Part shown: one piece after another, positions 1 to 64,000 of the stretch | Layout: each line of letters begins with the position of its first letter | Numbering within the stretch: the stretch's first letter is position 1 | Assembly: GCF_003254295.1 (NCBI RefSeq) | Contig: NZ_QKZO01000008.1 | Coordinates: 1 to 64,000 of the forward strand | Reading direction: 5' to 3' | DNA: 64,000 bases | Origin: Rhodobacter capsulatus | GTDB lineage: Bacteria > Pseudomonadota > Alphaproteobacteria > Rhodobacterales > Rhodobacteraceae | Program-made: the position numbers and the translations under genes | The notes under the pieces: generated by a model | Databases searched by the model: none | Seen by the model: only the letters and a program-made list of their open reading frames with translations | What the model was told of the DNA's origin: nothing

Positions 1-9
1 CGAACGAAG

Positions 10-390
10 GTGTTTGGGGATACCCCCTTTGGTGATGCTGACGAATCTTTTCCAGAGGAGGTTCAGGTCCTTGATCCGCGCCATCCGCTCTTTGGGCGCA
101 GGTTCCAAGTTCTTGGCCGATCGTTGTTTCGCAGGGGCAGTTCTTTGCCGTTCTACGAGGTCGCGTATCGCGATGGCGTGACACTGAATGTTCCGGTGGC
201 GGTGACCGAGCCGTTTGCCTTGCTGACTGCCCCCACCAAACTGAGCGTGGAAGCTTTGCTGGATTTACTAAATGTGGTAAGTTTGGATCATGAGCACGGC
301 ACCCGAAGATCTTTGGACGACGCTGCCGGTGACGCTGAGGCGCCAGATCGTCGACGATATTGCCGTGGTTCTGGCGGAGGTCTTTCGTGA
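10..390 (+). CDS. DUF5372-like small protein upstream of a serine recombinase (possibly partial)
   Basis: A 126-residue frame that opens with GTG but stays open to the left edge, so the true start may be outside the window. The core (HPLFGRRF, then a short beta-rich stretch ending in VPVAVTEPF) resembles the small DUF5372-type proteins found just upstream of large serine recombinases; this is a family impression, not an alignment. Its stop overlaps the recombinase ATG as TGATG, which suggests translational coupling. The last 30 residues are Arg/Gly-rich and overlap another frame, so the tail may not be conserved. Function is unknown; it is probably a partner of the recombinase module. Confidence 0.55.
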   Translation: MFGDTPFGDADESFPEEVQVLDPRHPLFGRRFQVLGRSLFRRGSSLPFYEVAYRDGVTLNVPVAVTEPFALLTAPTKLSVEALLDLLNVVSLDHEHGTRRSLDDAAGDAEAPDRRRYCRGSGGGLS

Positions 391-538
391 TGTCCGAGTT
401 GATCCAACTGGCGCATCTGAAGCGCAAGGCCGTCGTCTACATCCGGCAATCGACGCCGCATCAGGTCGTGAGCAACCAAGAGAGCCTGCGGCTGCAATAC
501 GCGCTCAGCCAACGCGCCCGCGAGCTTGGATGGCATGA
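290..538 (+). CDS. Small ORF overlapping the recombinase start (uncertain)
   Basis: An 82-residue frame that overlaps both the DUF5372-like gene and the first 150 bases of the recombinase. The first 35 residues (MSTAPEDLWTTLP, then RRQIVDDIAVVLAEV) look like a real amphipathic protein of the kind often seen between the DUF5372 and recombinase genes. The remainder lies out of frame inside the recombinase and is probably noise. It could be a short accessory protein of the module or an overlapping-frame artefact. Confidence 0.3.
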   Translation: MSTAPEDLWTTLPVTLRRQIVDDIAVVLAEVFRDVRVDPTGASEAQGRRLHPAIDAASGREQPREPAAAIRAQPTRPRAWMA

Positions 539-2474
539 AGCCGACATTGACGTGATCGACGCCGATCTCGGTCTGAGCGGCGCCTCGGCCGCACATCGCA
601 GCGGGTTTCAGGAACTTGTCGGTCGGGTCGGGCTCAGCGAAGTGGGGCTGATCCTGTCTGTCGACGTGACGCGGCTCGCGCGCAACTGCTCGGATTGGTA
701 TCCTCTTCTGGACATCTGCGGGCTGCGGGGGTGTCTGATCGCCGATCGCGATGGCGTTTATGACCCCGGCAGTGCCAACGGACGCCTTCTGCTGGGCCTC
801 AAGGGCACCATCTCCGAACTCGAACTGCATACGATCCGCAGCCGCCTGACGACCGGCTTGATGGCCAAAGCACAGCGCGGGGAGCTCGCCCTCACCTTGC
901 CGGTCGGCCTCGTCCGGGAGACCGGCGTCGTGCTGAAGGATCCCGACAGGAGTGTTCAGGACCGGCTTGGTCTTGTGTTCGACCTCTTTCTGAAGCTGCG
1001 CAGCATCGCCAAGGTGATGCGCATACTGAATGCGCGTGGTCTCGACCTGCCACGCAGGGACCGGCACGGCGCGTTGCACTGGGCGCGCGCGACGGTTTCC
1101 GCGGTCGCTGCGATCTTGAAGAATCCCGCCTACGCAGGCGCTTTCGTCTATGGCCGAACCCGCATGCGGGACACCGCGCCGGACAGCCGGTCTGCGGCAA
1201 AGGCGAAAGTGGCGAGACCTCTCGAGGAATGGCGTATCGTCGTGAAGGACCGATATCCGGCCTATATCGATTGGCAGACCTATGAGAAAATCCGCAGCAT
1301 CGTGAGCGACAACCGGGCCGAATACATGCGCACCAAGACACGAGGCATCCCCCGCGACGGCGACCTGCTCTTGCATGGCATCGTGTGGTGCGGGCGGTGT
1401 GGCCACAAGATGTATGTGCGATACAAGGGCGGCGGCGAATATGTCTGCAACCACTTGCGCACCCACTCCGGGTTGCCCGCCTGCCAGCACATCCGGGCCG
1501 AGGCAGTGGACGCCGCTGTTGCCGAGGCCTTCCTGTCCGCGCTGGCCCCTGCGGAACTCGATGCCCTGTCGCGCGCCCGCCAGGCTCAGAGCAAAGTCGA
1601 CAGCGCCTTGCTTGCAAACGCAGAACGCGAAGTCGAGCGCAAACGCTATGCGGCGGCCCTGGCGCAGCGACAGTATGACCGCGTCGATCCGGACAACCGT
1701 CTTGTCGCCACCGAACTTGAGCGCCGCTGGGAAAGCGCGCTGATGGAGGTTCGCGCGGCGGAGGCCGCGCTGGCCGAGCAGTCCGCACAACAGCCGACCG
1801 CGCCCATGGCAATGGGCAAGGCTTTCACGGGCAAGGTGGTGGCCCTGGCGGGACGCCTGCCGCAAATCTGGGCGGATCCCGCCACCACCGACGCACATCG
1901 CAAGTCGCTCCTGCGCTGCCTGGTGGACAAGGTGGTGCTGGACCGGACGCCCGAGAGCGCGCTGGTCCGCATCGTATGGCGCGGCGGGGCGGTGACCGAA
2001 CTTGACGTCAAGATGCGGGTCACTGCGATCACGAAGCTCGCACGGGGCGCCGAAATGCGGGTGCGCCTGCTTGAATTGGCAAAGACAGGCATGCCCGACG
2101 ATGAAATCGCCCGTCTTCTCACCACCGAGGGACATCGCGCGGCAAACTGTGCCGACAAGGTTCTGCCTGTCACCGTGCAGCGCATCCGGCTGGCCGAGGG
2201 CATCAAGGCACCTCCCTCGTGTCGGCGGTGGAACCACGACCCCGGCTACCTGAGCACAACGGCTCTTGCTGCAAAGCTGGGGATCCCGGTCAACTGGCTC
2301 TATGTCCAGATCAGGGAAAAGCGGCTGCTCATCAACCCTCAGCCAACCGGTGCCTATCTGTTTCCCGACACGTCAGTCGTGTTGGACGGGGTGCAGAACC
2401 TACGAAATCACGTGATCGGCGAACTGGATTTGAGAATCTGTCAGCCTGACAATGGGGGGTATCAACATGGGTGA
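390..2474 (+). CDS. Large serine recombinase of a mobile element
   Basis: A 694-residue site-specific recombinase when started at the ATG overlapping the upstream stop. The N-terminal resolvase domain carries the catalytic Ser near residue 21 (VYIRQSTPHQ) and the conserved Arg of DVTRLARN. A recombinase domain follows, then a zinc-ribbon with CGRC and later Cys residues at about 335-370, a Lys/Arg-rich coiled stretch and a C-terminal region with a possible helix-turn-helix. Length and domain order fit large serine integrases, which integrate and excise DNA through a Ser-DNA intermediate. The frame could begin 10 codons earlier, but MSELIQLAHL is the usual kind of N-terminus. The neighbouring small genes and the downstream remnant indicate an inserted element whose left end is outside the window. 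Confidence 0.9.
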   Translation: MSELIQLAHLKRKAVVYIRQSTPHQVVSNQESLRLQYALSQRARELGWHEADIDVIDADLGLSGASAAHRSGFQELVGRVGLSEVGLILSVDVTRLARNCSDWYPLLDICGLRGCLIADRDGVYDPGSANGRLLLGLKGTISELELHTIRSRLTTGLMAKAQRGELALTLPVGLVRETGVVLKDPDRSVQDRLGLVFDLFLKLRSIAKVMRILNARGLDLPRRDRHGALHWARATVSAVAAILKNPAYAGAFVYGRTRMRDTAPDSRSAAKAKVARPLEEWRIVVKDRYPAYIDWQTYEKIRSIVSDNRAEYMRTKTRGIPRDGDLLLHGIVWCGRCGHKMYVRYKGGGEYVCNHLRTHSGLPACQHIRAEAVDAAVAEAFLSALAPAELDALSRARQAQSKVDSALLANAEREVERKRYAAALAQRQYDRVDPDNRLVATELERRWESALMEVRAAEAALAEQSAQQPTAPMAMGKAFTGKVVALAGRLPQIWADPATTDAHRKSLLRCLVDKVVLDRTPESALVRIVWRGGAVTELDVKMRVTAITKLARGAEMRVRLLELAKTGMPDDEIARLLTTEGHRAANCADKVLPVTVQRIRLAEGIKAPPSCRRWNHDPGYLSTTALAAKLGIPVNWLYVQIREKRLLINPQPTGAYLFPDTSVVLDGVQNLRNHVIGELDLRICQPDNGGYQHG

Positions 2475-2689
2475 TCGATCGCTTTCGGCAGTTGCAGGCG
2501 ATCCGCGCCGAGACCTTCGAAAGCCATTCGAAAGACTATGATTTTTCGCGGCTGACGATGCTGGGCCATTGGGTGGCGGGCTGCGGCTATGTCAGCCAGA
2601 CCTTCTCGCGCAAGGCCTGGAAAGCGCGCGGCGCGTCCCCGTCCGGCTTGCGGATCTTCGATCCGGGGATCGGCAGCAAGGAGATCTGA
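2471..2689 (+). pseudogene. 3' remnant of a gene interrupted by the recombinase element
   Basis: A 72-residue frame starts four bases inside the recombinase 3' end and reads cleanly to a TGA. The text (FSRLTMLGHWVAGCGYV, ending FDPGIGSKEI) has normal coding composition and no usable ribosome-binding site, so it looks like the C-terminus of a longer protein whose 5' part was separated by insertion of the recombinase element. I do not recognise the family. It could also be a small intact gene starting at GTG. Confidence 0.4.
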
Positions 2690-2762
2690 CCGGCGCCTTG
2701 CCGCCGCGCGCGGGCCGCTCCGGGGCCGTTAGAGGCGCGCGATCGGGGCTTTTGCCGTGCGC

Positions 2763-3476
2763 TCACGGCTCCGGTGCAGAGCCGGAACGGAAATCCGTGC
2801 CGCGCGCCGAGCCAAGCGCGATCCGGGCCAGGGCGGGCAGGGAGGTGGCGCCGGTCTGCCGCATCACCGCGGCGCGGTGGTTTTCGACCGTGCGTCGGCT
2901 GATGCCCAGATCCTCGGCGATGTTCTTGCTCGGATACCCCGCCAGAACAAGCTCCATCACCTGCCGTTGCCGTGCCGTCAGCCCCGACAGACGCGGCGAC
3001 GCCTGCCCGGCCTCGGCGGTCGGGCCCTGCGGCAAGAGCAGCACGATCACCCCCGACACCGTCCCCGCACCGCTCGGATGCGGCTGCAGGTTGCACCGCC
3101 AAAGCGCCCCATCCCGGCCCGCGGCAAGCCTTGTCCGGGGCTTGCCCGCGCGGCAAACCGCCGCCAGTTCGGCAAGGGGAACCGTCGGTCCGTGGGCCTG
3201 CGGCCCGAGCATTGCGGCGCTCCGCCCCAGATCGGCCGCGCCGATGCCCCAGACCGGCATGGCCGCCGTGGTGAAGTCGCGCAGCCGCAGGTCGCGACCG
3301 AAGAGCAGGATCGGCAGGTTCAGGCTGCGCAGGACCGAGGTCATGGCCTCGGTCGCGGCGATCTGGCGGGCCAGCAAGCTGCGCAGGATCAGGTTCTGCT
3401 CGGCGATCCGCGCGCCCTCGGCCTCGGCGCCGCCCACAGTGCCCCGGTCGGTGGGATGCGATGTGACTGGTGACAT
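2763..3476 (-). CDS. PAS-like/LuxR-type transcriptional regulator
   Basis: A 237-residue protein with a PAS-like sensory segment at about residues 25-140 (SLNLPILLFGRDLRLRDF) and a C-terminal LuxR helix-turn-helix at about 165-225 (LTARQRQVMELVLAGYPSK, then ISRRTVENHRAAVM). The ATG at 3476 is chosen because it follows AAAAGGGC at good spacing; the longer upstream frame runs through the promoter. No receiver domain is present, so it probably senses a ligand or redox state directly. Its promoter carries the shared Crp/Fnr-like box and TATCTT -10, which places it under the regulator of the stress region. DNA targets are unknown. Confidence 0.8.
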   Translation of the reverse strand: MSPVTSHPTDRGTVGGAEAEGARIAEQNLILRSLLARQIAATEAMTSVLRSLNLPILLFGRDLRLRDFTTAAMPVWGIGAADLGRSAAMLGPQAHGPTVPLAELAAVCRAGKPRTRLAAGRDGALWRCNLQPHPSGAGTVSGVIVLLLPQGPTAEAGQASPRLSGLTARQRQVMELVLAGYPSKNIAEDLGISRRTVENHRAAVMRQTGATSLPALARIALGSARGTDFRSGSAPEP

Positions 3477-3522
3477 GACTTTGCCCTTTTCTGCGCGAAG
3501 CCCCGGCTCGAGGCCTGGCGGC

Positions 3523-3563
3523 AAGATAGCCCGGTTGCGCCAAGGCGTCTTAACGTGGGTCAG
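3523..3563 (-). promoter_or_regulatory. Crp/Fnr-like box and -10 for the PAS/LuxR gene
   Basis: On the minus strand CTGAC-CCAC-GTTAA (3563-3550) is followed, 22 bases after GTTA, by TATCTT (3528-3523). The box centre lies near -41.5 relative to the predicted start, as for class II activation. Read on the plus strand the same palindrome has no fitting -10. Confidence 0.6.
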
Positions 3564-3783
3564 CCCGGTGCTGAGTAGTTTCCGACCCTGCCCCCGCGGG
3601 CGGCGCCGCGCTACGCTTCCGACCGGGGTGCCTGTGTCCCTTCGCGCCCGCCCCGTCCGTCGCAAGATCGTGGCCGACACGGGCTGCGCCCCGGCGATCC
3701 CGTTGCCCAAGGCCGCAGGCCGAAGAGATGTTGTCAACCGTCCGCCTTGCCGGAATGGCGGCGGGCCAGCCAAGGAGCGTAAA

Positions 3784-4329
3784 ATGTCGGAACTCATCGT
3801 CATCGGTCACGACAGTGTCGAACAGGCCGAAGCCGCGCGCACCGCCCTGTTCGCCATGGTGCGTGAAGACCTGCTGGAGGTGACCGATGCGGTCGTCGCC
3901 ACGGTGGATGCCAAGGGCACGATCCGGCTGCATCATATGGTCGATTTCTGGACGCTTGGCGCCGGTGGCGGCGCGTTCTGGGGGCTTCTGGCGGGGCTTC
4001 TGGTCCTGCAGCCGATCGCGGGCATGCTGCTTGGCGCGACCGCGGGGGCGCTCTCGGGGGCGATGACGGATTTCGGCATCAGGGACGAATTCATGCGCGA
4101 GGTCACGGCGACGCTGGCGCCCGGCAAGGCGGCGCTCTTCGTGCTGCTGCGGGTTTCGGCCTCGGACATGGTGATCGCCCGGCTTGGCGAAAGCGGCGGC
4201 AAGATCCTGCGCACCGATCTCGACCCGGCCGCCGAAGACCGCCTGCGGGCGACCTTTGCCCTGGCCCATGCCGAAGCCGCCAAGGTCAAGACCGCAAACC
4301 CGGTCCCCACACCCGAGCCCGCGGTCTGA
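3784..4329 (+). CDS. DUF1269 family protein, copy 1
   Basis: A 181-residue protein beginning MSELIVIGHDSVEQAEAARTA, preceded by AAGGAGCG. The centre has a Gly/Ala-rich double membrane-inserting segment (GGGAFWGLLAGLLVL, then GMLLGATAGALSGAM) flanked by soluble alpha/beta parts, typical of DUF1269 proteins. Function is unknown; family members are often stress-associated. It is clearly paralogous to the protein at 21940-22467. It precedes the P-type ATPase, but that gene has its own predicted promoter. No shared box with a fitting -10 was found upstream of this gene on the plus strand. Confidence 0.85.
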   Translation: MSELIVIGHDSVEQAEAARTALFAMVREDLLEVTDAVVATVDAKGTIRLHHMVDFWTLGAGGGAFWGLLAGLLVLQPIAGMLLGATAGALSGAMTDFGIRDEFMREVTATLAPGKAALFVLLRVSASDMVIARLGESGGKILRTDLDPAAEDRLRATFALAHAEAAKVKTANPVPTPEPAV

Positions 4330-4372
4330 AAGACCCGCAAACGGCCCGCAGGCCGCCGAAGCTGCGGCGGGG

Positions 4373-4414
4373 CTGATGCAGGTCAATGTCGGCGCCTCCG
4401 GCGGATCGCAGACT
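4373..4414 (+). promoter_or_regulatory. Crp/Fnr-like box and -10 for the P-type ATPase
   Basis: CTGAT-GCAG-GTCAA (4373-4386) is followed by CAGACT (4409-4414), 23 bases after GTCA. This is one of the best palindromes of the set. The predicted transcript starts about 20 bases before the ATPase ATG. Confidence 0.65.
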
Positions 4415-4439
4415 GACGGACCGCTGAAAGGTCCCGCCC

Positions 4440-6962
4440 ATGCGCAAGCGTTCCTCTGACGACCTGTCCCGAAACCTGCGGCCCGAGGGTCCGCCTCTTG
4501 CGGCCGGGTTGACCGCGGCCGAGGCCGCCCGGCGGCTGCGCGCCGAAGGGCCGAATGCCCTGCCGCGCCCGAGACCGCGCGGGGCGGTGCGTCTGGTTCT
4601 GGATGTGCTGAAAGAGCCGATGCTGAGCCTGCTTCTGGCGGGCGGGGCGATCTATCTTCTGCTGGGGGATCGCGCCGAAGGGGCGATCCTGCTGGCCTTT
4701 GCCGGGCTTTCCGTCGGCCTGACCGTGGTGCAGGAGGCGCGGACGGAACGCGTGCTGGACGCGCTGCGCGATCTGACCAGCCCGCGGGCGCTGGTGATCC
4801 GCGACGGGCAGCGGCGGCGCATTGCCGGGCAGGATCTGGTCCGGGGCGATCTGATCGCGCTGAGCGAAGGCGACCGGGTGCCCGCCGATGCGCAGCTGCA
4901 ATCGGGGGCAGAGCTGACCCTCGACGAGTCGCTGCTGACCGGCGAGGCGGTGCCGGTGCGCAAAAGCGCCGCCCGCGCCACAGCGCGGGTGTTTTCGGGC
5001 ACGCTGGTCGTGGGCGGCAGCGCCGAGGCGCGGGTGATCGCCACCGGCGCGGCCAGCGAGATCGGCCGGATCGGCACCTCGCTGGCGCTTCTCGATCCCG
5101 AAACCCCGCATCTGCAACGGCAGATGCGCGGGCTGGTGCTCTGGTTCGCGCTGATCGGCGGGGCGGTCAGTCTGGGGGTGGTGGCGCTTTACGGCCTGAC
5201 CCGGGGCGGCGACTGGTTGCAGGCGCTGCTGGCCGGGATTGCCGTCGGCATGTCGATGCTGCCCGAGGAATTCCCGATGGTTCTGGCGGTCTTCATGGCG
5301 ATGGGGGCGTGGCGGATCTCCAAGGCGGGGGTTCTGACCCGCCGCGCCAGCGCCATCGAGACCCTGGGCGCGGCCAGCGTGCTGTGCACCGACAAGACCG
5401 GCACGCTGACGGAAAACCGGATGGCGATCGCCAGCCTGCAGCTGGCCGATGGCTGCGCATGGGAGGCCGGGGCCGCGCTTGCGCCCGCCTTTCAGGGGCT
5501 GGCGCAGGCGGGCACGCGGGCCTCGGCGCCTGCGCCCTTCGACCCGATGGAGGCGGCCTTTCACCGCCTTTCGCCGCCGGGTGCGGGCAAGCTGATCCGC
5601 TCCTATCCGCTCGGGCCGGAGCTTCTGGCGATGACGCAGGTCTGGCGGCAGGGCGATGCGGTCACCGCCTATGCCAAGGGCGCCCCCGAGGCGATCGCGA
5701 CGCTTTGCGGTCTCGCCCCCGAGACCCTGCGCGCGCGGGTGGACCGGCTTGCCGCGACCGGGCAGCGGGTGCTGGCGGTGGCGCAGGCCGAGACCGAGGC
5801 GGCCGATCTGCCCGACCGGCAAAGCGGCTTTGCGTTTCGATTTCTGGGGCTGGTCGGGCTGATCGACCCGCTGCGCGCCAGCGTGCCGCAGGCGATGGCC
5901 ACCTGCAAGACGGCCGGGATCCGGGTGATCATGATCACCGGCGACCATCCCGCCACCGCCGAGGCGATCGCCCGACTTGCGGGGCTGGGCGATCACCGGG
6001 CGCTCACCGGTGACGATCTGGACGGGATGACCGATCCGGCGCTGCAAAAGGTGCTGGCGGGCGCCGCCGTCTTTGCCCGCATCCGGCCCGAGCAGAAGCT
6101 GCGCATCGTGCAGGCGCTGAAAGCCTGCGGCGGGATCGTGGCGATGACCGGCGACGGGGTGAACGATGCGCCCTCGCTCAAGGCGGCGCATATCGGCGTG
6201 GCGATGGGCGGGCGCGGCACCGATGTCGCGCGCGAGGCCGCCGCGATCGTGCTCTTGACCGACGATTTCGGCGCGATCGTCCGCACCATCGCCTTGGGGC
6301 GGCGGATTTACGACAATCTGCGCAAGGCGATGAGCTTCATTCTGGCGGTGCATGTGCCGATTGCCGGTCTGGCGCTTCTGCCGCTGATCCTTGGCACGCC
6401 GCTGCTGTTCGGGCCGCTGCATATCGCGCTTTTGGAAATGATCATCGACCCGGTCTGCGCGCTGGTCTTCGAGGCCGAGGAAGAGGAGGCGGGCCTGATG
6501 GCGCGTCCGCCCCGCCCGGTGGCCGAGCCGCTGTTTTCCGGCCCGACGATCCTGTGGAGCCTGACGCAGGGCGTCGTGGCCTTTGCCGCGGTGGCCGCGA
6601 TCCATCTGGCCGCGCCGCAGTTCGGCATGGCCGAGGCGCAGACCCGGGCGCTGAGCTTTGCCGCCCTGGTGATGACGATCCTGGCGCTGATCCTGGTGAA
6701 CCGGGTGCGCTCGGCCTCGGTCCTGACCGCCCTGTCCAGACGCAACCGGGCGCTTGGCGTGATCCTGGCGGCGGTGACAACGGTTCTGGCGCTGGTCTTG
6801 GGCGTGGCGCAGATCCGCGCCCTGTTCGGCTTCGAGCTGCCGCCGCCCGTGGCGCTGGCGGTGCCTTTGGCGGCGGGGGCGGCGGTGCTGGTGCTGCTCG
6901 AGGCGCTCAAGGCGCTGTGGGCGCGGTTCGGCCCGGCAAGACCCGCCCCGGCGGCAGGCTGA
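4440..6962 (+). CDS. Cation-transporting P-type ATPase (P2-like)
   Basis: An 840-residue P-type ATPase. Visible motifs are the actuator LTGEAVPV near residue 167, the phosphorylation motif DKTGTLT near 318, the hinge TGDGVNDAPS near 570 and about ten hydrophobic segments. The ion-binding helix reads MLPEEFPM near 275, where Ca2+/Mg2+ pumps usually have PEGLP. No N-terminal CxxC metal-binding domain is present, so it is not a copper or zinc P1B pump. The substrate cannot be fixed from sequence; divalent cation export or uptake is likely. It is a single gene with its own stress-type promoter and ends before a strong hairpin shared with the convergent PRC-barrel gene. Confidence 0.88.
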   Translation: MRKRSSDDLSRNLRPEGPPLAAGLTAAEAARRLRAEGPNALPRPRPRGAVRLVLDVLKEPMLSLLLAGGAIYLLLGDRAEGAILLAFAGLSVGLTVVQEARTERVLDALRDLTSPRALVIRDGQRRRIAGQDLVRGDLIALSEGDRVPADAQLQSGAELTLDESLLTGEAVPVRKSAARATARVFSGTLVVGGSAEARVIATGAASEIGRIGTSLALLDPETPHLQRQMRGLVLWFALIGGAVSLGVVALYGLTRGGDWLQALLAGIAVGMSMLPEEFPMVLAVFMAMGAWRISKAGVLTRRASAIETLGAASVLCTDKTGTLTENRMAIASLQLADGCAWEAGAALAPAFQGLAQAGTRASAPAPFDPMEAAFHRLSPPGAGKLIRSYPLGPELLAMTQVWRQGDAVTAYAKGAPEAIATLCGLAPETLRARVDRLAATGQRVLAVAQAETEAADLPDRQSGFAFRFLGLVGLIDPLRASVPQAMATCKTAGIRVIMITGDHPATAEAIARLAGLGDHRALTGDDLDGMTDPALQKVLAGAAVFARIRPEQKLRIVQALKACGGIVAMTGDGVNDAPSLKAAHIGVAMGGRGTDVAREAAAIVLLTDDFGAIVRTIALGRRIYDNLRKAMSFILAVHVPIAGLALLPLILGTPLLFGPLHIALLEMIIDPVCALVFEAEEEEAGLMARPPRPVAEPLFSGPTILWSLTQGVVAFAAVAAIHLAAPQFGMAEAQTRALSFAALVMTILALILVNRVRSASVLTALSRRNRALGVILAAVTTVLALVLGVAQIRALFGFELPPPVALAVPLAAGAAVLVLLEALKALWARFGPARPAPAAG

Positions 6963-7015
6963 CCCAGCGGCGGCCGCCCGTTCCCGCATGACGCATGACG
7001 CTTGGCGCGCATGGG

Positions 7016-7041
7016 AAAGGCCCCCCTTTCGGGGGGCCTTT
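7016..7041. terminator. Bidirectional terminator hairpin
   Basis: A perfect 11-bp stem, AAAGGCCCCCC / GGGGGGCCTTT, closes on a TTTC loop between the convergent ATPase and PRC-barrel genes. The A and T runs at the stem ends make it usable from both directions. Confidence 0.85.
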
Positions 7042-7050
7042 CGTCTTGTC

Positions 7051-7446
7051 TCAGGAGCCGAAGGTGAAATTCGGCAGGGCCTTGAGCGACTCCTTGGTGG
7101 CGCCGTGCAGGGTCAGTTTCTTGCCCATCAGCTGCAGCGCGCTGCCCGCGACCACGACGTGATGCGCGTTCATCCCCAGAAAGCCGCCGACCGAAACCAC
7201 CGCATAGGGCACGGTGCCCGAGGTGGTGACGATCATGTCCTCGAGCGTGCCGACCTTTTCGCCCGCATCGTTGTAGACATCGGCCTTGAGGATCTCCGAG
7301 GCGCGGTAGCCGGTGGCCAGCACGGTCGGATCGACCTCGGTCAGGGTGACCGTCGTCGGCATCGGGGTTTCGGCGCGGGCGGGCAGACCGCCCGCAAGGC
7401 CGGTGGCCAGAACGGCGGTCGTCAGCAAAATCGCACGATACGTCAT
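7051..7446 (-). CDS. Exported PRC-barrel domain protein
   Basis: A 131-residue protein with a Sec signal peptide (MTYRAILLTTAVLATGLAGG, cleavage near ARA-E) and a PRC-barrel-like fold: GYRASEILKADVYNDAGEKV, then VGTLEDMIV, PYAVVSVGGFLG and a C-terminal beta strand. The start at 7446 follows AAGGATAC; upstream in-frame codons lack a ribosome-binding site. PRC-barrels bind proteins or metabolites; the role of the exported form is unknown. It lies 156 bases downstream of the coiled-coil gene at 7603-7998 on the same strand and may be transcribed from that gene's promoter. Confidence 0.82.
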   Translation of the reverse strand: MTYRAILLTTAVLATGLAGGLPARAETPMPTTVTLTEVDPTVLATGYRASEILKADVYNDAGEKVGTLEDMIVTTSGTVPYAVVSVGGFLGMNAHHVVVAGSALQLMGKKLTLHGATKESLKALPNFTFGS

Positions 7447-7602
7447 GGGGGTATCCTTCATGAAAGAGAGAGGGATCGGGCAGAGATCCTCCACCCGACG
7501 GGGTCGGCGGCAGGCGGTCGGGGCCGCCGCAGTGTCCGGCAAGGCCGGAGAGGGACCACGCTGCCCGGGACGCAACTGCGGGCGGCGTGGCCAGGGATCC
7601 GG

Positions 7603-7998
7603 TCAGACCGGTTCCTTTTTCGGCGCGATCGCCGCCGCCGCCCGGGTGCGCAGATCCGAGATCGTCTCCTTGGTGGCCTGCGCCGCGTGCTGGGCGCCCT
7701 CGCGCAGCGATGCCCCGGCCGCGTTGATCCCCTCGCGGACCTCGCTCACCTTGTCTTCGGCCTGCAGGGCGGCGACGCCCATCCGATCCTTGGCCCGGTC
7801 GATCTCGGCCCGGACTTCCTGGGTCCGGGTCTCGACGACGGTCTGCATCCGCGTGACGAAGCCTTCGGCCTCGACCTGGGCTTCGGCCAGCTCCGCCTTG
7901 GCGGAACCTTGCATCTTTTCAATGTAGTCGCTGATCTGGTCGTGAAGGTCCTGCACCTCGGCGCGGATCTGCTCCAGACGGGTCGCGGGATCGCTCAT
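7603..7998 (-). CDS. Small coiled-coil protein (MSDPAT family), full-length copy
   Basis: A 131-residue, highly charged helical protein with long heptad-like stretches and no Cys or transmembrane helix. The ATG at 7998 follows AAAGGTG; a GTG three codons earlier lacks spacing. It resembles apolipoprotein/phasin-like stress proteins in composition only; function is unknown. The N-terminus MSDPAT and the stretch VEAEGFVTRMQTVVETR recur in the shorter protein at 19518-19754 (AETEAFIQRMRAIVENR), so the two are paralogues. Both have CTAACATGGGT-type promoter boxes. Confidence 0.75.
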   Translation of the reverse strand: MSDPATRLEQIRAEVQDLHDQISDYIEKMQGSAKAELAEAQVEAEGFVTRMQTVVETRTQEVRAEIDRAKDRMGVAALQAEDKVSEVREGINAAGASLREGAQHAAQATKETISDLRTRAAAAIAPKKEPV

Positions 7999-8191
7999 GG
8001 GTATCACCTTTCGCAGTGAGGGGGGATCGGGCGCTTTGGCCCGGCGCGAACAACGACCGGCCCGGCGTCACGCGGATCAGGAGGGATGCCCCTGACCGGC
8101 TGCCTCGTTCCGGTCCGATCGTTGCCGCTGACACGCCCGCCCCCGATGGGTCCGATCTTGCGATGCGGGGCGGGAACGGGCGCTCGACACA

Positions 8192-8232
8192 ACCCTAGCG
8201 AAAACCCGGGGCGCGGCCATTACCCATGTTAG
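8192..8232 (-). promoter_or_regulatory. Crp/Fnr-like box and -10 for the coiled-coil gene
   Basis: On the minus strand CTAAC-ATGG-GTAAT (8232-8219) is followed 22 bases after GTAA by TAGGGT (8197-8192). The first eleven bases and GCTAGGGTTG match the promoter at 19293 exactly and at the same distance. The leader to the ATG at 7998 is about 185 bases. Confidence 0.7.
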
Positions 8233-8420
8233 TGCCGCCGGTCGCTTTTCGGATCACAAGGGAAAACACCCCCGTCCCGTTGCGCCCTGCGCGCCCGGGC
8301 CGGGTCCGATCCGTCGGAAACGGGCGCATCCCGCGCCGCGACGGACCCCGAACACAGGGTCGAAGCCGACCCTTTTCCCATCATGCAAGCAGGCTGCAAA
8401 GCCTGACTGGAGGCACGATC

Positions 8421-8585
8421 ATGTCTGTCGGAACCCTTCTGATCATCGTTCTGGTCATCTTTCTGCTTGGCGGTTTTTCCGGTCGCTTCGGCGGCTACGG
8501 CTATGGCTTCGGCCATGGCGGCATCGGCGTGCTCGGCGTGCTGCTGGTCGTGCTGGTCGTGCTCGTGCTGACCGGGCGACTTTGA
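8421..8585 (+). CDS. DUF3309-type small membrane protein
   Basis: A 54-residue protein made of two hydrophobic helices around a Gly/Tyr/Phe-rich loop (MSVGTLLIIVLVIFLLGG, a loop with GGYGYGFGHGG, then GVLGVLLVVLVVLVLTG). This layout is that of DUF3309 proteins, short membrane proteins of unknown role that are common in stress-type loci. CTGGAGGCACGATC supplies the ribosome-binding site. It is first in a run of four closely spaced membrane or lipoprotein genes ending at 9768. Confidence 0.8.
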   Translation: MSVGTLLIIVLVIFLLGGFSGRFGGYGYGFGHGGIGVLGVLLVVLVVLVLTGRL

Positions 8586-8632
8586 CCCCATCGCGTCCGC
8601 CATCGGACGGAAACCTGCCGGGAGGGCATGGA

Positions 8633-8911
8633 ATGTATGGATTTTTCACCGGAACGATCGTCGGATTTCTGGTCCTCTCGGTCGCCTATGTGCTGGTGTC
8701 GGCCTATGAACGCTCGCTCAAGCGGCAAAGTCTGGAAGGCGATTTCGACGCCGCCGTGACCGCGGGCGCCGATGTCGACAGCCGCTCGGCCTTCATCGCC
8801 GAAGGGATGGCGGATTACGACGTCAGCCTGAAGAAGCGGCTTTTGCTGCTGATCTACATCATCCCGATGATCGCCGTCGCGGTCACCGCCTATGTCGTCA
8901 ACCTTCTTTAG
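8633..8911 (+). CDS. Small two-helix membrane protein, unknown
   Basis: A 92-residue protein with an N-terminal membrane helix (FFTGTIVGFLVLSVAYVLV), a charged middle (residues about 27-70) and a C-terminal helix (LLLLIYIIPMIAVAVTAYVV). The start at 8633 is preceded by GGGAGGGCATGGA. I do not recognise the family. It sits 47 bases after the DUF3309 gene and 10 bases before the DUF1523 gene, so the three are probably one envelope-related operon. Confidence 0.7.
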   Translation: MYGFFTGTIVGFLVLSVAYVLVSAYERSLKRQSLEGDFDAAVTAGADVDSRSAFIAEGMADYDVSLKKRLLLLIYIIPMIAVAVTAYVVNLL

Positions 8912-8921
8912 GAGCAAACCC

Positions 8922-9533
8922 ATGTGGACAAAGCTCAAATGGTCCCTGCGCGGCGGGGTGGCGGTGCTGCTCATCGCGGTGCTGCATTACAACCTGCCGC
9001 ATCACGACGTGGTGCGGATCACCAACACCTACAACCGCCAGACCACGATCGGCGCGAACTGGCTGTTCTTCGCCCAGGCTGAAACCGCGGCGAGCGGGGT
9101 GGAAAAACGCGACATCCGCTTCATCGAGGCGGTCCGCCCGAATGGCGAGGTCAGCGTCTATCGCAACGAGGACACCGGCTGGGTCTGGCCGCCCTATTTC
9201 AAATACGACAGCTCCAACCTGCAGGCCGAGGCCTCGAACGCGGTCTCGACCGAGGAGGCGCCGCGATGGGTGGTGATCACCCATTACGGCTGGCGCACGC
9301 CGTTCTTTTCGATCTACCCGAATGCCGTCAATCTTTACCCCGTCGCCGGACCCGAGGTCACGGTCTTTCCCTGGATCAATCTGATCCTGCTCGGGCTGCT
9401 CGGGCTCGGGGCGGCGATGATTGTGCGGATGTGGCGGCAGTTCAAGCGCCGCATGTTCGGCCCGAAGCCCGAAAAAACCGAGGATTCGGACGTGCTTGCG
9501 CCGATCCCCTCGGCCCTGCCGCCGCAGCTTTGA
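8922..9533 (+). CDS. DUF1523 family membrane protein
   Basis: A 203-residue protein with an N-terminal membrane anchor (VAVLLIAVLHYNLP), the DUF1523 signature around HDVVRITNTYNRQT, a periplasmic beta-rich domain, a second membrane helix (INLILLGLLGLGAAMIV) and a basic cytoplasmic tail. DUF1523 proteins are known mostly from Rhodobacterales and have no assigned function. The ATG follows AGGAGCAAACC directly after the preceding gene. It probably acts in the inner membrane together with its operon neighbours. Confidence 0.85.
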   Translation: MWTKLKWSLRGGVAVLLIAVLHYNLPHHDVVRITNTYNRQTTIGANWLFFAQAETAASGVEKRDIRFIEAVRPNGEVSVYRNEDTGWVWPPYFKYDSSNLQAEASNAVSTEEAPRWVVITHYGWRTPFFSIYPNAVNLYPVAGPEVTVFPWINLILLGLLGLGAAMIVRMWRQFKRRMFGPKPEKTEDSDVLAPIPSALPPQL

Positions 9534-9555
9534 CCCCCTTGAAGGAGATGATGTC

Positions 9556-9768
9556 ATGTCGATCCGATCCAGCCTGCTGACCCTTGCTCTGGCCTTCGCC
9601 CTTGCCGGATGCCTGGAGAACGACGCGCAGCGCGGCCTTGCCGGGGCGGCCGGGGGCGCGGTGATTTCCGGCGCCACGGGCGGCAGCCCGGTCACCGGCG
9701 CGGTCGTCGGCGGCGCCGCGGGCTATTTCTGCCGCGATCTGAACGTGCCCGGCTGCCGCAACGGCTGA
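9556..9768 (+). CDS. Small Gly-rich lipoprotein
   Basis: A 70-residue protein with a signal peptide and lipobox (FALAGC, Cys near residue 19) followed by a glycine-zipper-like segment (GAAGGAVISGATGG, then GAVVGGAAGY) and two more Cys at the C-terminus. It is probably lipid-anchored and membrane-inserting. It follows the DUF1523 gene by 22 bases with a GAAGGAGATG ribosome-binding site, and a strong terminator lies 60 bases downstream, closing this operon. Confidence 0.75.
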   Translation: MSIRSSLLTLALAFALAGCLENDAQRGLAGAAGGAVISGATGGSPVTGAVVGGAAGYFCRDLNVPGCRNG

Positions 9769-9827
9769 CCCCTCCGGCCGACCCTCGGCGACGGGCCCCT
9801 CTTGCCCTGCCCGGATGCGTTCGGGCG

Positions 9828-9855
9828 CTCCCCCCGCAGCTTGCTGCGGGGGGAG
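9828..9855 (+). terminator. Terminator of the DUF3309-lipoprotein operon
   Basis: CTCCCCCCGCAGC and GCTGCGGGGGGAG form a perfect 13-bp inverted repeat around TT, followed by ATGTTTT. Confidence 0.75.
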
Positions 9856-9903
9856 ATGTTTTGGGCGCAGGCTCCGCGGAAAGCCGCCCATCGCGCCCCG
9901 GGG

Positions 9904-9945
9904 CAAACCTGCATCAGGATGCGACTCGGGGGGATGGGGCAGGGT
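9904..9945 (+). promoter_or_regulatory. Crp/Fnr-like box and -10 for the 63-residue protein, copy A
   Basis: CAAAC-CTGC-ATCAG (9904-9917) is followed by CAGGGT (9940-9945), 23 bases after ATCA. The box is weaker than the best sites but is conserved identically in copy B, while the -10 drifts (CAGGGT versus AAGGAT). Confidence 0.5.
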
Positions 9946-9950
9946 GCGCC

Positions 9951-9976
9951 ATGGCAATCGAATACCCGCTTGCCAT
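9951..9976 (+). promoter_or_regulatory. Conserved 5'-leader hairpin
   Basis: ATGGCAA and TTGCCAT enclose a 12-base loop, beginning about where transcription should start. The same stem, with a slightly different loop, occurs at 19117-19092 in front of the paralogue. Confidence 0.55.
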
Positions 9977-10085
9977 GGTCTCTGTCCAAAGCCCTGCAGG
10001 CTGCACTCCGTGACGGATAATTCCATCACCTTGCGGAGATCTGCGCAGCCTGTCGCCGCGGCAGATCGCACAAAGGACCAAGCCG

Positions 10086-10277
10086 ATGAACGCCAACACC
10101 ACCTCGAACAGCGCCGAACGCATCAAGACCGTCAAGGCCGCCTGGGACAAGGCGCCCGACGGCCCGAAGAAAGAGGCCGCGCTGAAGCATTATCAGGCCG
10201 CCGAAAAGGCCCAGACCGCCAAGGATGACGCGGGCGTCACCAAGTCGCTCGACGCCGCCGTGGCCGCGCTGGCCTGA
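10086..10277 (+). CDS. 63-residue helical protein, copy A
   Basis: A 63-residue, Lys/Ala-rich, all-helical protein (VKAAWDKAPDGPKKEAAL, then HYQAAEKAQTAKDD). It differs at only about nine positions from the protein at 18792-18983, and a more distant relative is at 25194-25427. No signal peptide or Cys is present. Function is unknown; size, charge and promoter suggest an abundant stress-induced cytoplasmic protein. AAAGGACC provides the ribosome-binding site and the mRNA should carry a leader of about 135 bases with a 5'-terminal hairpin. Confidence 0.8.
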   Translation: MNANTTSNSAERIKTVKAAWDKAPDGPKKEAALKHYQAAEKAQTAKDDAGVTKSLDAAVAALA

Positions 10278-10287
10278 CCCGACAGGT

Positions 10288-10317
10288 GCCACCCCGGTGC
10301 AAACTGCCCGGGGTGGC
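10288..10317 (+). terminator. Hairpin after the 63-residue gene
   Basis: GCCACCCCGG and CCGGGGTGGC form a perfect 10-bp stem with a 10-base loop, ten bases after the stop codon. A similar hairpin follows the paralogue at 18792. There is no long T run, so termination strength is uncertain. Confidence 0.6.
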
Positions 10318-10349
10318 GCATGTGTCCCCTTAGAGAACCGGAGAACCCC

Positions 10350-10856
10350 ATGTCACGCCCTCTGCCTGTCCGCCTGCTGACCGTTGCCGCGCTGATCGGG
10401 ATGGCCCTGTCCACCGCGGCCCAAGCCATGGATGATCGCAAGGTGAGCGCGATCGACGTTCAGATCGATCTGGCGGCGCTGTCGAATGCCGCCGCCGCCA
10501 GGCATTATGCCACGATCGAGGCCGATCTTGAAAACGCGCTGACCAGCCGTCTTGTCGATCGCACCGACAAGGACGGTCTGAAGATCACCGTCGATCTGTC
10601 GGAATTCGAGCTGAGCAATTCCTGGAAGGAAGCGATGAACCTGGCCGACACCCGGCTGGTGGGCACGGTCAGCTTCACCGATGCCAAGGACAATTCCAAT
10701 TTCGACAACTGGCAGCAGACGGTCGACGTGAATGCGACGGCGAAATTCCTGCCCGAGGGGACGGAGCTTGCCAAGCTGAAACCCGACAGCGACGTGTACT
10801 ACAGGGCGATGATCGCGTCCTTCGCCGATGCGGTGGTGCAGCGTCTCGACCAGTGA
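10350..10856 (+). CDS. Secreted protein of unknown function
   Basis: A 168-residue protein with a Sec signal peptide (LLTVAALIGMALSTAAQA) and a periplasmic domain with LSNAAAARHYATIEADLENAL and regular beta stretches. The start at 10350 follows a GGAGAACCCC ribosome-binding region; the longer frame begins in the preceding hairpin. I do not recognise the family. It lies between the 63-residue gene and the BON protein on the same strand and may be read through from the upstream promoter or have an unrecognised one. Confidence 0.72.
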   Translation: MSRPLPVRLLTVAALIGMALSTAAQAMDDRKVSAIDVQIDLAALSNAAAARHYATIEADLENALTSRLVDRTDKDGLKITVDLSEFELSNSWKEAMNLADTRLVGTVSFTDAKDNSNFDNWQQTVDVNATAKFLPEGTELAKLKPDSDVYYRAMIASFADAVVQRLDQ

Positions 10857-10979
10857 GGATACCCCCCCGGCCGGCCCCGCGCGGACGCGGCGCCGAAGCC
10901 GGGGGACGACATGATCTGCGGCGGCCGTGACCCGCGTGATCCCCGGGCGCCCGGGCCGCCCCTTGCAAGGAGCGATGCG

Positions 10980-11639
10980 ATGACCTTCGATCATACCGTG
11001 AAAACCGAGGTGCTGGCGGAACTGGCCTGGGATCCGATGGTGCGGGAGGACCAGATCGGCGTGACCGTGCGCGACGGTCTGGTGACGCTTTCCGGCCATG
11101 CCGACAGCTATTGGCAGAAGCGCGCGGCGGAAACCGCGACCGCGCGCGTCAAGGGCGTGCGCGCGATCGTCGAGGAAATCGAGGTGCGGCTGCCCGTGCA
11201 TGTGCAGCGCAGCGACGAGGAGATCGCCGCCGCCGCGGTGAACCGGCTCGACTGGGACGGTGCCGTGCCGACGGGGGCGGTCAGGGTTCAGGTCGAAGAC
11301 GGGGTGATCACGCTCAAGGGCACGGTCGATCACCAGTATCAGCGCGCGGCGGCGGTGCATGCGGTGCAGCCGCTCTGGGGCGTGCGCGGGGTGGCCGATC
11401 AGATCCTGATCCGCGAGGCGCAGCGCAAGCGCGCCGACGCGCAGCAGATCAGCGATGATATCCGGAAGGCCCTGAACCGGGGCTGGTTTGCCGCCGATAC
11501 CGTGCATGTCGAGACGAAGGACGGCACGGTCACGCTGTCGGGCCGCGCCACGACGCTGCGCGACCGCACGCTGGCCGTGTCCACCGCCTGGGCCGCGCCC
11601 GGCACCGTGGCGGTCGAGAACCACATCCGCATCGGTTGA
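10980..11639 (+). CDS. BON-domain protein with three BON repeats
   Basis: A 219-residue protein with three BON-type repeats at about residues 5-75, 78-146 and 150-218, each with a GLVTLSG/GVITLKG/GTVTLSG strand pair and a small helix. There is no signal peptide, unlike OsmY or periplasmic BON proteins, so it is probably cytoplasmic. BON domains bind membranes or other hydrophobic ligands and often occur in osmotic-stress proteins. GCAAGGAGCG precedes the ATG. No Crp/Fnr-like box was found directly upstream. Confidence 0.82.
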   Translation: MTFDHTVKTEVLAELAWDPMVREDQIGVTVRDGLVTLSGHADSYWQKRAAETATARVKGVRAIVEEIEVRLPVHVQRSDEEIAAAAVNRLDWDGAVPTGAVRVQVEDGVITLKGTVDHQYQRAAAVHAVQPLWGVRGVADQILIREAQRKRADAQQISDDIRKALNRGWFAADTVHVETKDGTVTLSGRATTLRDRTLAVSTAWAAPGTVAVENHIRIG

Positions 11640-11771
11640 GGTTTCCGGCCGATGCGATGCCCCGTCCGCCCTGTCATCCGGGGCGGGCGGGTCGCGACGG
11701 CCGGGCGGGCAGGGGATCTGCGCCGCCTTCCGGCACGAATAACGATCCGGCCCCGCTTTTCCGCCGCGGCA

Positions 11772-11813
11772 CTGATGCACGGCAGCATCGGCGGGGGCGA
11801 TTCGGGGCAGGCT
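11772..11813 (+). promoter_or_regulatory. Candidate Crp/Fnr-like box and -10 for the outer-membrane protein
   Basis: CTGAT-GCAC-GGCAG (11772-11785) has one good half-site; CAGGCT (11808-11813) follows 23 bases after GGCA, the standard distance. It is among the weaker members of the set. Confidence 0.4.
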
Positions 11814-11862
11814 GCGGCAAGCGCCCAGCCCGGGCGTTCCGATTTTCCGAAAGGTTCAGACC

Positions 11863-12696
11863 ATGACCCGAATTCTTCTTCTGGCAGGCACGACGATTGC
11901 CGCGCTGGCGCTTGGCGTGCCTGCGGCCCTTGCGCAAACGGCGCTGGTTGGCATCGATTCGGTTGACGACCGCATCGACGACATCGACCGCGCCGCGCAG
12001 ATCGACCTCGATCGCGGCAACGATGCCTTTCGCTACGGCAGCCCGGACTATCGCGAGGGCATGTCGGGCAGCGCCTCGCTGAGTTACGCGGGCAAGACCG
12101 GCGCCACGGATTCAAGCGAATTCAGCCTGGGCGCGCGGCTGCGTTTTGCCAATGGCCCGTTCGTGCAGAACCTCGGCATGGTGCTGGACTTTGCCGAATT
12201 CGACTCGGACAAGACCAAGGAAGACACCTTCTTCATCTATGACGCGAATTACTACTTCAACGACTCGTTTTACGGCTTCGTGCTTGGCCGGGTGAAGACC
12301 GACGGGCTTGCCGACACCGCCGAAGACGTCAAGACCGACGCCTTCCTCGGGGTCGGCCCCGGCTACCGCATTGTCAACACCCGCGATCTGAGCTGGCGGG
12401 TGCAGGCGGGCATCGGGGTCAGCTATCTGCAGGACGGTCTTGAGGACTCCGTGACCGAAACCGGCTACATCGCCTCGTCGCGGCTGTTCTGGCGGCTGAA
12501 CGACAAGCTTTTCGCCACGAATGACACCGATATCCTGGAATCGGACACCGCGACGCGGGTGAACAACGATCTGGGGCTGAACGTGAAGATGACCGACATG
12601 TTCGCCACCCGCATCAGCTACCTGACGGAGTACAACGACTCGCGCGCCGTCAAGACCGAGAACAAGCTGGGGGTCTCGCTCGTCTATTCCTTCTGA
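11863..12696 (+). CDS. DUF481-like outer-membrane beta-barrel protein
   Basis: A 277-residue protein with a signal peptide (MTRILLLAGTTIAALALGV, cleavage near ALA-Q), a short Asp-rich helix, then alternating beta strands with aromatic girdles (SLSYAGKTGATDSSEFSLGA and similar) and a C-terminal Phe (VSLVYSF). This fits a DUF481-type outer-membrane barrel of about 12 strands. Such proteins have no fixed function and some respond to salt stress. The gene is monocistronic, with a perfect hairpin 17 bases after its stop. Confidence 0.78.
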   Translation: MTRILLLAGTTIAALALGVPAALAQTALVGIDSVDDRIDDIDRAAQIDLDRGNDAFRYGSPDYREGMSGSASLSYAGKTGATDSSEFSLGARLRFANGPFVQNLGMVLDFAEFDSDKTKEDTFFIYDANYYFNDSFYGFVLGRVKTDGLADTAEDVKTDAFLGVGPGYRIVNTRDLSWRVQAGIGVSYLQDGLEDSVTETGYIASSRLFWRLNDKLFATNDTDILESDTATRVNNDLGLNVKMTDMFATRISYLTEYNDSRAVKTENKLGVSLVYSF

Positions 12697-12713
12697 CGCG
12701 TCCCTGCCGGCCA

Positions 12714-12742
12714 GAGCGGAGCGGGGGAAATCCGCTCCGCTC
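12714..12742 (+). terminator. Terminator of the outer-membrane protein gene
   Basis: GAGCGGAGCGG and CCGCTCCGCTC form a perfect 11-bp stem with a GGGAAAT loop. Confidence 0.75.
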
Positions 12743-12800
12743 ACTGCCGCGCGGATCGGGCCGGGCCGATACATCCCGCGCTTCAGAAGGCACGACCGCG

Positions 12801-12842
12801 CTAACCTGCGTCAATGCCGACCGGACGGGATGGCCTCATAGT
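12801..12842 (+). promoter_or_regulatory. Crp/Fnr-like box and -10 for csbD
   Basis: CTAAC-CTGC-GTCAA (12801-12814), a strong box, with CATAGT (12837-12842) 23 bases after GTCA. Confidence 0.6.
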
Positions 12843-12908
12843 TCGGAACGGTCGTCAGGATCGCGCGTGACCCTGCCGCCCGGATGAACCCCCTGAAAGG
12901 AAAACATC

Positions 12909-13082
12909 ATGGACAAGGATCGGGTTGTCGGTTCCGCAAAGGTCGTCAAGGGCAAGGCCAAGGTGGCGATCGGAAAGGCCATCGGCGACAAGAAGCTTGA
13001 GACGGAAGGCGAGGCCGAAAAGGTCGCGGGCAAGATCCAGAACGCTGTGGGCGGCATCAAGGACACGATCCGCGACGCGTAG
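12909..13082 (+). CDS. CsbD family stress protein
   Basis: A 57-residue protein (MDKDRVVGSAKVVKGKAK, ending GGIKDTIRDA) with the repeated Gly/Lys helix pattern of CsbD proteins, which accumulate in general stress responses of many bacteria. GAAAGGAAAACATC gives the ribosome-binding site. It has its own Crp/Fnr-like promoter. The biochemical role of CsbD is not known. Confidence 0.88.
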   Translation: MDKDRVVGSAKVVKGKAKVAIGKAIGDKKLETEGEAEKVAGKIQNAVGGIKDTIRDA

Positions 13083-13182
13083 AATCTGAGAAACGGGGCG
13101 CCGCGGAATGGTCCGGTGCCCTGTCACATCCGCGCGGGCTTCACGCATGGCCTGAAGCCCGAAACCCGCTGAAGGACGCATC

Positions 13183-13323
13183 ATGAGCCGCAATTTTCTT
13201 TTTCTGCTGATCGGTGTTCTGGCCGTGGTCGCGGCGGGGACCGGCTATCTGTATTATCAGGAACGTCAGAGCGGCGTTGACATCAAGATCAACGAGCACG
13301 GCGTCACGATCGACGGAAATTGA
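13183..13323 (+). CDS. Small single-span membrane protein
   Basis: A 46-residue protein. A membrane helix (FLFLLIGVLAVVAAGTGYLY) is followed by a short polar tail (QSGVDIKINEHGVTID) that would be periplasmic. CTGAAGGACGCATC provides a ribosome-binding site. It lies 100 bases after csbD on the same strand and may be its operon partner. Comparable short proteins are common in Rhodobacterales; function is unknown. Confidence 0.7.
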   Translation: MSRNFLFLLIGVLAVVAAGTGYLYYQERQSGVDIKINEHGVTIDGN

Positions 13324-13704
13324 ACCGAGGCCCGGCACCAGAGCGCGGGACCTCTCCGCGCGGCCAGGGCAGGCGCCGCGGGCGCGACAAGGACGGCCGC
13401 TGCCGGTTGGCTCCGGTCGGCGGACGGGTCTGGAAAAGCGCTCGGATCCGGCGTTTTCGGTGTCGCGTGACCGGTGTGGTCGCTTTTGGCGCGGCCTGAC
13501 ATGGGAAAGGCGGCGTGGGTTTCCCCGCGCCGCCCCCCTCCCGGCTGAGTGGGTCGGCGGAGGCGGCTTGCCTGCGCAAGCAGCCTGGCCGCCTCGACGC
13601 CTTTGCCGGGAAAGCGGGACCATCGCCCGCAGGTCGAGCGACCGGAGCGGGCGTGTCGGGAACCGACCCCGTTCGGGCCGCTCTCCGGGGATGGGGATGG
13701 GTCG
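13324..13704. other. Intergenic stretch without a recognisable gene
   Basis: About 380 bases with no convincing reading frame on either strand. A GC-rich inverted repeat near 13512-13537 (GGCGGCG / CGCCGCC around GGGTTTCCCC) could terminate the csbD transcript or the convergent gene. Nothing else was recognised. Confidence 0.5.
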
Positions 13705-13917
13705 TCAGCGCGACGGTTTTACGCCGCGGGCGACGGGGGCGGCGGCGTCACGGGCAAGGCGTTGCGCCTTCAGCGTGGCGCTGCGGTCGGCCCGGCTGGC
13801 GGCTTCCGTCTGGACGATCAGTTTCGCCGCCGCGGCCGTGATCTCGAAATAGGTCTGCGGCGGGCGGGGGATCTCCCGGAACAATCCGGGAGAAGGTGTC
13901 GTGCGTGTCATGGACAT
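13705..13917 (-). CDS. Small helical protein downstream of the cold-shock gene
   Basis: A 70-residue protein with a conserved-looking core (PRPPQTYFEITAAAAKLIVQ) and an Ala/Arg-rich helix after it. Composition and codon use look real although the ribosome-binding site is weak; a second ATG at 13911 is an alternative start. It follows the cold-shock gene by 29 bases, with a small tetraloop hairpin between, so it may be read through at reduced level. I do not know the function. Confidence 0.6.
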   Translation of the reverse strand: MSMTRTTPSPGLFREIPRPPQTYFEITAAAAKLIVQTEAASRADRSATLKAQRLARDAAAPVARGVKPSR

Positions 13918-13922
13918 GTGCC

Positions 13923-13938
13923 GGCCCCCGAAGGGGCC
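13923..13938 (-). terminator. Tetraloop hairpin after the cold-shock gene
   Basis: On the minus strand GGCCCC-TTCG-GGGGCC forms a 6-bp stem with a stable TTCG loop, eight bases after the cold-shock stop codon. Without a T run it may attenuate rather than terminate. Confidence 0.5.
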
Positions 13939-13946
13939 TGTCCGGA

Positions 13947-14153
13947 TCAGGCCAGAGCCAGATCGCAGGCCGATTTGCGGCCGTCACGACCGGATTCGAT
14001 CTGGAAGGTCACCTTGGCGCCATCGGCCAGGTGCGAGATCCCGGCGCGTTCGACCGCCGAGATGTGGACGAACACGTCCTGCGCGCCGCCTTCCGGCTCG
14101 ATGAAACCGAAACCTTTGTTCTGGTTGAAAAACTTCACGGTGCCATTGGCCAT
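13947..14153 (-). CDS. Cold-shock domain protein
   Basis: A 68-residue single-domain protein of the CspA family with both RNA-binding motifs (KGFGFIEP and VFVHIS), full length for the family. It binds single-stranded RNA/DNA and acts as an RNA chaperone. The ATG at 14153 is preferred over an upstream GTG because AGGAGTG sits at usable distance. The region upstream to 14280 is AT-richer than its surroundings and could form a long leader, as is common for csp genes. No Crp/Fnr-like box is present. Confidence 0.93.
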   Translation of the reverse strand: MANGTVKFFNQNKGFGFIEPEGGAQDVFVHISAVERAGISHLADGAKVTFQIESGRDGRKSACDLALA

Positions 14154-14379
14154 CGTGATCACTCCTGCATGGGGTGCTGCCCACGGAATGCGGCAGCTCG
14201 GCTTGGTCAGAACTAAGAGCAGACTGAAGCCGATGAAGGAGACAGGGTGCGGTCAGAGAAACTTCGCACCTCCCTGCATAAAGGAATTTGCAGATTTTGC
14301 AAGGAGTCTTTTCGGGTTTTCAAAACAACTCCGGCGGGATCTGCCTCGGGGGGGCTTCCCGCCTGACGCGATGGTGCCG

Positions 14380-15636
14380 TCAGCCCGGCAGGGCGAGGGT
14401 GCCGATCCAGGCGGCAAGGACGATCAGCACAAGGCCGGGCACCACCCGCAGGGCGAAGGCGCGCCCGCCCGCCACCGCCGCCACAAGGATCTTGCTCAGC
14501 GTGTTCGAGGTCACGGCGGCCAGGATCGGCACCACCGCATCGGCCGGGGCGACCTTGCCCGCGGCGACAAGCGTGGCGACCGAGATCGCCGCCGCATGGG
14601 TATCGACCAGCCCCGCCGCCAGCGCGGCAAGCAGCACGCCCGAGCCGCCGAACTGCGCCTGCAGCCCGGCCGAGACGACCAGCACCAGCGCCAGGATCAT
14701 GCCGAAGGCCAGCGCCGCGCGCAGGCTGAAGGCGCTGCCGCCGCGCGTGCCCTCGCCCGCGGGGTGGCGCAGCGCGACAAGCGTCAGCGCCAGCCCGTAG
14801 ACCGCCGCGGCGGCTCCGGCGCAGACCAGCGGCAGGGTCAGGGCGGACAGCGTCGGCAGGCTGATCGCCGCCACCACCAGCGCCAGCTGCGCGATCGTCG
14901 CGACCGAGGACAGCACCGCCCCGGCGACGCAGGCCGGGCGCAGCTCGGGCGATTGCAGCGCGCGCGCGCCCATCGCGCCGATCGTCGCGGTGCTGGAAAT
15001 GAACCCCGACAGCGCCCCCGACAGCGGCAGCCCGAACCGCGCCCCCAAAAGCCGCACCGCCAGATAGCCCGCCGCGCCGATGCCCATCACCAGCACGATC
15101 ACGATCCAGACCGCATGCGGGTTGAGCGCGAGCCAGGGGCCCATCGGCCGATCCGGCACCAAGGGCAGGATCACCAGCGTCGCCGCGGCAAAGATCAGCC
15201 CATCGTCCAGTTCGTCCTTGGAAATCAGCGTCGTGACCAGATTGTGCAGCCAGGCCTTGATGTAAAGCAGCCCGGTGATCGTCACCGCGATCGCTGCCGC
15301 CATCTGCGGCGAGGGGAGGCACAGCCCGCCCAGAAGCACGGTCAGGATCAGCACGATCTCGGTGGTCAGGCCGGGGTCGTGATGCGGCCGCTTGCTGTAG
15401 GAGACCGCCAGCATCGCCGTGACCGAGGCCGCCACCACGGCAAGCAGCACCACCCCGCCAAGCGCGAAGCCGACCGCCCCCGCGCTCGAGGCGATCGCGA
15501 AGGTGCGGATCCCGGCGGGCGCGCGGTCCGGGCCCGCGCCCTTGCGCCGCTCGCGCTCGGCGCCGATCAGCGCGCCCACGGCCAGCGCGCTGACCATGTT
15601 CAAAACGGGGGGAACCAGGATCGGGATGCTGTCCAT
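14380..15636 (-). CDS. MgtC/SapB-DUF4010 family membrane protein
   Basis: A 418-residue protein with about eleven to thirteen membrane helices. The N-terminal part carries the MgtC-type signature (ALAVGALIGAERERRKG, then GIRTFAIASSAGAVGF), and the C-terminal half is the DUF4010 module. Proteins of this architecture are widespread; transport is suspected but not shown. The gene diverges from the ABC exporter operon, and the region between them carries a strong Crp/Fnr-like box whose fitting -10 points to the exporter. Confidence 0.85.
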   Translation of the reverse strand: MDSIPILVPPVLNMVSALAVGALIGAERERRKGAGPDRAPAGIRTFAIASSAGAVGFALGGVVLLAVVAASVTAMLAVSYSKRPHHDPGLTTEIVLILTVLLGGLCLPSPQMAAAIAVTITGLLYIKAWLHNLVTTLISKDELDDGLIFAAATLVILPLVPDRPMGPWLALNPHAVWIVIVLVMGIGAAGYLAVRLLGARFGLPLSGALSGFISSTATIGAMGARALQSPELRPACVAGAVLSSVATIAQLALVVAAISLPTLSALTLPLVCAGAAAAVYGLALTLVALRHPAGEGTRGGSAFSLRAALAFGMILALVLVVSAGLQAQFGGSGVLLAALAAGLVDTHAAAISVATLVAAGKVAPADAVVPILAAVTSNTLSKILVAAVAGGRAFALRVVPGLVLIVLAAWIGTLALPG

Positions 15637-15693
15637 CGGGGCCTCGGGGTTGCGGGGGCGGGGGCATCAGGCCATGTCCCGCGCGTGCTGTCG

Positions 15694-15734
15694 CTGATCC
15701 AGGTCAGCCCGGCTTCGACCGGGGGCGCTAGACT
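15694..15734 (+). promoter_or_regulatory. Crp/Fnr-like box and -10 for the ABC exporter operon
   Basis: CTGAT-CCAG-GTCAG (15694-15707) and TAGACT (15729-15734), 22 bases after GTCA. The predicted transcript starts about 20 bases before the first ATG. Confidence 0.7.
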
Positions 15735-15762
15735 GCGCGGGATCCGCCACAAGGTCCGCCCG

Positions 15763-16839
15763 ATGCCCGACCCCGCCCCCCGACATCCCGACCGGCCCCG
15801 ATGGCGCCGTTCCGGCGCTTTGGCGCTGGCGGCGCTGGTCTGTGTCGGGGCCTTGCTGGGGTGGCGGCTCGGCCCCGCGCGCCCGCCGGTGGTGGCGGTG
15901 GAGATCATGGCGGCGGGGCCGGTGACGCGGGTTCTGGCGGTGAACGGCAAGATCGCCCCGCGCGAGCGGCTGGCGATCCGCGCCGCGGTCGGCGAGGTCG
16001 TGCTGAGCGTCGCGGTCGCGGCGGGCGATGTGGTGACGGCGGGTGCGGTACTGGCGCGGCTCGATGACCGCCAGCAGGCGGCGGCGCTGCGGCAGGCCGA
16101 GGCGGCGCTGGCGCAGGCGGTGATCTTGCAGGCGCAGGCGGCGGCCGAGTTCGGGCGCGACCGCGATCTGGGGGCGCAGGTGTCGCGGATGAGGCTTGAC
16201 GACGCCCGCCGCAGCCTTGCGGGCGCGGCGCAGGAGGTGGCGGGCCGCGCCGCCCTGCGCGATCAGGCCCGGATCGCGCTTGACCATTACGCGCTGCGCG
16301 CGCCGGTCGCGGGCACGGTGCTGACGCGGGCGGTCGATCCGGGCCAGCGCGTCGACATCGCGACGACGCTTTTCACCCTGGCCGATCTGGCGCGGCTGCG
16401 CGTCGAGACCGACGTGGATGAAACCTATGCGTTGCAGATCGCGCCGGGGCAGCGGGTGCGGCTGCTTCTGCTGGGCAGCGCCGAGACCCGGATGGGCACG
16501 GTCGAGGTGGTCGCGCCGCGGGTGGACCCGGACACCGGCGGGCTGGCGGTGAAGATCGGTTTCGATGCGCCGGTCCGCGCCCCGGTCGGGCTGACCGTCA
16601 CCGCGAATGTGGTGATCGACAGCCGCAGCGCATTGACGGTGCCGCGCACGGCCTTGACCGGCGAAGGGGGGGCGGTCTTCGTGCTGCGCGCGGGGCGCGC
16701 GGTCGCAACTCCGGTCCGCGTGATCGACTGGCCCGCCGACCGGCTGATCGTCACCGCGGGGCTGGCGCCCGGGGACCGGGTGATCAGCGACAGCACCGGC
16801 CTGCACGACGGGCAAATCCTGCGCGAGGAGGGCGAGTGA
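15763..16839 (+). CDS. Periplasmic adaptor of an ABC exporter (HlyD/DevB-like)
   Basis: A 358-residue membrane-fusion protein with an N-terminal membrane anchor (ALALAALVCVGALLGW), a biotinyl-lipoyl-like half motif, a coiled-coil hairpin at about 100-165 (ADDRQQAAALRQAE-type repeats), the second lipoyl half and a beta-barrel domain. Such adaptors link an inner-membrane ABC exporter to the cell exterior. It is the first gene of a three-gene operon in the order adaptor-permease-ATPase, the same order as DevBCA exporters. The ATG at 15763 is close behind a predicted Crp/Fnr-dependent promoter. The substrate is unknown. Confidence 0.85.
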   Translation: MPDPAPRHPDRPRWRRSGALALAALVCVGALLGWRLGPARPPVVAVEIMAAGPVTRVLAVNGKIAPRERLAIRAAVGEVVLSVAVAAGDVVTAGAVLARLDDRQQAAALRQAEAALAQAVILQAQAAAEFGRDRDLGAQVSRMRLDDARRSLAGAAQEVAGRAALRDQARIALDHYALRAPVAGTVLTRAVDPGQRVDIATTLFTLADLARLRVETDVDETYALQIAPGQRVRLLLLGSAETRMGTVEVVAPRVDPDTGGLAVKIGFDAPVRAPVGLTVTANVVIDSRSALTVPRTALTGEGGAVFVLRAGRAVATPVRVIDWPADRLIVTAGLAPGDRVISDSTGLHDGQILREEGE

Positions 16840-18041
16840 TGTTGTATGCTATCAAGATCGCGGCGCGGTATCTGAGCGCCTCGAAGGCGCAGACGGCGCT
16901 TCTGGTGGTGGGGGTGGCGGCGGGCGTCTTCGTCTTCATCTTCATGTCGGCGCTGATCGGGGGGCTGGCCGAATTCATCCTGGCGCGCACGGCGGGCGAC
17001 ATGGCGCATGTGACGATCGAGGCCGAGGCCCGCCTCCCGGCCCGGCTGGCGGTGCCGCCGGGCCGCGTGCTTTGGGCGGACCAGGCGACGCGCGAAACCG
17101 CCACGCTGCGCGCGGCGGAAAACTTCCTGCCGCTGATCGAGACCCTGCCCGGGGTCAAGGCGGTCTCGCCGCAGATCATCGGCTCGGGCGTCTTGCGCCG
17201 CGGCGGACAGGCGGCGCAGGTCTCGATCGTCGGGCTGGAGCCGGGGCGGGAAAGTGCGATTCTGGATCTGGCGCGCTATCGGGTGGCGGGATCGGTGCGG
17301 CTGGGCGCGGGCGTGGTGGTGCTGGGCAAGGGGCTGGTCGAGGATCTGGGCCTCGCGCTCAATCAAAGCGTGGTGCTGCAATCGAGCCATGGCGTCACCA
17401 TGCGGCTGACGCTGGGCGGGATCTACGAGATCGGCGCGGGCGGGGCGGACCGGCGCATGGCCTATGTCAGCCTGGCCACGGCCCGCAGCCTGATGGCGCT
17501 GCCGCAGGGGCTGAGCCGGATCGAGATCAAGCTGTTCGACCTTTATGCCGCCGATGCCAGCGCCGCGCGCCTGCGCGGCCTGACCGGCCTGCCCGCGGTG
17601 TCCTGGACGCGCGAGGGGGCGCGGCTGCTTGAAGCGCTGAGGGCGCAAAAGCAGACCGGCTATTTCCTGAAAAGCTTCGCGATGATCACCATCGTCATCG
17701 GCGTCGCCTCCTCGCTCATGCTCTCCACCTATCGCCGCCGCCCCGAGATCGGGATCATGCGGGCGATGGGGGCGTCGCGGCGCTTCGTCGTCGGCGTCTT
17801 CGTGCTGCAGGGCGGGCTGATCGGCGCGATGGGCGGGCTTTTGGGTGCGGCCACCGGCTATGGCGCGCTTCTGCTGTTTCCCACGCGCGAGAATTTCCGC
17901 TCCGGCACCTTGCCGATGGACATCACCCAGGGCGCCTATGGGCTGGCGATCACGCTGACGGTGCTCTGCGCCATCGCCGCCGCGATCCTGCCCGCGCGGG
18001 CGGCGGCGCGGCTCGATCCGGTCACGGCGATTGGCCAATGA
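16839..18041 (+). CDS. ABC exporter permease (FtsX/MacB-like)
   Basis: A 400-residue permease with one N-terminal helix (QTALLVVGVAAGVFVFIFM), a large periplasmic domain (residues about 45-265) and three C-terminal helices with the FtsX-type motif RRRPEIGIMRAMGAS. The ATG overlaps the adaptor stop (TGATG); a GTG one codon earlier is possible. This four-helix topology belongs to MacB/LolC/DevC-type systems, which move lipids, peptides or lipoproteins by mechanical coupling rather than by a classical pore. Confidence 0.87.
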   Translation: MLYAIKIAARYLSASKAQTALLVVGVAAGVFVFIFMSALIGGLAEFILARTAGDMAHVTIEAEARLPARLAVPPGRVLWADQATRETATLRAAENFLPLIETLPGVKAVSPQIIGSGVLRRGGQAAQVSIVGLEPGRESAILDLARYRVAGSVRLGAGVVVLGKGLVEDLGLALNQSVVLQSSHGVTMRLTLGGIYEIGAGGADRRMAYVSLATARSLMALPQGLSRIEIKLFDLYAADASAARLRGLTGLPAVSWTREGARLLEALRAQKQTGYFLKSFAMITIVIGVASSLMLSTYRRRPEIGIMRAMGASRRFVVGVFVLQGGLIGAMGGLLGAATGYGALLLFPTRENFRSGTLPMDITQGAYGLAITLTVLCAIAAAILPARAAARLDPVTAIGQ

Positions 18042-18712
18042 GCCTTGTCACCGTCACCGATCTGGTCAAGACCTTCGGCACCGGAGAGGCCGAAACCCGG
18101 GTGTTGCGCGGCGCCAACCTGACGCTGGAGCGCGGCGCGCGGGCGGCGCTGATCGGCCCCTCGGGCTCGGGCAAAAGCACGCTGCTGACGATCCTGGGCA
18201 CGCTGATGCGGCCGACCTCGGGCGGGCACGAGATGCTGGGCGTCGATCTGACCCGGGCCAGCGATGCCGAATTGACCGCGTTTCGCAACCGCCACATCGG
18301 CTTCGTGTTTCAGTTCCACAATCTGCTGCCCGATTTCACCGCGCTGGAAAACGTGGTCTTTCCGGCCGCGATCCGGGCCGGGCGCGAAACCGCCGCGGCG
18401 CGGGCGCGGGGGGCGGATCTGCTGGACAGGATGGGGCTTGCGGCGCGGATCCAGTTTCCCGCCGCCAATCTCTCGGGCGGGCAGAAGCAGCGCGTGGCGG
18501 TGGCGCGGGCCTTGATGAACGCGCCCGAACTGGTGCTGGCGGACGAGCCCACCGGCAATCTCGACCGCGCCGCGGCGGCGCAGGTGATGGCGCTGATCGG
18601 CCAGATCAACCGCGACGAGGGCACGGCCTTCCTGATCTCGACCCATGACGAGACGATCGCCGCCAGCTGTCCGCGCCGGATCGTGGTGGGCGAGGGCAGG
18701 TTGACCGGCTGA
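18038..18712 (+). CDS. ABC exporter ATP-binding protein (LolD/MacB/DevA-like)
   Basis: A 224-residue ATPase with Walker A GPSGSGKST, Q-loop FQFHNLLPDF, signature LSGGQKQR, Walker B LVLADEPTG and the H-loop STHDE. Short length and the LLPDFTALENV region put it with LolD/MacB/DevA ATPases. Its ATG overlaps the permease stop (ATGA). It converges on the 63-residue gene copy B, and a hairpin separates the two. Confidence 0.9.
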   Translation: MSLVTVTDLVKTFGTGEAETRVLRGANLTLERGARAALIGPSGSGKSTLLTILGTLMRPTSGGHEMLGVDLTRASDAELTAFRNRHIGFVFQFHNLLPDFTALENVVFPAAIRAGRETAAARARGADLLDRMGLAARIQFPAANLSGGQKQRVAVARALMNAPELVLADEPTGNLDRAAAAQVMALIGQINRDEGTAFLISTHDETIAASCPRRIVVGEGRLTG

Positions 18713-18721
18713 CAGCAAAAA

Positions 18722-18738
18722 GGGGGCCAAGGGCCCCC
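18722..18738 (-). terminator. Intrinsic terminator for the gene at 18792-18983
   Basis: On the minus strand GGGGGCC-CTT-GGCCCCC is followed by a run of five T. A second hairpin (about 18757-18783, CCCGG / CCGGG type) lies between it and the stop codon. Confidence 0.75.
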
Positions 18739-18791
18739 GGTCGCCGGTCGACTGCGCCACCCCGGCCGAAACCGGGGCGGCACCTGTCGGA

Positions 18792-18983
18792 TCAGGCCAG
18801 CGCGGCCACGGCGGCGTCCAGCGCCTTGCCGACGGCGGCATCATCCTTGGCGGTCTGCGCCTTTTCGGCGGCCTGATAATGCGTCAGCGCGGCCTCTTTC
18901 TTCGGGCCGTCGGGCGCCTTGTCCCAGGCGGCCTTGACGGTTTTCATGCGTTCGGCATTCGACGCCATGGTATTGAGATTCAT
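18792..18983 (-). CDS. 63-residue helical protein, copy B
   Basis: A 63-residue protein (MNLNTMASNAERMKTVKAAW), nearly identical to copy A at 10086-10277, including the central KAPDGPKKEAAL and QAAEKAQTAKDD blocks. AAGGATGAAACC gives the ribosome-binding site. The two genes lie in opposite orientation about 8.7 kb apart and share about 200 bases of leader, so they arose by inverted duplication. Function is unknown. Confidence 0.8.
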   Translation of the reverse strand: MNLNTMASNAERMKTVKAAWDKAPDGPKKEAALTHYQAAEKAQTAKDDAAVGKALDAAVAALA

Positions 18984-19091
18984 TGGTTTCATCCTTGTGC
19001 GGTCTGCCGCGGCGACAGGCTGCGTCGATCTGCGCGAGGGGATCGGAGGATCCGTCGCGCGGGGCAGCTTGCAAGGCTTTGGGCAGAGGCG

Positions 19092-19117
19092 ATGGCAAGC
19101 GGACATTCGATTGCCAT
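19092..19117 (-). promoter_or_regulatory. Conserved 5'-leader hairpin, copy B
   Basis: Inverted repeat ATGGCAA / TTGCCAT with a 12-base loop, at the predicted 5' end of the transcript, matching 9951-9976. Confidence 0.55.
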
Positions 19118-19122
19118 GAGAC

Positions 19123-19164
19123 ATCCTTGCCGATCGGTCCGAGTCGCATCCTGATGCAGGTTTG
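19123..19164 (-). promoter_or_regulatory. Crp/Fnr-like box and -10 for copy B
   Basis: Minus strand CAAAC-CTGC-ATCAG (19164-19151), with AAGGAT (19128-19123) 23 bases after ATCA. The box is identical to that of copy A; the -10 is weak. Confidence 0.5.
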
Positions 19165-19244
19165 CCCCGGGGCGCGATGACAGCCTGACGCCGCGGAAGG
19201 TGAGATCCCGCGGCGGGCGGTTTGGACGCGGCCTTGTTCGGCCC

Positions 19245-19289
19245 TGAAACCGACCCGCCTGAAACCGACCCGCCTGAAACCGACCCGTG
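19245..19289 (+). repeat. Three tandem 15-bp repeats
   Basis: TGAAACCGACCCGCC is repeated three times; the third copy ends in GTG. The array abuts the Crp/Fnr-like box at 19293. Confidence 0.85.
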
Positions 19290-19292
19290 GCG

Positions 19293-19333
19293 CTAACATG
19301 GGTCAAGGCCGCGGATCGTCCCTTTGCTAGGGT
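19293..19333 (+). promoter_or_regulatory. Crp/Fnr-like box and -10 for the sigma-factor operon
   Basis: CTAAC-ATGG-GTCAA (19293-19306) and TAGGGT (19328-19333), 22 bases after GTCA. This is the clearest site in the window and matches the promoter at 8232-8192 in box, spacing and -10. Confidence 0.75.
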
Positions 19334-19517
19334 TGCAGGGACCGCCCGTTCCAGCACGCGATCGCAAGAACGCGCGTCCCCCCCTGGCTCCGGGCAGTCG
19401 CGTGGCGGCGACCGGAACGAGGGTCGGATCGGCATCTCCCGCCGGTCCGCGGAACACCGGACCCGGTCGCCGCCGCGGGCGGAACAAAGCGCGCCTCCAA
19501 CCCGAAAGTGGACCCAG

Positions 19518-19754
19518 ATGAGCGATCCCGCGACCCTGCCGAACAAGAACCGATCCGACCGGCACCGCCTTGCGGCCCAGAGCGGCGCCGATGCGGACCG
19601 GGCCGAGGCCGCGGTTGCGGCGGCGCTGACCGTCGAGCAGGCCGAGACCGAAGCCTTCATCCAACGGATGCGCGCGATCGTCGAGAACCGCTGCCACGGC
19701 ACCGAGGCAGGCCGGACGGAACATCGCCGGTCGGACAGGCCGTGCGATGACTGA
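19518..19754 (+). CDS. Short MSDPAT-family protein preceding the ECF sigma factor
   Basis: A 78-residue protein that starts MSDPAT and contains AETEAFIQRMRAIVENR, both shared with the 131-residue coiled-coil protein at 7603-7998. The middle is shortened and the tail differs, so it is a truncated paralogue. The ribosome-binding site is weak. Its last eight bases overlap the sigma-factor gene, so translation may be coupled. It could act on the sigma factor, but nothing in the sequence shows a known anti-sigma domain. Confidence 0.55.
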   Translation: MSDPATLPNKNRSDRHRLAAQSGADADRAEAAVAAALTVEQAETEAFIQRMRAIVENRCHGTEAGRTEHRRSDRPCDD

Positions 19755-20322
19755 CGAAAGCCCCTCCCGAGTCGCGCCCCGGGCCGCGCCCCGGATCGGC
19801 GAGCACATCGTCGCGCTGCGCCGCTTCGCGCTGTCCCTGACCCGCGATTCCGACAGGGCCGATGATCTCGTGCAGGATACGATGCTGCGCGCGGTCCTGC
19901 ATTTCGACCGCTTCCAGCCCGGAACCAACCTGCGCGCCTGGCTTTTCACGATCGAGCGCAACATCCATTATTCCAATCGGCACAGGGCCCTGCGCGAGAC
20001 GGCCGTGATGCGTCAGCTGAGCGCAACAGGCGCGGTGGCGCTGCCCGCGCATGACGGGGTGCTGGCGCTGGAAGAAGTTCTGGACGCCTTTCGGCAGCTT
20101 TCGGCGCCGCACCGGCGCGTGCTTTTGCTGGTCGGCGCCTTGGGCTATACGCATCGCGAAACCGCCGAGACCATCCGCATGTCCCCCGAGGCGGTGCGCG
20201 CCCGCATCACCCGCGCCCGCGGGCTTCTGCGCAAGCGGCTGGGCCTTGCCGGAAGCGAGACCCCGATGCCGCATCCGGATTTCCATGCTCTTGCGGTGCG
20301 CCCCGAGCGGGCCCCGTGCTGA
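19747..20322 (+). CDS. ECF-type RNA polymerase sigma factor
   Basis: A 191-residue group IV sigma factor with region 2 (FALSLTRDSDRADDLVQDTM, then FDRFQPGTNLRAWLFTIERN) and region 4 (LSAPHRRVLLLVGALGYTHR, then ETIRMSPEAVRARITRARG). There is no region 3 or C-terminal sensory extension. A recognisable anti-sigma gene is absent next to it. It resembles the EcfG/RpoE-like sigma factors of alphaproteobacteria, but no PhyR or NepR gene is in the window. Its operon has the strongest Crp/Fnr-like promoter, which would place this sigma factor downstream of that regulator. Confidence 0.88.
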   Translation: MTDESPSRVAPRAAPRIGEHIVALRRFALSLTRDSDRADDLVQDTMLRAVLHFDRFQPGTNLRAWLFTIERNIHYSNRHRALRETAVMRQLSATGAVALPAHDGVLALEEVLDAFRQLSAPHRRVLLLVGALGYTHRETAETIRMSPEAVRARITRARGLLRKRLGLAGSETPMPHPDFHALAVRPERAPC

Positions 20323-20395
20323 AAGGCGCGCCACCGCATCGATGCGCTCGAAGCGCGTCATCGGGGCCGGGCATCTTGTCCTTTCGGCCGGGGGC

Positions 20396-20530
20396 TCAGG
20401 GCTTCTTCTTCTCGCCCAGACCGGGTTGCGCGCCCTTGGCGAACAGATCGGCCGGTTTTGCCGCCGCCGGTTTCTTCGGCTGCTTCGGTTTCTTCGCTTC
20501 GCGGTTCGAGTGGCTCTTGCCCTTGGGCAT
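20396..20530 (-). CDS. 44-residue Lys/Pro-rich protein
   Basis: A very basic small protein (MPKGKSHSNREAKKPKQPKK, ending GLGEKKKP). A good ribosome-binding site, AAGGAGAGATCCG, precedes the ATG. Similar short Lys-rich proteins occur in many alphaproteobacteria; nucleic-acid binding is plausible but unproven. It lies 76 bases after the transglutaminase-like gene on the same strand, at the end of that operon. Confidence 0.7.
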   Translation of the reverse strand: MPKGKSHSNREAKKPKQPKKPAAAKPADLFAKGAQPGLGEKKKP

Positions 20531-20606
20531 CGGATCTCTCCTTGATGGCCCTTTCGGACCGGGTGGAGCCGGGGCGGTTGCCCGGGCCCGTGATGATGCG
20601 GTCAGC

Positions 20607-21458
20607 TCATTGCAGCGGCTCGGTGCGGACCTGAAAGCTGGTCAGCTGGTGCAGGCCGAAGCTGTGGACCATCGCCACATCGGCCGCGTCGCGCCCGCGC
20701 GCCACCAGCACCCGGCCGATGCGCGGGACATTGTTGCGCGGGTCGAAGAGCCGCCAGTCGCCGTCGAGCCAGACCTCGATCCAGGCGGCGAAATCGCCGG
20801 GCGCATCGGGGGTCGCGGTGCCGATCTCGGACAGGTAGCCGGTGCAGTAGCGCGCCGGGATGTTCATGCAGCGGCACAGCGTGATCGCCAGATGCGCAAA
20901 GTCGCGGCACACGCCCACGCCCTCGGCATGGGCCTGGGCCGCGGTGCGGGTGGCGCGGGCCTGCAGGTAGTCGAAGCGGATCTGCGCCTGGACGTAATCG
21001 CAGATCTCCTGCACCAGCGCCTGCCCGCCGGGCCTTGTGCCGAAACGCGCCCAGGCGATCGGCGCCAGCAGATCGGTGTCGCAATAGCGCGAGCCGAGAA
21101 GATAGCCCAGAACCGCCTCGGGCAGGTCCTCGACCGGGGTGCCCGGGCAATCCGGATGTGTCGGATCGGGCAGGCCGGAGTTGCGGATCACGGCTGCGAC
21201 CTCGATGCCGAAGCGCCCGGCGGGGGCGACGAAGCGGGTGCAGGAATTGCCGAAATCGTCATGAAACGCCTGCAGCGGCACCGGCGGATCGGTGCGCAGC
21301 TGGTCCGGGCTTTCCAGATCGGCCAGACGGCTTTGATGGATCCGGAGCCGCGCGATCATCGGCGTCGGCTGGGGCAGCTCGAACTGGAACTGGCACCCCA
21401 GCGCCAGTCGCAGCACGGGGGCGCAATCGGGTCTTTCATCGCGGACAAGCTGGTTCAT
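20607..21458 (-). CDS. Transglutaminase-like family protein
   Basis: A 283-residue protein with an N-terminal beta domain (LALGCQFQFELPQPTPMIAR) and a transglutaminase-like core. The Cys of GVGVCRDFAHLA and the Asp of WRLFDPRNN are in place, but the expected His of the DFHAW motif is Ala (GDFAAWIEVW). Similar substitutions seem usual in this branch, so it may use another residue or not be a classical protease. GAGGAGCG precedes the ATG. It belongs to the operon DUF1269-DUF1003 remnant-transglutaminase-Lys-rich protein. Confidence 0.83.
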   Translation of the reverse strand: MNQLVRDERPDCAPVLRLALGCQFQFELPQPTPMIARLRIHQSRLADLESPDQLRTDPPVPLQAFHDDFGNSCTRFVAPAGRFGIEVAAVIRNSGLPDPTHPDCPGTPVEDLPEAVLGYLLGSRYCDTDLLAPIAWARFGTRPGGQALVQEICDYVQAQIRFDYLQARATRTAAQAHAEGVGVCRDFAHLAITLCRCMNIPARYCTGYLSEIGTATPDAPGDFAAWIEVWLDGDWRLFDPRNNVPRIGRVLVARGRDAADVAMVHSFGLHQLTSFQVRTEPLQ

Positions 21459-21514
21459 CTGTGACGCTCCTCGAGCAATTCGATCTGGATCTGCGGCCTC
21501 TCGACCAGCCGCTG

Positions 21515-21943
21515 TCATTGATGCGTCAGCTGATGGTCGATCTTTTCGTGCAATTGCCGGATTTCAAGTTCGGCCTTCGGGTTCACCCGGTCGTCGTTCC
21601 TGCCGCGCAGCCGGTCCCTGGTTTCCTGTCGCCGCTGGCGCATCATGATGACCTGCGCCTGCAGCGCCGCAGGACAAGAGCAGATAGAGCAGGATGAACG
21701 GATAGGGCTCGAAAGGCGGGCGGTGCAGCAGCGCGCTGACGTTCAGGCCTATCCAAAGCACGAGCAGCCCCGGAAAGATAGAGATGAACGGCCAGCTGCC
21801 GCCGAAACGTGCCGCCGAAACGTGCCCCCGAAACGCGCCACCGCATCGGCCATCCGCTCGCCAAGGGTCAGCCGGGGGCCTTGGCCGCGATCAGCGCCCG
21901 GCACCGGGCAGGCGATCTTCCGGCGCAGGCTGCGTTTTGTCAC
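21515..21943 (-). pseudogene. DUF1003 membrane protein gene, frameshifted
   Basis: Three frames together give a full DUF1003 protein: MADAVARFGG in the first, WPFISIFPGLLVLWIGLN to FEPYPFILLYLLLSC in the second, and AALQAQVIMMRQRRQ to LEIRQLHEKIDHQL in the third. The first break coincides with three tandem 13-bp units (21799-21837) where one would be expected. The second break is a one-base insertion or two-base loss near 21670. In-frame stops lie between, so no full product can be made. The GTG start overlaps the stop of the DUF1269 gene (GTGA). DUF1003 proteins have two membrane helices and unknown function. Confidence 0.8.
21799..21837 (-). repeat. Three tandem 13-bp units inside the DUF1003 gene
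   Basis: CCGCCGAAACGTG occurs twice, followed by CCCCCGAAACGCG. Loss of two units (26 bases) would restore the junction RFGG-SWPF. Confidence 0.85.
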
Positions 21944-22467
21944 GCACGGTCAGCGTCTTGCAGGGATTTGCCAAGCCCGTCGCGCGCTGTCGCGAAAGCC
22001 TCGCGCAGGGCGACCTCGGCCGCGGGGTCAAGGTTGGTGCGCAGGATGTCGCCCCCCTTCGCGCCGAGCCGCGTCACCATCCGCTCTGACGCCGGGGCCT
22101 TCAGCAGCAGAAACAGCGCCGCATGTCCCGGTTTCAGCATCGCCGACACCTTGCGCATGAAGGCATCATCGATCCCGTAATCGCTCAGCGCCCCCGAGAC
22201 GGCCCCGGCCGCGGCGCCGATGAACAGCCCGATCAGCGGATTGAAGAACAGGATGCCCGCCAAAAGCCCCCAGAACGCCCCGCCGGTCGCCCCCACCGCC
22301 CAGAGATCGACCATCTGCGCCAGCCGGATGCCGCCCGCGTCATCCACGGTGGCGACCACGGCATCGGTCACGTCGGCAAGGTATTCCCTGGCCATGCCAA
22401 GGACTTCGGCGCGGGCGGCCTCGGCCGCCGCGGGAGTTTCATAGCCGATGACGATGAGTTCGGGCAT
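21940..22467 (-). CDS. DUF1269 family protein, copy 2
   Basis: A 175-residue protein (MPELIVIGYETPAAAEAARA), paralogous over its whole length to the protein at 3784-4329. The shared Gly-rich membrane-inserting segment reads GGAFWGLLAGILFFNPLIGL. AAAGGAGAGGGTC precedes the ATG. It is the first gene of an operon with the DUF1003 remnant and the transglutaminase-like gene. The 200-base leader contains a perfect 11-bp hairpin and a Crp/Fnr-like promoter. Function unknown. Confidence 0.85.
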   Translation of the reverse strand: MPELIVIGYETPAAAEAARAEVLGMAREYLADVTDAVVATVDDAGGIRLAQMVDLWAVGATGGAFWGLLAGILFFNPLIGLFIGAAAGAVSGALSDYGIDDAFMRKVSAMLKPGHAALFLLLKAPASERMVTRLGAKGGDILRTNLDPAAEVALREAFATARDGLGKSLQDADRA

Positions 22468-22567
22468 GACCCTCTCCTTTGATGAACGGGCCGCAAGACC
22501 GCCCCGGGGCGATGACACGGCAGGCGAAAAAGATCTCGGCACAGAACCGGGCCCCGGCGGCGTCCCC

Positions 22568-22598
22568 GATCAAGGGCGAATGGACATCGCCCTTGATC
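22568..22598 (-). promoter_or_regulatory. Perfect hairpin in the leader of the DUF1269 copy 2 operon
   Basis: GATCAAGGGCG and CGCCCTTGATC form an 11-bp stem with a 9-base loop, about 100 bases before the start codon. There is no T run. It could be an RNA structure or an operator. Confidence 0.5.
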
Positions 22599-22641
22599 GT
22601 TCTGGCGCCCTTCCCGGACGGACCCCGGTTCTGGCCGGGTG

Positions 22642-22683
22642 ACTCTGGCATGGCCGGTGGCAAGGCATACTGATCCATGTTGG
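22642..22683 (-). promoter_or_regulatory. Crp/Fnr-like box and -10 for the DUF1269 copy 2 operon
   Basis: Minus strand CCAAC-ATGG-ATCAG (22683-22670), with CAGAGT (22647-22642) 23 bases after ATCA. Confidence 0.6.
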
Positions 22684-22734
22684 TCCGCGGGGCCGCAATC
22701 GGGCGGCGTGCCCCGCGGCACGGGGCGCGGCGCG

Positions 22735-22776
22735 CTAACCCCGATCAGCTTCCCCTGCCCGGGGCTGGGCTATCGT
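22735..22776 (+). promoter_or_regulatory. Crp/Fnr-like box and -10 for the operon at 22900
   Basis: CTAAC-CCCG-ATCAG (22735-22748), with TATCGT (22771-22776) 23 bases after ATCA. It is divergent from the site at 22683-22642, with 52 bases between the boxes. Confidence 0.6.
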
Positions 22777-22899
22777 GTGGCGGTGCATGGGATCGCAGGA
22801 GACGAACGCGCCCCGCAGCCCTTGAGGGGCGCCTGCTGCCCGCTTCCCGCCTGCGCGCCCGTGCCGATGCCGGAAGTCCCGGACGTGAAAGGAAATCTC

Positions 22900-23253
22900 A
22901 TGGTGAAACCGGAGTGGATCGTGCCAGCTGCGGTCGGTGCCCTTGCCGGAGCGCTGCGGACGGCGGCGGGCGGGGGGGGCTGGGCGGGCCGGGAACTCCG
23001 CTCCGGCGTGCGGCGCGCGGTCGAGGCCGAGCCGGTGCGGGCCCTTGTTCCGATCTGCGTCGATCAGGCGAGGACCGACCCGGAGCGGCAGGCCAGGCTG
23101 CAGGTCAGGCTGGCCGCCCTGCGTCCGAAGACGCCCCTCGCACAGTTCGAAATCATGTTCGAGACCGGCTCGCTGCCGGGCGCGCTGGCGGAAGCGGGCG
23201 GCCGCGCCGTGACGAAAGGCTGCCTTGCCGCGCTTCGGAACCGGGGGGTGTGA
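22900..23253 (+). CDS. Unknown 117-residue protein
   Basis: Starts MVKPEWIVPAAVGALAGALR after GAAAGGAAATCTC. A weakly hydrophobic N-terminal helix with a Gly run (TAAGGGGWAGR) is followed by a helical domain with RQARLQVRLAALRPKTPL. I do not recognise it. Its stop overlaps the ATG of the next gene (TGATG), so the two are translated together from a Crp/Fnr-like promoter. Confidence 0.65.
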   Translation: MVKPEWIVPAAVGALAGALRTAAGGGGWAGRELRSGVRRAVEAEPVRALVPICVDQARTDPERQARLQVRLAALRPKTPLAQFEIMFETGSLPGALAEAGGRAVTKGCLAALRNRGV

Positions 23254-23648
23254 TGACAGGCGAATTGCCCCCTGACAATCTTGATCGTCCCGCGACCGTA
23301 AAGCCGCCGCAGCCTTGCGGAGCGGATCCGGTGCCTTGCGCGGCGTCGCGCAAGGTGATCCTGCTCGATGACCGGCGCGACCCGGAAGACCGCTTTGCCG
23401 TGCTTGTGCGACGTGCGATCTGCGGCCGGTCGCACGCCGGGCGAGGCGCCGCCGGGCCGCGCGATGGCGTCGATGCGCTGCTTCTTCTGGGACCGGCGAA
23501 GACCTGGCCCGAGGCGGCCGAGCGGCTGCGCTATCTGGTCGAGCAATTCGCCCAGACCTTTCCGGGTCAGCAGGCACGGCAGCAAAAGCTGATCCGCCGC
23601 GCCCTGCGCGACATATCCTACCTGCTTGCCAGGCCGCACGACAGCTGA
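23253..23648 (+). CDS. Unknown 131-residue protein
   Basis: A cytoplasmic-looking protein with a Pro-rich N-terminus, a central strand-helix (RKVILLDDRRDPEDRFAVLV) and a C-terminal helix-rich part (TWPEAAERLRYLVEQFAQTF). There is no known motif. It is coupled to the upstream gene by TGATG overlap and is not followed by another gene on this strand. Confidence 0.62.
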   Translation: MTGELPPDNLDRPATVKPPQPCGADPVPCAASRKVILLDDRRDPEDRFAVLVRRAICGRSHAGRGAAGPRDGVDALLLLGPAKTWPEAAERLRYLVEQFAQTFPGQQARQQKLIRRALRDISYLLARPHDS

Positions 23649-23775
23649 ACACGCCGAAGCGGGCCCCGGTCACGAGATCCCGCTTCGCCGTCCAACCCGT
23701 GATGCCGCCGTCCATCGTCCATCGTCCTGCGCCTTGCCAGGGTCGCCTTTGTCGCGTGAGCGGGATTTCACCGGG

Positions 23776-24594
23776 TCAAGCCCCCCGGCTTCCCGGGCCG
23801 GCGCGTGAAGAACCTGCCGTCTCGGCGCGGGATCGGACATCATCGGGGTGTTCCTTGCAACGGGTGGGGGGCGGCCGCATCCGGGGTGCCGCATGGCCCG
23901 GCGCCAGGACGCAGTCACCCGACAGCTGCCAGTCGACGAGCGTCGCGACCCAAAGACCGATACTGCGATCGGCGTGCCTGTGACGGACATCGGTGTGAAA
24001 CGGGATCCAGCGGCCGCGGATGCGGTCGTACTCCGCATAGCTGCCGAACCAGCCCGCGGCAGCGTCCCGGCGTTGCGGAAAACTCCGGGGATCGGGCAGG
24101 AAGACGCTTGCCACGCGGCCATCGGCGTCCAGCGTGAAGGTCGCCTCGACCGTCTCGACGCCAAGCCCCGTGGCGACGCGCAGATGGCTCTCGTCGATCT
24201 CTTCCCAGCGCAGGGCGCGGTTGTGCAGCATCGCATCGGGCGCAAGCGGCAATTCGGTCAGATAGCGCAGCCTCTGGCTGCGGGGCAGCGCCTGCGGGCG
24301 GGGGGCGAAGGGAAGGGGCAGGCGACCGAAGGCGCGGACGGAGAATTGACCCGGTTGGCCGGTATCAAGACTGTCGTGCATCACGACGGCATGGGCGGGG
24401 CCAAGCCGCGCCCGCCAGGAATAGGCGCAGGCGGTGACGGACAGGGTTTCCTCGGCGGTGAAGGCAAGCCAGGCATCGTTCGGCAGCCCCAGGTTGATGC
24501 GGCCGCAGTGGCGCAGATGCACCGGCCCGCCCGTCCGGTCCGGGTCCGCCCCAAGGCGCAGCGCAAGGGCGGTGACGGCGGCAAGACCGGTCAT
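23776..24594 (-). CDS. DUF6544/DUF6920-like protein
   Basis: A 272-residue protein with a hydrophobic start and a series of beta segments (RINLGLPNDAWLAFTAEETL, then YLTELPLAPDAML, RWEEIDESHLRV, IRGRWIPFHTDV). This order resembles DUF6544/DUF6920 proteins, lipid-binding-like beta folds of unknown role. The last 40 residues are Arg/Pro-rich and look like read-through into non-coding sequence, so the true C-terminus may have been altered. The ATG overlaps the stop of the cupin gene (ATGA). Confidence 0.6.
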   Translation of the reverse strand: MTGLAAVTALALRLGADPDRTGGPVHLRHCGRINLGLPNDAWLAFTAEETLSVTACAYSWRARLGPAHAVVMHDSLDTGQPGQFSVRAFGRLPLPFAPRPQALPRSQRLRYLTELPLAPDAMLHNRALRWEEIDESHLRVATGLGVETVEATFTLDADGRVASVFLPDPRSFPQRRDAAAGWFGSYAEYDRIRGRWIPFHTDVRHRHADRSIGLWVATLVDWQLSGDCVLAPGHAAPRMRPPPTRCKEHPDDVRSRAETAGSSRAGPGSRGA

Positions 24595-25004
24595 GGCGTG
24601 GAAAGATCCGCAGGCCCGCCTTCCGAGATCATGTCCTGCCGGGCCCGTTCCGTGCCGGCGCGGCCGCCGTCGGGCGTCGCCCGGGCTGCGCCGCCATGCG
24701 CCTGCAAGGCATGGAAACGCAAGCGCTTGCGGCCGATGTTGTGCAGCGCGAAGCCCATGCCCGCCGGGATCAGGATCGCGTCCTTTGCCCTGACGCGAAA
24801 GCTGGTGGCGCCGATCGTCATCCGCCCCTTGCCGGTGACGATGCGCAGGAACTGATCGCGCGCAGAGCCGTCGCCGACGCCAAGGCTGTCCTTGCGGCGC
24901 AGCGAAAACAGCATCAGATCCATCTGCGTCGCGCCGAACAGGACGCGGCGGAAGGCGTCGTTGTCCTTTGTGAGGCGGTCAATCGGTCCGACAAATCCGT
25001 GCAT
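24591..25004 (-). CDS. Cupin-like small protein
   Basis: A 137-residue protein. The central part (FLRIVTGKGRMTIGATSFRV, then DAILIPAGMGFALHNIG) has the beta pattern and Gly/Pro turn of a single cupin domain, but the usual metal-binding His cluster is mostly missing. GGGAGAAGGCC precedes the ATG. It is the first gene of a two-gene operon with the DUF6544/DUF6920-like gene, driven by a Crp/Fnr-like promoter. Function is unknown. Confidence 0.62.
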   Translation of the reverse strand: MHGFVGPIDRLTKDNDAFRRVLFGATQMDLMLFSLRRKDSLGVGDGSARDQFLRIVTGKGRMTIGATSFRVRAKDAILIPAGMGFALHNIGRKRLRFHALQAHGGAARATPDGGRAGTERARQDMISEGGPADLSTP

Positions 25005-25027
25005 GGCCTTCTCCCTGTTGCCTCTCC

Positions 25028-25069
25028 AGACTACCAGCGCGCCCCCGATGCCGGGCTGATCGAGATCAG
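25028..25069 (-). promoter_or_regulatory. Crp/Fnr-like box and -10 for the cupin operon
   Basis: CTGAT-CGAG-ATCAG (25056-25069) is a perfect palindrome apart from the centre and the closest to a textbook FNR box. On the minus strand TAGTCT (25033-25028) follows 23 bases after ATCA. Confidence 0.7.
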
Positions 25070-25106
25070 CGCCCGCATGCGACGGCGGCGGCATCGACGC
25101 GCAAGG

Positions 25107-25148
25107 CCGATCTCGATCAGTCTGACGCTTGGCCCGACGGGCTAGGCT
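25107..25148 (+). promoter_or_regulatory. Crp/Fnr-like box and -10 for the gene at 25194
   Basis: CCGAT-CTCG-ATCAG (25107-25120), with TAGGCT (25143-25148) 23 bases after ATCA. The box is 37 bases from the divergent one at 25056-25069. Confidence 0.65.
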
Positions 25149-25193
25149 GACGGGAATCGGCAGGCTCCCGCCTTGTCCGGGAAAGGACATCCC

Positions 25194-25427
25194 ATGGCGT
25201 CCAGACCGAGATTTGCCAGCACCGTCGAAAAGATGCGCGCGATCCGCGCGACCTGCGCGGCCGCCCCGGCGGGCCTGGCGAAGACCACGGCCGAGCGGCA
25301 TATCCAGGCCGCCGAAGCGGCGCAGCGCCGGGGCTGGGAGGGCGAGTGCAACCGGCGGCTCGATTCCGCCGCCCATGCGCTTGCACGGGCGGCTCAATGC
25401 AGCAGCGGCCCCTCGTGGTCGAGATAG
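25194..25427 (+). CDS. Distant relative of the 63-residue helical proteins
   Basis: A 77-residue, Ala/Arg-rich helical protein. The stretch VEKMRAIRATCAAAPAGLAK followed by RHIQAAEAAQRRG aligns by eye with AERMKTVKAAWDKAPDGPKK and HYQAAEKAQTAKD of the two 63-residue proteins. GAAAGGACATCCC precedes the ATG. The last ten codons overlap the 3' end of the convergent Crp/Fnr gene. Function is unknown. Confidence 0.65.
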   Translation: MASRPRFASTVEKMRAIRATCAAAPAGLAKTTAERHIQAAEAAQRRGWEGECNRRLDSAAHALARAAQCSSGPSWSR

Positions 25428-26125
25428 CCGGTGTCGAAACGCGCCAGCGCCCGCAGCCGGTCGAAATCGTCAAACAGCACGCGGCCCTTCTGAAAGGTGA
25501 TCAGCCCCTGTTCGCGCAGATGCCGCAGCACGCGGTTGACATGCACCGCGCTCAGCCCCAGCGCATCGGCCAGATGATATTGCGTCAGCGGGCAATCGAA
25601 ACCGGAGCGGTCGCCCACCCCCACCAGCATCAGCCGTGCCCCGAGTTCAAGAAGGAAATGCGCCGTGCGCTCCTCGGCGTTGCGTCGCCCCAGATCAATC
25701 AGATGCTCGACCACCATCGCCTCGTCGCGCGAGGCGGCCCAAAGCACCGCGGCCGCCAGCCGCGGCGCTTCGGCAAAAGCGTCCAGAATGTCGGTGGCGA
25801 GGACCTCGGAGGCCTCGATCTGCGTCACCGCCTCGATCGAATGGTCGGAGGTGCGGAAAAGGATGCTGCGCAGGCCCAGAAAATCGCCCGGCACCTGAAA
25901 ATCGACAACCTGCCGGTCGCCGTCGGGCAGCATCTTGAACGAACAGGCCCAGCCCTTGGCCAGAATGAAGGCCGAGGCGTTCATCTGCCCTTCGTGGATC
26001 ATCTCATGGCCGCATTGAAAGACCCGTCGCCGTCGATGGAACCGTTCGAGCGTGGCAAGATCGCGATCGGAAAGCGCGACGAAGACCGAAAGCTTGCGGG
26101 TGAGCGGGCTTTGAAGGATCGACAT
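25394..26125 (-). CDS. Crp/Fnr family transcriptional regulator
   Basis: A 243-residue regulator with an N-terminal cyclic-nucleotide-binding-like beta barrel (FQCGHEMIHEGQMNASAFIL, then PDGDRQVVDFQVPGDFLGL), a long dimerisation helix and a C-terminal helix-turn-helix (LTQYHLADALGLSAVHVNRV). The N-terminal Cys cluster that holds the iron-sulfur centre of Fnr is absent, and the Arg/Ser pair that binds cAMP in Crp is not evident, so the signal is unknown. The recognition helix has SAVHVNRV instead of the Crp SRETVGRI. The ATG at 26125 follows AAGGACCCCGAG. Its own promoter shares a palindromic box with the divergent gene at 26297. It is the best candidate to bind the repeated boxes in the region. 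Confidence 0.88.
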   Translation of the reverse strand: MSILQSPLTRKLSVFVALSDRDLATLERFHRRRRVFQCGHEMIHEGQMNASAFILAKGWACSFKMLPDGDRQVVDFQVPGDFLGLRSILFRTSDHSIEAVTQIEASEVLATDILDAFAEAPRLAAAVLWAASRDEAMVVEHLIDLGRRNAEERTAHFLLELGARLMLVGVGDRSGFDCPLTQYHLADALGLSAVHVNRVLRHLREQGLITFQKGRVLFDDFDRLRALARFDTGYLDHEGPLLH

Positions 26126-26170
26126 CTCGGGGTCCTTCCTGACGGATCGGCAGCGGTGCATCTGTCGGGA

Positions 26171-26239
26171 CTCATATCAGGAATAGAGCTTTGCCGCGCT
26201 GCTCTGGATCAGTCTTGCGACGCGAAATGAGCCTAGAGT
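26171..26239. promoter_or_regulatory. Shared Crp/Fnr-like box between divergent promoters (regulator gene and 26297)
   Basis: CTGCT-CTGG-ATCAG (26199-26212) has TAGAGT (26234-26239) 22 bases downstream on the plus strand. On the minus strand TATGAG (26176-26171) lies 23 bases after the other half-site. One palindrome could therefore serve both promoters, including that of the regulator itself. Confidence 0.6.
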
Positions 26240-26296
26240 CCTTCCGTGCCGACCAGGTTCTGGCCGTGTGTCTCCCCAATGAAAGTGAAGCCCACC

Positions 26297-26530
26297 ATGT
26301 CAGACCAGGATGAAATTGCCGGAACTGCCGCGCTGACGATCTGCGAATCCCTGCTTTTGGCCCTCAACGATCACAAGATCCTGCCGGAAGCCGAGGTCGT
26401 CGGGATCTTGCGGGATGCCGCGGCGGCGCATGAAGTGCCGCCCGACGATGGCAAGGCAAAGATGCATGCCGAGGTGGCGAAGTTGATCAACAGCATTCTG
26501 GCGGGCGGCAATTCGGTGCGCCGACGCTGA
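26297..26530 (+). CDS. 77-residue helical protein of unknown function
   Basis: Starts MSDQDEIAGTAALTICESLL and is fully helical (ALNDHKILPEAEVVGILRDA), with a His/Pro/Asp loop near residue 50. Proteins of this kind are frequent in alphaproteobacteria, but I know no function. A start six codons upstream is possible. It is divergent from the Crp/Fnr regulator gene and shares its box. Confidence 0.7.
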   Translation: MSDQDEIAGTAALTICESLLLALNDHKILPEAEVVGILRDAAAAHEVPPDDGKAKMHAEVAKLINSILAGGNSVRRR

Positions 26531-26839
26531 TCCGGGAACGGCGGCATGTCAGGTTGCGGCTTTGCGGCGAACCGCATCCTGTCCGCCCTTGTCGCCGGGC
26601 CCGCTGCGTCCTTCGCGGATCCGTGTCAGGGACTGCCGTTCCCGGCTGGCCCGCGCGGCGGTGATTTTCTGCCGCCGGTTGATCTCTCCGGCCAGGCACC
26701 CGGCTTCGGGCGCGGTTGCCCGCCCCGCGTCTGGCGGAACGCCGTCATCCCGGTGCGGATCACCTTGCGCATCCTGCGGCGGCCGGGCTTGACCGGTGTC
26801 GCCCGCGTTTTCGGCGCCGCCAGCCGTCTCCGCCCCGCC
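26531..26839. other. Intergenic stretch after the oligopeptide operon
   Basis: About 310 bases without a gene that has a start codon. On the minus strand the frame of the oligopeptide ATPase stays open for about 90 codons beyond its stop, with some protein-like text (CLAGEINRRQKITAARASRE), but no ATG or GTG precedes it. It may be a decayed C-terminal extension or chance in GC-rich DNA. Confidence 0.4.
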
Positions 26840-28432
26840 TCAGCCCAGCAGCGCGGCCTGCACCAGACGGCGGGTGTAGTCCTGCTTCGGCGCGCCGATC
26901 ACCTCGGCGCAGGGGCCCGCTTCGACCAGCTCGCCCGATTTCAGCACCATGATCCGGTCCGAAAGCGCGCGCACGACGGCCAGATCGTGGCTGATGAAGA
27001 GATAGCTTAGCCCGTGTTCCGCCTGCAGCCGCCGCAGCAGATCGACGATCTGCTTTTGCACCTGACGGTCGAGCGCCGATGTGGGCTCATCCAGAACGAT
27101 GATGCTGGGCTTGAGCACCAGCGCCCGGGCAATCGCGATGCGCTGGCGCTGCCCGCCGGAAAATTCATGCGGATAGCGGTTGCGAAGCGCCGGATCGAAC
27201 TGACATTCGGTCAGCGCCTCGGCCGCGGCCCGGTCGCGCTCGGCGGCACTCATCGCGGGGTGATGCACCAAAAGCCCCTCGGCCACGATCTGCCCCGCGG
27301 TCATCCGCGGCGAGAGGCTGCCGAACGGGTCCTGCATCACCACCTGCATGTCGCGGCGCAAGGGCAGAAGGGCGCGCGGCGCAAGATCCTCGATCGCGCG
27401 GCCATGCAGCCGGATCGTGCCGGTCGCGGGCAAAAGCCGCAAGATCGCGCGGGCAAGCGTGCTTTTGCCCGAGCCGGATTCACCGACGATGCCGATGGTC
27501 TCGCCGCGCCGCAGGGTCAGCGACAGCCCGTTCACCGCGCGAAACCCGGGCTCGGCAGGCTGAAACAGCCGCCGCCGACGCCCGAAGGTCACGGCGGCGT
27601 CGCGCACCTCCAGCACCACCGGGGCATCGAGCGCGACGGGGGGCTTGCGCCCCTCGGGTTCGGCGTCGATCAGCGCGCGGGTATAGGCGTTTTGCGGCGT
27701 GGCAAAGACCGTTTCGACCGGGCCTTCCTCGACCTTTTCGCCGCGGCGCATCACCACCACCCGGTCGGCGATGCGGCGCACCACATGCAGATCATGGGTG
27801 ATGAAGAGGATCGCCATCCCCAGCCGCTCCTGCAGATCGCGCAGAAGCGTCAGGATCTCGGCCTGGATCGTGACATCAAGCGCCGTCGTCGGCTCGTCGG
27901 CGATCAAAAGCTCGGGGTTGTTCGAAATCGCCATCGCGATCATCACCCTTTGCCGCTGCCCGCCCGAGAGTTCGTGCGGATAGGCCGCCATCCGCCGCTC
28001 GGGTTCGGGGATCTGCACCAGCTGCAACAGCTCGATCGCGCGGGCATGGGCGGCCTTGCGCGACAGGCCCTGATGGTGGCAGAGCGGCTCGATCAGCTGC
28101 GCGCCGATGGGGAAAAGCGGGTCCAGCGAGGTCATCGGTTCCTGAAAGATCATCGCGATGCGCTCGCCGCGGATGCGGTTCAGCGCCCGGCGCGGCAGGC
28201 CGATCAGGTTCATGCCGTGGAATTCGGCGATGCCGGTGATGCGGCCGTTTTGCGCCAGAAGCCCCATCACCCCCATCATGATCTGGCTTTTGCCCGAGCC
28301 GGATTCGCCGACCACGGCGACGGTTTCGCCCCGCCTGATCGAAAAGGAGACGCCCCTGACCGCCTCGACCGCGCCATCAAGCGTGGCAAAGCGCACATGG
28401 ATGTCGCGCAGCTCCAGAATGGGTGTGGTCAT
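26840..28432 (-). CDS. Oligopeptide ABC importer, fused double ATPase (OppDF-type)
   Basis: A 530-residue protein with two complete ATPase domains: Walker [10 protein letters not shown] and GESGSGKST, signatures LSGGQRQR and FSGGQRQR, Walker [10 protein letters not shown] and IIVLDEPTS. The first domain is DppD/OppD-like and the second DppF/OppF-like, as in YejF-type fusions. The ATG lies one base after the stop of the permease gene. It energises uptake of peptides by the permeases encoded just upstream. Confidence 0.92.
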
Positions 28433-28433
28433 C

Positions 28434-29543
28434 TCAGCGGTCCCTTGGGTCGAGGGCGTCGCGCAGCCCGTCGCCAATGAAGTTCAGCGCGAACAGGGTG
28501 GAAATCAGAAACAGCGCCGGAAAGGCCAGAAGCCAGTTCGCATGGGGGATGTTCTTGGCGCCCTGCGAGATTAGAACGCCCCAGGAGGACATCGGCTCCT
28601 GCACGCCAAGGCCCAGATAGGACAGGAAGCTTTCCATGATGATGACGGTCGGCACCAGCAGCGTCATGTAGATGATGACGGGGCCCAGCAGGTTCGGCAG
28701 GATGTGACGGCGCAGGATGCCCGCCCGGCTGACGCCCAAAGCCTCGGCTGCCTGCACGAATTCAAGCCGTTTCAAGGCCAGCGTCTGGCCGCGCACGATC
28801 CGCGCCATGTCGAGCCACATCACCGCGCCGACGGCGAGGAAGGTCAGCAGGAAATTGCGCCCGAAGAAGACGACCAGCATGATCACGAAGAAGATGAAGG
28901 GCAGCGAATAAAGGATGTCGACGACACGCATCATCGCCTCGTCCACCTTGCCGCCGATGAAGCCCGAGGTGGCGCCGTAAAGCACCCCGATCACCACCGC
29001 GACAAGCCCGGCCATCAGCCCGATCGCCAGCGACACCCGCCCCGCAACCAGCGTGCGGGCGAGCAGGTCGCGGCCATTCGCATCGGTGCCGAAGAGGAAC
29101 CATTTCCGTTCCACCCTGGCGGTGAGGGTGGCGGTCGTCACCTCTGCGCCGGGGGTGATCGTGGCGCCGTCGAACAGGTCCGAGCGGTCGAAATAGCGCG
29201 CGGCGCGGTCATCGACGCCGCGCGGGGCCGTCAGCGTCGCGGTGATTTCGCCGCCCGTCTCGTGCCAGTCGCGGATCTCGACCCGGGCGCGTTTGGCCAC
29301 CTGATCCAGCGCCGGGCCGATCATCTCGGGCGTCGGATAGGCGGACAGCCGCGGCGGCACCTTGGTGTAGCTTTGATGGATCGTGGTGTAGTCGTTCGGC
29401 ACGACAAAAGGCCCGATGCCGCAGCAAAGCGCCATCAAGAGCAGGTAAAGCGCCGAGAGGCTGGCGGCGCGGTTCGCCCGCAGCCGCGCCCAGGCGTCGG
29501 ACCAGAGCGAGCGGCCGGGGGCCAGGGGGGCAGTCTCAGTCAT
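28434..29543 (-). CDS. Oligopeptide ABC importer permease (OppC/DppC/YejE-type)
   Basis: A 369-residue permease. After the first helix (ALYLLLMALCCGIGPFVV) there is a periplasmic loop of about 110 residues, longer than in OppC and like YejE-type permeases. The five C-terminal helices include the EAA loop (AAEALGVSRAGILRRHILPN). The start codon lies inside the end of the OppB-type gene (8-base overlap). Confidence 0.9.
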   Translation of the reverse strand: MTETAPLAPGRSLWSDAWARLRANRAASLSALYLLLMALCCGIGPFVVPNDYTTIHQSYTKVPPRLSAYPTPEMIGPALDQVAKRARVEIRDWHETGGEITATLTAPRGVDDRAARYFDRSDLFDGATITPGAEVTTATLTARVERKWFLFGTDANGRDLLARTLVAGRVSLAIGLMAGLVAVVIGVLYGATSGFIGGKVDEAMMRVVDILYSLPFIFFVIMLVVFFGRNFLLTFLAVGAVMWLDMARIVRGQTLALKRLEFVQAAEALGVSRAGILRRHILPNLLGPVIIYMTLLVPTVIIMESFLSYLGLGVQEPMSSWGVLISQGAKNIPHANWLLAFPALFLISTLFALNFIGDGLRDALDPRDR

Positions 29544-30459
29544 GGCGCACCCGCGGATCGACGATGGCGTAAAGCAGATCGACGATCAGGTTGAAAAGAA
29601 TGGTGAAAGCGGCCAGCACGACGACCGTGCCCATGACGACGGTGTAATCGCGCGCCAGCGCCGCCTCGACGAAATAGCGCCCGATGCCGGGAATGCCGAA
29701 GATGGTCTCGACGATCACCGATCCGGTCAGAAGCGAGGCCGCCGCTGGTCCGGCATAAGAGATCACCGGCATCACCGCCGAGCGCAGCGCATGACGGCAC
29801 ACCACCGAAACCTCCGAAAGCCCCATGGCGCGGCAGGTGCGGATGTGATGGGCGCGCAGCGCCTCGATCATCGCGCCGCGCATCAGCCGCGCGACGACGG
29901 CCAGTTGCGGCAGCATCAGCGTCAGCACCGGGCCGATCTTGTTCACCAACGCGCCGCCGCCCCAGCCCGCGACCGGCACAAGGCTGAGTGAAAGCGCGAA
30001 GGTCAGCTGGTAAAGCGGCGCGATGACGAAGGTCGGGATGGTGCTGCCCGCCGTGGCGGTGGCGACGACAAGATAATCCAGCCCGCGGTTCTGATTGAGC
30101 GCCGCGATGATGCCCAGAACCGAGCCGATCGTCAGCGCCAGCAAAAGCGCCAGCGTGCCGATCTGGATCGAGATCGGCAAAGCGGTCGCGAACATCTCGG
30201 TCACGGTGAAATCGGGCCGGGTGTAGCTTGGTCCCAGATCGCCGTGCAGCAGATTGGACAGGTAGTGCAGATACTGGCTCCAGAGCGGCTGATCGAGCTG
30301 ATAGACGCGGTTGAGGTTCTCGATCACCGCGGGGTTGAGCCCCTTTTCCTGATTGAACGGGCCGCCGGGGGCGACGCGCATCAGGAAAAAGGAGATCGTG
30401 ACGATCAGAAAGAGCGTCGGGATCGCTGTCAGCAGACGTCGCAGGATGAAACGTGTCAT
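29536..30459 (-). CDS. Oligopeptide ABC importer permease (OppB/DppB-type)
   Basis: A 307-residue permease of the usual length with six helices, the OppB N-terminus (MTRFILRRLLTAIPTLFLIV, then RVAPGGPF) and the EAA loop (CRAMGLSEVSVVCRHALRSA). It follows the binding-protein gene by 57 bases in the same operon. Confidence 0.92.
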   Translation of the reverse strand: MTRFILRRLLTAIPTLFLIVTISFFLMRVAPGGPFNQEKGLNPAVIENLNRVYQLDQPLWSQYLHYLSNLLHGDLGPSYTRPDFTVTEMFATALPISIQIGTLALLLALTIGSVLGIIAALNQNRGLDYLVVATATAGSTIPTFVIAPLYQLTFALSLSLVPVAGWGGGALVNKIGPVLTLMLPQLAVVARLMRGAMIEALRAHHIRTCRAMGLSEVSVVCRHALRSAVMPVISYAGPAAASLLTGSVIVETIFGIPGIGRYFVEAALARDYTVVMGTVVVLAAFTILFNLIVDLLYAIVDPRVRHD

Positions 30460-30516
30460 GGTCCCGGCCTTGTGCAGGAAAGCCCGGCCAGGCGGAAGCC
30501 CGGCCGGGACGGGGGA

Positions 30517-32100
30517 TCATTCGGTCGGCGACAGGAAGCGGCTCGGATGCACGTCAAGACTGTTGGCCTGCCAGCCCGCCAGCTTGTCCGAGACCAGGCC
30601 GCGGTAGCTGTAGAACATCAAGGGCATCACGCAGTGATCCTCGATCACGCCCTTGGTTTCGGCTTTCGCCAGCAGCTCCATGCGTTTCGCCGCATCGGGC
30701 TCGACCGCGGCGGCCTGCAGCATCGCGTCATATTCGGCGTTGGAGTAAAGCGAATAGTTGTTCCCCGCGCCGGTCGTGCACAGCGACAGGAAGTTCTCCG
30801 GGTCCTTGTAATCGGCAAACCACGCCGCCCGGGCGGCGTCGAAATCGCCCTTTTGCTCCAGATGCGCGTAATGGGCGGCGATATCAAGGTTGACCATCGT
30901 CACCGCGATCCCCATCGGTTTGAGCAGTTCCTGCAGCGCCACCGCGGTATTGGCGTTGTTTTCATTGGTGTTGAAGCGGATTTCCATCTTCAGCGGGTTG
31001 GCCTCGGTGTAGCCATGCTTTTCAAGGATGGCGCGGGCCTGATCCTCGCGGTCGATCTGGCTCAGCCCGGCCCAGTCGGGGGCCGCGACCGTGTAGCCCG
31101 CGATGCCCGGCGGCACCAGCGTATAGGCGGGGATCATCGTGTTTTGCCAGACTTCCTCGGCCAGATAATCGCGGTCGATCGCCATCGAGACCGCCTTGCG
31201 GATCTCCAGCTCCGACCACGGCGCCTTGTCGAGCTTGAAGCCGTAGTAATAGGTGGCGAGCGTCGGGCCGATCTTCACCCTCTCGCCCAGCGTCTCTTTC
31301 AGCGCCGCGGTCTGCTCGGCCGGGAAATCAAGCATCATGTCCAGCTCGCCCGCCTCGAAGCGGCGCACGGCGGCGGTGGCATCCTCGGTCGGGTAGAAAT
31401 TCACCCGGTCAAAGGCGACATGTTCGGCGTCGTAGAACTTCGGGTTCTTCACCAGCGAGATGTGATCGTTCGGCACGAAACTGTCGAGCTTGTAAGCGCC
31501 GTTCGACACCAGATTGCCGGGCTTGGTGAAATCGGCGCCGTATTTTTCGACATCGGCGCGTTGCAGCGGATAGGTCGCCTGATGCGTCAGCATTTCGAGG
31601 AAATAAGGCGTCGGCGCCTTCAGCGTGACTTCGAGCGTCGTCGCATCGACCGCCCGCACGCCCAGATCCGTCGCCGGTTTCTCGCCCTTGGTGATCGCCT
31701 CGGCGTTCAGCACCGGCGCCAGCATATAGGCATATTCCGCCGCGGTGGCGGGCGAGACGACCCGCTGCCAGGACCAGACGAAATCCGCGGCGGTGACGGG
31801 CGTGCCATCCGACCAGAGCGCACCGGGACGCAGCTTGAAGATCCAGACCTTGCCATCTTCCGACACGCTCCAGCTTTCCGCCGCGCCGGGGATCAGATTG
31901 GCCGCGCCGTCATGCATGGTCAGCCCCATGAAGAGATCGCGCATCAGGTTCGCCTCGGGGATGGTCGAATTCTTGTGCGGATCAAGCGTTTCGGGGTCAC
32001 CATTGTTGCCGCGGTCAAGCACGGTTTCAGCCAGCGCGCCGCCCGCCATCAGGGCGATCAGCGAGGCGGCGGTGAGCAGGGTCTTGAAGCGAAGGGTCAT
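30517..32100 (-). CDS. Oligopeptide-binding periplasmic protein (OppA-type, SBP family 5)
   Basis: A 527-residue solute-binding protein with a Sec signal peptide (LLTAASLIALMAGGALA, cleavage before ETVLDRG). The family 5 signature is RGNNGDPETLDPHKN with later WSDGTPVTAADFVWSW. It delivers peptides to the permease pair. Its ATG overlaps the stop of the proline iminopeptidase gene (ATGA), linking peptide uptake to intracellular peptide hydrolysis. Confidence 0.92.
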   Translation of the reverse strand: MTLRFKTLLTAASLIALMAGGALAETVLDRGNNGDPETLDPHKNSTIPEANLMRDLFMGLTMHDGAANLIPGAAESWSVSEDGKVWIFKLRPGALWSDGTPVTAADFVWSWQRVVSPATAAEYAYMLAPVLNAEAITKGEKPATDLGVRAVDATTLEVTLKAPTPYFLEMLTHQATYPLQRADVEKYGADFTKPGNLVSNGAYKLDSFVPNDHISLVKNPKFYDAEHVAFDRVNFYPTEDATAAVRRFEAGELDMMLDFPAEQTAALKETLGERVKIGPTLATYYYGFKLDKAPWSELEIRKAVSMAIDRDYLAEEVWQNTMIPAYTLVPPGIAGYTVAAPDWAGLSQIDREDQARAILEKHGYTEANPLKMEIRFNTNENNANTAVALQELLKPMGIAVTMVNLDIAAHYAHLEQKGDFDAARAAWFADYKDPENFLSLCTTGAGNNYSLYSNAEYDAMLQAAAVEPDAAKRMELLAKAETKGVIEDHCVMPLMFYSYRGLVSDKLAGWQANSLDVHPSRFLSPTE

Positions 32101-33116
32101 GGGTGGCGTTCCTCTGTGGACTTATGGGAGGGCAGGGAGGACCCGTCTTGGCGCGGGTCTTGATCGGCAAGGGCGGTGGCGGCGCGCACCATCGCATCGG
32201 CGATGCCGGGTTCGGTGCCGGAATGCCCGGCATCGGGAACAAGGGTCAGGGTGGCTTCTGGCCAGGCCTCGGCAAGGGCGAGCGCGGTGGCGGCGGGGGT
32301 GACCAGATCGTAGCGGCCCTGAATGATGTGGCAGGGCAGGGCGCGCAACGGGCGCGACGCGCGGACCTGATCCAGCAGCCAGCCATCGGTCGGAAAGAAG
32401 CAACCATGCGCGAAATAATGGCATTCGATCCGGGCAAAGGCCTCGGTCTCGCGCGGGTCTTCGGGGGCGGAGGGGCGCGGGATCAGCCGCAGCGCGGCTT
32501 CTTCCCACGCCGCCCAGGCCTGCGCCGCGGCAAGGCGCGCGGGACCTGCGGGGCCGGTCAGGCGGCGGTGATAGGCGGCGATCATCGCATCCTGTTCCGC
32601 GGCCGGGATCGCGGCGCGATAGGCGGCAAAGGCCTCGGGCAGGATCATCCCGGCGCCGTGCTGGTAAAACCAGTCCAGTTCCACCCGCCGCCCGGTGAAG
32701 ATGCCGCGCAGGATCATCCCGGTGATCCGCCCGGGATGGGCCACGCCATAGGCCAGCGCCAGCGTCGAGCCCCAGGAGCCGCCGACGATCTGCCAGCGCT
32801 CGATGCCCAGATGGCACCGCAGCGCCTCGATATCGGCGACCAGATCGGCGGTGGTGTTTTCGGTCAACTCGCCCGGCGGCGTCGATTGCCCCGCGCCGCG
32901 CTGATCGGCCAGAAGGATGCGATAGCGCGCCGGATCGTGGCTGCGGCGCAAAAACGGCGCGATGCCCGCCCCCGGCCCGCCATGCAGGATCAGGACTGGC
33001 TGGCCTGCGGGATTGCCGCAGTCCTCGTAATGGATCTCGTGCAGCGCGGAGACGCGCAGCCGCCCGGTCTTGCGCGGGGGGATCTCGGGGAAAAGCGGCC
33101 GCAGGGATGGGGTCAT
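32097..33116 (-). CDS. pip: Proline iminopeptidase
   Basis: A 339-residue alpha/beta hydrolase with the oxyanion motif HGGPGAG, the DQRGAGQS block typical of proline iminopeptidases, the nucleophile in GGSWGS, and the Asp and His of QGRYDLVTP and DAGHSG. It removes N-terminal Pro from peptides in the cytoplasm. Its ATG overlaps the stop of the serine hydrolase gene and its stop overlaps the oppA start, so all are one operon. Confidence 0.92.
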   Translation of the reverse strand: MTPSLRPLFPEIPPRKTGRLRVSALHEIHYEDCGNPAGQPVLILHGGPGAGIAPFLRRSHDPARYRILLADQRGAGQSTPPGELTENTTADLVADIEALRCHLGIERWQIVGGSWGSTLALAYGVAHPGRITGMILRGIFTGRRVELDWFYQHGAGMILPEAFAAYRAAIPAAEQDAMIAAYHRRLTGPAGPARLAAAQAWAAWEEAALRLIPRPSAPEDPRETEAFARIECHYFAHGCFFPTDGWLLDQVRASRPLRALPCHIIQGRYDLVTPAATALALAEAWPEATLTLVPDAGHSGTEPGIADAMVRAATALADQDPRQDGSSLPSHKSTEERHP

Positions 33117-34036
33117 GCGCTCTGCCCGTTCAGGGCGTCGAACAGGAACCGGCCGATGCGCGGGAAGGCGTCGGGCACCTCGTTTGCCAGCCGCTCGCCC
33201 TGCGTCATCAGAACGAAGATCAGCGGCTTTTGCCCCGGCGCGGCCAGCCGGATCATGTCATGCTTGAACCACGAGGCCTTCGGATCGCCGGTCCACAGAT
33301 TATGCCCGGCCTTCGACCAGATCCGCACGCCCTCAGGCATCTGCCCGCCAAGGTATTCCGAGAGCTGATAGTTCGGATTTGCGGCGTCGGGCCCCTGCGG
33401 ATCGCGCGCCAGAAGCGCCTGCGCCCGGGCCTGCGCGCCGGGGGAAAGCGGCAGGCTGCCGTCAAAGATCGCCGCCATCAGCCGCGCCGTGGAGAGCGGT
33501 GTGAGCTGGTTCAGATAACCGCCCCGCTGCGCGGCAAATTGCGCCTCGCGGCCATAGCGGGTGTCATCCATCAGCTTTTGCGTCAGGTTGCAGCCCGCCA
33601 TCTCGGGCCAGTGCAAAGGGTCGAACCAGCGGTTCAGCCCCTCGCGCGCGGCCATCCAGTCGGCCAGCGCGTTGCCGTCCAGAAGCGTGTCGCCCGTGGT
33701 CCCGGTCAGAAGGTCGATCAGGTAATTCGTCGCCGTGTTCGAGGACCACAGGATCATGTCGCCCATCGCCCGGTCGAGTTCGGGATGGGGGGCAAGCCGC
33801 CCCGCGTCCAGCGCGGCGAGCGCATGCACCAGATGAAAGCTTTTCACCAGCGAACAGGGGTAGCAGTGCCAGTCACCACGCAGGGCGTAACCGCTCGGGC
33901 GGCCGGTGCCCTCCTCGCGCAGGGCGACGACGGCGTGATTGTCCGCCCGCAGCCCGTCGGCCGCAAACCGCGCGGGCAGCTCTGCCACCACCCGGGCCGC
34001 GCGGCGCGACCAGTCGTTGTCGGGATCAAAGAACAC
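33113..34036 (-). CDS. Beta-lactamase/transpeptidase-like serine hydrolase
   Basis: A 307-residue protein with the three motifs of the class A beta-lactamase fold: SLVK (SxxK), SSN in ILWSSNTATNY and SKAGH in place of KTG. No signal peptide is present, so it should be cytoplasmic, unlike true beta-lactamases. It is the first gene of the peptide-uptake operon and may be a peptidase or amidase acting on imported peptides. A perfect 16-bp palindrome lies 32 bases upstream of its start. Confidence 0.85.
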   Translation of the reverse strand: MFFDPDNDWSRRAARVVAELPARFAADGLRADNHAVVALREEGTGRPSGYALRGDWHCYPCSLVKSFHLVHALAALDAGRLAPHPELDRAMGDMILWSSNTATNYLIDLLTGTTGDTLLDGNALADWMAAREGLNRWFDPLHWPEMAGCNLTQKLMDDTRYGREAQFAAQRGGYLNQLTPLSTARLMAAIFDGSLPLSPGAQARAQALLARDPQGPDAANPNYQLSEYLGGQMPEGVRIWSKAGHNLWTGDPKASWFKHDMIRLAAPGQKPLIFVLMTQGERLANEVPDAFPRIGRFLFDALNGQSA

Positions 34037-34067
34037 CGAATCCGCTCCTGTCCTGGTTCTGTCACGA

Positions 34068-34083
34068 TCAGGCTAGAGCCTGA
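34068..34083. promoter_or_regulatory. Perfect 16-bp palindrome between divergent promoters
   Basis: TCAGGCT-AG-AGCCTGA lies between the serine hydrolase/opp operon and the LysR gene. It is the likely operator of the LysR-type regulator. Confidence 0.55.
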
Positions 34084-34134
34084 CGCACAATCGGGATAAT
34101 GAGAAATAATCGAGGTAGTATCGGAAAACTGATA

Positions 34135-35001
34135 ATGGATCTGGCGGAAATCGAGCTTTTCGGCACGCTGATGCGGGTCGGCACCACGATCGAGACGGCC
34201 CGCGTGCTGGGCTTGTCGCAGCCCGCGATCAGCGACCGGCTGAAGCGGCTGGAAAGCCGTCTGGGCTTCTTGCTGTTTCAGCGCCGGGGCAACCGGCTTG
34301 AACCCTCGGCCGAGGCGCTGGAGCTTTATGCCCAGACCGGCGCCGTCTTTGCGGCGCAAAAGGACATCCGCGCGCGGATCGAGGCGATCCGCGGCGATCA
34401 GAGCCGCCCCGTCACGATCTCGGCCACGCCCGCGGTGGTCGAGGGCTATCTGGCGCCGCGGCTGGCGCGGGCGGGCTATCGCGGCTGGGCGCGGTCGTTG
34501 CGGCTTTGGGTTGGCGAGCCCGAAGACGACGTCGGCCGCGGGCGTGCCGATATCGGCATGCAGCTGGCGGTGCCGCCCCGCCCCGATCTGGCCGAGGAAA
34601 CGCTGTGCGACGTGGCTTTGGTCGCGGTGATGCTGCCCGATCATCCGCTGGCGGCGCGCGCCTCGCTGGTCGTCGGGGATTTCCGCGATCAGCCGCTCGT
34701 CGGTTTCGATCCGGACTGGTCGCCGATGGGCGCGGTGATCCGTAGGGTGTTCCGGGCCGAGGGGCTGGCCTATCAGCTGGCCTGTCAGGTGCCCTACAGC
34801 TCGACCGTCTGTCACATGATCACCGCTTGCGGCGGCATCGGCATCATCGACGCGATGACCGCCGAAAGCCTGCTGACGACGGGGCTGGTCACCCGCCCGA
34901 TCGACCATGTGCCGACCCTGCCGCTGCGGGCCTTTTATCGTCGCGACACGCCGTTGCGGGCCCGCGCGCAGCAGCTTTTGCGGGCGCTGGCAGAGGTCTG
35001 A
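34135..35001 (+). CDS. LysR family transcriptional regulator
   Basis: A 288-residue regulator with the N-terminal winged helix-turn-helix (ETARVLGLSQPAISDRLKRL) and a two-lobe effector-binding domain from about residue 90. A start 12 codons upstream at 34099 is also possible; MDLAEIELF is the usual LysR beginning. It is divergent from the peptide-uptake operon and probably controls it. The inducer is unknown. Confidence 0.88.
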   Translation: MDLAEIELFGTLMRVGTTIETARVLGLSQPAISDRLKRLESRLGFLLFQRRGNRLEPSAEALELYAQTGAVFAAQKDIRARIEAIRGDQSRPVTISATPAVVEGYLAPRLARAGYRGWARSLRLWVGEPEDDVGRGRADIGMQLAVPPRPDLAEETLCDVALVAVMLPDHPLAARASLVVGDFRDQPLVGFDPDWSPMGAVIRRVFRAEGLAYQLACQVPYSSTVCHMITACGGIGIIDAMTAESLLTTGLVTRPIDHVPTLPLRAFYRRDTPLRARAQQLLRALAEV

Positions 35002-35053
35002 GCCGACCTTGCCGCCGGTCTTGTCGCGCCGCCGCCGCCTGCGCGTTGCCCGG

Positions 35054-35845
35054 TCAGTCCAGCTCTGCCAGCGCCGCGATGAAATGCGAAAACAGCTCGC
35101 CCTGCGAGCTGATGCGCAGCTTGCTGTAGATGTTGCGCTTGTGAATCCGCACCGTGCCCGGCGAGATCGCAAGCGCCTGGCTCGTCGCCTCGGCGGAATA
35201 GCCCTTGAGCGCGAATTCGACGATTTCACGCTCGCGCGGGGTGAGCAGGTTGCGCCCGACGTTGCGAAAGGCGCGCTCGATCAGCTCGGCCAGCTGCGGC
35301 CCGGGCGAGGGGGCGGTCTCGGCGGAAAACCGGCTTGCAAGCCCCTCCCAGTTGCGCCGCGCGGCCGCCGCGACGAACGGAAAAACCTCTTGCAAGGCCT
35401 TGAATTCCCGCACGGAAAAGGCCCGGCTTTCGCGCATGGCCGAAATCACCACGCTGACCCCGCCGCCTGCATCGAGCATGAAGCCGATCTCCTCGGCCAG
35501 CTCGGTCCGGACGTAGTAATTGCGGAAATATTCGCCCTGATAGAAGCGGTCGGGCGCCAGATCGCGCAGCCGCACCAGCCGCGGCACCAGCGGCGCCATC
35601 GACTGCAGATAGAACGGATCGAGCAGATAGGGCCCGGCCTGATAATCCGCCACCATCACCTGCCGCTTCCAGTCCGGAAAGTCGTCATGGAGCGCGATGG
35701 GGCGGAAATCCCGGTAATAGGCAAAGGTGACGCTATGTTCGAACGGGGTCACGCTGCGCAGCGCCGCCACCAGCGCGGGGGCAAACTCGGCGCTGCCCAG
35801 CAGCTCGACCACACGGGCGCTGCAGGCGATCCATTCCCGCTCCAT
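35054..35845 (-). CDS. LuxR-type transcriptional regulator of the polyamine-like locus
   Basis: A 263-residue protein with an N-terminal sensory domain of about 190 residues and a C-terminal LuxR helix-turn-helix (LTPREREIVEFALKGYSAEA, then ISPGTVRIHKRNIYSKL). There is no receiver domain. AGAGGGAAGACCGA supports the ATG at 35845 over an upstream one. It is divergent from the ABC importer operon, which it probably controls. The ligand may be the imported amine. Confidence 0.83.
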   Translation of the reverse strand: MEREWIACSARVVELLGSAEFAPALVAALRSVTPFEHSVTFAYYRDFRPIALHDDFPDWKRQVMVADYQAGPYLLDPFYLQSMAPLVPRLVRLRDLAPDRFYQGEYFRNYYVRTELAEEIGFMLDAGGGVSVVISAMRESRAFSVREFKALQEVFPFVAAAARRNWEGLASRFSAETAPSPGPQLAELIERAFRNVGRNLLTPREREIVEFALKGYSAEATSQALAISPGTVRIHKRNIYSKLRISSQGELFSHFIAALAELD

Positions 35846-35872
35846 TCGGTCTTCCCTCTGCCGGTATGCTTT

Positions 35873-35887
35873 TTGTGATATATACAA
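35873..35887. promoter_or_regulatory. AT-rich near-palindrome in the divergent promoter region
   Basis: TTGTGATATATACAA has a symmetric frame (TTGT/ACAA) and lies in the only AT-rich part of this intergenic region. It is a candidate operator or -10 region. Confidence 0.35.
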
Positions 35888-35967
35888 CGCCTGCAGTGTT
35901 GCTTAGGATTTTTCTCAAATCAAGGGATAGCCCGCCAAAGGGTTGACCGACAGGGAAAGACGATCAC

Positions 35968-37095
35968 ATGACAGATGCGACGGGGCACCACACCGTCAGC
36001 GCCGGCGAGGCCATTGCGGAATTCGTCAATACGAGCAAGCGCTTCGGCGCGGTTCTGGCGGCTGACAGCTTGAACCTCCGGATCCGGAAGGGGGAGTTTC
36101 TCTCCTTCCTCGGCCCCTCGGGCTGCGGCAAGACGACGGCGCTGCGGATGCTGGCGGGCTTCGAGACGCCGACCGAGGGCACGATCCTGATCGACGGGCG
36201 GGAACTGGCCAGCGAGCCCGCCTATCGGCGCCCGGTCAATATGGTGTTTCAGCATTACGCGCTGTTTCCCCACATGACGGTGGCCGAGAATGTCGCCTAC
36301 GGGCTGCGCCAGCGCCGCCCGAAACTGCCCGGGGCCGAGATTGCCCTGCGGGTGGCGAAGGCACTGGACACGGTGCGGCTGGGCGATTTCGGGCCGCGGC
36401 GGATCTGGCAGATGTCGGGCGGCCAGCAGCAGCGCGTGGCGCTCGCCCGGGCCATCGTCAACGAGCCGAAGATCCTTTTGCTCGACGAGCCGATGGCGGC
36501 GCTTGATGCGAAGCTGCGCGCCGAGATGCAGATGGAATTGCTTGGCCTGCAGCGCAGCCTTGGCATCACCTTCATTCTGGTCACCCATGACCAGCAGGAG
36601 GCGCTCTCGATGTCGGACCGGATCTGCATCATGGGCAAGGGCCGGATCATGCAGATCGGCACCCCGCGCGAGCTTTATGACCTGCCCGCCAACCGCTACG
36701 TCGCCGATTTCGTCGGCCGCGCCAACATCCTGCCCGCCCGCGTCCGCGCGACGACCGGGGCGCGTGCCGAGGTCGCACTGGCAGACGGGCTGAGCGTCGA
36801 GGTCACCGCGCCCTTCGCCGTTCCCCCGGGCGCGGCGGTCGAGGTGGCGATCCGCCCCGAGGCGCTGCGGCTGGCGCTGGCGCCAGAGCCGGGCGTGCCC
36901 GCGATCGCCGCGACGGTCACGCATATGACCTTTTTTGGCGAACATATCGAATATCTGCTGGCGCATCCGGTGCTCGGGGCGTTGCAGGTCATGCTGCCCA
37001 GACAGGCCGAAAGAGCACTGCCGGGCGCAGGCGTGGGCGCGATGCTCCACGTTCTCTGGGATCCGGGCGCGGGCCTGATCCTGGGCCAGGACTGA
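35968..37095 (+). CDS. Polyamine-type ABC importer ATP-binding protein (PotA/PotG-like)
   Basis: A 375-residue ATPase with Walker A GPSGCGKTT, signature MSGGQQQR, Walker B LLLDEPMAA and H-loop THDQQ. A C-terminal TOBE-type domain (VEVAIRPEALRLAL) is typical of PotA-like importers. It is the first gene of a five-gene operon. Confidence 0.92.
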   Translation: MTDATGHHTVSAGEAIAEFVNTSKRFGAVLAADSLNLRIRKGEFLSFLGPSGCGKTTALRMLAGFETPTEGTILIDGRELASEPAYRRPVNMVFQHYALFPHMTVAENVAYGLRQRRPKLPGAEIALRVAKALDTVRLGDFGPRRIWQMSGGQQQRVALARAIVNEPKILLLDEPMAALDAKLRAEMQMELLGLQRSLGITFILVTHDQQEALSMSDRICIMGKGRIMQIGTPRELYDLPANRYVADFVGRANILPARVRATTGARAEVALADGLSVEVTAPFAVPPGAAVEVAIRPEALRLALAPEPGVPAIAATVTHMTFFGEHIEYLLAHPVLGALQVMLPRQAERALPGAGVGAMLHVLWDPGAGLILGQD

Positions 37096-37119
37096 CCTCT
37101 CCAACAAGGGATCCGACAC

Positions 37120-38274
37120 ATGAAGAAGGACGAGACGCCGATCACCCGGCAGAAATTCATCGAGGAATTGCACCGTTACCGCAAGGGATCGGTCACCCGC
37201 CGTCACTTTCTGGGCGTGACCGGGCTGGGCACGGCGATGGCGGTTCTGGGCGGCGCGCTGCCGATGCTGCGCCCCGGCCCGGCGCTGGCCGGCGACATCG
37301 GCGACCGCGTCATCCTGGCCACCTGGCCGAACTATCATGACGTGGCGAATTTCGACCTTTTCCGCGATCAGACCGGCGCCGCGGTGCAGGTCAATGTCTT
37401 CGGCTCGAACGAGGAGATGCTGGCCAAGCTGCAGGCGGGCGGCTCGGGCTGGGATCTGTTCGTGCCGACGAATTACACCCTCACCACCTATGTCGAGGCC
37501 GACCTGATCGAACCGCTCGATCTGTCGAAACTGCCCAATTACGACGCGGCCGCCTTCGAGGCGCGGTTTGCCGAGGCGGGGACCGTCGGCGGCAAGCTTT
37601 ATGCCGTGCCGAAGAACTGGGGCACGACCGGCATGGCCTGGGATTCGGGCAAGGCGAAGGCGCCCTTCACCAGCTGGAAAGAGTTCTTCGATGTCACCCG
37701 AACTGATTTTTCGGGGCGCACGATCGTGCATGACTATCAGCTGACGACGATCGGCAGTGCTTTGAAATATTTCGGCTATTCCTTCAATTCGGTCGATCCG
37801 GCCGAACTGGCCGAGGCCGAGAAGCTGCTGATCGAGGTGAAACCGCATCTGTTCGCGATCACCTCGGATTATCAGCCGCCGATGCGCAATGGCGATGCCT
37901 GGCTGACGATGTGCTGGACCGGCGAGGGCAAGCAGCTGAACCGCGACCTGCCCGAAATCCGGTTCGCGCTGGGCAAGGAGGGCGGCGAGATCTGGTCGGA
38001 TTACTATGCGATCCCGAAGAACGCGCCGCATCGCGACGCCGCCTATGCGCTTTTGAATTTCCTGATCGATCCGCAGGTGAACACGCGCGAGGCGCTGGCG
38101 CATGGCTTCCCGGTGGCGGATGCCCGGGTCAATGCGCAGCTGCCCGCCGAGTTGCTGAACGATCCGATCCTGCATCCGGCGGCCGAACTTCTCAACGCGC
38201 TCGAATTCGGCGCGGCGGCGACGCTGACCGACCCGAACCGCGCCGAGCTGATGGCGCGCTTCAAATCGGCCTGA
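37120..38274 (+). CDS. Polyamine-type periplasmic binding protein (PotD/PotF-like)
   Basis: A 384-residue solute-binding protein with a twin-arginine signal (TRRHFLGVTG near residue 27, then a hydrophobic run to ALA). The motif ILATWPNYHDVANFDLF and the later TIGSALKYFGYSFNS fit spermidine/putrescine-type binding proteins. The precise substrate is not certain; related systems bind other amines or amino acid derivatives. Tat export of the binding protein is usual for this subgroup. Confidence 0.9.
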   Translation: MKKDETPITRQKFIEELHRYRKGSVTRRHFLGVTGLGTAMAVLGGALPMLRPGPALAGDIGDRVILATWPNYHDVANFDLFRDQTGAAVQVNVFGSNEEMLAKLQAGGSGWDLFVPTNYTLTTYVEADLIEPLDLSKLPNYDAAAFEARFAEAGTVGGKLYAVPKNWGTTGMAWDSGKAKAPFTSWKEFFDVTRTDFSGRTIVHDYQLTTIGSALKYFGYSFNSVDPAELAEAEKLLIEVKPHLFAITSDYQPPMRNGDAWLTMCWTGEGKQLNRDLPEIRFALGKEGGEIWSDYYAIPKNAPHRDAAYALLNFLIDPQVNTREALAHGFPVADARVNAQLPAELLNDPILHPAAELLNALEFGAAATLTDPNRAELMARFKSA

Positions 38275-38284
38275 GGGGGAGAAG

Positions 38285-39142
38285 ATGGCGATCTCGCAAC
38301 GAATGGCGCGCGCGATCCTGCTGGCCCCGGCGGGGCTTTGGTATGCGGTGCTGCTGGTGCTGCCGCTGATCGTCGTTCTGGTCTATTCCTTTGGCGAAAG
38401 GGGGGCTGCGGGCGGCTACGCCCCGGCCTTCACCCTGGCGCAATATGCCAATCTTGGCGCGCGCTGGACGGCGTTTCAGAACACGCTGCTCCTTGCGCCT
38501 GCGGGCACGCTGGCGGCACTGCTGATCGCCTATCCGCTGGCCTATTTCCTGGCCTTGCGGGTCTCGGCGCGCTGGCGCACGACGCTTCTGGTGCTGGTGA
38601 TCGTGCCGTTCTGGACCTCGATCCTGATCCGCAGCTATGCGTGGATCTTTCTTCTGGGCGGGCGCGGCATTCCGCAGCTTCTGTCCGATCTGGGGCTGGG
38701 CGATCTGCGGCTGATCAACACGCCTTTCGCGGTTCTGCTCGGCATCGTCTATGGCTATCTGCCGCTGATGGTGTTTCCGATCTATGTCAGCCTGGAAAAG
38801 CTTGACAAGCGGCTGCTGGAGGCGGCCGGGGATCTGGGGGCGCCGCCCTGGCGCAGTTTCCTGCAGATCACCCTGCCTTTGTCGCTGCCCGGGGTGGCGA
38901 CCGGCTCGATGCTCGTCTTCATCCTGTTGATGGGGGAATATCTGATCCCGCAGATGCTGGGTGGCGGCAAGGTCTTCTTCGTCGGCAATGCGCTCGTCGA
39001 TCTTTTCCTGCAATCGCGCAACTGGGCCTTCGGCTCGGCGCTGGCGGTGACGCTGGTGGCGATCATGCTGGTCACGGTGACGCTTTACATGCGGTTTCTC
39101 AAACGCATCGGCGCGGCGCGCGACGATGTCGGTCTGATGTGA
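38285..39142 (+). CDS. Polyamine-type ABC importer permease 1 (PotB-like)
   Basis: A 285-residue permease with six helices, an N-terminus rich in hydrophobics (YAVLLVLPLIVVLVYSF) and an EAA loop (EAAGDLGAPPWRSFLQITLP). It follows the binding-protein gene by 10 bases with a GGGGGAGAAG ribosome-binding site. Confidence 0.92.
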   Translation: MAISQRMARAILLAPAGLWYAVLLVLPLIVVLVYSFGERGAAGGYAPAFTLAQYANLGARWTAFQNTLLLAPAGTLAALLIAYPLAYFLALRVSARWRTTLLVLVIVPFWTSILIRSYAWIFLLGGRGIPQLLSDLGLGDLRLINTPFAVLLGIVYGYLPLMVFPIYVSLEKLDKRLLEAAGDLGAPPWRSFLQITLPLSLPGVATGSMLVFILLMGEYLIPQMLGGGKVFFVGNALVDLFLQSRNWAFGSALAVTLVAIMLVTVTLYMRFLKRIGAARDDVGLM

Positions 39143-39149
39143 GGGCGCC

Positions 39150-39956
39150 ATGAGACTTTACGCTTTCGCCGTCTATGCCTTCCTCTATCTGCCGATCGGC
39201 ATCATCGCGCTGTTCAGCTTTTCCGCCGGTCGCAACGCCAGCCAGATGCAGGGATTTTCGACCCAGTGGTATGGCCGGGCGCTGTCGAACCCTTTCGTGC
39301 TCGATGCGCTGCAGACCTCGGCGCTGATCGCCTTCGCCTCGGCGGTGCTCGCCAGTCTCTTCGGCACGCTGGCCGCGCTGGCGCTGAGCGGGATGAAGGG
39401 GCGCCTGCGCACGCTTTTTGATGCGCTGATCTATATCGCGGTGATGATCCCGGGCATCGTCATCGGCATCGCCACGCTGATCGCACTTGTCACCGTTTTC
39501 GACGCGGTCAACCCCTGGCTGGAGGGCGCGACCGGCTGGCGGCTCTCGATGGGGGCGGGCTCGCTGATCGCGGCGCATGGGCTTTTCACCATGTCGCTGG
39601 TCATCATCCTGGTCCGGGCGCGGATCGAGGGGATGGACCGCGCGCTTCTGGAAGCCTCCGCCGATCTGGGGGCAGGGCCCCTGGCCACCTTCCGGCAGGT
39701 GACGCTGCCGCTTCTGGCCCCGGCGATCCTGGCGGGCTTCCTGCTCAGCTTCACCTTCAGTTTCGATGATTTCATCATCGCCTTTTTCGTCGCGGGGTCG
39801 GAAACGACGCTGCCGATCTACATCTTCTCGTCGATCCGGCGCGGCGTGACGCCCGAAATCAACGCCATCGGCACGATGGTGATGGCGGTGTCGCTGCTGA
39901 TGCTGGTGATCGCGCAGATCACCCTGCGCCGCGCCGAGAAGCCCAACCCTCAATAG
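39150..39956 (+). CDS. Polyamine-type ABC importer permease 2 (PotC-like)
   Basis: A 268-residue permease with six helices and the EAA loop (EASADLGAGPLATFRQVTLP), followed by the PotC-typical FSFDDFIIAFFVAGSETTLP. It starts 7 bases after permease 1. Confidence 0.92.
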   Translation: MRLYAFAVYAFLYLPIGIIALFSFSAGRNASQMQGFSTQWYGRALSNPFVLDALQTSALIAFASAVLASLFGTLAALALSGMKGRLRTLFDALIYIAVMIPGIVIGIATLIALVTVFDAVNPWLEGATGWRLSMGAGSLIAAHGLFTMSLVIILVRARIEGMDRALLEASADLGAGPLATFRQVTLPLLAPAILAGFLLSFTFSFDDFIIAFFVAGSETTLPIYIFSSIRRGVTPEINAIGTMVMAVSLLMLVIAQITLRRAEKPNPQ

Positions 39957-39966
39957 GAGACAGGAA

Positions 39967-40731
39967 ATGACCGGATGCTTGGACGGGCGGGTCGCGCTGG
40001 TGACCGCCGCAGGGTCGGGAATTGGCCGCGCGGGCGCCATCGCGATGGCCGCCGAGGGGGCGCGGCTGGTCGTCACCGATCTCGACGCCAGCCTGGCCGC
40101 CGCCACCGCCGCGGAAATCCGCGCAGCGAGCGGTTTTGCGGAAAGCGCCGCGCTCGATGCGCGCGACGATGCGGCGATCGCGGCGGTGGTGGCGGGGGTG
40201 CTGGCCCGGCACGGGCGGCTTGACGTGCTGCATTCGCATGCCGGGATCCAGATCCCCGGCAAGCTCGAAGAGGTCAGCGCGGCGCAGATGGATCTGGCCT
40301 GGGCGCTGAACGTGCGGGCGCATTTCGTGCTGGCGCAGGCGGTGGTGGCGCCGATGCGGGCGCAAGGCGGGGGATCGGTGATCGTCACCGCCTCGAATTC
40401 CGGCTGCCAATATGATCGCGGCATGATTTCCTATGCCACGACGAAACACGCGGCGGTGGCGATGGTGCGGCAGATGGCGGCGGATTATGCCCGCGAAAAC
40501 ATCCGTTTCAACGCGCTTTGCCCGGGTTTTGTCGACACGCCCTTCAATGCCGGGTTCGAGACCCAGATGGGCGGGCGCGCGGCGCTTGAAGCCTATGTGG
40601 CCGAAACGATCCCGATGGGGCGCTGGGCCAGCACCGCCGAGATCGCCGCGGGCATCGTCTATCTTGCCTCGGATCGCTCTTCCTTCGTCACCGGGCTGGC
40701 GCTGGTGATCGACGGCGGCGAGATCTTGTGA
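39967..40731 (+). CDS. Short-chain dehydrogenase/reductase
   Basis: A 254-residue classical SDR with the cofactor motif TAAGSGIG, catalytic Ser near position 143 and YATTK. An Asp after the second strand (VVTDLD) suggests NAD specificity. It is the last gene of the importer operon, 10 bases after the permease with a TAGGAGACAGG ribosome-binding site, so it probably oxidises the imported compound or a product of it. Confidence 0.9.
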   Translation: MTGCLDGRVALVTAAGSGIGRAGAIAMAAEGARLVVTDLDASLAAATAAEIRAASGFAESAALDARDDAAIAAVVAGVLARHGRLDVLHSHAGIQIPGKLEEVSAAQMDLAWALNVRAHFVLAQAVVAPMRAQGGGSVIVTASNSGCQYDRGMISYATTKHAAVAMVRQMAADYARENIRFNALCPGFVDTPFNAGFETQMGGRAALEAYVAETIPMGRWASTAEIAAGIVYLASDRSSFVTGLALVIDGGEIL

Positions 40732-40756
40732 GGCGCGGGCCGCGCGCCGCCCGCCC

Positions 40757-41716
40757 TCAGGCCTGCGCTTCGCGGCTCGCCCAGCCGAAGCCTGCCGCGC
40801 CGTAGCCGTTGCCGCAATAAAGCATCACCTGTCGGCCATCCGCCAGCCGCAGGACGGTGGGGTAGCATTGCATCTGCCCGTCCCAGTCGCCGGGCGCGGG
40901 CGGGTTGCAAAAGCCGTGCCGGTCGTCCGCGCGCTGCCACTGCGTGCCATCCTCGGATCGGGCATGGCACAGCCGATAAAGCCGCAGGCTCGGGTCCTCC
41001 GGCGCATAGGGGCCGCGGGCGCTGAACCACATCTCCAGCCCGTCCGGCCCTTCCAGAACGGTCGGCCGCGCCAGCCCCGCCTCGCCCGGGCCGCGCGCGA
41101 TCGCCGGGGCCGGATCCACCGTCCAGGCGATCCCGTCCGCCGAGCGCGCCGAGCGGATGCAATAGCGCGCGTCCGGGTTCGGCCGCACCTCGGGACGCCA
41201 TTCGGTGAAGGCGGTGAACCACATCCGCCAGTCGCCCCCCGCCAGCCGCCGCAGGCAGGGCATCGAGACCGGATAGCCGCCGTTCTCGGCCGGGCCGAGC
41301 AGCGGGCGCGGCGGCGTGAAGGTGGTGCCGCCATCGCGGCTGGTCATCACCTCGATCCCGGCATCGTAAAGGCGCCCGCGCAGCGTGACCGAGGAGGTGG
41401 CCAGCAGCAGCACCTCGCCGTCCCAAAACGCATCGCAGGGGCCGATCCCCGCCAGCCCGGCCTCGGCGATCGCCTGCAGCGCCACGGGTTCGATCCGCGG
41501 CGGCCGCACGATCTTCATGCCCTGCGCCGGGTCGCAGTCCATCACCTGCAGGACCGAGACATTCGCGGCATTGCGGCAGGCGGCGGCGATGCGCAAAAGC
41601 CCGTCCGGCAGCTGCCAGGCCGTCGGACATTGCAACAGCCGGACCCCGTCAAGATCCGCGGGGGCGAGAATGCGGCCCTGACGCCGCCAGAGCGAAGACA
41701 TCTGCCGCGCCATCAT
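40757..41716 (-). CDS. Five-bladed beta-propeller, glycosidase-like protein
   Basis: A 319-residue protein with repeated beta-propeller elements: RIAAACRNAANVSVLQVMDC, MTSRDGGTTFTPPRPLLGP, MWFTAFTEW, RSARSADGIAW, MWFSARGPY and MLYCGNGYGAAGF. This pattern (DGxxF/W and MWF/Y blades) is that of GH43/GH130-type folds, but no catalytic residues could be confirmed. The ATG overlaps the stop of the glycosyltransferase gene (ATGA). It probably binds or trims the glycan made by this cluster. Confidence 0.7.
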   Translation of the reverse strand: MMARQMSSLWRRQGRILAPADLDGVRLLQCPTAWQLPDGLLRIAAACRNAANVSVLQVMDCDPAQGMKIVRPPRIEPVALQAIAEAGLAGIGPCDAFWDGEVLLLATSSVTLRGRLYDAGIEVMTSRDGGTTFTPPRPLLGPAENGGYPVSMPCLRRLAGGDWRMWFTAFTEWRPEVRPNPDARYCIRSARSADGIAWTVDPAPAIARGPGEAGLARPTVLEGPDGLEMWFSARGPYAPEDPSLRLYRLCHARSEDGTQWQRADDRHGFCNPPAPGDWDGQMQCYPTVLRLADGRQVMLYCGNGYGAAGFGWASREAQA

Positions 41717-42621
41717 GACGCCCGAAAGTCGGCAAGGCGGCGCACGATGCCCGCGCCGCGCAGCGCGTCCAGCTGCGCCTCCGCGGGAAACTGGCGGTGA
41801 TATTCCTGCAAGATCGCCGCCTCGCTTTCGGTGTCGCCGGGCTGCGCAAGGCCCGCCCAGCGCGACCATTGCCAGCCCTTCGGCGCCTGCGGGTGGCGGC
41901 GCAAAAGCGCCTCGGTCTCGGCGGTGAACCGCGCCTTGCGCAGAAAACGGCCCGGCGTGGTGAACCAGAAATGCACCAGCAGCAGCCCATCGGCCACGGG
42001 CGCCGCAAGCCGCTTGCCCGCGCCATCCAGCGTGCCGTGCCCGCCCGTCAGATAGGCCGCAACCTGATCGGCGCGGGCGATCACCTTCGGGCCGACCGCG
42101 GTCAGGATCAGCGGCAGGCTGTCATCGGTGGCATATTGCGTCCCCGAGGTCTCGACCGGCTGCGCCACGATCTCGAAGGCGGCAAGGGCGGCTTGCGTCT
42201 GCGGGATCGGCGGCACCGGCTGCCCGGCGGCGAAGATCACGTTGCGCCGCGCGATCCGGAACGAGGCCTCGGGCCCCAGCGCCGCAAGGCAGGCCCCAAG
42301 ATCGCCCGCCGGATACAGGAATTCATCCGCATCCATCCGGATCACCCAATCCGGGGCAAAGTGCTCGCGGGCGGCCTGCAGCGTCCAGCGCCCGACCTCG
42401 GCGGTGTGCACGCCGCGGGCATCGATCAGCGCGTCCCTTTCGAACTTGCGGATCACGAAGCGGTTGTCGTCGCGGTAGCGTTGCAAGATCTCGGAGGTGC
42501 CGTCGACCGAGGCCATGTCCGCGATCACGAACCCGTCCACGCCCAGCGCCAGATGATAGGCGATGTGCTGTTCGATCAGCTCGACTTCGTTGCCGACCTG
42601 GATATTGGCCACGACGGTCAT
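41713..42621 (-). CDS. Glycosyltransferase family 2 protein
   Basis: A 302-residue protein with the N-terminal motif IQVGNEVELIEQHIAYHLAL and the DxD-type site WVIRMDADEFLYP, as in family 2/92-type glycosyltransferases. It has no membrane segment. The ATG overlaps the stop of the preceding sulfotransferase-like gene (ATGA), so they are one translation unit. The sugar donor is unknown. Confidence 0.83.
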   Translation of the reverse strand: MTVVANIQVGNEVELIEQHIAYHLALGVDGFVIADMASVDGTSEILQRYRDDNRFVIRKFERDALIDARGVHTAEVGRWTLQAAREHFAPDWVIRMDADEFLYPAGDLGACLAALGPEASFRIARRNVIFAAGQPVPPIPQTQAALAAFEIVAQPVETSGTQYATDDSLPLILTAVGPKVIARADQVAAYLTGGHGTLDGAGKRLAAPVADGLLLVHFWFTTPGRFLRKARFTAETEALLRRHPQAPKGWQWSRWAGLAQPGDTESEAAILQEYHRQFPAEAQLDALRGAGIVRRLADFRAS

Positions 42622-43604
42622 GCAAAGTCCTTCCCCGGGGGCACCATGTCAAGCGCATAGCCCTCGGCCTGATAAAGCGGCCGCAGCCCGAAGGCATCCA
42701 GGCAGAAGGCGAAGGCCTCCTGCTGCCAGGGGGCCCAGTCGGCAAACAGCGCGGCCGGGTCGGTCGGACGGGGCCGGGCGTTGTGCACATTGCGTCCGGG
42801 ATCGGCGAAGACCTGATCCAGATAGGCCTCGGGGCAGTCGATGGCGCCCTCGCCGAGCCGCACCAGCAGATCGCGAAAGACGGCCGGATCGCGGGTGACA
42901 TCCTCTTGCCGGATTGATCCGGCATAGCTTGTCAGTCCCCGGTCCAGCAGCCGGTCGCGGGCGGCAAAATCCGCGGCAAGCCCCTTGAGCGTGGCGCAGG
43001 CGCCGAAAAAGGCCAGAACCTCGGGGTCGCCGGGATAGATCCGGTGCCGCGCCGCGATCCGCTCGAAGCTGTCCAGCCCGGTCTCGACGATGCGCCGGGT
43101 GATCCACTGCAATTCGTTCAGATCAAGCCGGAAGGTCAGCTCGAACTGGCCCGCCCCCGAATTGACCAGATTGACCGGGTGCCGGATCAGGTTGACGATC
43201 CGCAGCCGTCGGTCCGGCGGGGCCAGATCCGGCCCGATCTCTGGCAGATCGCGCAGCCGGAACGTGTGGACCGACCCGATCAGCCGGGCGTCGGACTGCG
43301 CCTCCAGCGGGCGGTAAAGATCGGCGGGCCGGGTGGTGCCGCGCGCGCCATAGCCCGCGCGGAACTGCGCGATCATCGCGAAGATGCGGGCAAAATCCTG
43401 CCGCGCCAGCAGGTCCGAGACGTCGTAGGGTTCGGTCTGATCCGCGGGCAGGGCAGCGCTGGAATGCAGGCAGGCGATCTGCGGATGACGGTTCAGGTTA
43501 TGGGCGAGCCAGTGGCTTGCGCTCCAGCCGTGGCTGGTCACGATGAACCAGGCGGGCGCGGGTCGTCCGGGGGCCTGCGTGCTGGCCGTGTCCTTCGGGG
43601 TCAT
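42618..43604 (-). CDS. Sulfotransferase-like protein 1
   Basis: A 328-residue protein that starts after a Pro-rich leader with WFIVTSHGWSASHWLAHNLN, a P-loop-like PAPS-binding region, and has NLIRHPVNLVNSGAGQFEL for the 3'-phosphate loop. This matches the sulfotransferase fold. The start at 43604 lies four bases after the stop of the neighbouring sulfotransferase-like gene. The acceptor is probably a cell-surface glycan. Confidence 0.75.
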   Translation of the reverse strand: MTPKDTASTQAPGRPAPAWFIVTSHGWSASHWLAHNLNRHPQIACLHSSAALPADQTEPYDVSDLLARQDFARIFAMIAQFRAGYGARGTTRPADLYRPLEAQSDARLIGSVHTFRLRDLPEIGPDLAPPDRRLRIVNLIRHPVNLVNSGAGQFELTFRLDLNELQWITRRIVETGLDSFERIAARHRIYPGDPEVLAFFGACATLKGLAADFAARDRLLDRGLTSYAGSIRQEDVTRDPAVFRDLLVRLGEGAIDCPEAYLDQVFADPGRNVHNARPRPTDPAALFADWAPWQQEAFAFCLDAFGLRPLYQAEGYALDMVPPGKDFA

Positions 43605-43608
43605 CGCA

Positions 43609-44268
43609 TCATCCGGTCTGCGGCACGGCGCGCGGGGCCTTGCCCCGGCCGGGATTTTCATGCGGGAACGGCAGATCCGGCACCGGTTTGTCCAGAAACC
43701 GGCACAGCGAGGTCCAGTCCCGTTCCTCGGTCAGGTTGAAGGCGTGAAAATTCGCGCAGCCGTCGAAATGCGCCAGAATGGCGGCGTTCAGATCGTGGTA
43801 GTAGCGCAGCAGCGCGTCTTTCTGCGCCAGCGGGTCGGTGATGCCCCAGACCCGGCTGATGGTCATCGTCGCGCCATATCCCCCCGCCGCATGCAGCGTC
43901 TCGAGCGGGGCGGCCGTGTTGCCCCCCGCCTTCTCCAGCTGGTTCATCAGAGAGGTGTACCACGGCTCCGGCGCGCGCAGCGTCAGCACGAACCGCGCCT
44001 CGGGATAGCGGCGCGAGAGCCACAGATAAAGGTCGGTCCCGCCGAAGGGCATGTCGGCGAAAGCGTCGAAATGGCGGATCACCCGGGCGATCTCGTCGGT
44101 GTCGCCCAGCACCTGCAGCGCCATCAGGAAGTTGCTGTGATTGTTGCCCGAGGCGCCGCGGCAGACCTTGTAGCCCAGCTGTTGCAGCGCGGTTTCCAGC
44201 GAGGTGGTGCCGGTCTTCGGAAAGCCGAGGCAGAACACCTTGCCGCGGCCCGTGGTCTCGTCGCTCAT
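43609..44268 (-). CDS. Sulfotransferase-like protein 2
   Basis: A 219-residue protein with a clear 5'-phosphosulfate-binding loop (KVFCLGFPKTGTTSLETAL), a later RFVLTLRAPEPWYTSLMNQL block for the 3'-phosphate, and a C-terminal region around WTSLCRFLDKPVPDLPFPHE. The fold is that of the short bacterial sulfotransferases. The gene overlaps the methyltransferase stop (ATGA). Confidence 0.85.
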   Translation of the reverse strand: MSDETTGRGKVFCLGFPKTGTTSLETALQQLGYKVCRGASGNNHSNFLMALQVLGDTDEIARVIRHFDAFADMPFGGTDLYLWLSRRYPEARFVLTLRAPEPWYTSLMNQLEKAGGNTAAPLETLHAAGGYGATMTISRVWGITDPLAQKDALLRYYHDLNAAILAHFDGCANFHAFNLTEERDWTSLCRFLDKPVPDLPFPHENPGRGKAPRAVPQTG

Positions 44269-45176
44269 CCCTCTGCCCCGGTTTCGCGGTGTTGCCGCAT
44301 CGCCGCGAAGCGGCTGCGGATCGTGCCGCCGCGCAGCCCCTCGTGCGGCAGGTCGAGATCGACCGCGGGCGGCGCCGCCCCGACCCGGAAGTCGAGACAA
44401 TAATAGGCGTTGCCCAGATGCCATTCGAGCCGGACCTCTTGCGCCACGGCGGGAAGCGCCTGCAGCGGCGGCGCGCAGGCCATCAGCGGATTGTCGTTCA
44501 GCACCATCTGCCCGGTCAGCGTCTGCTGCAGCCAGGGCGCATAGCCCTCGTCGGCGATGACGATGCGCCCGCCGGGGCGGGTCACGCGGGTCATCTCGGC
44601 GATCGCCCGCACCGGGTCGCCGAACTGGTTGAAGCCGCCGGTGCTCAGCACCGCATCGAAGCTTTGATCCGGGAAGGGCAGATAAAGCGCATTCGCCCCG
44701 CACCAGATCGTGCGGCAGCCGGTGTCCGTGGCAAACCGGCCCGCGCCATGCGCCAGCAGCTCCAGCGAAATGTCGGTGCTGCACAAGACGCCGCGCGGCA
44801 GCCGTTCCTGCAGCAGCCGCGTATTCGCCCCGCCGCCACAGGCATTGTCGAGCACCACCGCATCCGGCGCCAGATCGAGCTTGTCGATGGCCTTGCGGCG
44901 CAGCGCCTCCTCGTCGCCGCCGAAGGCGCGGAAGGTCCAGCGCAGAAAGGCTTCCTCGACCGCGGGCAGGGGCCGGTCGAATTGCGGCGGCGCCGGGTCT
45001 GTCGGCTGCGGCCGCGGGTGCACAAGATCGGCAAGCCCCGCGCGGATCGGATACACGGTTCCGCTGTCCGCTGCGATCAGCGAAACGCCGTCGGCGCCGG
45101 GCTGCAGGGGCGCAAGCGCGACCGGATCGACGAAGGCGGGCGGCATCACGTTGTCACCGGGGTCGCTTGGGGCCAT
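44265..45176 (-). CDS. Class I SAM-dependent methyltransferase
   Basis: A 303-residue protein with an N-terminal Trm112-like segment (IAADSGTVYPIRAGLADLV) and a class I methyltransferase core (VVLDNACGGGANTRLLQERL, then FDAVLSTGGFNQF and RVTRPGGRIVIADEGYAPWL). CGGAGAAGCGTCC supports the ATG at 45176. It probably methylates a sugar or lipid intermediate of the cluster. Confidence 0.83.
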   Translation of the reverse strand: MAPSDPGDNVMPPAFVDPVALAPLQPGADGVSLIAADSGTVYPIRAGLADLVHPRPQPTDPAPPQFDRPLPAVEEAFLRWTFRAFGGDEEALRRKAIDKLDLAPDAVVLDNACGGGANTRLLQERLPRGVLCSTDISLELLAHGAGRFATDTGCRTIWCGANALYLPFPDQSFDAVLSTGGFNQFGDPVRAIAEMTRVTRPGGRIVIADEGYAPWLQQTLTGQMVLNDNPLMACAPPLQALPAVAQEVRLEWHLGNAYYCLDFRVGAAPPAVDLDLPHEGLRGGTIRSRFAAMRQHRETGAEG

Positions 45177-45227
45177 GGACGCTTCTCCGTTCGGGGATTT
45201 TCGGGGGGGGCACACGGATCGGAAGGG

Positions 45228-45878
45228 TCAGCCTTCCACGATGTCTGCACGCAACTCCGCCACGGTCCGTTCGAACAGGGCGGGCAGAAAACAGGGATGT
45301 TTTCCTGTATAGGGGGGCAGGAAATTCAGATCAATGCCCGCGCGCGAAAACACCGCGCGATCGTAAAGCGCGGTGCCGCCCGGCGCGTTGAGGTAGCGGG
45401 TTCCGCCCTGCCTGCGCACGATGTCAAGGATGCGCTCTTGCGCGTTCAGCCCCGCGGGCAGGTCAAGGTCGCTGCCGCGGCAGATCCGGCAGCCGAAATC
45501 GAGCGCCTCGGCGACGATCCGCAGCGAGCGTTCAAGATAGGGGACAAGCGGTCCCTCGGGGGTCTGCAGCAGATCCAGAACCTGTCGGCGCAAGGGCGTG
45601 TCGGCGGGCAGCGGCCCGGGCAGCTTGCGGCATTGCGGCCAGAGCCGGCTGGCCGCATCGGGGGCAAGGCGCATCGCGTCGATCAGGCTGTCGCGCGGGG
45701 CGGGGTCGAGCGGCAGGGTGATCCAGCGGCCCGCACCGGGAAGCGCGCAGCGATGCACCCGGCCGCGGCGCGGAAACTGCACGCAATCCAGAATGACAAA
45801 GACATCCGCCGCCGCCAGCAGCCGGTAATAGCCGCCATAGGGAAAGAAATAGGGCTGCATCACCGCGATCGTCGTCAT
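45228..45878 (-). CDS. WbqC family protein
   Basis: A 216-residue protein with the WbqC signature (MQPYFFPYGGYYRLLAAADV, then FVILDCVQFPRRGRVHRC). WbqC-like proteins occur in O-antigen and capsule gene clusters; their reaction is not established. It lies between the acyltransferase and methyltransferase genes on the same strand. Confidence 0.88.
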   Translation of the reverse strand: MTTIAVMQPYFFPYGGYYRLLAAADVFVILDCVQFPRRGRVHRCALPGAGRWITLPLDPAPRDSLIDAMRLAPDAASRLWPQCRKLPGPLPADTPLRRQVLDLLQTPEGPLVPYLERSLRIVAEALDFGCRICRGSDLDLPAGLNAQERILDIVRRQGGTRYLNAPGGTALYDRAVFSRAGIDLNFLPPYTGKHPCFLPALFERTVAELRADIVEG

Positions 45879-45897
45879 GGTGAAGCGCCCCTCCCGC

Positions 45898-46566
45898 CTA
45901 GCCCAGCAGCCGCCGCGCGAACCGCCGCGCCCCGTTGGGCAGGACGCGCGTCCCGCGCGAGATCGCCAGCGCGCCATCGGGGATGGTCTCGGTCACCGCG
46001 GTGCCCGCGCCGATGATGCAGCCCGATCCGACGCTCAGATTGTCGGCCAGCCCCGTTTGCCCGCCGAAAAAGGTGCAGTCACCCACCCGCGCATTGCCCG
46101 CGATGCCGCAAAAAGAGGCGAAGAAACAGAAATCCCCGATCTGCGCATGATGGCCGATATGGACCTTGCTCCACAGGATCGATCCGGTGCCAAGCTTCGC
46201 ATAGGGCTGGACGGTGCATTCCTCGAGGATCACCGAATTCTCGCCGATCTTGGCGCCGCTCACATGCGAGGAGGGGTGGATGTAGCTGGCGAAGCTGTAA
46301 CCCCGTTCTTTCGCCTCGAAATGGCGGTCCCGGCGAAACGTGTTGTTGCCACGATAGCTGACAGGCCCGAGTATGCGAATCTTCCCGGGGGGGAAAAGGG
46401 TGCTGGCGTCGTCCCATGCCGCGACGGGCAGGCCCTTGAACTCTCCCGAGGGCGGCAGATAGGTGCGGTCGACGGTGAAGCCCACCAGATTGAGATGCGG
46501 ATCTTGCTGAACGTAATGTGCCATGACCTCGGCGATCTGGCCGACACCGAACAGAATGATGTCCAA
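45898..46566 (-). CDS. Sugar O/N-acyltransferase, left-handed beta-helix (PglD-like)
   Basis: A 222-residue protein with an N-terminal Rossmann-like segment (DIILFGVGQIAEVMAHYV) and a C-terminal left-handed beta-helix of hexapeptide repeats (IGENSVILEECTVQPYAKLG, then VHIGHHAQIGDFCFF). There is no ATG at the expected place; TTG at 46566 follows GAGGGGAG at good distance and is taken as start. It faces the DegT gene with only 15 bases between the two start codons. It probably acylates an amino sugar made by the DegT enzyme. Confidence 0.82.
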   Translation of the reverse strand: MDIILFGVGQIAEVMAHYVQQDPHLNLVGFTVDRTYLPPSGEFKGLPVAAWDDASTLFPPGKIRILGPVSYRGNNTFRRDRHFEAKERGYSFASYIHPSSHVSGAKIGENSVILEECTVQPYAKLGTGSILWSKVHIGHHAQIGDFCFFASFCGIAGNARVGDCTFFGGQTGLADNLSVGSGCIIGAGTAVTETIPDGALAISRGTRVLPNGARRFARRLLG

Positions 46567-46581
46567 TCCAAGGCTCCCCTC

Positions 46582-47721
46582 ATGCTGACCCCGACACCGC
46601 CCGGCCCGCCGCCGCCCGACAACAGGCCGCGGCTTCCGGTTGCCCGGCCGACCCTGCCGCGGACAGAAACCCTTGTGCCATATCTGCGCCAGATCGACGA
46701 GAGCAGAATTTACTCCAATCACGGCCCGCTGGTGGCGCAGCTCGAAGCCCGGATGGCGGCGCGGCTGGGGCTGGGCCGGACCGGGGTGATTTCCTGCAGC
46801 ACCGGCACGATGGCGCTGGTCGCCGCGATCCGGGCGGCGCGCGGCCTGTCGCGCTCGCGCGGCGGCCTGTGCCTGCTGCCCGCCTATACTTTCGTCGCGA
46901 CGGCGGGGGCGGCGCTGTCTTGCGGCTACGACTGCCATCTGGTCGATATCGACCCCGCCAGCTGGGCGATGGAGCCCGCGGCGCTGCGCCGTCATCCGCG
47001 GCTGGCCGAGGTCGGGCTGGTGCTGCCGGTGGCGCCCTATGGCCGCGGGATCGACCTGCAGGGCTGGCAGGATTTCCAGGACGAGACCGGGATCGCGGTG
47101 GTGATCGACGCGGCGGCCTGTCTGGACGGGCTGATGGCGCCCGGGAGGGATCTGCCGCGCTCGATCCCGCTGGCCGTGAGCCTGCATGCCACCAAAAGCT
47201 TCGGCTGCGGCGAGGGCGGGCTGGTGCTGTCGCGCGACACCCTTTTGCTGCAGGAGGCCTACAAGGGTCTCAACAACGGCTTTTATCTGTCGCGCGAGGC
47301 GCAGGTCGTCGGGCTGAACGGCAAGATGAGCGAATATGCGGCGGCGGTGGCGCTGGCCGAGCTGGACGGTTTCGCGCAAAAGCGCGCGCAATGGGAGAGG
47401 GTCGCGGCCAGCTATGCGCGGGCCGGGGCGGAGGCGGGCGTGCGGCTTTGGACGGCGCCCGAGGTCTCGGCCTGTTATGCGCTGATCGAGGCGCGCGATG
47501 CCGGGCAGGCGGCGGCGATGGCAGGGCGGCTGCATGCGGCGGGGATCGACTTTCGCGCCTGGTATGGCGCCGGGCTTCCGGCGCATCCGGCCTATGCCGG
47601 GCTTTCGCGCGATGCGCTGCCGGTCAGCGCCGATGTGGCGGCGCGGCTGATCGGGCTGCCCTGTTTCACCGATCTGGCCGAGGCCGATATCGCCCGGGTC
47701 GTGGCGGTTCTGGCCGCCTGA
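46582..47721 (+). CDS. DegT/DnrJ/EryC1-type sugar aminotransferase
   Basis: A 379-residue PLP enzyme. The PLP Lys is in SLHATKSFGCGEGG, the Asp in VVIDAAACLDG; the N-terminal region has SNHGPLVAQLE. Such enzymes aminate keto sugars in surface-glycan synthesis. It is the only plus-strand gene of the cluster and starts 15 bases from the acyltransferase start. Confidence 0.88.
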   Translation: MLTPTPPGPPPPDNRPRLPVARPTLPRTETLVPYLRQIDESRIYSNHGPLVAQLEARMAARLGLGRTGVISCSTGTMALVAAIRAARGLSRSRGGLCLLPAYTFVATAGAALSCGYDCHLVDIDPASWAMEPAALRRHPRLAEVGLVLPVAPYGRGIDLQGWQDFQDETGIAVVIDAAACLDGLMAPGRDLPRSIPLAVSLHATKSFGCGEGGLVLSRDTLLLQEAYKGLNNGFYLSREAQVVGLNGKMSEYAAAVALAELDGFAQKRAQWERVAASYARAGAEAGVRLWTAPEVSACYALIEARDAGQAAAMAGRLHAAGIDFRAWYGAGLPAHPAYAGLSRDALPVSADVAARLIGLPCFTDLAEADIARVVAVLAA

Positions 47722-47744
47722 GCCGCCGCGTCGGAGCGCGCCCG

Positions 47745-48437
47745 CTAGAGCGGGCCTTCCGCCAGCCGGTAGCCGACGCCCGGTTCGGTCAGGATCAGCC
47801 CCGGCGCGGCGGGGTCGGGCTCGATCTTGCCGCGCAGCTGGCCGATGAAGACGCGCAGATATTGCGTGTCGTCGTGATGCGCCGGGCCCCAGACCGCGGT
47901 CAGGATCTGCCGATGCGTGACGACGCGGCCCAGATTGCGGACAAGAACCGCCAGCAGATCGAATTCCTTCGGCGTCAGCCGCACCGGCTGGCCGTCCTTT
48001 TGTACCAGCCGCTTGTCAAGATCGACGCTGAGCGCCCCCAGAACAAGCCGCGTCGTTTCCCCCTTTGCCCGCGTCGCATGGCGGGCGGCGGCCCGCAGGC
48101 GGGCCTGCAACTCGCCGATGCCGAAGGGTTTTTCCAGATAGTCATCGGCGCCCAGATCCAGCGCCTCGACCTTTTCCGCCTCGCGGTCGCGCGCCGAAAG
48201 CACGATCACCGGCACCGCGCTGAAGGCCCGCACCGCCCGCAGAACCTCCTTGCCATCGCGGTCGGGCAGGCCCAGATCCAGCAAGATCGCCTCGGGCGCG
48301 ATGCTGGCGGCCAGCCGGATCGCCTCCTGTCCGGTCATCGCCGCGACGATCTCGTAGCCCGCCGATTCCAGCGCGATCCGCAGCATGGTCTGGATCTGGT
48401 CATCGTCATCGACAACAAGCAAACGGCGCATCCTCAT
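47745..48437 (-). CDS. kdpE: Response regulator of the Kdp system
   Basis: A 230-residue OmpR-type regulator with receiver acidic pair VVDDDDQ, phospho-Asp in ILLDLGLPD and Lys of PFGIGEL, and a winged-helix output domain (LTPKEFDLLAVLVRNLGRVV). Its ATG overlaps the kdpD stop. It activates kdp transcription at low potassium or high osmolarity in known systems. Confidence 0.95.
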   Translation of the reverse strand: MRMRRLLVVDDDDQIQTMLRIALESAGYEIVAAMTGQEAIRLAASIAPEAILLDLGLPDRDGKEVLRAVRAFSAVPVIVLSARDREAEKVEALDLGADDYLEKPFGIGELQARLRAAARHATRAKGETTRLVLGALSVDLDKRLVQKDGQPVRLTPKEFDLLAVLVRNLGRVVTHRQILTAVWGPAHHDDTQYLRVFIGQLRGKIEPDPAAPGLILTEPGVGYRLAEGPL

Positions 48438-51136
48438 CGGGTCTCCTCGTCCTTTGGCAGCTCTGCAAGCGGCAGCCGCACGATCAGCCGGGTGCCGCGG
48501 CGGCGGATCGCGGGGCTTTCGGCCTTGATCGTGCCGCCCATCGCCCGCACGAGGCCGCGGCAGATCGAGAGCCCAAGCCCGGTGCCGGGCTTGCGCCGGT
48601 CGGTGCCGCCCGCGCGGAAGAACTTCTCGAAGATCCGCTCCAGATCGGCCGGTTTCACCCCGGCGCCGTCGTCGGTCACGCTGATCGCCACCGTATCGCC
48701 CTCGTTGCGCGCATGCACGCTGACCTCGCTCTCGCCGTATTTATGCGCGTTGTCGAGCAGGTTGAACACCACCTGCGCCAGCAGATCCTGATCGCCGCGC
48801 ACGAAGCCCAGATCGGGGGCCAGGCTGACCCGGGTCTGCCGCCCCGGATGGGTCTTGCGCGCCCGCTCGACCGCCAGCCGGATCGCATCGCCGACATCGA
48901 CCCAGTCGCGGCGGACCTTGACCACGCCCTGATCGATCCGGCTCATCTCCAGCAGATTGGCCACGAAGCGGTTCAGCCGCGCGGCTTCCTGCCCGATCGT
49001 GTCGAGCAGATCGTTGCGCTGATCGTCGCGCAGGTCGGTTTCGTCCCGTTGCAGCGTCGTCACTGCGCCGGTGATCGCGGCCAGGGGCGTCCGCAGATCA
49101 TGGCCGAGCGAGGCCAGAAGCGCATCGCGGATGGTGTCGTTTTCCTGCATCGCCGCCGCCTTCACCGCCTCGCGCACCAAAAGCGCGCGGTCCAGCGCCA
49201 CCGCCGCCTGTTCCACCGCCGCCGCCAGCTTCGCCTCGTCGGCGACCGAAAGCGGCTGGTCGCGGTCGGGCGGCTCGTAGCCCAGCACCGCCACCACATG
49301 GCGCGGCGTGGCCAGCGGATGAAAGCGCAGCCGCAGGTTCGGCAGCGTCGCGGTGCGCCAGCCCGCGGTTTCGCCCTTCTCCAGCACCCAGCGCGCGGCG
49401 GTCATCTCGACCGGATCGGCGATCTCCTCGGGCGGCCAGGCGGCGCAGGGCAGCAACTCCTGGCCCTCGACCAGCAGCAAGATCGCCTTGCCGCCCATCA
49501 GCCCATGCACCTGTGTCACCATCGCCCAGGCGACATCCTCGGCCGAGGAGGCCGCCGAGAGCTGGCGCGAAAACGCCGCCTGCGCCTCGATCGCGCGGGT
49601 CTGGGAGAGCGCCGCCCGGGCCTGGGCGCGGATCCGCCCGGTCCAGGAGCCGGTCAGGCTGGCGACGACCAGAAAGATCACCAGCGCCAGGAATTCATGC
49701 GGCCGGGCGATGCTGAAGGTGTGCAAAGGCTCGATGAAGAAGAAGTTGTAGCCCAGACAGGACAGAAGCGCCGCCAGAACCGCCGCCCGGGTGCCGCGCA
49801 ACGTGCCGCAGATCAGCACGCCCGCCAGAAAGATCATCGACAGGTTCGGCAGTTCCATCACCGCGTCGAGGGCATGGCCGATCGCGATCACCCCGGTCGT
49901 GGCCAGCGTGGCAAGGCCCAGATCGGCGGGCAGGCCCGGCCCCGCGGTGATCCGGCGCAGGGCGTCGAAAGGGGCTTGCCGCACCGCCGGTTCCGGGCTG
50001 GCAAGCGGCAGAAGATGCACGGCAATTCCGTCTGCCCGCGCGGCCAGAGCCTCGGGCAGGCTGGGGCGGAGAAGCCGCGCGAGACGGCCGCGCGGCCGAT
50101 GCGCCAGCAGGATCTGGGTGACATGTTCGCGCCGCGCCACGCGCAGGATGTCCTCGGCAAGATCGGCGCTGGTCAGCCGCAGCGCCTCGCCCCCCAGCGT
50201 CTCGACCAGCCGCAGCGCTTCGGTCGCGTGCCGCTCGGTCGCGGACGCATCCGCCGGATCGCCGGGCGGCGCCAGCACCAGCGCGATCCAGCCCGCATTG
50301 AGCGCCGAGGCCAGCCGCGCCGTCTGCCGGATCAGCGCATCGCCCGAGCCGTCGGGCAGCAGGCACAGCAAAAGCCGCTCGGCCGAGGCCCAGGGCCCCT
50401 CGATCGCCTTTTGCCGCAGGATCTCGGTCATCTGGTCATCGACCCGCTCGGCGGTGCGGCGCAAAGCCAGCTCGCGCAGCGCCGTCAGATTGCCCGGGGT
50501 GAAGAATTTCTCCACCGCCCGGCGCGCGGTCTGCGGCAGATAGACCTTGCCCGCCTTGAGCCGCGCGATCAGCTCGTCGGGCGGGATGTCGACCAGCACC
50601 ACATCCTGCGCCTCTTGCAGCATCACGTCGGGCACGGTCTCGCGCATCGGGGCGCCGGTGATCCGCGCCACCACATCGGCAAGGCTTTCCAGATGCTGGA
50701 TGTTCAGCGCCGTCCAGACGTCGATCCCGGCATCCAGCAGTTCGCGGATGTCCTGCCAGCGCTTCGGATGCCGGCTTTGCGGCGCGTTGGTATGGGCGAG
50801 TTCATCCACCACCAGAAGCGCCGGACGCCGGGCCAGCGCGGCGTCGATGTCGAATTCCTCGAGCCGCTGCCCGCGATAGTCGATCTGCCGCCGCGGCAGG
50901 GTTTCCAGCCCCGCCGCCAGCGCCTCGGTCTCGGCCCGGCCATGCGTCTCGATCAGGCCCAGAACCACGTCGCCCCCCTCGGCGCGCAGCCGGTGGGCTT
51001 CCTGCAGCATCGCGCAGGTCTTGCCCACCCCCGGCGCCGCGCCAAGGAAGATCTTCAGACGGCCGGGCCGCTCGCGCTGGCTCAGCGCCAGCAACGCATC
51101 GGGATCGGGGCGTTTTTCCGGGTCACCGGCGGGCAT
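48434..51136 (-). CDS. kdpD: Potassium-sensing histidine kinase
   Basis: A 900-residue protein with the N-terminal KdpD domain (LGAAPGVGKTCAMLQEAHRL), a UspA-like domain, four central membrane helices, a GAF-like domain and a kinase core with H-box SLGHDLRTPLAAITG, N-box FNLLDNAHKYG and the G boxes. Full length for the family. It controls KdpE. The gene is part of the block kdpABCDE with short gaps. Confidence 0.95.
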   Translation of the reverse strand: MPAGDPEKRPDPDALLALSQRERPGRLKIFLGAAPGVGKTCAMLQEAHRLRAEGGDVVLGLIETHGRAETEALAAGLETLPRRQIDYRGQRLEEFDIDAALARRPALLVVDELAHTNAPQSRHPKRWQDIRELLDAGIDVWTALNIQHLESLADVVARITGAPMRETVPDVMLQEAQDVVLVDIPPDELIARLKAGKVYLPQTARRAVEKFFTPGNLTALRELALRRTAERVDDQMTEILRQKAIEGPWASAERLLLCLLPDGSGDALIRQTARLASALNAGWIALVLAPPGDPADASATERHATEALRLVETLGGEALRLTSADLAEDILRVARREHVTQILLAHRPRGRLARLLRPSLPEALAARADGIAVHLLPLASPEPAVRQAPFDALRRITAGPGLPADLGLATLATTGVIAIGHALDAVMELPNLSMIFLAGVLICGTLRGTRAAVLAALLSCLGYNFFFIEPLHTFSIARPHEFLALVIFLVVASLTGSWTGRIRAQARAALSQTRAIEAQAAFSRQLSAASSAEDVAWAMVTQVHGLMGGKAILLLVEGQELLPCAAWPPEEIADPVEMTAARWVLEKGETAGWRTATLPNLRLRFHPLATPRHVVAVLGYEPPDRDQPLSVADEAKLAAAVEQAAVALDRALLVREAVKAAAMQENDTIRDALLASLGHDLRTPLAAITGAVTTLQRDETDLRDDQRNDLLDTIGQEAARLNRFVANLLEMSRIDQGVVKVRRDWVDVGDAIRLAVERARKTHPGRQTRVSLAPDLGFVRGDQDLLAQVVFNLLDNAHKYGESEVSVHARNEGDTVAISVTDDGAGVKPADLERIFEKFFRAGGTDRRKPGTGLGLSICRGLVRAMGGTIKAESPAIRRRGTRLIVRLPLAELPKDEETR

Positions 51137-51148
51137 CGCATCCTCGGG

Positions 51149-51709
51149 TCATTGCGCGGCCAGTGTGTCCAGCGCGCGGTTCAGCGCAAGCACATTCACC
51201 CGCGGCGCGCCGAAGATGCCAAGGATCGGCTGCCGGGTCTGCCGCTCCACCAGCTCTGCCACCCGCGCGGGGGCAATGCCCCGCGCCGCCGCCACCCGCG
51301 CCACCTGCGCTTGCGCGTTTTGCGGCGAGATGTCGGGATCAAGCCCCGAGGCCGAGGCGGTCACCGCATCGGCGGGCACGGGCGCGGCCATCCCCGCGGC
51401 GGCGACATCGGCCCGGATCCGGTCGATCAGCTTTTGCGACAGCGGCCCGAGGTTCGAGCCGCCCGAGGCCATGGCATCATAGGGCGTCGCCGCGGCCGAG
51501 GGGCGGGGGTGGAAATACCCCGGCGCGGTGAAATTCTGCCCCACAAGCTCCGATCCCAGAACGCGATCGCCGTCCCGGATCAGGCTGCCCTGCGCCTGAT
51601 GCGGCAAAAGCGTGGTGGCAATGGCCGTCATCGAGAGCGGATAGGCGAGCCCGAGCAGGAGGGTGAAGCCCCCGACAAAGACCAGCGCGGGGCGAAGATG
51701 AGAGATCAT
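51149..51709 (-). CDS. kdpC: K+-transporting ATPase subunit C
   Basis: A 186-residue subunit with one N-terminal membrane helix (ALVFVGGFTLLLGLAYPLSM) and the KdpC pattern SELVGQNFTAPGYFHPRPSA, then SGSNLGP-type text. GAGGAGGCTTGC supports the start at 51709. It stabilises the KdpFABC complex. Confidence 0.95.
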   Translation of the reverse strand: MISHLRPALVFVGGFTLLLGLAYPLSMTAIATTLLPHQAQGSLIRDGDRVLGSELVGQNFTAPGYFHPRPSAAATPYDAMASGGSNLGPLSQKLIDRIRADVAAAGMAAPVPADAVTASASGLDPDISPQNAQAQVARVAAARGIAPARVAELVERQTRQPILGIFGAPRVNVLALNRALDTLAAQ

Positions 51710-51719
51710 GCAAGCCTCC

Positions 51720-53768
51720 TCAGGCAAGGTTCAGATGGGTCAGCGCAAGGTCGATCAGCTTGATGCCCGCAAACGGCATCACCAGCCCGCCGAGCCCGTA
51801 GATCGCCAGGTTGCGGCGCAGAAGCACCGCCGCCGCGACGGGGCGATAGCGCACGCCGCGCAGGGCCAGCGGGATCAGCGCGACGATGATCAGCGCGTTG
51901 AAGATCACCGCCGAAAGGATCGCCGATTGCGGCGAGCCAAGCTGCATCAGGTTCAGCGCCCCCATCTGCGGATAGGTCGCAACGAACAGCGCGGGCAGGA
52001 TGGCGAAATATTTTGCCACGTCGTTCGAGATCGAAAAGGTCGTCAGCGCGCCCCGCGTCATCAGCAATTGCTTGCCGATGCCGACGATCTCGATCAGCTT
52101 CGTCGGGTTGCTGTCCAGATCGACCATGTTGCCCGCCTCGCGCGCGGCCTGGGTGCCGGTCTGCATCGCCACGCCGACATCGGCCTGGGCCAGCGCGGGC
52201 GCGTCGTTGGTGCCGTCGCCGCACATCGCAATCAGCCGCCCGCCCGCCTGTTCGCGGCGGATATAGCCCAGCTTGTCCTCGGGCGTCGCCTCGGCCAGAA
52301 AATCATCCACCCCGGCTTCCGAGGCGATGGCGGCGGCGGTCACCGGGTTGTCGCCCGTCACCATCACCGTGCGGATGCCCATGGCGCGCAATTCCGCAAA
52401 CCGCGCCCGGATGCCGGGTTTGATCACGTCCTTGAGGTGGATCACCCCCAGAAGCTGGCCGTCATCGGCGACGGCCAGCGGCGTGCCGCCCGAGCGCGCG
52501 ATACGGTCCACCGCGGCGCGGAATTCAGCGGGCACCGTGTCGGGGCTGCGGCCAAGGTGGCGCAGCACCGCATCGACAGCCCCCTTGCGGATGCGCCGTT
52601 CCCCCAGATCCAACCCCGAAAGCCGGGTCTGCGCCGCAAAGGGCACCAGCACCGCGGCTTCGGGCAGCGCGGGCTCGCTCAGCCCGAAATCGGCCCGCGC
52701 CAGCGCCACGACCGAGCGCCCCTCGGGCGTCTCGTCGCCACGGCTGGCCAGCAGCGCCGCCTCGGCCAGTGTCCGTTCGGTCACCCCCGGCATCGGCACG
52801 AATTCCGAGGCCATCCGGTTGCCAAAGGTGATCGTGCCGGTCTTGTCGAGCAAAAGCGTGTCGACATCGCCCGCCGCCTCGACCGCGCGGCCCGAGGTGG
52901 CGATGACGTTGAAGCGGATCAGCCGATCCATCCCGGCGATGCCGATGGCCGACAAAAGCCCGCCGATCGTGGTGGGGATCAGCGTCACCAGAAGCGCCAC
53001 CAGCACCACCACCGAAACGGCCGTGCCCGAATAGCCCGCCAGCCCCCAAAGCGTCACCACCGCGATGAGGAAAATCAAGGTCATGCCCGACAGCAGCACC
53101 GAGAGCGCCAGCTCGTTCGGCGTGCGTTGCCGCTTTGCCCCCTCGACCAGCGCAATCATCCGGTCGATGAAGGTCTCGCCCGGGGCGGCGGTGATGCGGA
53201 TGCGGATTTCATCCGAAAGCACCGTCGTGCCCCCGGTGACGGCGGAGCGGTCGCCGCCCGCCTCGCGGATCACCGGGGCGCTTTCGCCGGTGATCGCCGC
53301 CTCGTTGATCGCGGCCACCCCGGCGACGATCTCGCCATCGAGCGGGATGATCTCGCCCGCGGCGACAAGGACGACATCGCCCGGTTCCAGATCGAGCGCC
53401 GAGACGTTTTCCCAGATCGGCTCGGCACTGTCGGGCAGCACCAACCGCCTTGCGCGGACATCGCAGCGCGACTGGCGCAGACTGGCGGCCTGCGCCTTGC
53501 CGCGGCCCTCGGCGATGGCCTCGGCGAAGGTTGCAAACAGCACGGTGAACCAGAGCCAGGCCGCGATCTGGCCGGAAAACCACGGCTGCCCGGTGCCCTG
53601 TCCCAGCTCGCGCAGCCACAGGCCGGTGACCAGAACGGCGCCGATTTCGGTGACGAAGATCACCGGGTTGCGCATCAGTTTGCGCGGATCGAGCTTGCGG
53701 ACCGCCTCGATCAGGGCCTCGGCCAGCAACGCGCGGTCAAAGGCGGCGGGTTTGGAGGATTGCGACAT
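51720..53768 (-). CDS. kdpB: K+-transporting ATPase subunit B (P-type ATPase)
   Basis: A 682-residue P-type ATPase with actuator ITGESAPV, phosphorylation motif [10 protein letters not shown] and hinge [10 protein letters not shown]. It is the catalytic subunit driving K+ uptake by KdpA. Full length. Confidence 0.96.
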
Positions 53769-53777
53769 GTCAGCCTC

Positions 53778-55487
53778 TCAGAAGGTCACGAGATCGCGCA
53801 TCAGCACTTGCTCGACGATCGGGCCAAGCGCGAGCGCGGGGAAGAATTGCAGCCCGCCGAGGATCACGATCACCCCCACCAGCAGCCCGACAAACAGGGC
53901 CGAGGTGGTGGGGAACGTCCCCGGCGAGGCGGCGATGCGCGGTTTCGACGCCAGCGCCCCGGCCATCGCCAAGACCGGCAGCACATAGGCGAAGCGGCCC
54001 AGCATCATGGCGATGCCAAGGGTGGTGTTGAACCAGGGCGTGTTGGCATTGAGCCCGGCGAAAGCCGAACCGTTGTTGCCCGCCGCCGAGGAATAGGCGT
54101 AAAGCAGCTCGCTCAGCCCGTGCGGCCCGGCATTGTTCAGGCTGGCCAGCGCCGAGGGCAGCAGCGCCGAGGCCGAGGTGAAGCCCAGGATCACCAGCGG
54201 CAGGATCAGCACCGCCAGCACTGCCAGCCGGATTTCCCGCGCCTCGATCTTCTTGCCCAGAAACTCGGGGCTGCGCCCGACCATCAGACCGGCGACAAAG
54301 ACCGAGAGCACGCAAAACACCACCATGCCGTAAAGCCCGGATCCGACACCGCCCGGCAGCACCTCGCCCAGCTGCATCAGCAGCATCGGCACCAGACCAC
54401 CCAGCGGCGTCAGGCTGTCATGCATCGTGTTCACCGCACCGCAGGAGAGCCCCGTGGTCACCGCGACGAAGAGGGCCGACATCGCCTGGCCGAAGCGGAG
54501 CTCCTTGCCCTCCATGTTGCCCGCCAGCGGATCAAGCCCCAGCGCGGTCAGATGCGGGGTGCCCGAGGTTTCGGCCCAATAGACGGTGGCCGTCGCCGCG
54601 ACCAGCAACAGCCCCATCGCCGAGAGGATCGCCCAGCCCTGCCGTTCCGATCCGGTCATCCGGCCGAAGGTGATCGGCAGCGCCGCCGAGATCGCCAGCA
54701 TCGCCCAGATCACCAGCCCGTTCGAGAGCCCCGAGGGGTTTTCCAGCGGATGCGCCGAATTGGCGTTGAAAAAGCCGCCGCCATTGGTGCCAAGCTGCTT
54801 GATCGCCTCCTGGCTGGCGACCGGCCCCAGCGCGATCGTCTGTTGCGCCCCTTCGAGCGTCACCGCCCCGACCGAGCCGGTCAGCGTCTGCGGCACACCG
54901 AGCACCACCAGCGCCAGCGCCACAAGGATCGCCAGCGGCAAAAGCACGTAAAGCGTCGCCCGGGTCATGTCGACCCAGAAATTGCCCAGCTGATCGGTGC
55001 CCGCCCGCGCGAAAGCCCGCGTCACCGCCATGGCCAGCGCGATCCCGGTGGCGGCCGAGAGGAAATTCTGCACCGCAAGCCCGGCCATCTGGCTGAAGGG
55101 GCTCATCGTGGTTTCGCCCGCATAGGCCTGCCAGTTGGTGTTGGTCAGGAAGCTGACGGCGGTGTTGAAGGCCAGATCGGCGGGCAGGCCGGGCAGCTGG
55201 CCCGGGTTGAAGGGCATCAGCCCCTGCGCCCGCAAGATCAGGTAGAGCGCGGCAAACCCCGCCGCGCTGAAGGCGAGCATCGCAAAGGCATAGTTCAGCC
55301 AACCCTGGTCGCGGTCGGGGGCGACGCCTGCGAGGCGGTAGAACCCGCGCTCGACCGGGTGCAAGAGCGGGTGCAGGAAGGTGCGCTCGCCGCTGAACAG
55401 GCGCGCCATGTAGCGGCCGAGCGGCACCGCCGTCGCCAGCGTGCACAGCAATACGGCCGCGATCTGCAGCCATCCGATAACTGTCAT
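53778..55487 (-). CDS. kdpA: K+-transporting ATPase subunit A
   Basis: A 569-residue membrane protein with about ten helices and selectivity-filter segments such as [41 protein letters not shown] and [10 protein letters not shown]. It forms the K+ channel part of the Kdp pump. Full length. Confidence 0.96.
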
Positions 55488-55505
55488 GGGGATCTCCTGG
55501 CCCGG

Positions 55506-55592
55506 TCAGAATTTCTCGGGCGCGATCAGGGTGAGGATCAGATAGGCGCCCACGGCAAGCGCCACGGCCAGGCCGATGATGGCTTCGGCCAT
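55506..55592 (-). CDS. kdpF: K+-transporting ATPase small subunit F
   Basis: A 28-residue single-helix peptide (MAEAIIGLAVALAVGAYLIL, then LIAPEKF), exactly the KdpF pattern with the conserved PE-F ending. It stabilises the complex in the membrane. It lies 18 bases before kdpA. Confidence 0.88.
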   Translation of the reverse strand: MAEAIIGLAVALAVGAYLILTLIAPEKF

Positions 55593-55594
55593 GA

Positions 55595-55678
55595 TCAGGT
55601 CCGCGCCAGCAGCACGGCGTAAAGCGCGAACAGCGCGATCAGCCCGAGGCCGAGGCCGGCAAAAAGGATATCGGACAT
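55595..55678 (-). CDS. Tiny membrane ORF preceding kdpF
   Basis: A 27-residue single-helix peptide (MSDILFAGLGLGLIALFALY, then AVLLART). It ends two bases before the kdpF ATG, starts after AAGGAGACCCTCG and has normal coding composition. Similar short ORFs are often seen before kdpF in alphaproteobacteria. It may be a further small subunit or a leader peptide. Confidence 0.6.
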   Translation of the reverse strand: MSDILFAGLGLGLIALFALYAVLLART

Positions 55679-55833
55679 CGAGGGTCTCCTTGGTGCATCG
55701 AAAAGATGCCCCAGGATCGCGCCGGAGCGCATCAGGGATCGATAGCGAAAGCACCCGCGCGGCATAAGGAAGGTGCAAGGAAACCGGGGGGCTGCGCCTT
55801 GCCGCCGCGGCCTGCGCGCCCTAAGCCTGTTTC

Positions 55834-56199
55834 ATGCGCATCCTCGACAACATCATCAGCGACCGCGGCTCGAAATATGCGGTGTCGGGCGGGCCCTGCG
55901 CGACCGAGGCGGAGGCGAAAGCCTTTGTCAAGGCGCTCTGCCGCGACAAGAAATTCGCCAGGGCGACGCACAACAGCTGGGCGCTGCTGAGCGCGGGGGG
56001 CGCGCTGAAGACCGACGATGGCGAGGCGGGGGCGGGTCTGGTGATCCTGCGCATGCTGGAGCGCGCGGGCCTGCGCGATCACATCATCGTCGTGACGCGC
56101 TGGTTTGGCGGCAAGCCTCTGGGCGGCGACCGCTTCCGCCATGTGCAGGAGGCGGTGCGGATCTATCTTGAGGCGGGGCAAGGCGGTCCGTGTCGATGA
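55834..56199 (+). CDS. YigZ/IMPACT N-terminal domain protein
   Basis: A 121-residue protein with the UPF0029 pattern THNSWA, TDDGEAG and VVTRWFGGKPLGGDRFRHVQ. YigZ proteins are usually about 200 residues; only the N-terminal domain is present here, which suggests a short variant. The domain is linked to translation and peptidase-related functions, not firmly established. Confidence 0.82.
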   Translation: MRILDNIISDRGSKYAVSGGPCATEAEAKAFVKALCRDKKFARATHNSWALLSAGGALKTDDGEAGAGLVILRMLERAGLRDHIIVVTRWFGGKPLGGDRFRHVQEAVRIYLEAGQGGPCR

Positions 56200-56369
56200 C
56201 CGGCGGGCTGTCCGCCTTCGCGTGATCGCGCCGCCCGCGATCGGCGCGAATGCGAGGATCGTGCAAGATTTCGCGAGGATCGGCGTCGCGCCCCGCGGCC
56301 TTGCGGGCCTATCTTGGCGGCTACCGGGCGGCCTGTTGCCCCCGGTCTTCCCGATCGAAAGGACAGATC

Positions 56370-57404
56370 ATGCGCTATCGCCCCCTTGGCCCGAGCGGCC
56401 TTCTGGTGTCCGAACTCTGCCTTGGCACGATGACCTTTGGCGGCTCGGAGGGGATCTGGGGCCAGATCGGCCAGCTGCGCCAGCCCGAGGCCGATGCGCT
56501 GGTGCAGACCGCTTTTGACGCCGGGATCAATTTCATCGACACGGCGAATGTCTATGCGGGCGGCGAGAGCGAGCGGATCCTGGGCCAGTCGATCCGCAAC
56601 CTCGGCCTTGCCCGCGACGATCTGGTGATCGCGACCAAGGTGATGGGGCCGATGGGTGCGGGGCCGAACGGCTGCGGCGCCTCGCGGGCGCATATCCTGG
56701 CGCAGGCCAAGGCCAGCCTTGCCCGGCTGCAGATGGAGCATATCGATCTTTACCAGATCCACGGCTTCGACCCGGTGACGCCGATCGCGGAAACGCTTGA
56801 AGCGCTCGATACGCTGGTGCGGCAGGGGCATGTGCGTTACATCGGCCTTTCGAACTGGGCGGCCTGGCAGATCGTCAAGGCGGTGGGCATCACCGAGGCG
56901 CGGCAGCTGGCGCCGATCCTGTCGCTGCAGGCCTATTACACGCTCGTCGGCCGGGATCTGGAACGCGAGATCGTGCCGATGCTGCAAAGCGAAGGCCTCG
57001 GGTTGCTGGTCTGGAGCCCGCTGGCGGGCGGGTTCCTCTCGGGCAAATACAGCGCTGGCACGGCCGCCGAGGGGCGGCGGGCGGCATTCGATTTCCCGCC
57101 CGTCGATCTGGCGCGGGGCGATGCCGCGGTTGTGGTTCTGCGCGAGATCGCCTTGGCCCGGGGCTGCTCGGTGGCGCAGGTGGCGCTGGCCTGGCTCTTG
57201 CATCAGCCGGTGGTGACCTCGGTGATCGTCGGCGCGAAGCGGGTCGATCAGCTGGCCGACAACATCGGCGCGACCGGGCTGCGGCTTTCGGCCGAGGATC
57301 TGGCGGCTCTGGCGGCGGTGACGGCGCTTGCCCCGGAATATCCGGGCTGGATGCTGGAACGTCAGGCGCAATACCGCGCCCCCTTCGCCGCGCCGAAGCG
57401 CTGA
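56370..57404 (+). CDS. Aldo/keto reductase
   Basis: A 344-residue protein with the catalytic tetrad region (FIDTANVYAGGESERILGQ, Lys of IATKVMGP, His of YQIHGFDP) and the C-terminal NADPH site (VIVGAKRVDQL). GAAAGGACAGATC precedes the ATG at 56370. It belongs to the YajO/AKR11-13-type group; the substrate is unknown. Confidence 0.9.
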   Translation: MRYRPLGPSGLLVSELCLGTMTFGGSEGIWGQIGQLRQPEADALVQTAFDAGINFIDTANVYAGGESERILGQSIRNLGLARDDLVIATKVMGPMGAGPNGCGASRAHILAQAKASLARLQMEHIDLYQIHGFDPVTPIAETLEALDTLVRQGHVRYIGLSNWAAWQIVKAVGITEARQLAPILSLQAYYTLVGRDLEREIVPMLQSEGLGLLVWSPLAGGFLSGKYSAGTAAEGRRAAFDFPPVDLARGDAAVVVLREIALARGCSVAQVALAWLLHQPVVTSVIVGAKRVDQLADNIGATGLRLSAEDLAALAAVTALAPEYPGWMLERQAQYRAPFAAPKR

Positions 57405-57645
57405 GCGCCCGCCCCGACCGTTCGGAGCTTAGGCCGGGACGTCGGTCAGTCTTCGAGGGATTTGACCGAGCTGTCGGCCTGCCCCTGCACCCAATAGCCT
57501 GCCGCCCAGCACCACCCGGATCATCGCGGGGCAGGGGGGGCGTCCCCCGGGCAGAGAATTTCCTTCTGAAAAACCCCCGTCTTTGGAATTCAATTCGGCT
57601 GTCGAATGTGCGAAAAATCTACTAATTAAGTCGTGATAATGGGCC
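57405..57645. other. AT-richer intergenic region upstream of the molybdoenzyme remnant
   Basis: The right half (57560-57640, with AATTC, AATCTACTAATTAAG) is the most AT-rich stretch of the neighbourhood and probably held the promoter of the molybdoenzyme gene. A minus-strand frame at 57429-57692 contains the text CPAMIRVVLGGRLLGAGAGR, which I cannot assign. Confidence 0.4.
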
Positions 57646-58465
57646 ATGACCGCGCAACCGCCTTCCGACACCGACGAGAGTCGCAAGACCACCTGTTACA
57701 GGTGTGCCTGCCGCTGCGGCATCGACGTGCATCTGCGCGCGGGCAAGCTGCGCACCATCGAGGGCAACCAGGATCATCCGGTCAACCGCGGCGTGATCTG
57801 CGCCAAGGGCGCGGCGGGGATCCAGCAGGTGACCGCGCCCGCCCGGCTGCGCGCGCCGCTCAAACGGGTGGGGCCGCGCGGCGCCCGCATCGTTTCGGTC
57901 AATCCGGTCCGCACCGGCTGCAATGCCGTCGCCGATGACTGGCTGGGCCTGACGCCCGGCACCGACGGGCTGCTGATCCTGGCGCTGGTGCACGAACTTC
58001 TGGTCGCCGGGCGGATCGATCTGGACGATCTGGCCCGCTTCACCGATGCGCCCTGCCTTCTGATCCCGGGCGAGGGGCCCGAAAGCGGGCTTTACCTGCG
58101 CGACGATACCGGCCGGGCGCTGGTGATCGACCGCTGCAGCGAGGCGCTTGCACCTTTTGACGGCGACGGCGTCGAGCCCGATCTGCGCGGGCCTTGGCCC
58201 GGCCATCGCCATGACCGGATGATCGGCCGTCCGGTCGGTTTTCACGCCATGCGCGGGATCGCCGCGCATGCGAACGGCTTTCAGACCGCCCGCGCGCTGC
58301 ATCTTTTGCAGATGCTGCTGGGCGCGATCGAGACCCCGGGGGGGCTGCGCTTCAAACCGCCCTATCCGAAGCCGCTCTCCGCCCATCCGGTGCCGCATTT
58401 TGTTGCCGAACCGGGAAAGCCGCTTGACGGCCCGCATCTGGGCTTTCCGCGGTCCCCGGCCGAGG
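57646..58465 (+). pseudogene. Molybdopterin oxidoreductase, internally deleted remnant
   Basis: The frame is open but encodes only about 270 of some 900-1000 expected residues, joined in the right order. Segment 1 has the [4Fe-4S] motif CYRCACRCGIDVHLR with VICAKG. Segment 2 (about 57886-58190) begins ARIVSVNPVRTG, a region normally about 100 residues or more further on. Segment 3 (about 58190-58460) reads GRPVGFHAMRGIAAHANGFQ and GGLRFKPPYP. The last two thirds are missing, including most of the cofactor-binding parts. Beyond 58465 the frame continues as Arg-rich nonsense to 58647. The deletions keep the frame, but the product cannot be an active enzyme. Confidence 0.8.
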
Positions 58466-58643
58466 TGGCGCGGTGGCTCACCGACCGCGACGTGTCGCGC
58501 TTGCAGGCCTGCTTCCGGCGGCGCTTTTGCTGGCGGGCGCGGCTTTCGTCGCGCCGCGGACGCGCGAGGCGCCGAAGGCGCAAAAGAAACCTTCTGTCCG
58601 AACGCCCGGAGAGACCGCAGATGATTTCCGCCAAGGAGGCAGC

Positions 58644-59606
58644 ATGACGCTTGATACACAACGCACCGACATCCCTGAGGAGAAAGGGTTTTCCCTGGTT
58701 CCGGTGCTGGCGGCGCTGACCCGGGCGCGGGCCGAGTGGCGGGCGGCGCATCACCGCGCCACCACCGCCTCGGGCGGGCGGGCATTGCCCGCGCCCGAGG
58801 CGGTGGAGCGGATCGTCGCCGGGCTGCGCGGGGCGCTGTTTCCGATGCGGCTCGGGCCGTCGGATCTGCGGCAGGAAAGCGAACAGCTTTACGTCGGCCA
58901 TACGCTCGACGTCGTTCTGCGCGATCTGGTGGAACAGGTGGTTCTGGAACTGGGCGGACGGCCGAACACCGCCGATCCGGCGCAGCGGGCGGAAATCCGG
59001 GCGCGGGCGCATGCGCTTGTGCGCGCCTTCGCGCAATATCTGCCGACGATCCGCATCCAGCTTGACCGGGACGTTCTGGCCGCTCACGGCGCCGATCCGG
59101 CGGCGCGCAGCGTCGACGAGGTGCTGCTCTGCTACCCGGGTCTGGCCGCGATGATCCACCATCGCATCGCCCATCAGCTTTATCGTCTGGGCGCGCCGCT
59201 GATCGCGCGGATGATCTCGGAGGCGGCGCATCGGGCGACGGGGATCGACATCCACCCCGGCGCGACGATCGGCGAGGGCTTCTTCATCGATCACGGCACC
59301 GGCGTGGTGATCGGCGAAACCACGGTGATCGGCAATGGCGTGCGGCTGTTTCAGGCGGTCACGCTGGGGGCGAATAGCTTTCCCGCCGATGCGCCGGGCC
59401 GCGCGCTCAGGGGGCAGCCGCGCCATCCGATCGTCGAGGATGACGTGGTGATCCATGCCGGCGCGACCGTGCTGGGCCGGGTCACGCTGGGTCGGGGCGC
59501 CGTCATCGGCGGCAATGTCTGGCTGACCGAAAGCGTGGCCCCGGGCGCGTATGTGACCCAGGCGCAGCTGACGCAAGGAACCCGGCCGGGCCCCGCAACC
59601 GACTGA
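58644..59606 (+). CDS. Serine O-acetyltransferase (EpsC/CysE type)
   Basis: A 320-residue protein with an N-terminal helical domain (residues about 1-190) and a C-terminal left-handed beta-helix (GIDIHPGATIGEGFFIDHGT, then GVVIGETTVIGNGVRLFQAV). His and Asp of the active site are in IHPGA and FIDHG. It makes O-acetylserine for cysteine synthesis. AAGGAGGCAGC supports the ATG at 58644; an upstream in-frame ATG reads through remnant sequence. EpsC-type enzymes of this length are typical companions of family 2A encapsulin operons, and an encapsulin remnant follows directly. Confidence 0.92.
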   Translation: MTLDTQRTDIPEEKGFSLVPVLAALTRARAEWRAAHHRATTASGGRALPAPEAVERIVAGLRGALFPMRLGPSDLRQESEQLYVGHTLDVVLRDLVEQVVLELGGRPNTADPAQRAEIRARAHALVRAFAQYLPTIRIQLDRDVLAAHGADPAARSVDEVLLCYPGLAAMIHHRIAHQLYRLGAPLIARMISEAAHRATGIDIHPGATIGEGFFIDHGTGVVIGETTVIGNGVRLFQAVTLGANSFPADAPGRALRGQPRHPIVEDDVVIHAGATVLGRVTLGRGAVIGGNVWLTESVAPGAYVTQAQLTQGTRPGPATD

Positions 59607-59683
59607 CACGGAACCATTTCCAACCTGCCCGCCCGGCGGTCCGGCCGCGGGACGGCCTTCCGCACCCGGGAAGGCGAGAGAGA

Positions 59684-59880
59684 ATGACCGAACCGCGTCA
59701 ACTGGCGCCGGGCGACAGGGCCGCCCGCCAGCTTGCCAATGCCGCGACGCGGCCGTGCTGCCCACGACCTTCGTCGATTATCACGCGGCGACGCGGGACT
59801 ATGTCCTCAACGCGGCTTCGACCGTGCGCGGTGTCCGCACGCGGGTTTCCGGCCTTTATGCCTCGCCCGTCGATCAGGTG
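59684..59880 (+). pseudogene. Family 2A encapsulin (SrpI-like) shell protein, deleted remnant
   Basis: Two segments of a family 2A encapsulin are joined out of frame. Segment 1 is MTEPRQLAPGDRAARQLANA (59684-59754). Segment 2 is VLPTTFVDYHAATRDYVLNA followed by STVRGVRTRVSGLYASPVDQ (59755-59880), which in complete shells lies about 70 residues further on and is followed by some 180 more. No ORF joins them and the rest of the shell is missing. The assignment comes from recalled family sequence features and from the preceding serine acetyltransferase; an alignment would confirm it. Confidence 0.65.
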
Positions 59881-59936
59881 GCCTGTTCGAAGGGCCGCGG
59901 GGGAAGAAAATCGCGCCACGGCGGCAAATCCGCGTT

Positions 59937-59969
59937 CTGGACTCAAGGCTTTGGCGAAACTGGACCTAA
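59937..59969 (+). promoter_or_regulatory. TauR-type direct repeats upstream of tpa
   Basis: CTGGACTCAA (59937-59946) and CTGGACCTAA (59960-59969), spaced 23 bases start to start. TauR of R. capsulatus is known to need CTGGAC-type direct repeats in the tpa promoter. Confidence 0.75.
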
Positions 59970-60026
59970 TCGGGCCGGGCTGCCGCTGGCATGGTCGGGC
60001 CATCCCACTTTCAGCCAGAGGCCCAA

Positions 60027-61406
60027 ATGCACGCCGCCCCGATTCCGCAAGATGCCGCCCCGATCATCGCCGCTGATCGCGCCCATGTCTGGCACCACCT
60101 CAGCCAGCACAAAGCCTATGAAACCACCGACCCTCGGGTGTTTGTCGAGGGCCGCGGGATGCGGCTGTGGGATGCGACCGGGCGCGAGTTTCTGGACGCC
60201 ACCTCGGGCGGGGTCTGGACGGTGAACCTCGGCTATGGCCGCAAGGATGTGGTCGAGGCGGTCGCGGCGCAGCTTCTGGCGCTGCCCTATTATGCGGGGG
60301 CGGCGGGCACCGTGCCCGGGGCGCGCTATGCCGAGGCGCTGATCGCGAAGATGCCGGGGCTGAGCCGCGTCTATTATTCCAACTCGGGCTCCGAGGCGAA
60401 CGAGAAGGTCTACAAGATGGTGCGGCAGATCTCGCATCGCCATCACCGCGGCCGGAAGGGGAAAATCCTTTTCCGCGAAAGGGATTACCACGGCACCACC
60501 ATTGCCGCGCTCGCCACTTCGGGGCAGGCGCAGCGGGCCGCGCACTACGGGCCTTTCCCGGAGGGTTTCGTGAGCGTGCCGCATTGCCTGGAATACCGGG
60601 CGCAATGGGATGTCGCCAATTATGGCGAGCGCGCCGCCGATGCGATCGAGGAGGTGATCCTGCGCGAGGGGCCCGACAGCATCGGTTGCCTCGTGCTCGA
60701 GCCGATCACCGCGGGCGGGGGTGTGATCGTGCCGCCCGCGGGCTATTGGGAAAAGGTGAGCCACATCTGCCGCAAATACGACATCTTGCTGCATCTTGAC
60801 GAGGTCGTTTGCGGCCTCGGCCGCACCGGGGCCTGGTTCGGCTATCAGCACTATGGCATTCAGCCCGATTTCGTCACCATGGCGAAGGGCGTGGCGGCCG
60901 GTTACGCGGCGATTTCCTGCACCGTGACGACCGAGGCGGTCTTTGATCTGTTCAAGGACGACCCCGCCGATCCGCTGTGCCATTTCCGCGACATTTCCAC
61001 CTTTGGCGGCTGCACGGCGGGGCCTGCGGCGGCGCTCGAAACCCTGCGGATCATCGAGGAGGAGGGGCTTTTGGAGAACACCGCCCGGATGGGCGCGCGG
61101 CTGCTTGCGAACCTGCAAGACCTTGCCGAACGGCATGCGGTGATTGGCGACGTGCGCGGCAAGGGCTTGTTTTGCGGGGCCGAACTGGTGGCGGACCGGC
61201 GCACGAAAGAGCCGCTCTCCGAGGCGAAGGTGCAGGCGGTCGTGGCCGATTGCGCCGCGCAGGGCGTGCTGATCGGCGCCACCAACCGCTCGGTGCCGGG
61301 GCTGAACACCACGCTTTGCCTTGCCCCCGCGCTGATCGCCTCGGAACCCGAGATCGACCGCATCACCGAGACGATCGACGCCGCCCTGAGCCGTCTCGCC
61401 GCTTGA
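60027..61406 (+). CDS. tpa: Taurine:pyruvate aminotransferase
   Basis: A 459-residue class III PLP aminotransferase with SNSGSEANEKVYKMVRQISH, the Asp of LLHLDEVVCGLGRTGAWFGY and the PLP Lys in TMAKGVAAGYA. It converts taurine and pyruvate to sulfoacetaldehyde and alanine, the first step of taurine dissimilation. The start at 60027 follows CAGAGGCCCAA; an upstream ATG lies near the operator. It is upstream of tauR with a 51-base gap. The next enzyme of the pathway (Xsc) is only a remnant at 62997. Confidence 0.88.
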   Translation: MHAAPIPQDAAPIIAADRAHVWHHLSQHKAYETTDPRVFVEGRGMRLWDATGREFLDATSGGVWTVNLGYGRKDVVEAVAAQLLALPYYAGAAGTVPGARYAEALIAKMPGLSRVYYSNSGSEANEKVYKMVRQISHRHHRGRKGKILFRERDYHGTTIAALATSGQAQRAAHYGPFPEGFVSVPHCLEYRAQWDVANYGERAADAIEEVILREGPDSIGCLVLEPITAGGGVIVPPAGYWEKVSHICRKYDILLHLDEVVCGLGRTGAWFGYQHYGIQPDFVTMAKGVAAGYAAISCTVTTEAVFDLFKDDPADPLCHFRDISTFGGCTAGPAAALETLRIIEEEGLLENTARMGARLLANLQDLAERHAVIGDVRGKGLFCGAELVADRRTKEPLSEAKVQAVVADCAAQGVLIGATNRSVPGLNTTLCLAPALIASEPEIDRITETIDAALSRLAA

Positions 61407-61414
61407 CAGCGGCG

Positions 61415-61439
61415 CTGGACCTATCCCTGATGGGTCCAG
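61415..61439 (+). promoter_or_regulatory. TauR-type inverted pair upstream of tauR
   Basis: CTGGACCTAT (61415) and the inverted ATGGGTCCAG (61430-61439) form a palindrome just before the tauR start, suggesting autoregulation. Confidence 0.6.
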
Positions 61440-61457
61440 AACAGCGGTGGGGCGCAG

Positions 61458-62912
61458 ATGGCCATTGCGGTCGAAAGCTTCTTTCTGGCGCCGGGCGGGC
61501 AGGGATCGCTGCAACACCGCCTGCGCCAGATGGTGACGGAAGGGATCCTCTCCGGCCGGTTTCGTCCGGGCGACCGGATGCCCTCGACCCGGGCGCTGGC
61601 GGCGCATCTGGGCGTCGCGCGGATCACCGTGACGCTGGCCTATGCCGATCTCGTGGCCTCGGATTACCTGCTGGCACGGGGGCGCTCGGGGACGTTCGTG
61701 TCGTCTGCGGCCCCCGATGCGCGCCGTGCCGAGCCCTTGATCCAGCACGGGCCGAGCGCCGACTGGGCGCGGCTTTTGCATCCGCGCGCACAGGGCCTGC
61801 CGCGCCCGGACCGGCCGCGCGACTGGTCGGTCTATCGCTATCCCTTCATCTACGGGCAGACCGATCCCGCGCTTTTCGACCATCAGAACTGGCGCGCCTG
61901 TGCGCTGCAAGCCCTTGGCCGGCGTGAGTTTCACAGGCTTTCGGCGGATTGCTACGACGAAGACGATCCGCTGCTTGTCGAATACATCCTGCGCCACATC
62001 CTGCCCCGTCGCGGCATCGCCGCCGTGCCCTCCGAGGTGCTGATCACCATGGGGGCGCAAAACGGGCTTTGGCTCGCGGCGCAGGTTTTGCTCGGGCCGG
62101 GCGAACGCGCAGTGATGGAAAACCCGGGCTATCCGGGCACGCGCGCGGTGCTGGGCACGACCGGGGCCGAGGTGCTCTCGGTCGATGTCGATGACCGGGG
62201 GCTGGCGCCCGAGCATCTGCCCGCGCGGCTCAAGCTGGTGGTCACCACCGCCAGCCATCATTGCCCGACCAATGCCACTCTGCCGGTCGAGCGGCGACTG
62301 GCGCTGCTGGCGGCGGCCGAGACGGGGGATTTCCTGATCCTCGAGGATGATTACGAATTCGAGATGTCCTTTCTGCACTCGGCCGCGCCCTCGCTGAAAT
62401 CGCTCGATGCGGGCGGGCGCGTCGTGCATCTGGGCTCATTCTCGAAATCGCTGTTTCCGGGGCTGCGGCTGGGCTATCTCGTCGCGCCCGCGCCTTTCGT
62501 TGCGGCGGTGCGGGCGCTGCGCGCCACCGTGCTGCGCCATCCGCCGGGGCAACTGCAACGCACGCTGGCGCTTTTCCTGTCGCTTGGCCATTACGATACG
62601 CTGGTGGCGCGGATGAAAGCGTCGTTCCGCACCCGCCGCGAGGTGATGGCGAAAGCCATCGAAGACAACGGGTTGCAGGTGGCGGGGCAGGGCGGGTTCG
62701 GGGGCTCCTCGTTCTGGATGCAGGCGCCCGGGACGGTCGATACCGAGGATCTGGCGCTGCGCCTGCGCGCCGAGGGGGTGCTGATCGAACCGGGCCGGGT
62801 GTTCTTCGATCCGGCGCGCGCGCAGCGCAATTTCTATCGCCTCGCCTATTCCTCGATCGGCCCCGCCGCGATCCCCGAGGGCATCGCCCGCATTGCAAGG
62901 GCGCTGCGCTGA
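61458..62912 (+). CDS. tauR: MocR/GntR family regulator of taurine use
   Basis: A 484-residue regulator with an N-terminal GntR winged helix (FRPGDRMPSTRALAAHLGVA, then RITVTLAYADLVASDYLLAR) and a C-terminal aminotransferase-like domain (residues about 110-480; GAQNGLWLAAQVLLGPG, with FSKSLFPGLRLGY for PLP). This is the architecture of TauR, which activates tpa and xsc with taurine in R. capsulatus. The gene lies between tpa and the xsc remnant. Confidence 0.9.
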   Translation: MAIAVESFFLAPGGQGSLQHRLRQMVTEGILSGRFRPGDRMPSTRALAAHLGVARITVTLAYADLVASDYLLARGRSGTFVSSAAPDARRAEPLIQHGPSADWARLLHPRAQGLPRPDRPRDWSVYRYPFIYGQTDPALFDHQNWRACALQALGRREFHRLSADCYDEDDPLLVEYILRHILPRRGIAAVPSEVLITMGAQNGLWLAAQVLLGPGERAVMENPGYPGTRAVLGTTGAEVLSVDVDDRGLAPEHLPARLKLVVTTASHHCPTNATLPVERRLALLAAAETGDFLILEDDYEFEMSFLHSAAPSLKSLDAGGRVVHLGSFSKSLFPGLRLGYLVAPAPFVAAVRALRATVLRHPPGQLQRTLALFLSLGHYDTLVARMKASFRTRREVMAKAIEDNGLQVAGQGGFGGSSFWMQAPGTVDTEDLALRLRAEGVLIEPGRVFFDPARAQRNFYRLAYSSIGPAAIPEGIARIARALR

Positions 62913-62913
62913 T

Positions 62914-62946
62914 CTGGCCCCATCCGAACGCGCGAACTGGACCCAA
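62914..62946 (+). promoter_or_regulatory. TauR-type direct repeats upstream of the xsc remnant
   Basis: CTGGCCCCAT (62914-62923) and CTGGACCCAA (62937-62946), again 23 bases start to start, as at tpa. The operator has outlived the gene it served. Confidence 0.65.
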
Positions 62947-62996
62947 GACTTCGCGCCGTTCCGGGGGGCACGGGCCGAAAAGCTCAGGAGAGACCG

Positions 62997-63512
<516 letters not shown>

Positions 63513-64000
63513 TCAGTGCAGCCGGGTCCGGCCCGGGGCCATGCGGGTGCTGGCAGATCGGGCGCGGCCGTGCCGCTCTGCCAGCCTGCGGGTCTGATGG
63601 GCGACGGCGCCGATCTGCTCGGCCAGCGCGCCGATCCCCTCGGGGCTCCAGCCGCCGGTGGTCAGGGCAAGCAGGCTCTCGCGGCGCAGATCGCCCGGTT
63701 GCATCACCAGCAGATAGGCGAATTCAAGCGCCACCGAGAGCCGCTCGCCCACCCGCGCGCAAAGCGCGGGCGGGATCCGCCAGGGCGGGCCGTCAAGATC
63801 CTCGGCGCAGGCCGGACCCCGCGGGAAGCGGCCATAGGGGCCGGGCCGCGCCGCCGAGGCCGCCTCGGCGCCGATCAGCGCCGCCAGAGCGGCATTGGTC
63901 TGGCGCAGCAGGGTGAAGAAGGGGGCGGGCTGGCCCTCGGCAAGCAGCAGCCGTTCGACGAAGGCAAGCACCGTGCGACGTTCCAGTTTCGACAGCGCTG
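63513..64000 (-). CDS. Unknown protein, C-terminal part (start outside window)
   Basis: A frame open to the right edge (first visible residues LSKLERRTVLAFVERLLLAE). The helical text LLRQTNAALAALIGAEAASA and the later WSPEGIGALAEQIGAVAHQT suggest an all-helical enzyme or AhpD-like domain, but I cannot name it. The last 20 residues are Arg-rich and may come from the deletion that also removed the start of the neighbouring sulfhydrylase gene. Confidence 0.5.
   Translation of the reverse strand, partial: ALSKLERRTVLAFVERLLLAEGQPAPFFTLLRQTNAALAALIGAEAASAARPGPYGRFPRGPACAEDLDGPPWRIPPALCARVGERLSVALEFAYLLVMQPGDLRRESLLALTTGGWSPEGIGALAEQIGAVAHQTRRLAERHGRARSASTRMAPGRTRLH

Follow-up and report, generated by a model that had tools for sequence, protein, structure and literature searches.

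A local cluster of Crp/Fnr-type promoter boxes and its probable regulator in a stretch of Rhodobacter capsulatus DNA

Related regulators and the protein encoded in the cluster

The regulators nearest to the one considered here are FNR/FnrL and FixK/FixK2. The FnrL/FixK-type site is given as TTGAT-N4-ATCAA (PMC5398030), and the FixK/FnrN consensus as TTGANCNNGATCAANG (PMC4999443). The window, that is, the whole 64,000-nucleotide stretch analyzed (contig NZ_QKZO01000008.1), encodes a protein with a cNMP-binding-like domain and a Crp-type winged helix, both above cut-off, which is thus a member of the Crp/Fnr superfamily; its start, MSILQSPL, is our choice among candidates, the open reading frame extending to 26161. 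With FNR/FnrL the system shares the Crp/Fnr domains, a 14-bp dyad with a 4-bp spacer and the class II position. It differs in the recognition helix (LGLSAVHVNRVL here versus LGLTVETISRLL in an FNR-type structure), in a box that begins with C and ends with G, and in the FNR N-terminal cysteine cluster, which was found in none of 20 aligned relatives (among whose cysteines only C190 never varies and C73 is kept in almost all). FnrL is the nearest NCBIfam model, but the protein falls below the cut-offs of the curated FNR/FnrL models (NF045989, 67.3 versus 300 bits; NF008365, 65.3 versus 228), as it does with CRP (NF008732, 27.9 versus 266) and FixK (61.8 versus 300). FixK2 is the top sequence match among solved structures (4i2o, E 2.5e-16), yet its helix is LGLTLETVSRAL, whereas the window protein has the unusual VHVNR and not an ETVSR-type helix. 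The motif [VI]H[VI]NR is kept in relatives of more than 60% identity, and the best reading of these comparisons is that the regulator is neither FNR nor FixK and is marked by this helix and the C-first box. Its group is present in 27 of the 120 sampled genomes of the family. The regulator fragment in genome G003 is cut by a contig end and hence gives no sign of gene decay.

Other systems are similar in setting or content. DnrB and DnrC of Dinoroseobacter shibae resemble the regulator by description, being Crp/Fnr proteins of no known role that are encoded amid hypothetical genes (PMC5398030). The EcfG/NepR/PhyR general stress response is analogous in that it may have targets of similar kinds (CsbD-like and small envelope proteins), but its regulator is of another class. 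NepR is encoded elsewhere in the genome of the window (C15) and in 14 of 18 genomes of the genus; the regulon would therefore be an addition to that response, and the idea that it replaces the general stress response was dropped. Enterobacteria have transmissible stress-tolerance loci. These can be likened to the present type by gene content, since chaperone, HflK/HflC and antiporter genes adjoin the regulator at some of the plasmid loci; the window type differs in being alphaproteobacterial and in having its own regulator and box. Searches of the openly available literature turned up no paper describing the box or the regulon, a weak indication that they are undescribed.

Boxes of the window and their scores

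A preliminary description of this DNA listed fourteen interrupted palindromes, under a title that counted fifteen promoters, and all fourteen are present (Table 1). The box comprises 14 bp (CTRAY-N4-RTCAR) and is followed, after 21-22 bp, by a TANNNT-like -10 hexamer, its center lying at about -41.5. The distance is fixed as had been claimed; the 22 or 23 bases originally counted from the half-site core become 21 or 22 if counting starts where the 14-bp box ends.

Table 1. Regulator, partner and candidate boxes (window coordinates; boxes named by sequence)
Feature	Coordinates	Strand	-10 hexamer	Downstream gene or detail	Score	Identity in R. capsulatus
Crp/Fnr-family regulator	25394-26125	-		Recognition helix LGLSAVHVNRVLRHLR; PF13545 4e-17, PF00027 1.6e-11
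Divergent 77-aa partner	26297-26530	+		Three helices predicted
Box CTGCTCTGGATCAG	26199-26212	+	TAGAGT 26234-26239	Partner side	26.1	14/14
26199 box, regulator side		-	TATGAG 26171-26176 (-10-like)	Perhaps common to regulator
Box CCGATCTCGATCAG	25107-25120	+	TAGGCT 25143-25148	Small protein 25194-25427	25.2	14/14
Box CTGATCTCGATCAG	25056-25069	-	TAGTCT 25028-25033	Cupin-like gene 24591-25004	29.7	13/14
Box CTAACCCCGATCAG	22735-22748	+	TATCGT 22771-22776	ORF ending 23253, start uncertain	30.8	13/14
Box CCAACATGGATCAG	22670-22683	-	CAGAGT 22642-22647	DUF1269 gene 21940-22467 (PF06897)	21.3	14/14
Box CTAACATGGGTCAA	19293-19306	+	TAGGGT 19328-19333	19518-19754 and ECF sigma gene 19747-20322	22.4
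Box CAAACCTGCATCAG, copy of 9904	19151-19164	-	AAGGAT 19123-19128 (poor)	18792-18983 (KAAWDKAP protein)	18.5	14/14
Box CTGATCCAGGTCAG	15694-15707	+	TAGACT 15729-15734	HlyD-FtsX/MacB-ABC exporter genes 15763-18712 (Pfam)	23.1	14/14
Box CTAACCTGCGTCAA	12801-12814	+	CATAGT 12837-12842	CsbD-like gene 12909-13082 (PF05532)	19.8	14/14
Box CAAACCTGCATCAG	9904-9917	+	CAGGGT 9940-9945	10086-10277 (KAAWDKAP protein)	18.9	14/14
Borderline box CTAACATGGGTAAT	8219-8232	-	TAGGGT 8192-8197	7603-7998 (helical protein)	16.8	13/14
Weak box CTGATGCAGGTCAA	4373-4386	+	CAGACT 4409-4414	P-type ATPase 4440-6962	12.5
Weak box CTGATGCACGGCAG, uncertain	11772-11785	+	CAGGCT 11808-11813	DUF481 gene 11863-12696	11.2
Weak box CTGACCCACGTTAA, uncertain	3550-3563	-	TATCTT 3523-3528	PAS-LuxR gene 2763-3476	10.3

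Two tests were applied against a background of 400 of the genome's 3,666 kb, taken as 20 stretches at places chosen by the analyst. The first, which accepts a box with at most one mismatch, a gap of 21 or 22 and YANNNT, is post hoc because its consensus was taken from the window sites; it finds 13 composites at 1-26,300, where 0.6 are expected (Poisson p 1e-13), one at 26,301-64,000 and nine in the 400 kb. Twelve of the 13 are sites of the preliminary description; its other two do not satisfy the rule, 8219 because it has two mismatches and 19151 because its hexamer is AAGGAT. The thirteenth, 25147 on the minus strand, lacks conservation in R. capsulatus (9/14 positions identical) and was set aside as probably due to chance. 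The second test uses a matrix built from 62 sites in loci L002-L080, i.e., from other genomes, and is independent of the window. At a score of at least 17 it gives 12 oriented matches at ten places in the first 26.3 kb and three in the 400 kb; at 20 or above the figures are eight matches at seven places and zero, and the remaining 37.7 kb of the window holds none at either threshold. The local clustering that had been proposed stands.

Ten sites (9904, 12801, 15694, 19151, 19293, 22670, 22735, 25056, 25107 and 26199) outscore everything in the 400 kb. The number of background places scoring equally is 4 for 8219, which is a borderline site, 15 for 4373, 37 for 11772 and 52 for 3550; the last three are therefore without support from the score, and of the fourteen proposed sites ten are clear. 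Sites 9904 and 19151 look like copies of one another, and 8219 and 19293 are probably a second such pair, which leaves about 12 independent sites. A model search is too insensitive to enumerate the regulon: with E<=0.5 as the limit it recovers 4 or 5 of the 14 sites described for the window. Beyond the window, coverage of this genome consisted of that search and the 400 of 3,666 kb, and further sites may lie elsewhere.

Comparison with R. capsulatus reveals, over ten sites, 137 of 140 identical positions in the boxes versus 170 of 218 in the spacers (Fisher p 1.5e-8). The 19293 and 8219 boxes align with one and the same place in R. capsulatus, the former being identical to it at 11/14 positions. 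The 11772 box is conserved, as is its entire surrounding, and alignment revealed no R. capsulatus counterpart of the 3550 box. At locus L124 the ATPase that is 65% identical to the one behind 4373 likewise has a box ahead of it, with CACCAT. Besides an exporter, the genes following the boxes encode for the most part small proteins of membrane, envelope and stress type, the set differing between loci; the Cupin_2 match of the 24591-25004 product lies slightly below cut-off.

Recurrence around the regulator in other genomes and on plasmids

Across 80 loci that encode a relative of the regulator, the -10 behind a perfect box stands 22 bp away in 64 cases and 21 bp away in eight, other distances being represented 0-5 times. 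The 22-bp gap thus accounts for 64 of 100 box/TANNNT pairs (gaps of 10-35 considered), and it places the box center at -41.5, the class II position that had been proposed. Composites of box and -10 number 72, versus none in each of five Markov-2 simulations, and this, together with the ten unequalled sites, upholds the claim that the arrangement exceeds chance in GC-rich DNA. When positions of the box are freed singly, the gap-22 sites mostly regain the same letter: C returns at position 1 in 62 of 63 (A 1, T 0) and G at position 14 in 59 of 62. The boxes are Crp/Fnr-like as originally described, with the correction that they are not the FNR/FixK box. Since the loci are kin by descent, these counts lack independence; a single record underlies both L001 and G014, L082 is a repeat of L001, and L081 is the window.

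The 77-aa partner has no match among Pfam/NCBIfam families, nor did a fold search with its model give one at E<=0.001. It is matched in 80 of 86 regulator loci (tblastn), yielding 79 usable divergent pairs. The intergenic box, CTGMT-N4-ATCAG, a consensus picked after the rows were seen, is perfect in 63 of the 79 and within one mismatch in 75, versus 0 and 23 of 1580 shuffled sequences; further columns of this intergenic region are also conserved.

Of the 120 family genomes, 27 have the regulator and 9 of these contain good sites, as does 1 of the 93 that lack it (Fisher 4e-6; 2e-5 when the window's own genome is omitted). A set of 16 regulator genomes gave 32 matches, of which 26 lie inside the known 20-kb loci and one of the other six adjoins a second regulator-partner pair. 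Similar sites surround regulator orthologs in other Alphaproteobacteria, also on plasmids: six plasmid loci outside the matrix set contain nine sites in 154 kb, seven of them 44-128 bp upstream of an annotated start. The regulon is therefore clustered here as first described, but is not confined to this genome, and the suggested link to the regulator gene is borne out by the gaps, the intergenic box and this co-occurrence.

The association is incomplete. A perfect composite is missing from 36 of the 80 loci, a scored site precedes 10 of 75 regulator ORFs only, and 4 of 16 regulator genomes have no match at the limits used (18 of 27 under stricter filters). Locus L125 has regulator and partner and no composite, and L138 has no site scoring at least 20. 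Matches in genomes G133 and G023 are not close to a regulator; at the lax limit of E<=0.5 matches occur in 17 of 18 genus genomes, mostly as box only, and G010 has 11, equal to the window's genome. Relatives of 52-64% identity mostly lack a clear box-plus-partner layout, only L139 (71%) among seven more distant loci clearly has intergenic box and partner, and the homologs of about 28-34% identity (L088-L096) have no box at the threshold used.

Alternative readings and proposed mechanism

Were the boxes ordinary FnrL/FixK sites and the genes part of the oxygen regulon, the shared dyad and the nearest NCBIfam model would be explained. We regard this as very improbable: the 1.25 Mb of locus sequence contains six oriented copies of TTGAY-N4-RTCAA, none with a -10 at 21/22, whereas CTRAY-N4-RTCAG occurs 232 times, 67 of them with such a -10; moreover, the sites track an accessory regulator. 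The box letters and the absent cysteine cluster led us to reject an FnrL/FixK identity of the boxes. It is at least as improbable that the box is recognized by the PAS-LuxR protein, or else by the ECF sigma factor, with the Crp/Fnr gene as a passenger. Both genes do sit inside the cluster, but they have matches in 3 and 4 of the 86 loci versus 80 for the partner (the Crp/Fnr gene being in all by design), and the conserved box stands between the Crp/Fnr gene and the partner. Nor would an ECF sigma factor account for a dyad at -41.5.

That the regulator binds the boxes chiefly as a repressor, or as a two-way switch at 26199, is unlikely. The shared 26199 box is oriented toward each of the two genes, and on the regulator side the commonest reading is TAT at 22 bp (columns -25 to -23); a fixed 22-bp distance, however, is not needed by a repressor. 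Chance or composition in GC-rich DNA could have produced the three sites at background level and perhaps the borderline one, but as a general explanation it has a negligible probability, being contradicted by the ten unequalled sites and by the gap and phylogenetic tests.

We conclude, with a probability of about 0.85, that the region is a class II Crp/Fnr regulon with a regulator of its own, that it is autoregulated and locally clustered, and that it belongs to the accessory genome and is sometimes carried on plasmids; the boxes before some ten genes are very probably read by the regulator encoded in the same cluster. Sequence comparison establishes the promoter geometry, its recurrence around the regulator clade and the conserved intergenic box, from which we infer the rest. 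A regulator dimer would bind RCTRAY-N4-RTCAGY near -41.5, where, as class II activators do, it would touch RNA polymerase in place of a -35 element and thereby turn on the downstream genes. The single 26199 box probably serves both regulator and partner, an arrangement that would entail autoregulation, and the accessory, also plasmid-borne, set of regulator plus sites may be transferred as a unit. More tentatively, and with rather less than even odds, a Crp/Fnr subfamily may exist whose VHVNR helix uses a distinct DNA code, reading CTRAY/RTCAG, and which governs a compact stress regulon capable of horizontal transfer; the dedicated 77-aa partner would set its activity, and regulator, partner and already wired promoters would travel between Alphaproteobacteria as a single functional unit.

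These data supply a DNA site and candidate targets for an apparently uncharacterized group of Crp/Fnr regulators, and offer a natural change of DNA specificity within the Crp/Fnr fold. The regulon suggests a shared role for many small proteins of uncharacterized kind, and may exemplify the joint spread of a regulator and its target promoters.

Sites in the Window

All 14 boxes listed in the preliminary description were found in the window. Read directionally, they fit CTRAY-N4-RTCAR and are mostly followed, after 21–22 bp, by TANNNT or CANNNT, unlike site 19151, which has AAGGAT in the -10 position. Consensus composites (box, gap and -10 hexamer) number 13 in 26.3 kb of the window, one in its other 37.7 kb and nine in 400 kb of the same 3.67-Mb genome (G000, whose contig 8, 1–64000, is the window). 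Since this consensus was derived from the window itself, a weight matrix was built from 62 sites of other genomes only (loci L002–L080). At a score of at least 17 it gives 12 oriented matches at 10 places in the 26.3 kb, none in the 37.7 kb and three in the 400 kb; at a score of at least 20 there are eight matches at seven places, none and none. The proposed regional clustering holds against this 400-kb sample of the same genome. Individually, ten of the 14 sites outscore any place in that sample and 8219 is borderline, whereas 4373, 11772 and 3550 are indistinguishable by score. An ORF start is selectable 17–187 bp past the predicted transcription start at every site (several candidates per site in this GC-rich DNA), which is weak evidence for the putative promoters. 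Three small KAAWDKAP-type proteins look related (the third by eye); each gene sits behind a box, and a similar stretch lies upstream of the first two.

The regulator is 94% identical to a protein in Rhodobacter capsulatus SP108 (L001; contig 163 of G014 is the same record and no extra witness). At ten sites compared with R. capsulatus, identity is 137/140 in boxes, 54/60 in -10 hexamers and 170/218 in spacers (Fisher 1.5e-8); left out of these sums are 3550 and 4373, without counterpart, and 8219 and 19293, which align to one place. The sequence around some sites is also well conserved, most of all at 11772. At locus L124, a P-type ATPase gene (65% identical) has a composite in front too (CTGACCGAGATCAG, gap 22, CACCAT). 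At its left the cluster has a serine recombinase gene and a DUF3734-matching fragment, and on the right the similarity to the R. capsulatus stretch does not continue beyond the partner gene (26530), with no match for the ORF that follows; together these suggest that the cluster is an inserted island.

Box Geometry and the Regulator–Partner Intergenic Region

Among 80 loci with regulator relatives, the best 80 of 492 candidates, perfect boxes number 259 (both strands counted) versus 37–46 in five Markov-2 simulations. TANNNT follows a perfect box after 22 bp 64 times, after 21 bp eight times, and at each other gap of 10–35 bp 0–5 times; no simulation yielded a composite at gap 21/22. At least one composite occurs in 44 of the 80 loci and none in 36. 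When box positions are freed one by one, mostly the same letters return, with C also at position 2 (13/78) and A or T at position 12 (13/75). The sequences show this box geometry. We infer binding and activation by the regulator, which would most likely be class II, the box at -41.5 taking the place of the -35 element.

The regulator has Crp/Fnr domains and scores far under the FnrL, FNR, FixK and CRP model cut-offs. Its recognition helix reads LGLSAVHVNRVL, as against LGLTVETISR (FNR-type structure) and LGLTLETVSR (FixK2 structure), and [VI]H[VI]NR is kept in relatives above 60% identity. Published consensus sites for FixK/FnrN (PMC4999443) and FNR (PMC5398030) start with T. A CsbD gene of R. 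capsulatus, which may be the cluster's own, is listed with a RegA peak (PMC5359404). A search of openly accessible literature, in part weakly phrased, found no description of the box or regulon.

The divergent 77-aa partner gene is matched in 80/86 loci; its product is predicted to fold into three helices (mean pLDDT 83), and a search of solved structures gave no hit at E<=0.001. Loci were set aside where no partner was detected or the genes were arranged differently, which left 79 usable intergenic regions. In these the box CTGMT-N4-ATCAG, picked after the rows were seen, fits perfectly in 63, with at most one mismatch in 75 in all, and less well in four; shuffled intergenics gave 0 perfect and 23/1580 within one mismatch. 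The rows are related by descent, and L081 (the window itself) and the duplicate L082 are among them. Further columns are conserved, for example, A-rich positions 14–17 bp upstream of the box. Toward the partner, 64 rows fit best with a gap of 21, 12 with 22 and three with 23, and the partner-side -10 is poor in many of the more distant rows. On the regulator side the commonest reading 22 bp from the box is TAT, which suggests putative autoregulation; against this, a scored site precedes the regulator ORF in only 10/75. The left half of this box is CTGCT, not CTGAT, in most rows (C 64/77), a conserved asymmetry that may favor one direction.

Co-occurrence of Sites and Regulator

Four of 18 genus genomes carry the regulator (E<=1e-40), and a fifth, G003, has part of it, truncated where a contig ends. 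Eight of ten genus matches to a model of the site at E<=0.02 lie on the contigs that hold the regulator in G000 and G014, the other two on the regulator-piece contig of G003 and in the incomplete genome G001. At E<=0.5, 17/18 genomes give matches, most of them limited to the box, and G010, which lacks the regulator, equals G000 with 11 matches; only strong, near full-length matches discriminate. Of the 18 genus genomes, four (G003, G006, G007 and G014) gave no NepR; the regulator is present in two of these, G006 and G014, and its truncated piece in G003.

In the family, 27/120 genomes have the regulator (E<=1e-70) and 10/120 match the model (E<=0.01), nine of these ten with the regulator (Fisher 4e-6; 2e-5 without the window's genome), two 120-genome samples being taken as one set, some of which may have fed the model. 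The sites are linked to the regulator. Ten of the 12 matches lie within 6 kb of it; those of G023 and G133 do not. Of 16 regulator genomes, 12 have matches (E<=0.03), 26/32 of them inside known 20-kb loci by coordinates; these loci fed the model, and the informative part is the fewness of matches elsewhere. One of the six outside matches (G044 C30) adjoins a second regulator–partner pair (L122). Locus L125, with regulator and partner, has no composite by the rule used. A strong composite at L121:6704 (+), on a 12-kb stretch of G041 contig 34 without the regulator, which that genome carries, is a possible distant target.

Plasmids and Candidate Target Genes

Class-wide, the regulator (E<=1e-70) occurs in 8/289 genomes, these eight coming from eight families, and also in 19 plasmid records (6 conjugative, 5 mobilizable, 8 non-mobilizable). 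Six of these, scanned over 154 kb, hold nine sites at a score of at least 20, seven of them 44–128 bp upstream of an annotated start; five records have at least one, and plasmid locus L138, whose gene neighborhood differs from the others, has none at that score. Neighbors in some plasmid loci include GroEL, GroES, HflK/HflC, NhaA, fatty acid desaturases and transglutaminases. In L133–L137, on plasmids typed conjugative or mobilizable, regulator orthologs adjoin chaperone, HflK/HflC, antiporter, desaturase or transglutaminase genes.

Within L002–L080, 205/1633 predicted ORFs have a site ahead (score at least 17), the ORFs being chosen by a simple composition rule and part of the sites having trained the matrix; families are named from domain matches and sequence similarity.

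Features of the window, and ORFs of each family with a site in front (L002–L080, score at least 17)
Feature	Window position (strand)	Site in front
Serine recombinase gene and DUF3734 fragment	360–2689	
KAAWDKAP-type small proteins	10086–10277 (+), 18792–18983 (-), 25194–25427 (+)	
Regulator	25394–26125 (-)	
Intergenic box	26199–26212	
Partner	26297–26530 (+)	32/45
KAAWDKAP family		24/31
140-aa family		17/23
OmpA/glycine-zipper lipoprotein		15/24
Thivi_2564 proteins		10/12
AI-2E-type transporters		8/12
CsbD-like		2/38
Transglutaminases		1/20
DUF3309-like		1/19
DUF883-like		0/13
ABC ATPases		0/21

We infer transfer as a unit. For many of the window's targets, relatives are scarce in the other loci (for example, ATPase 4/86, DUF481 1/86), so the predicted target set differs between loci.
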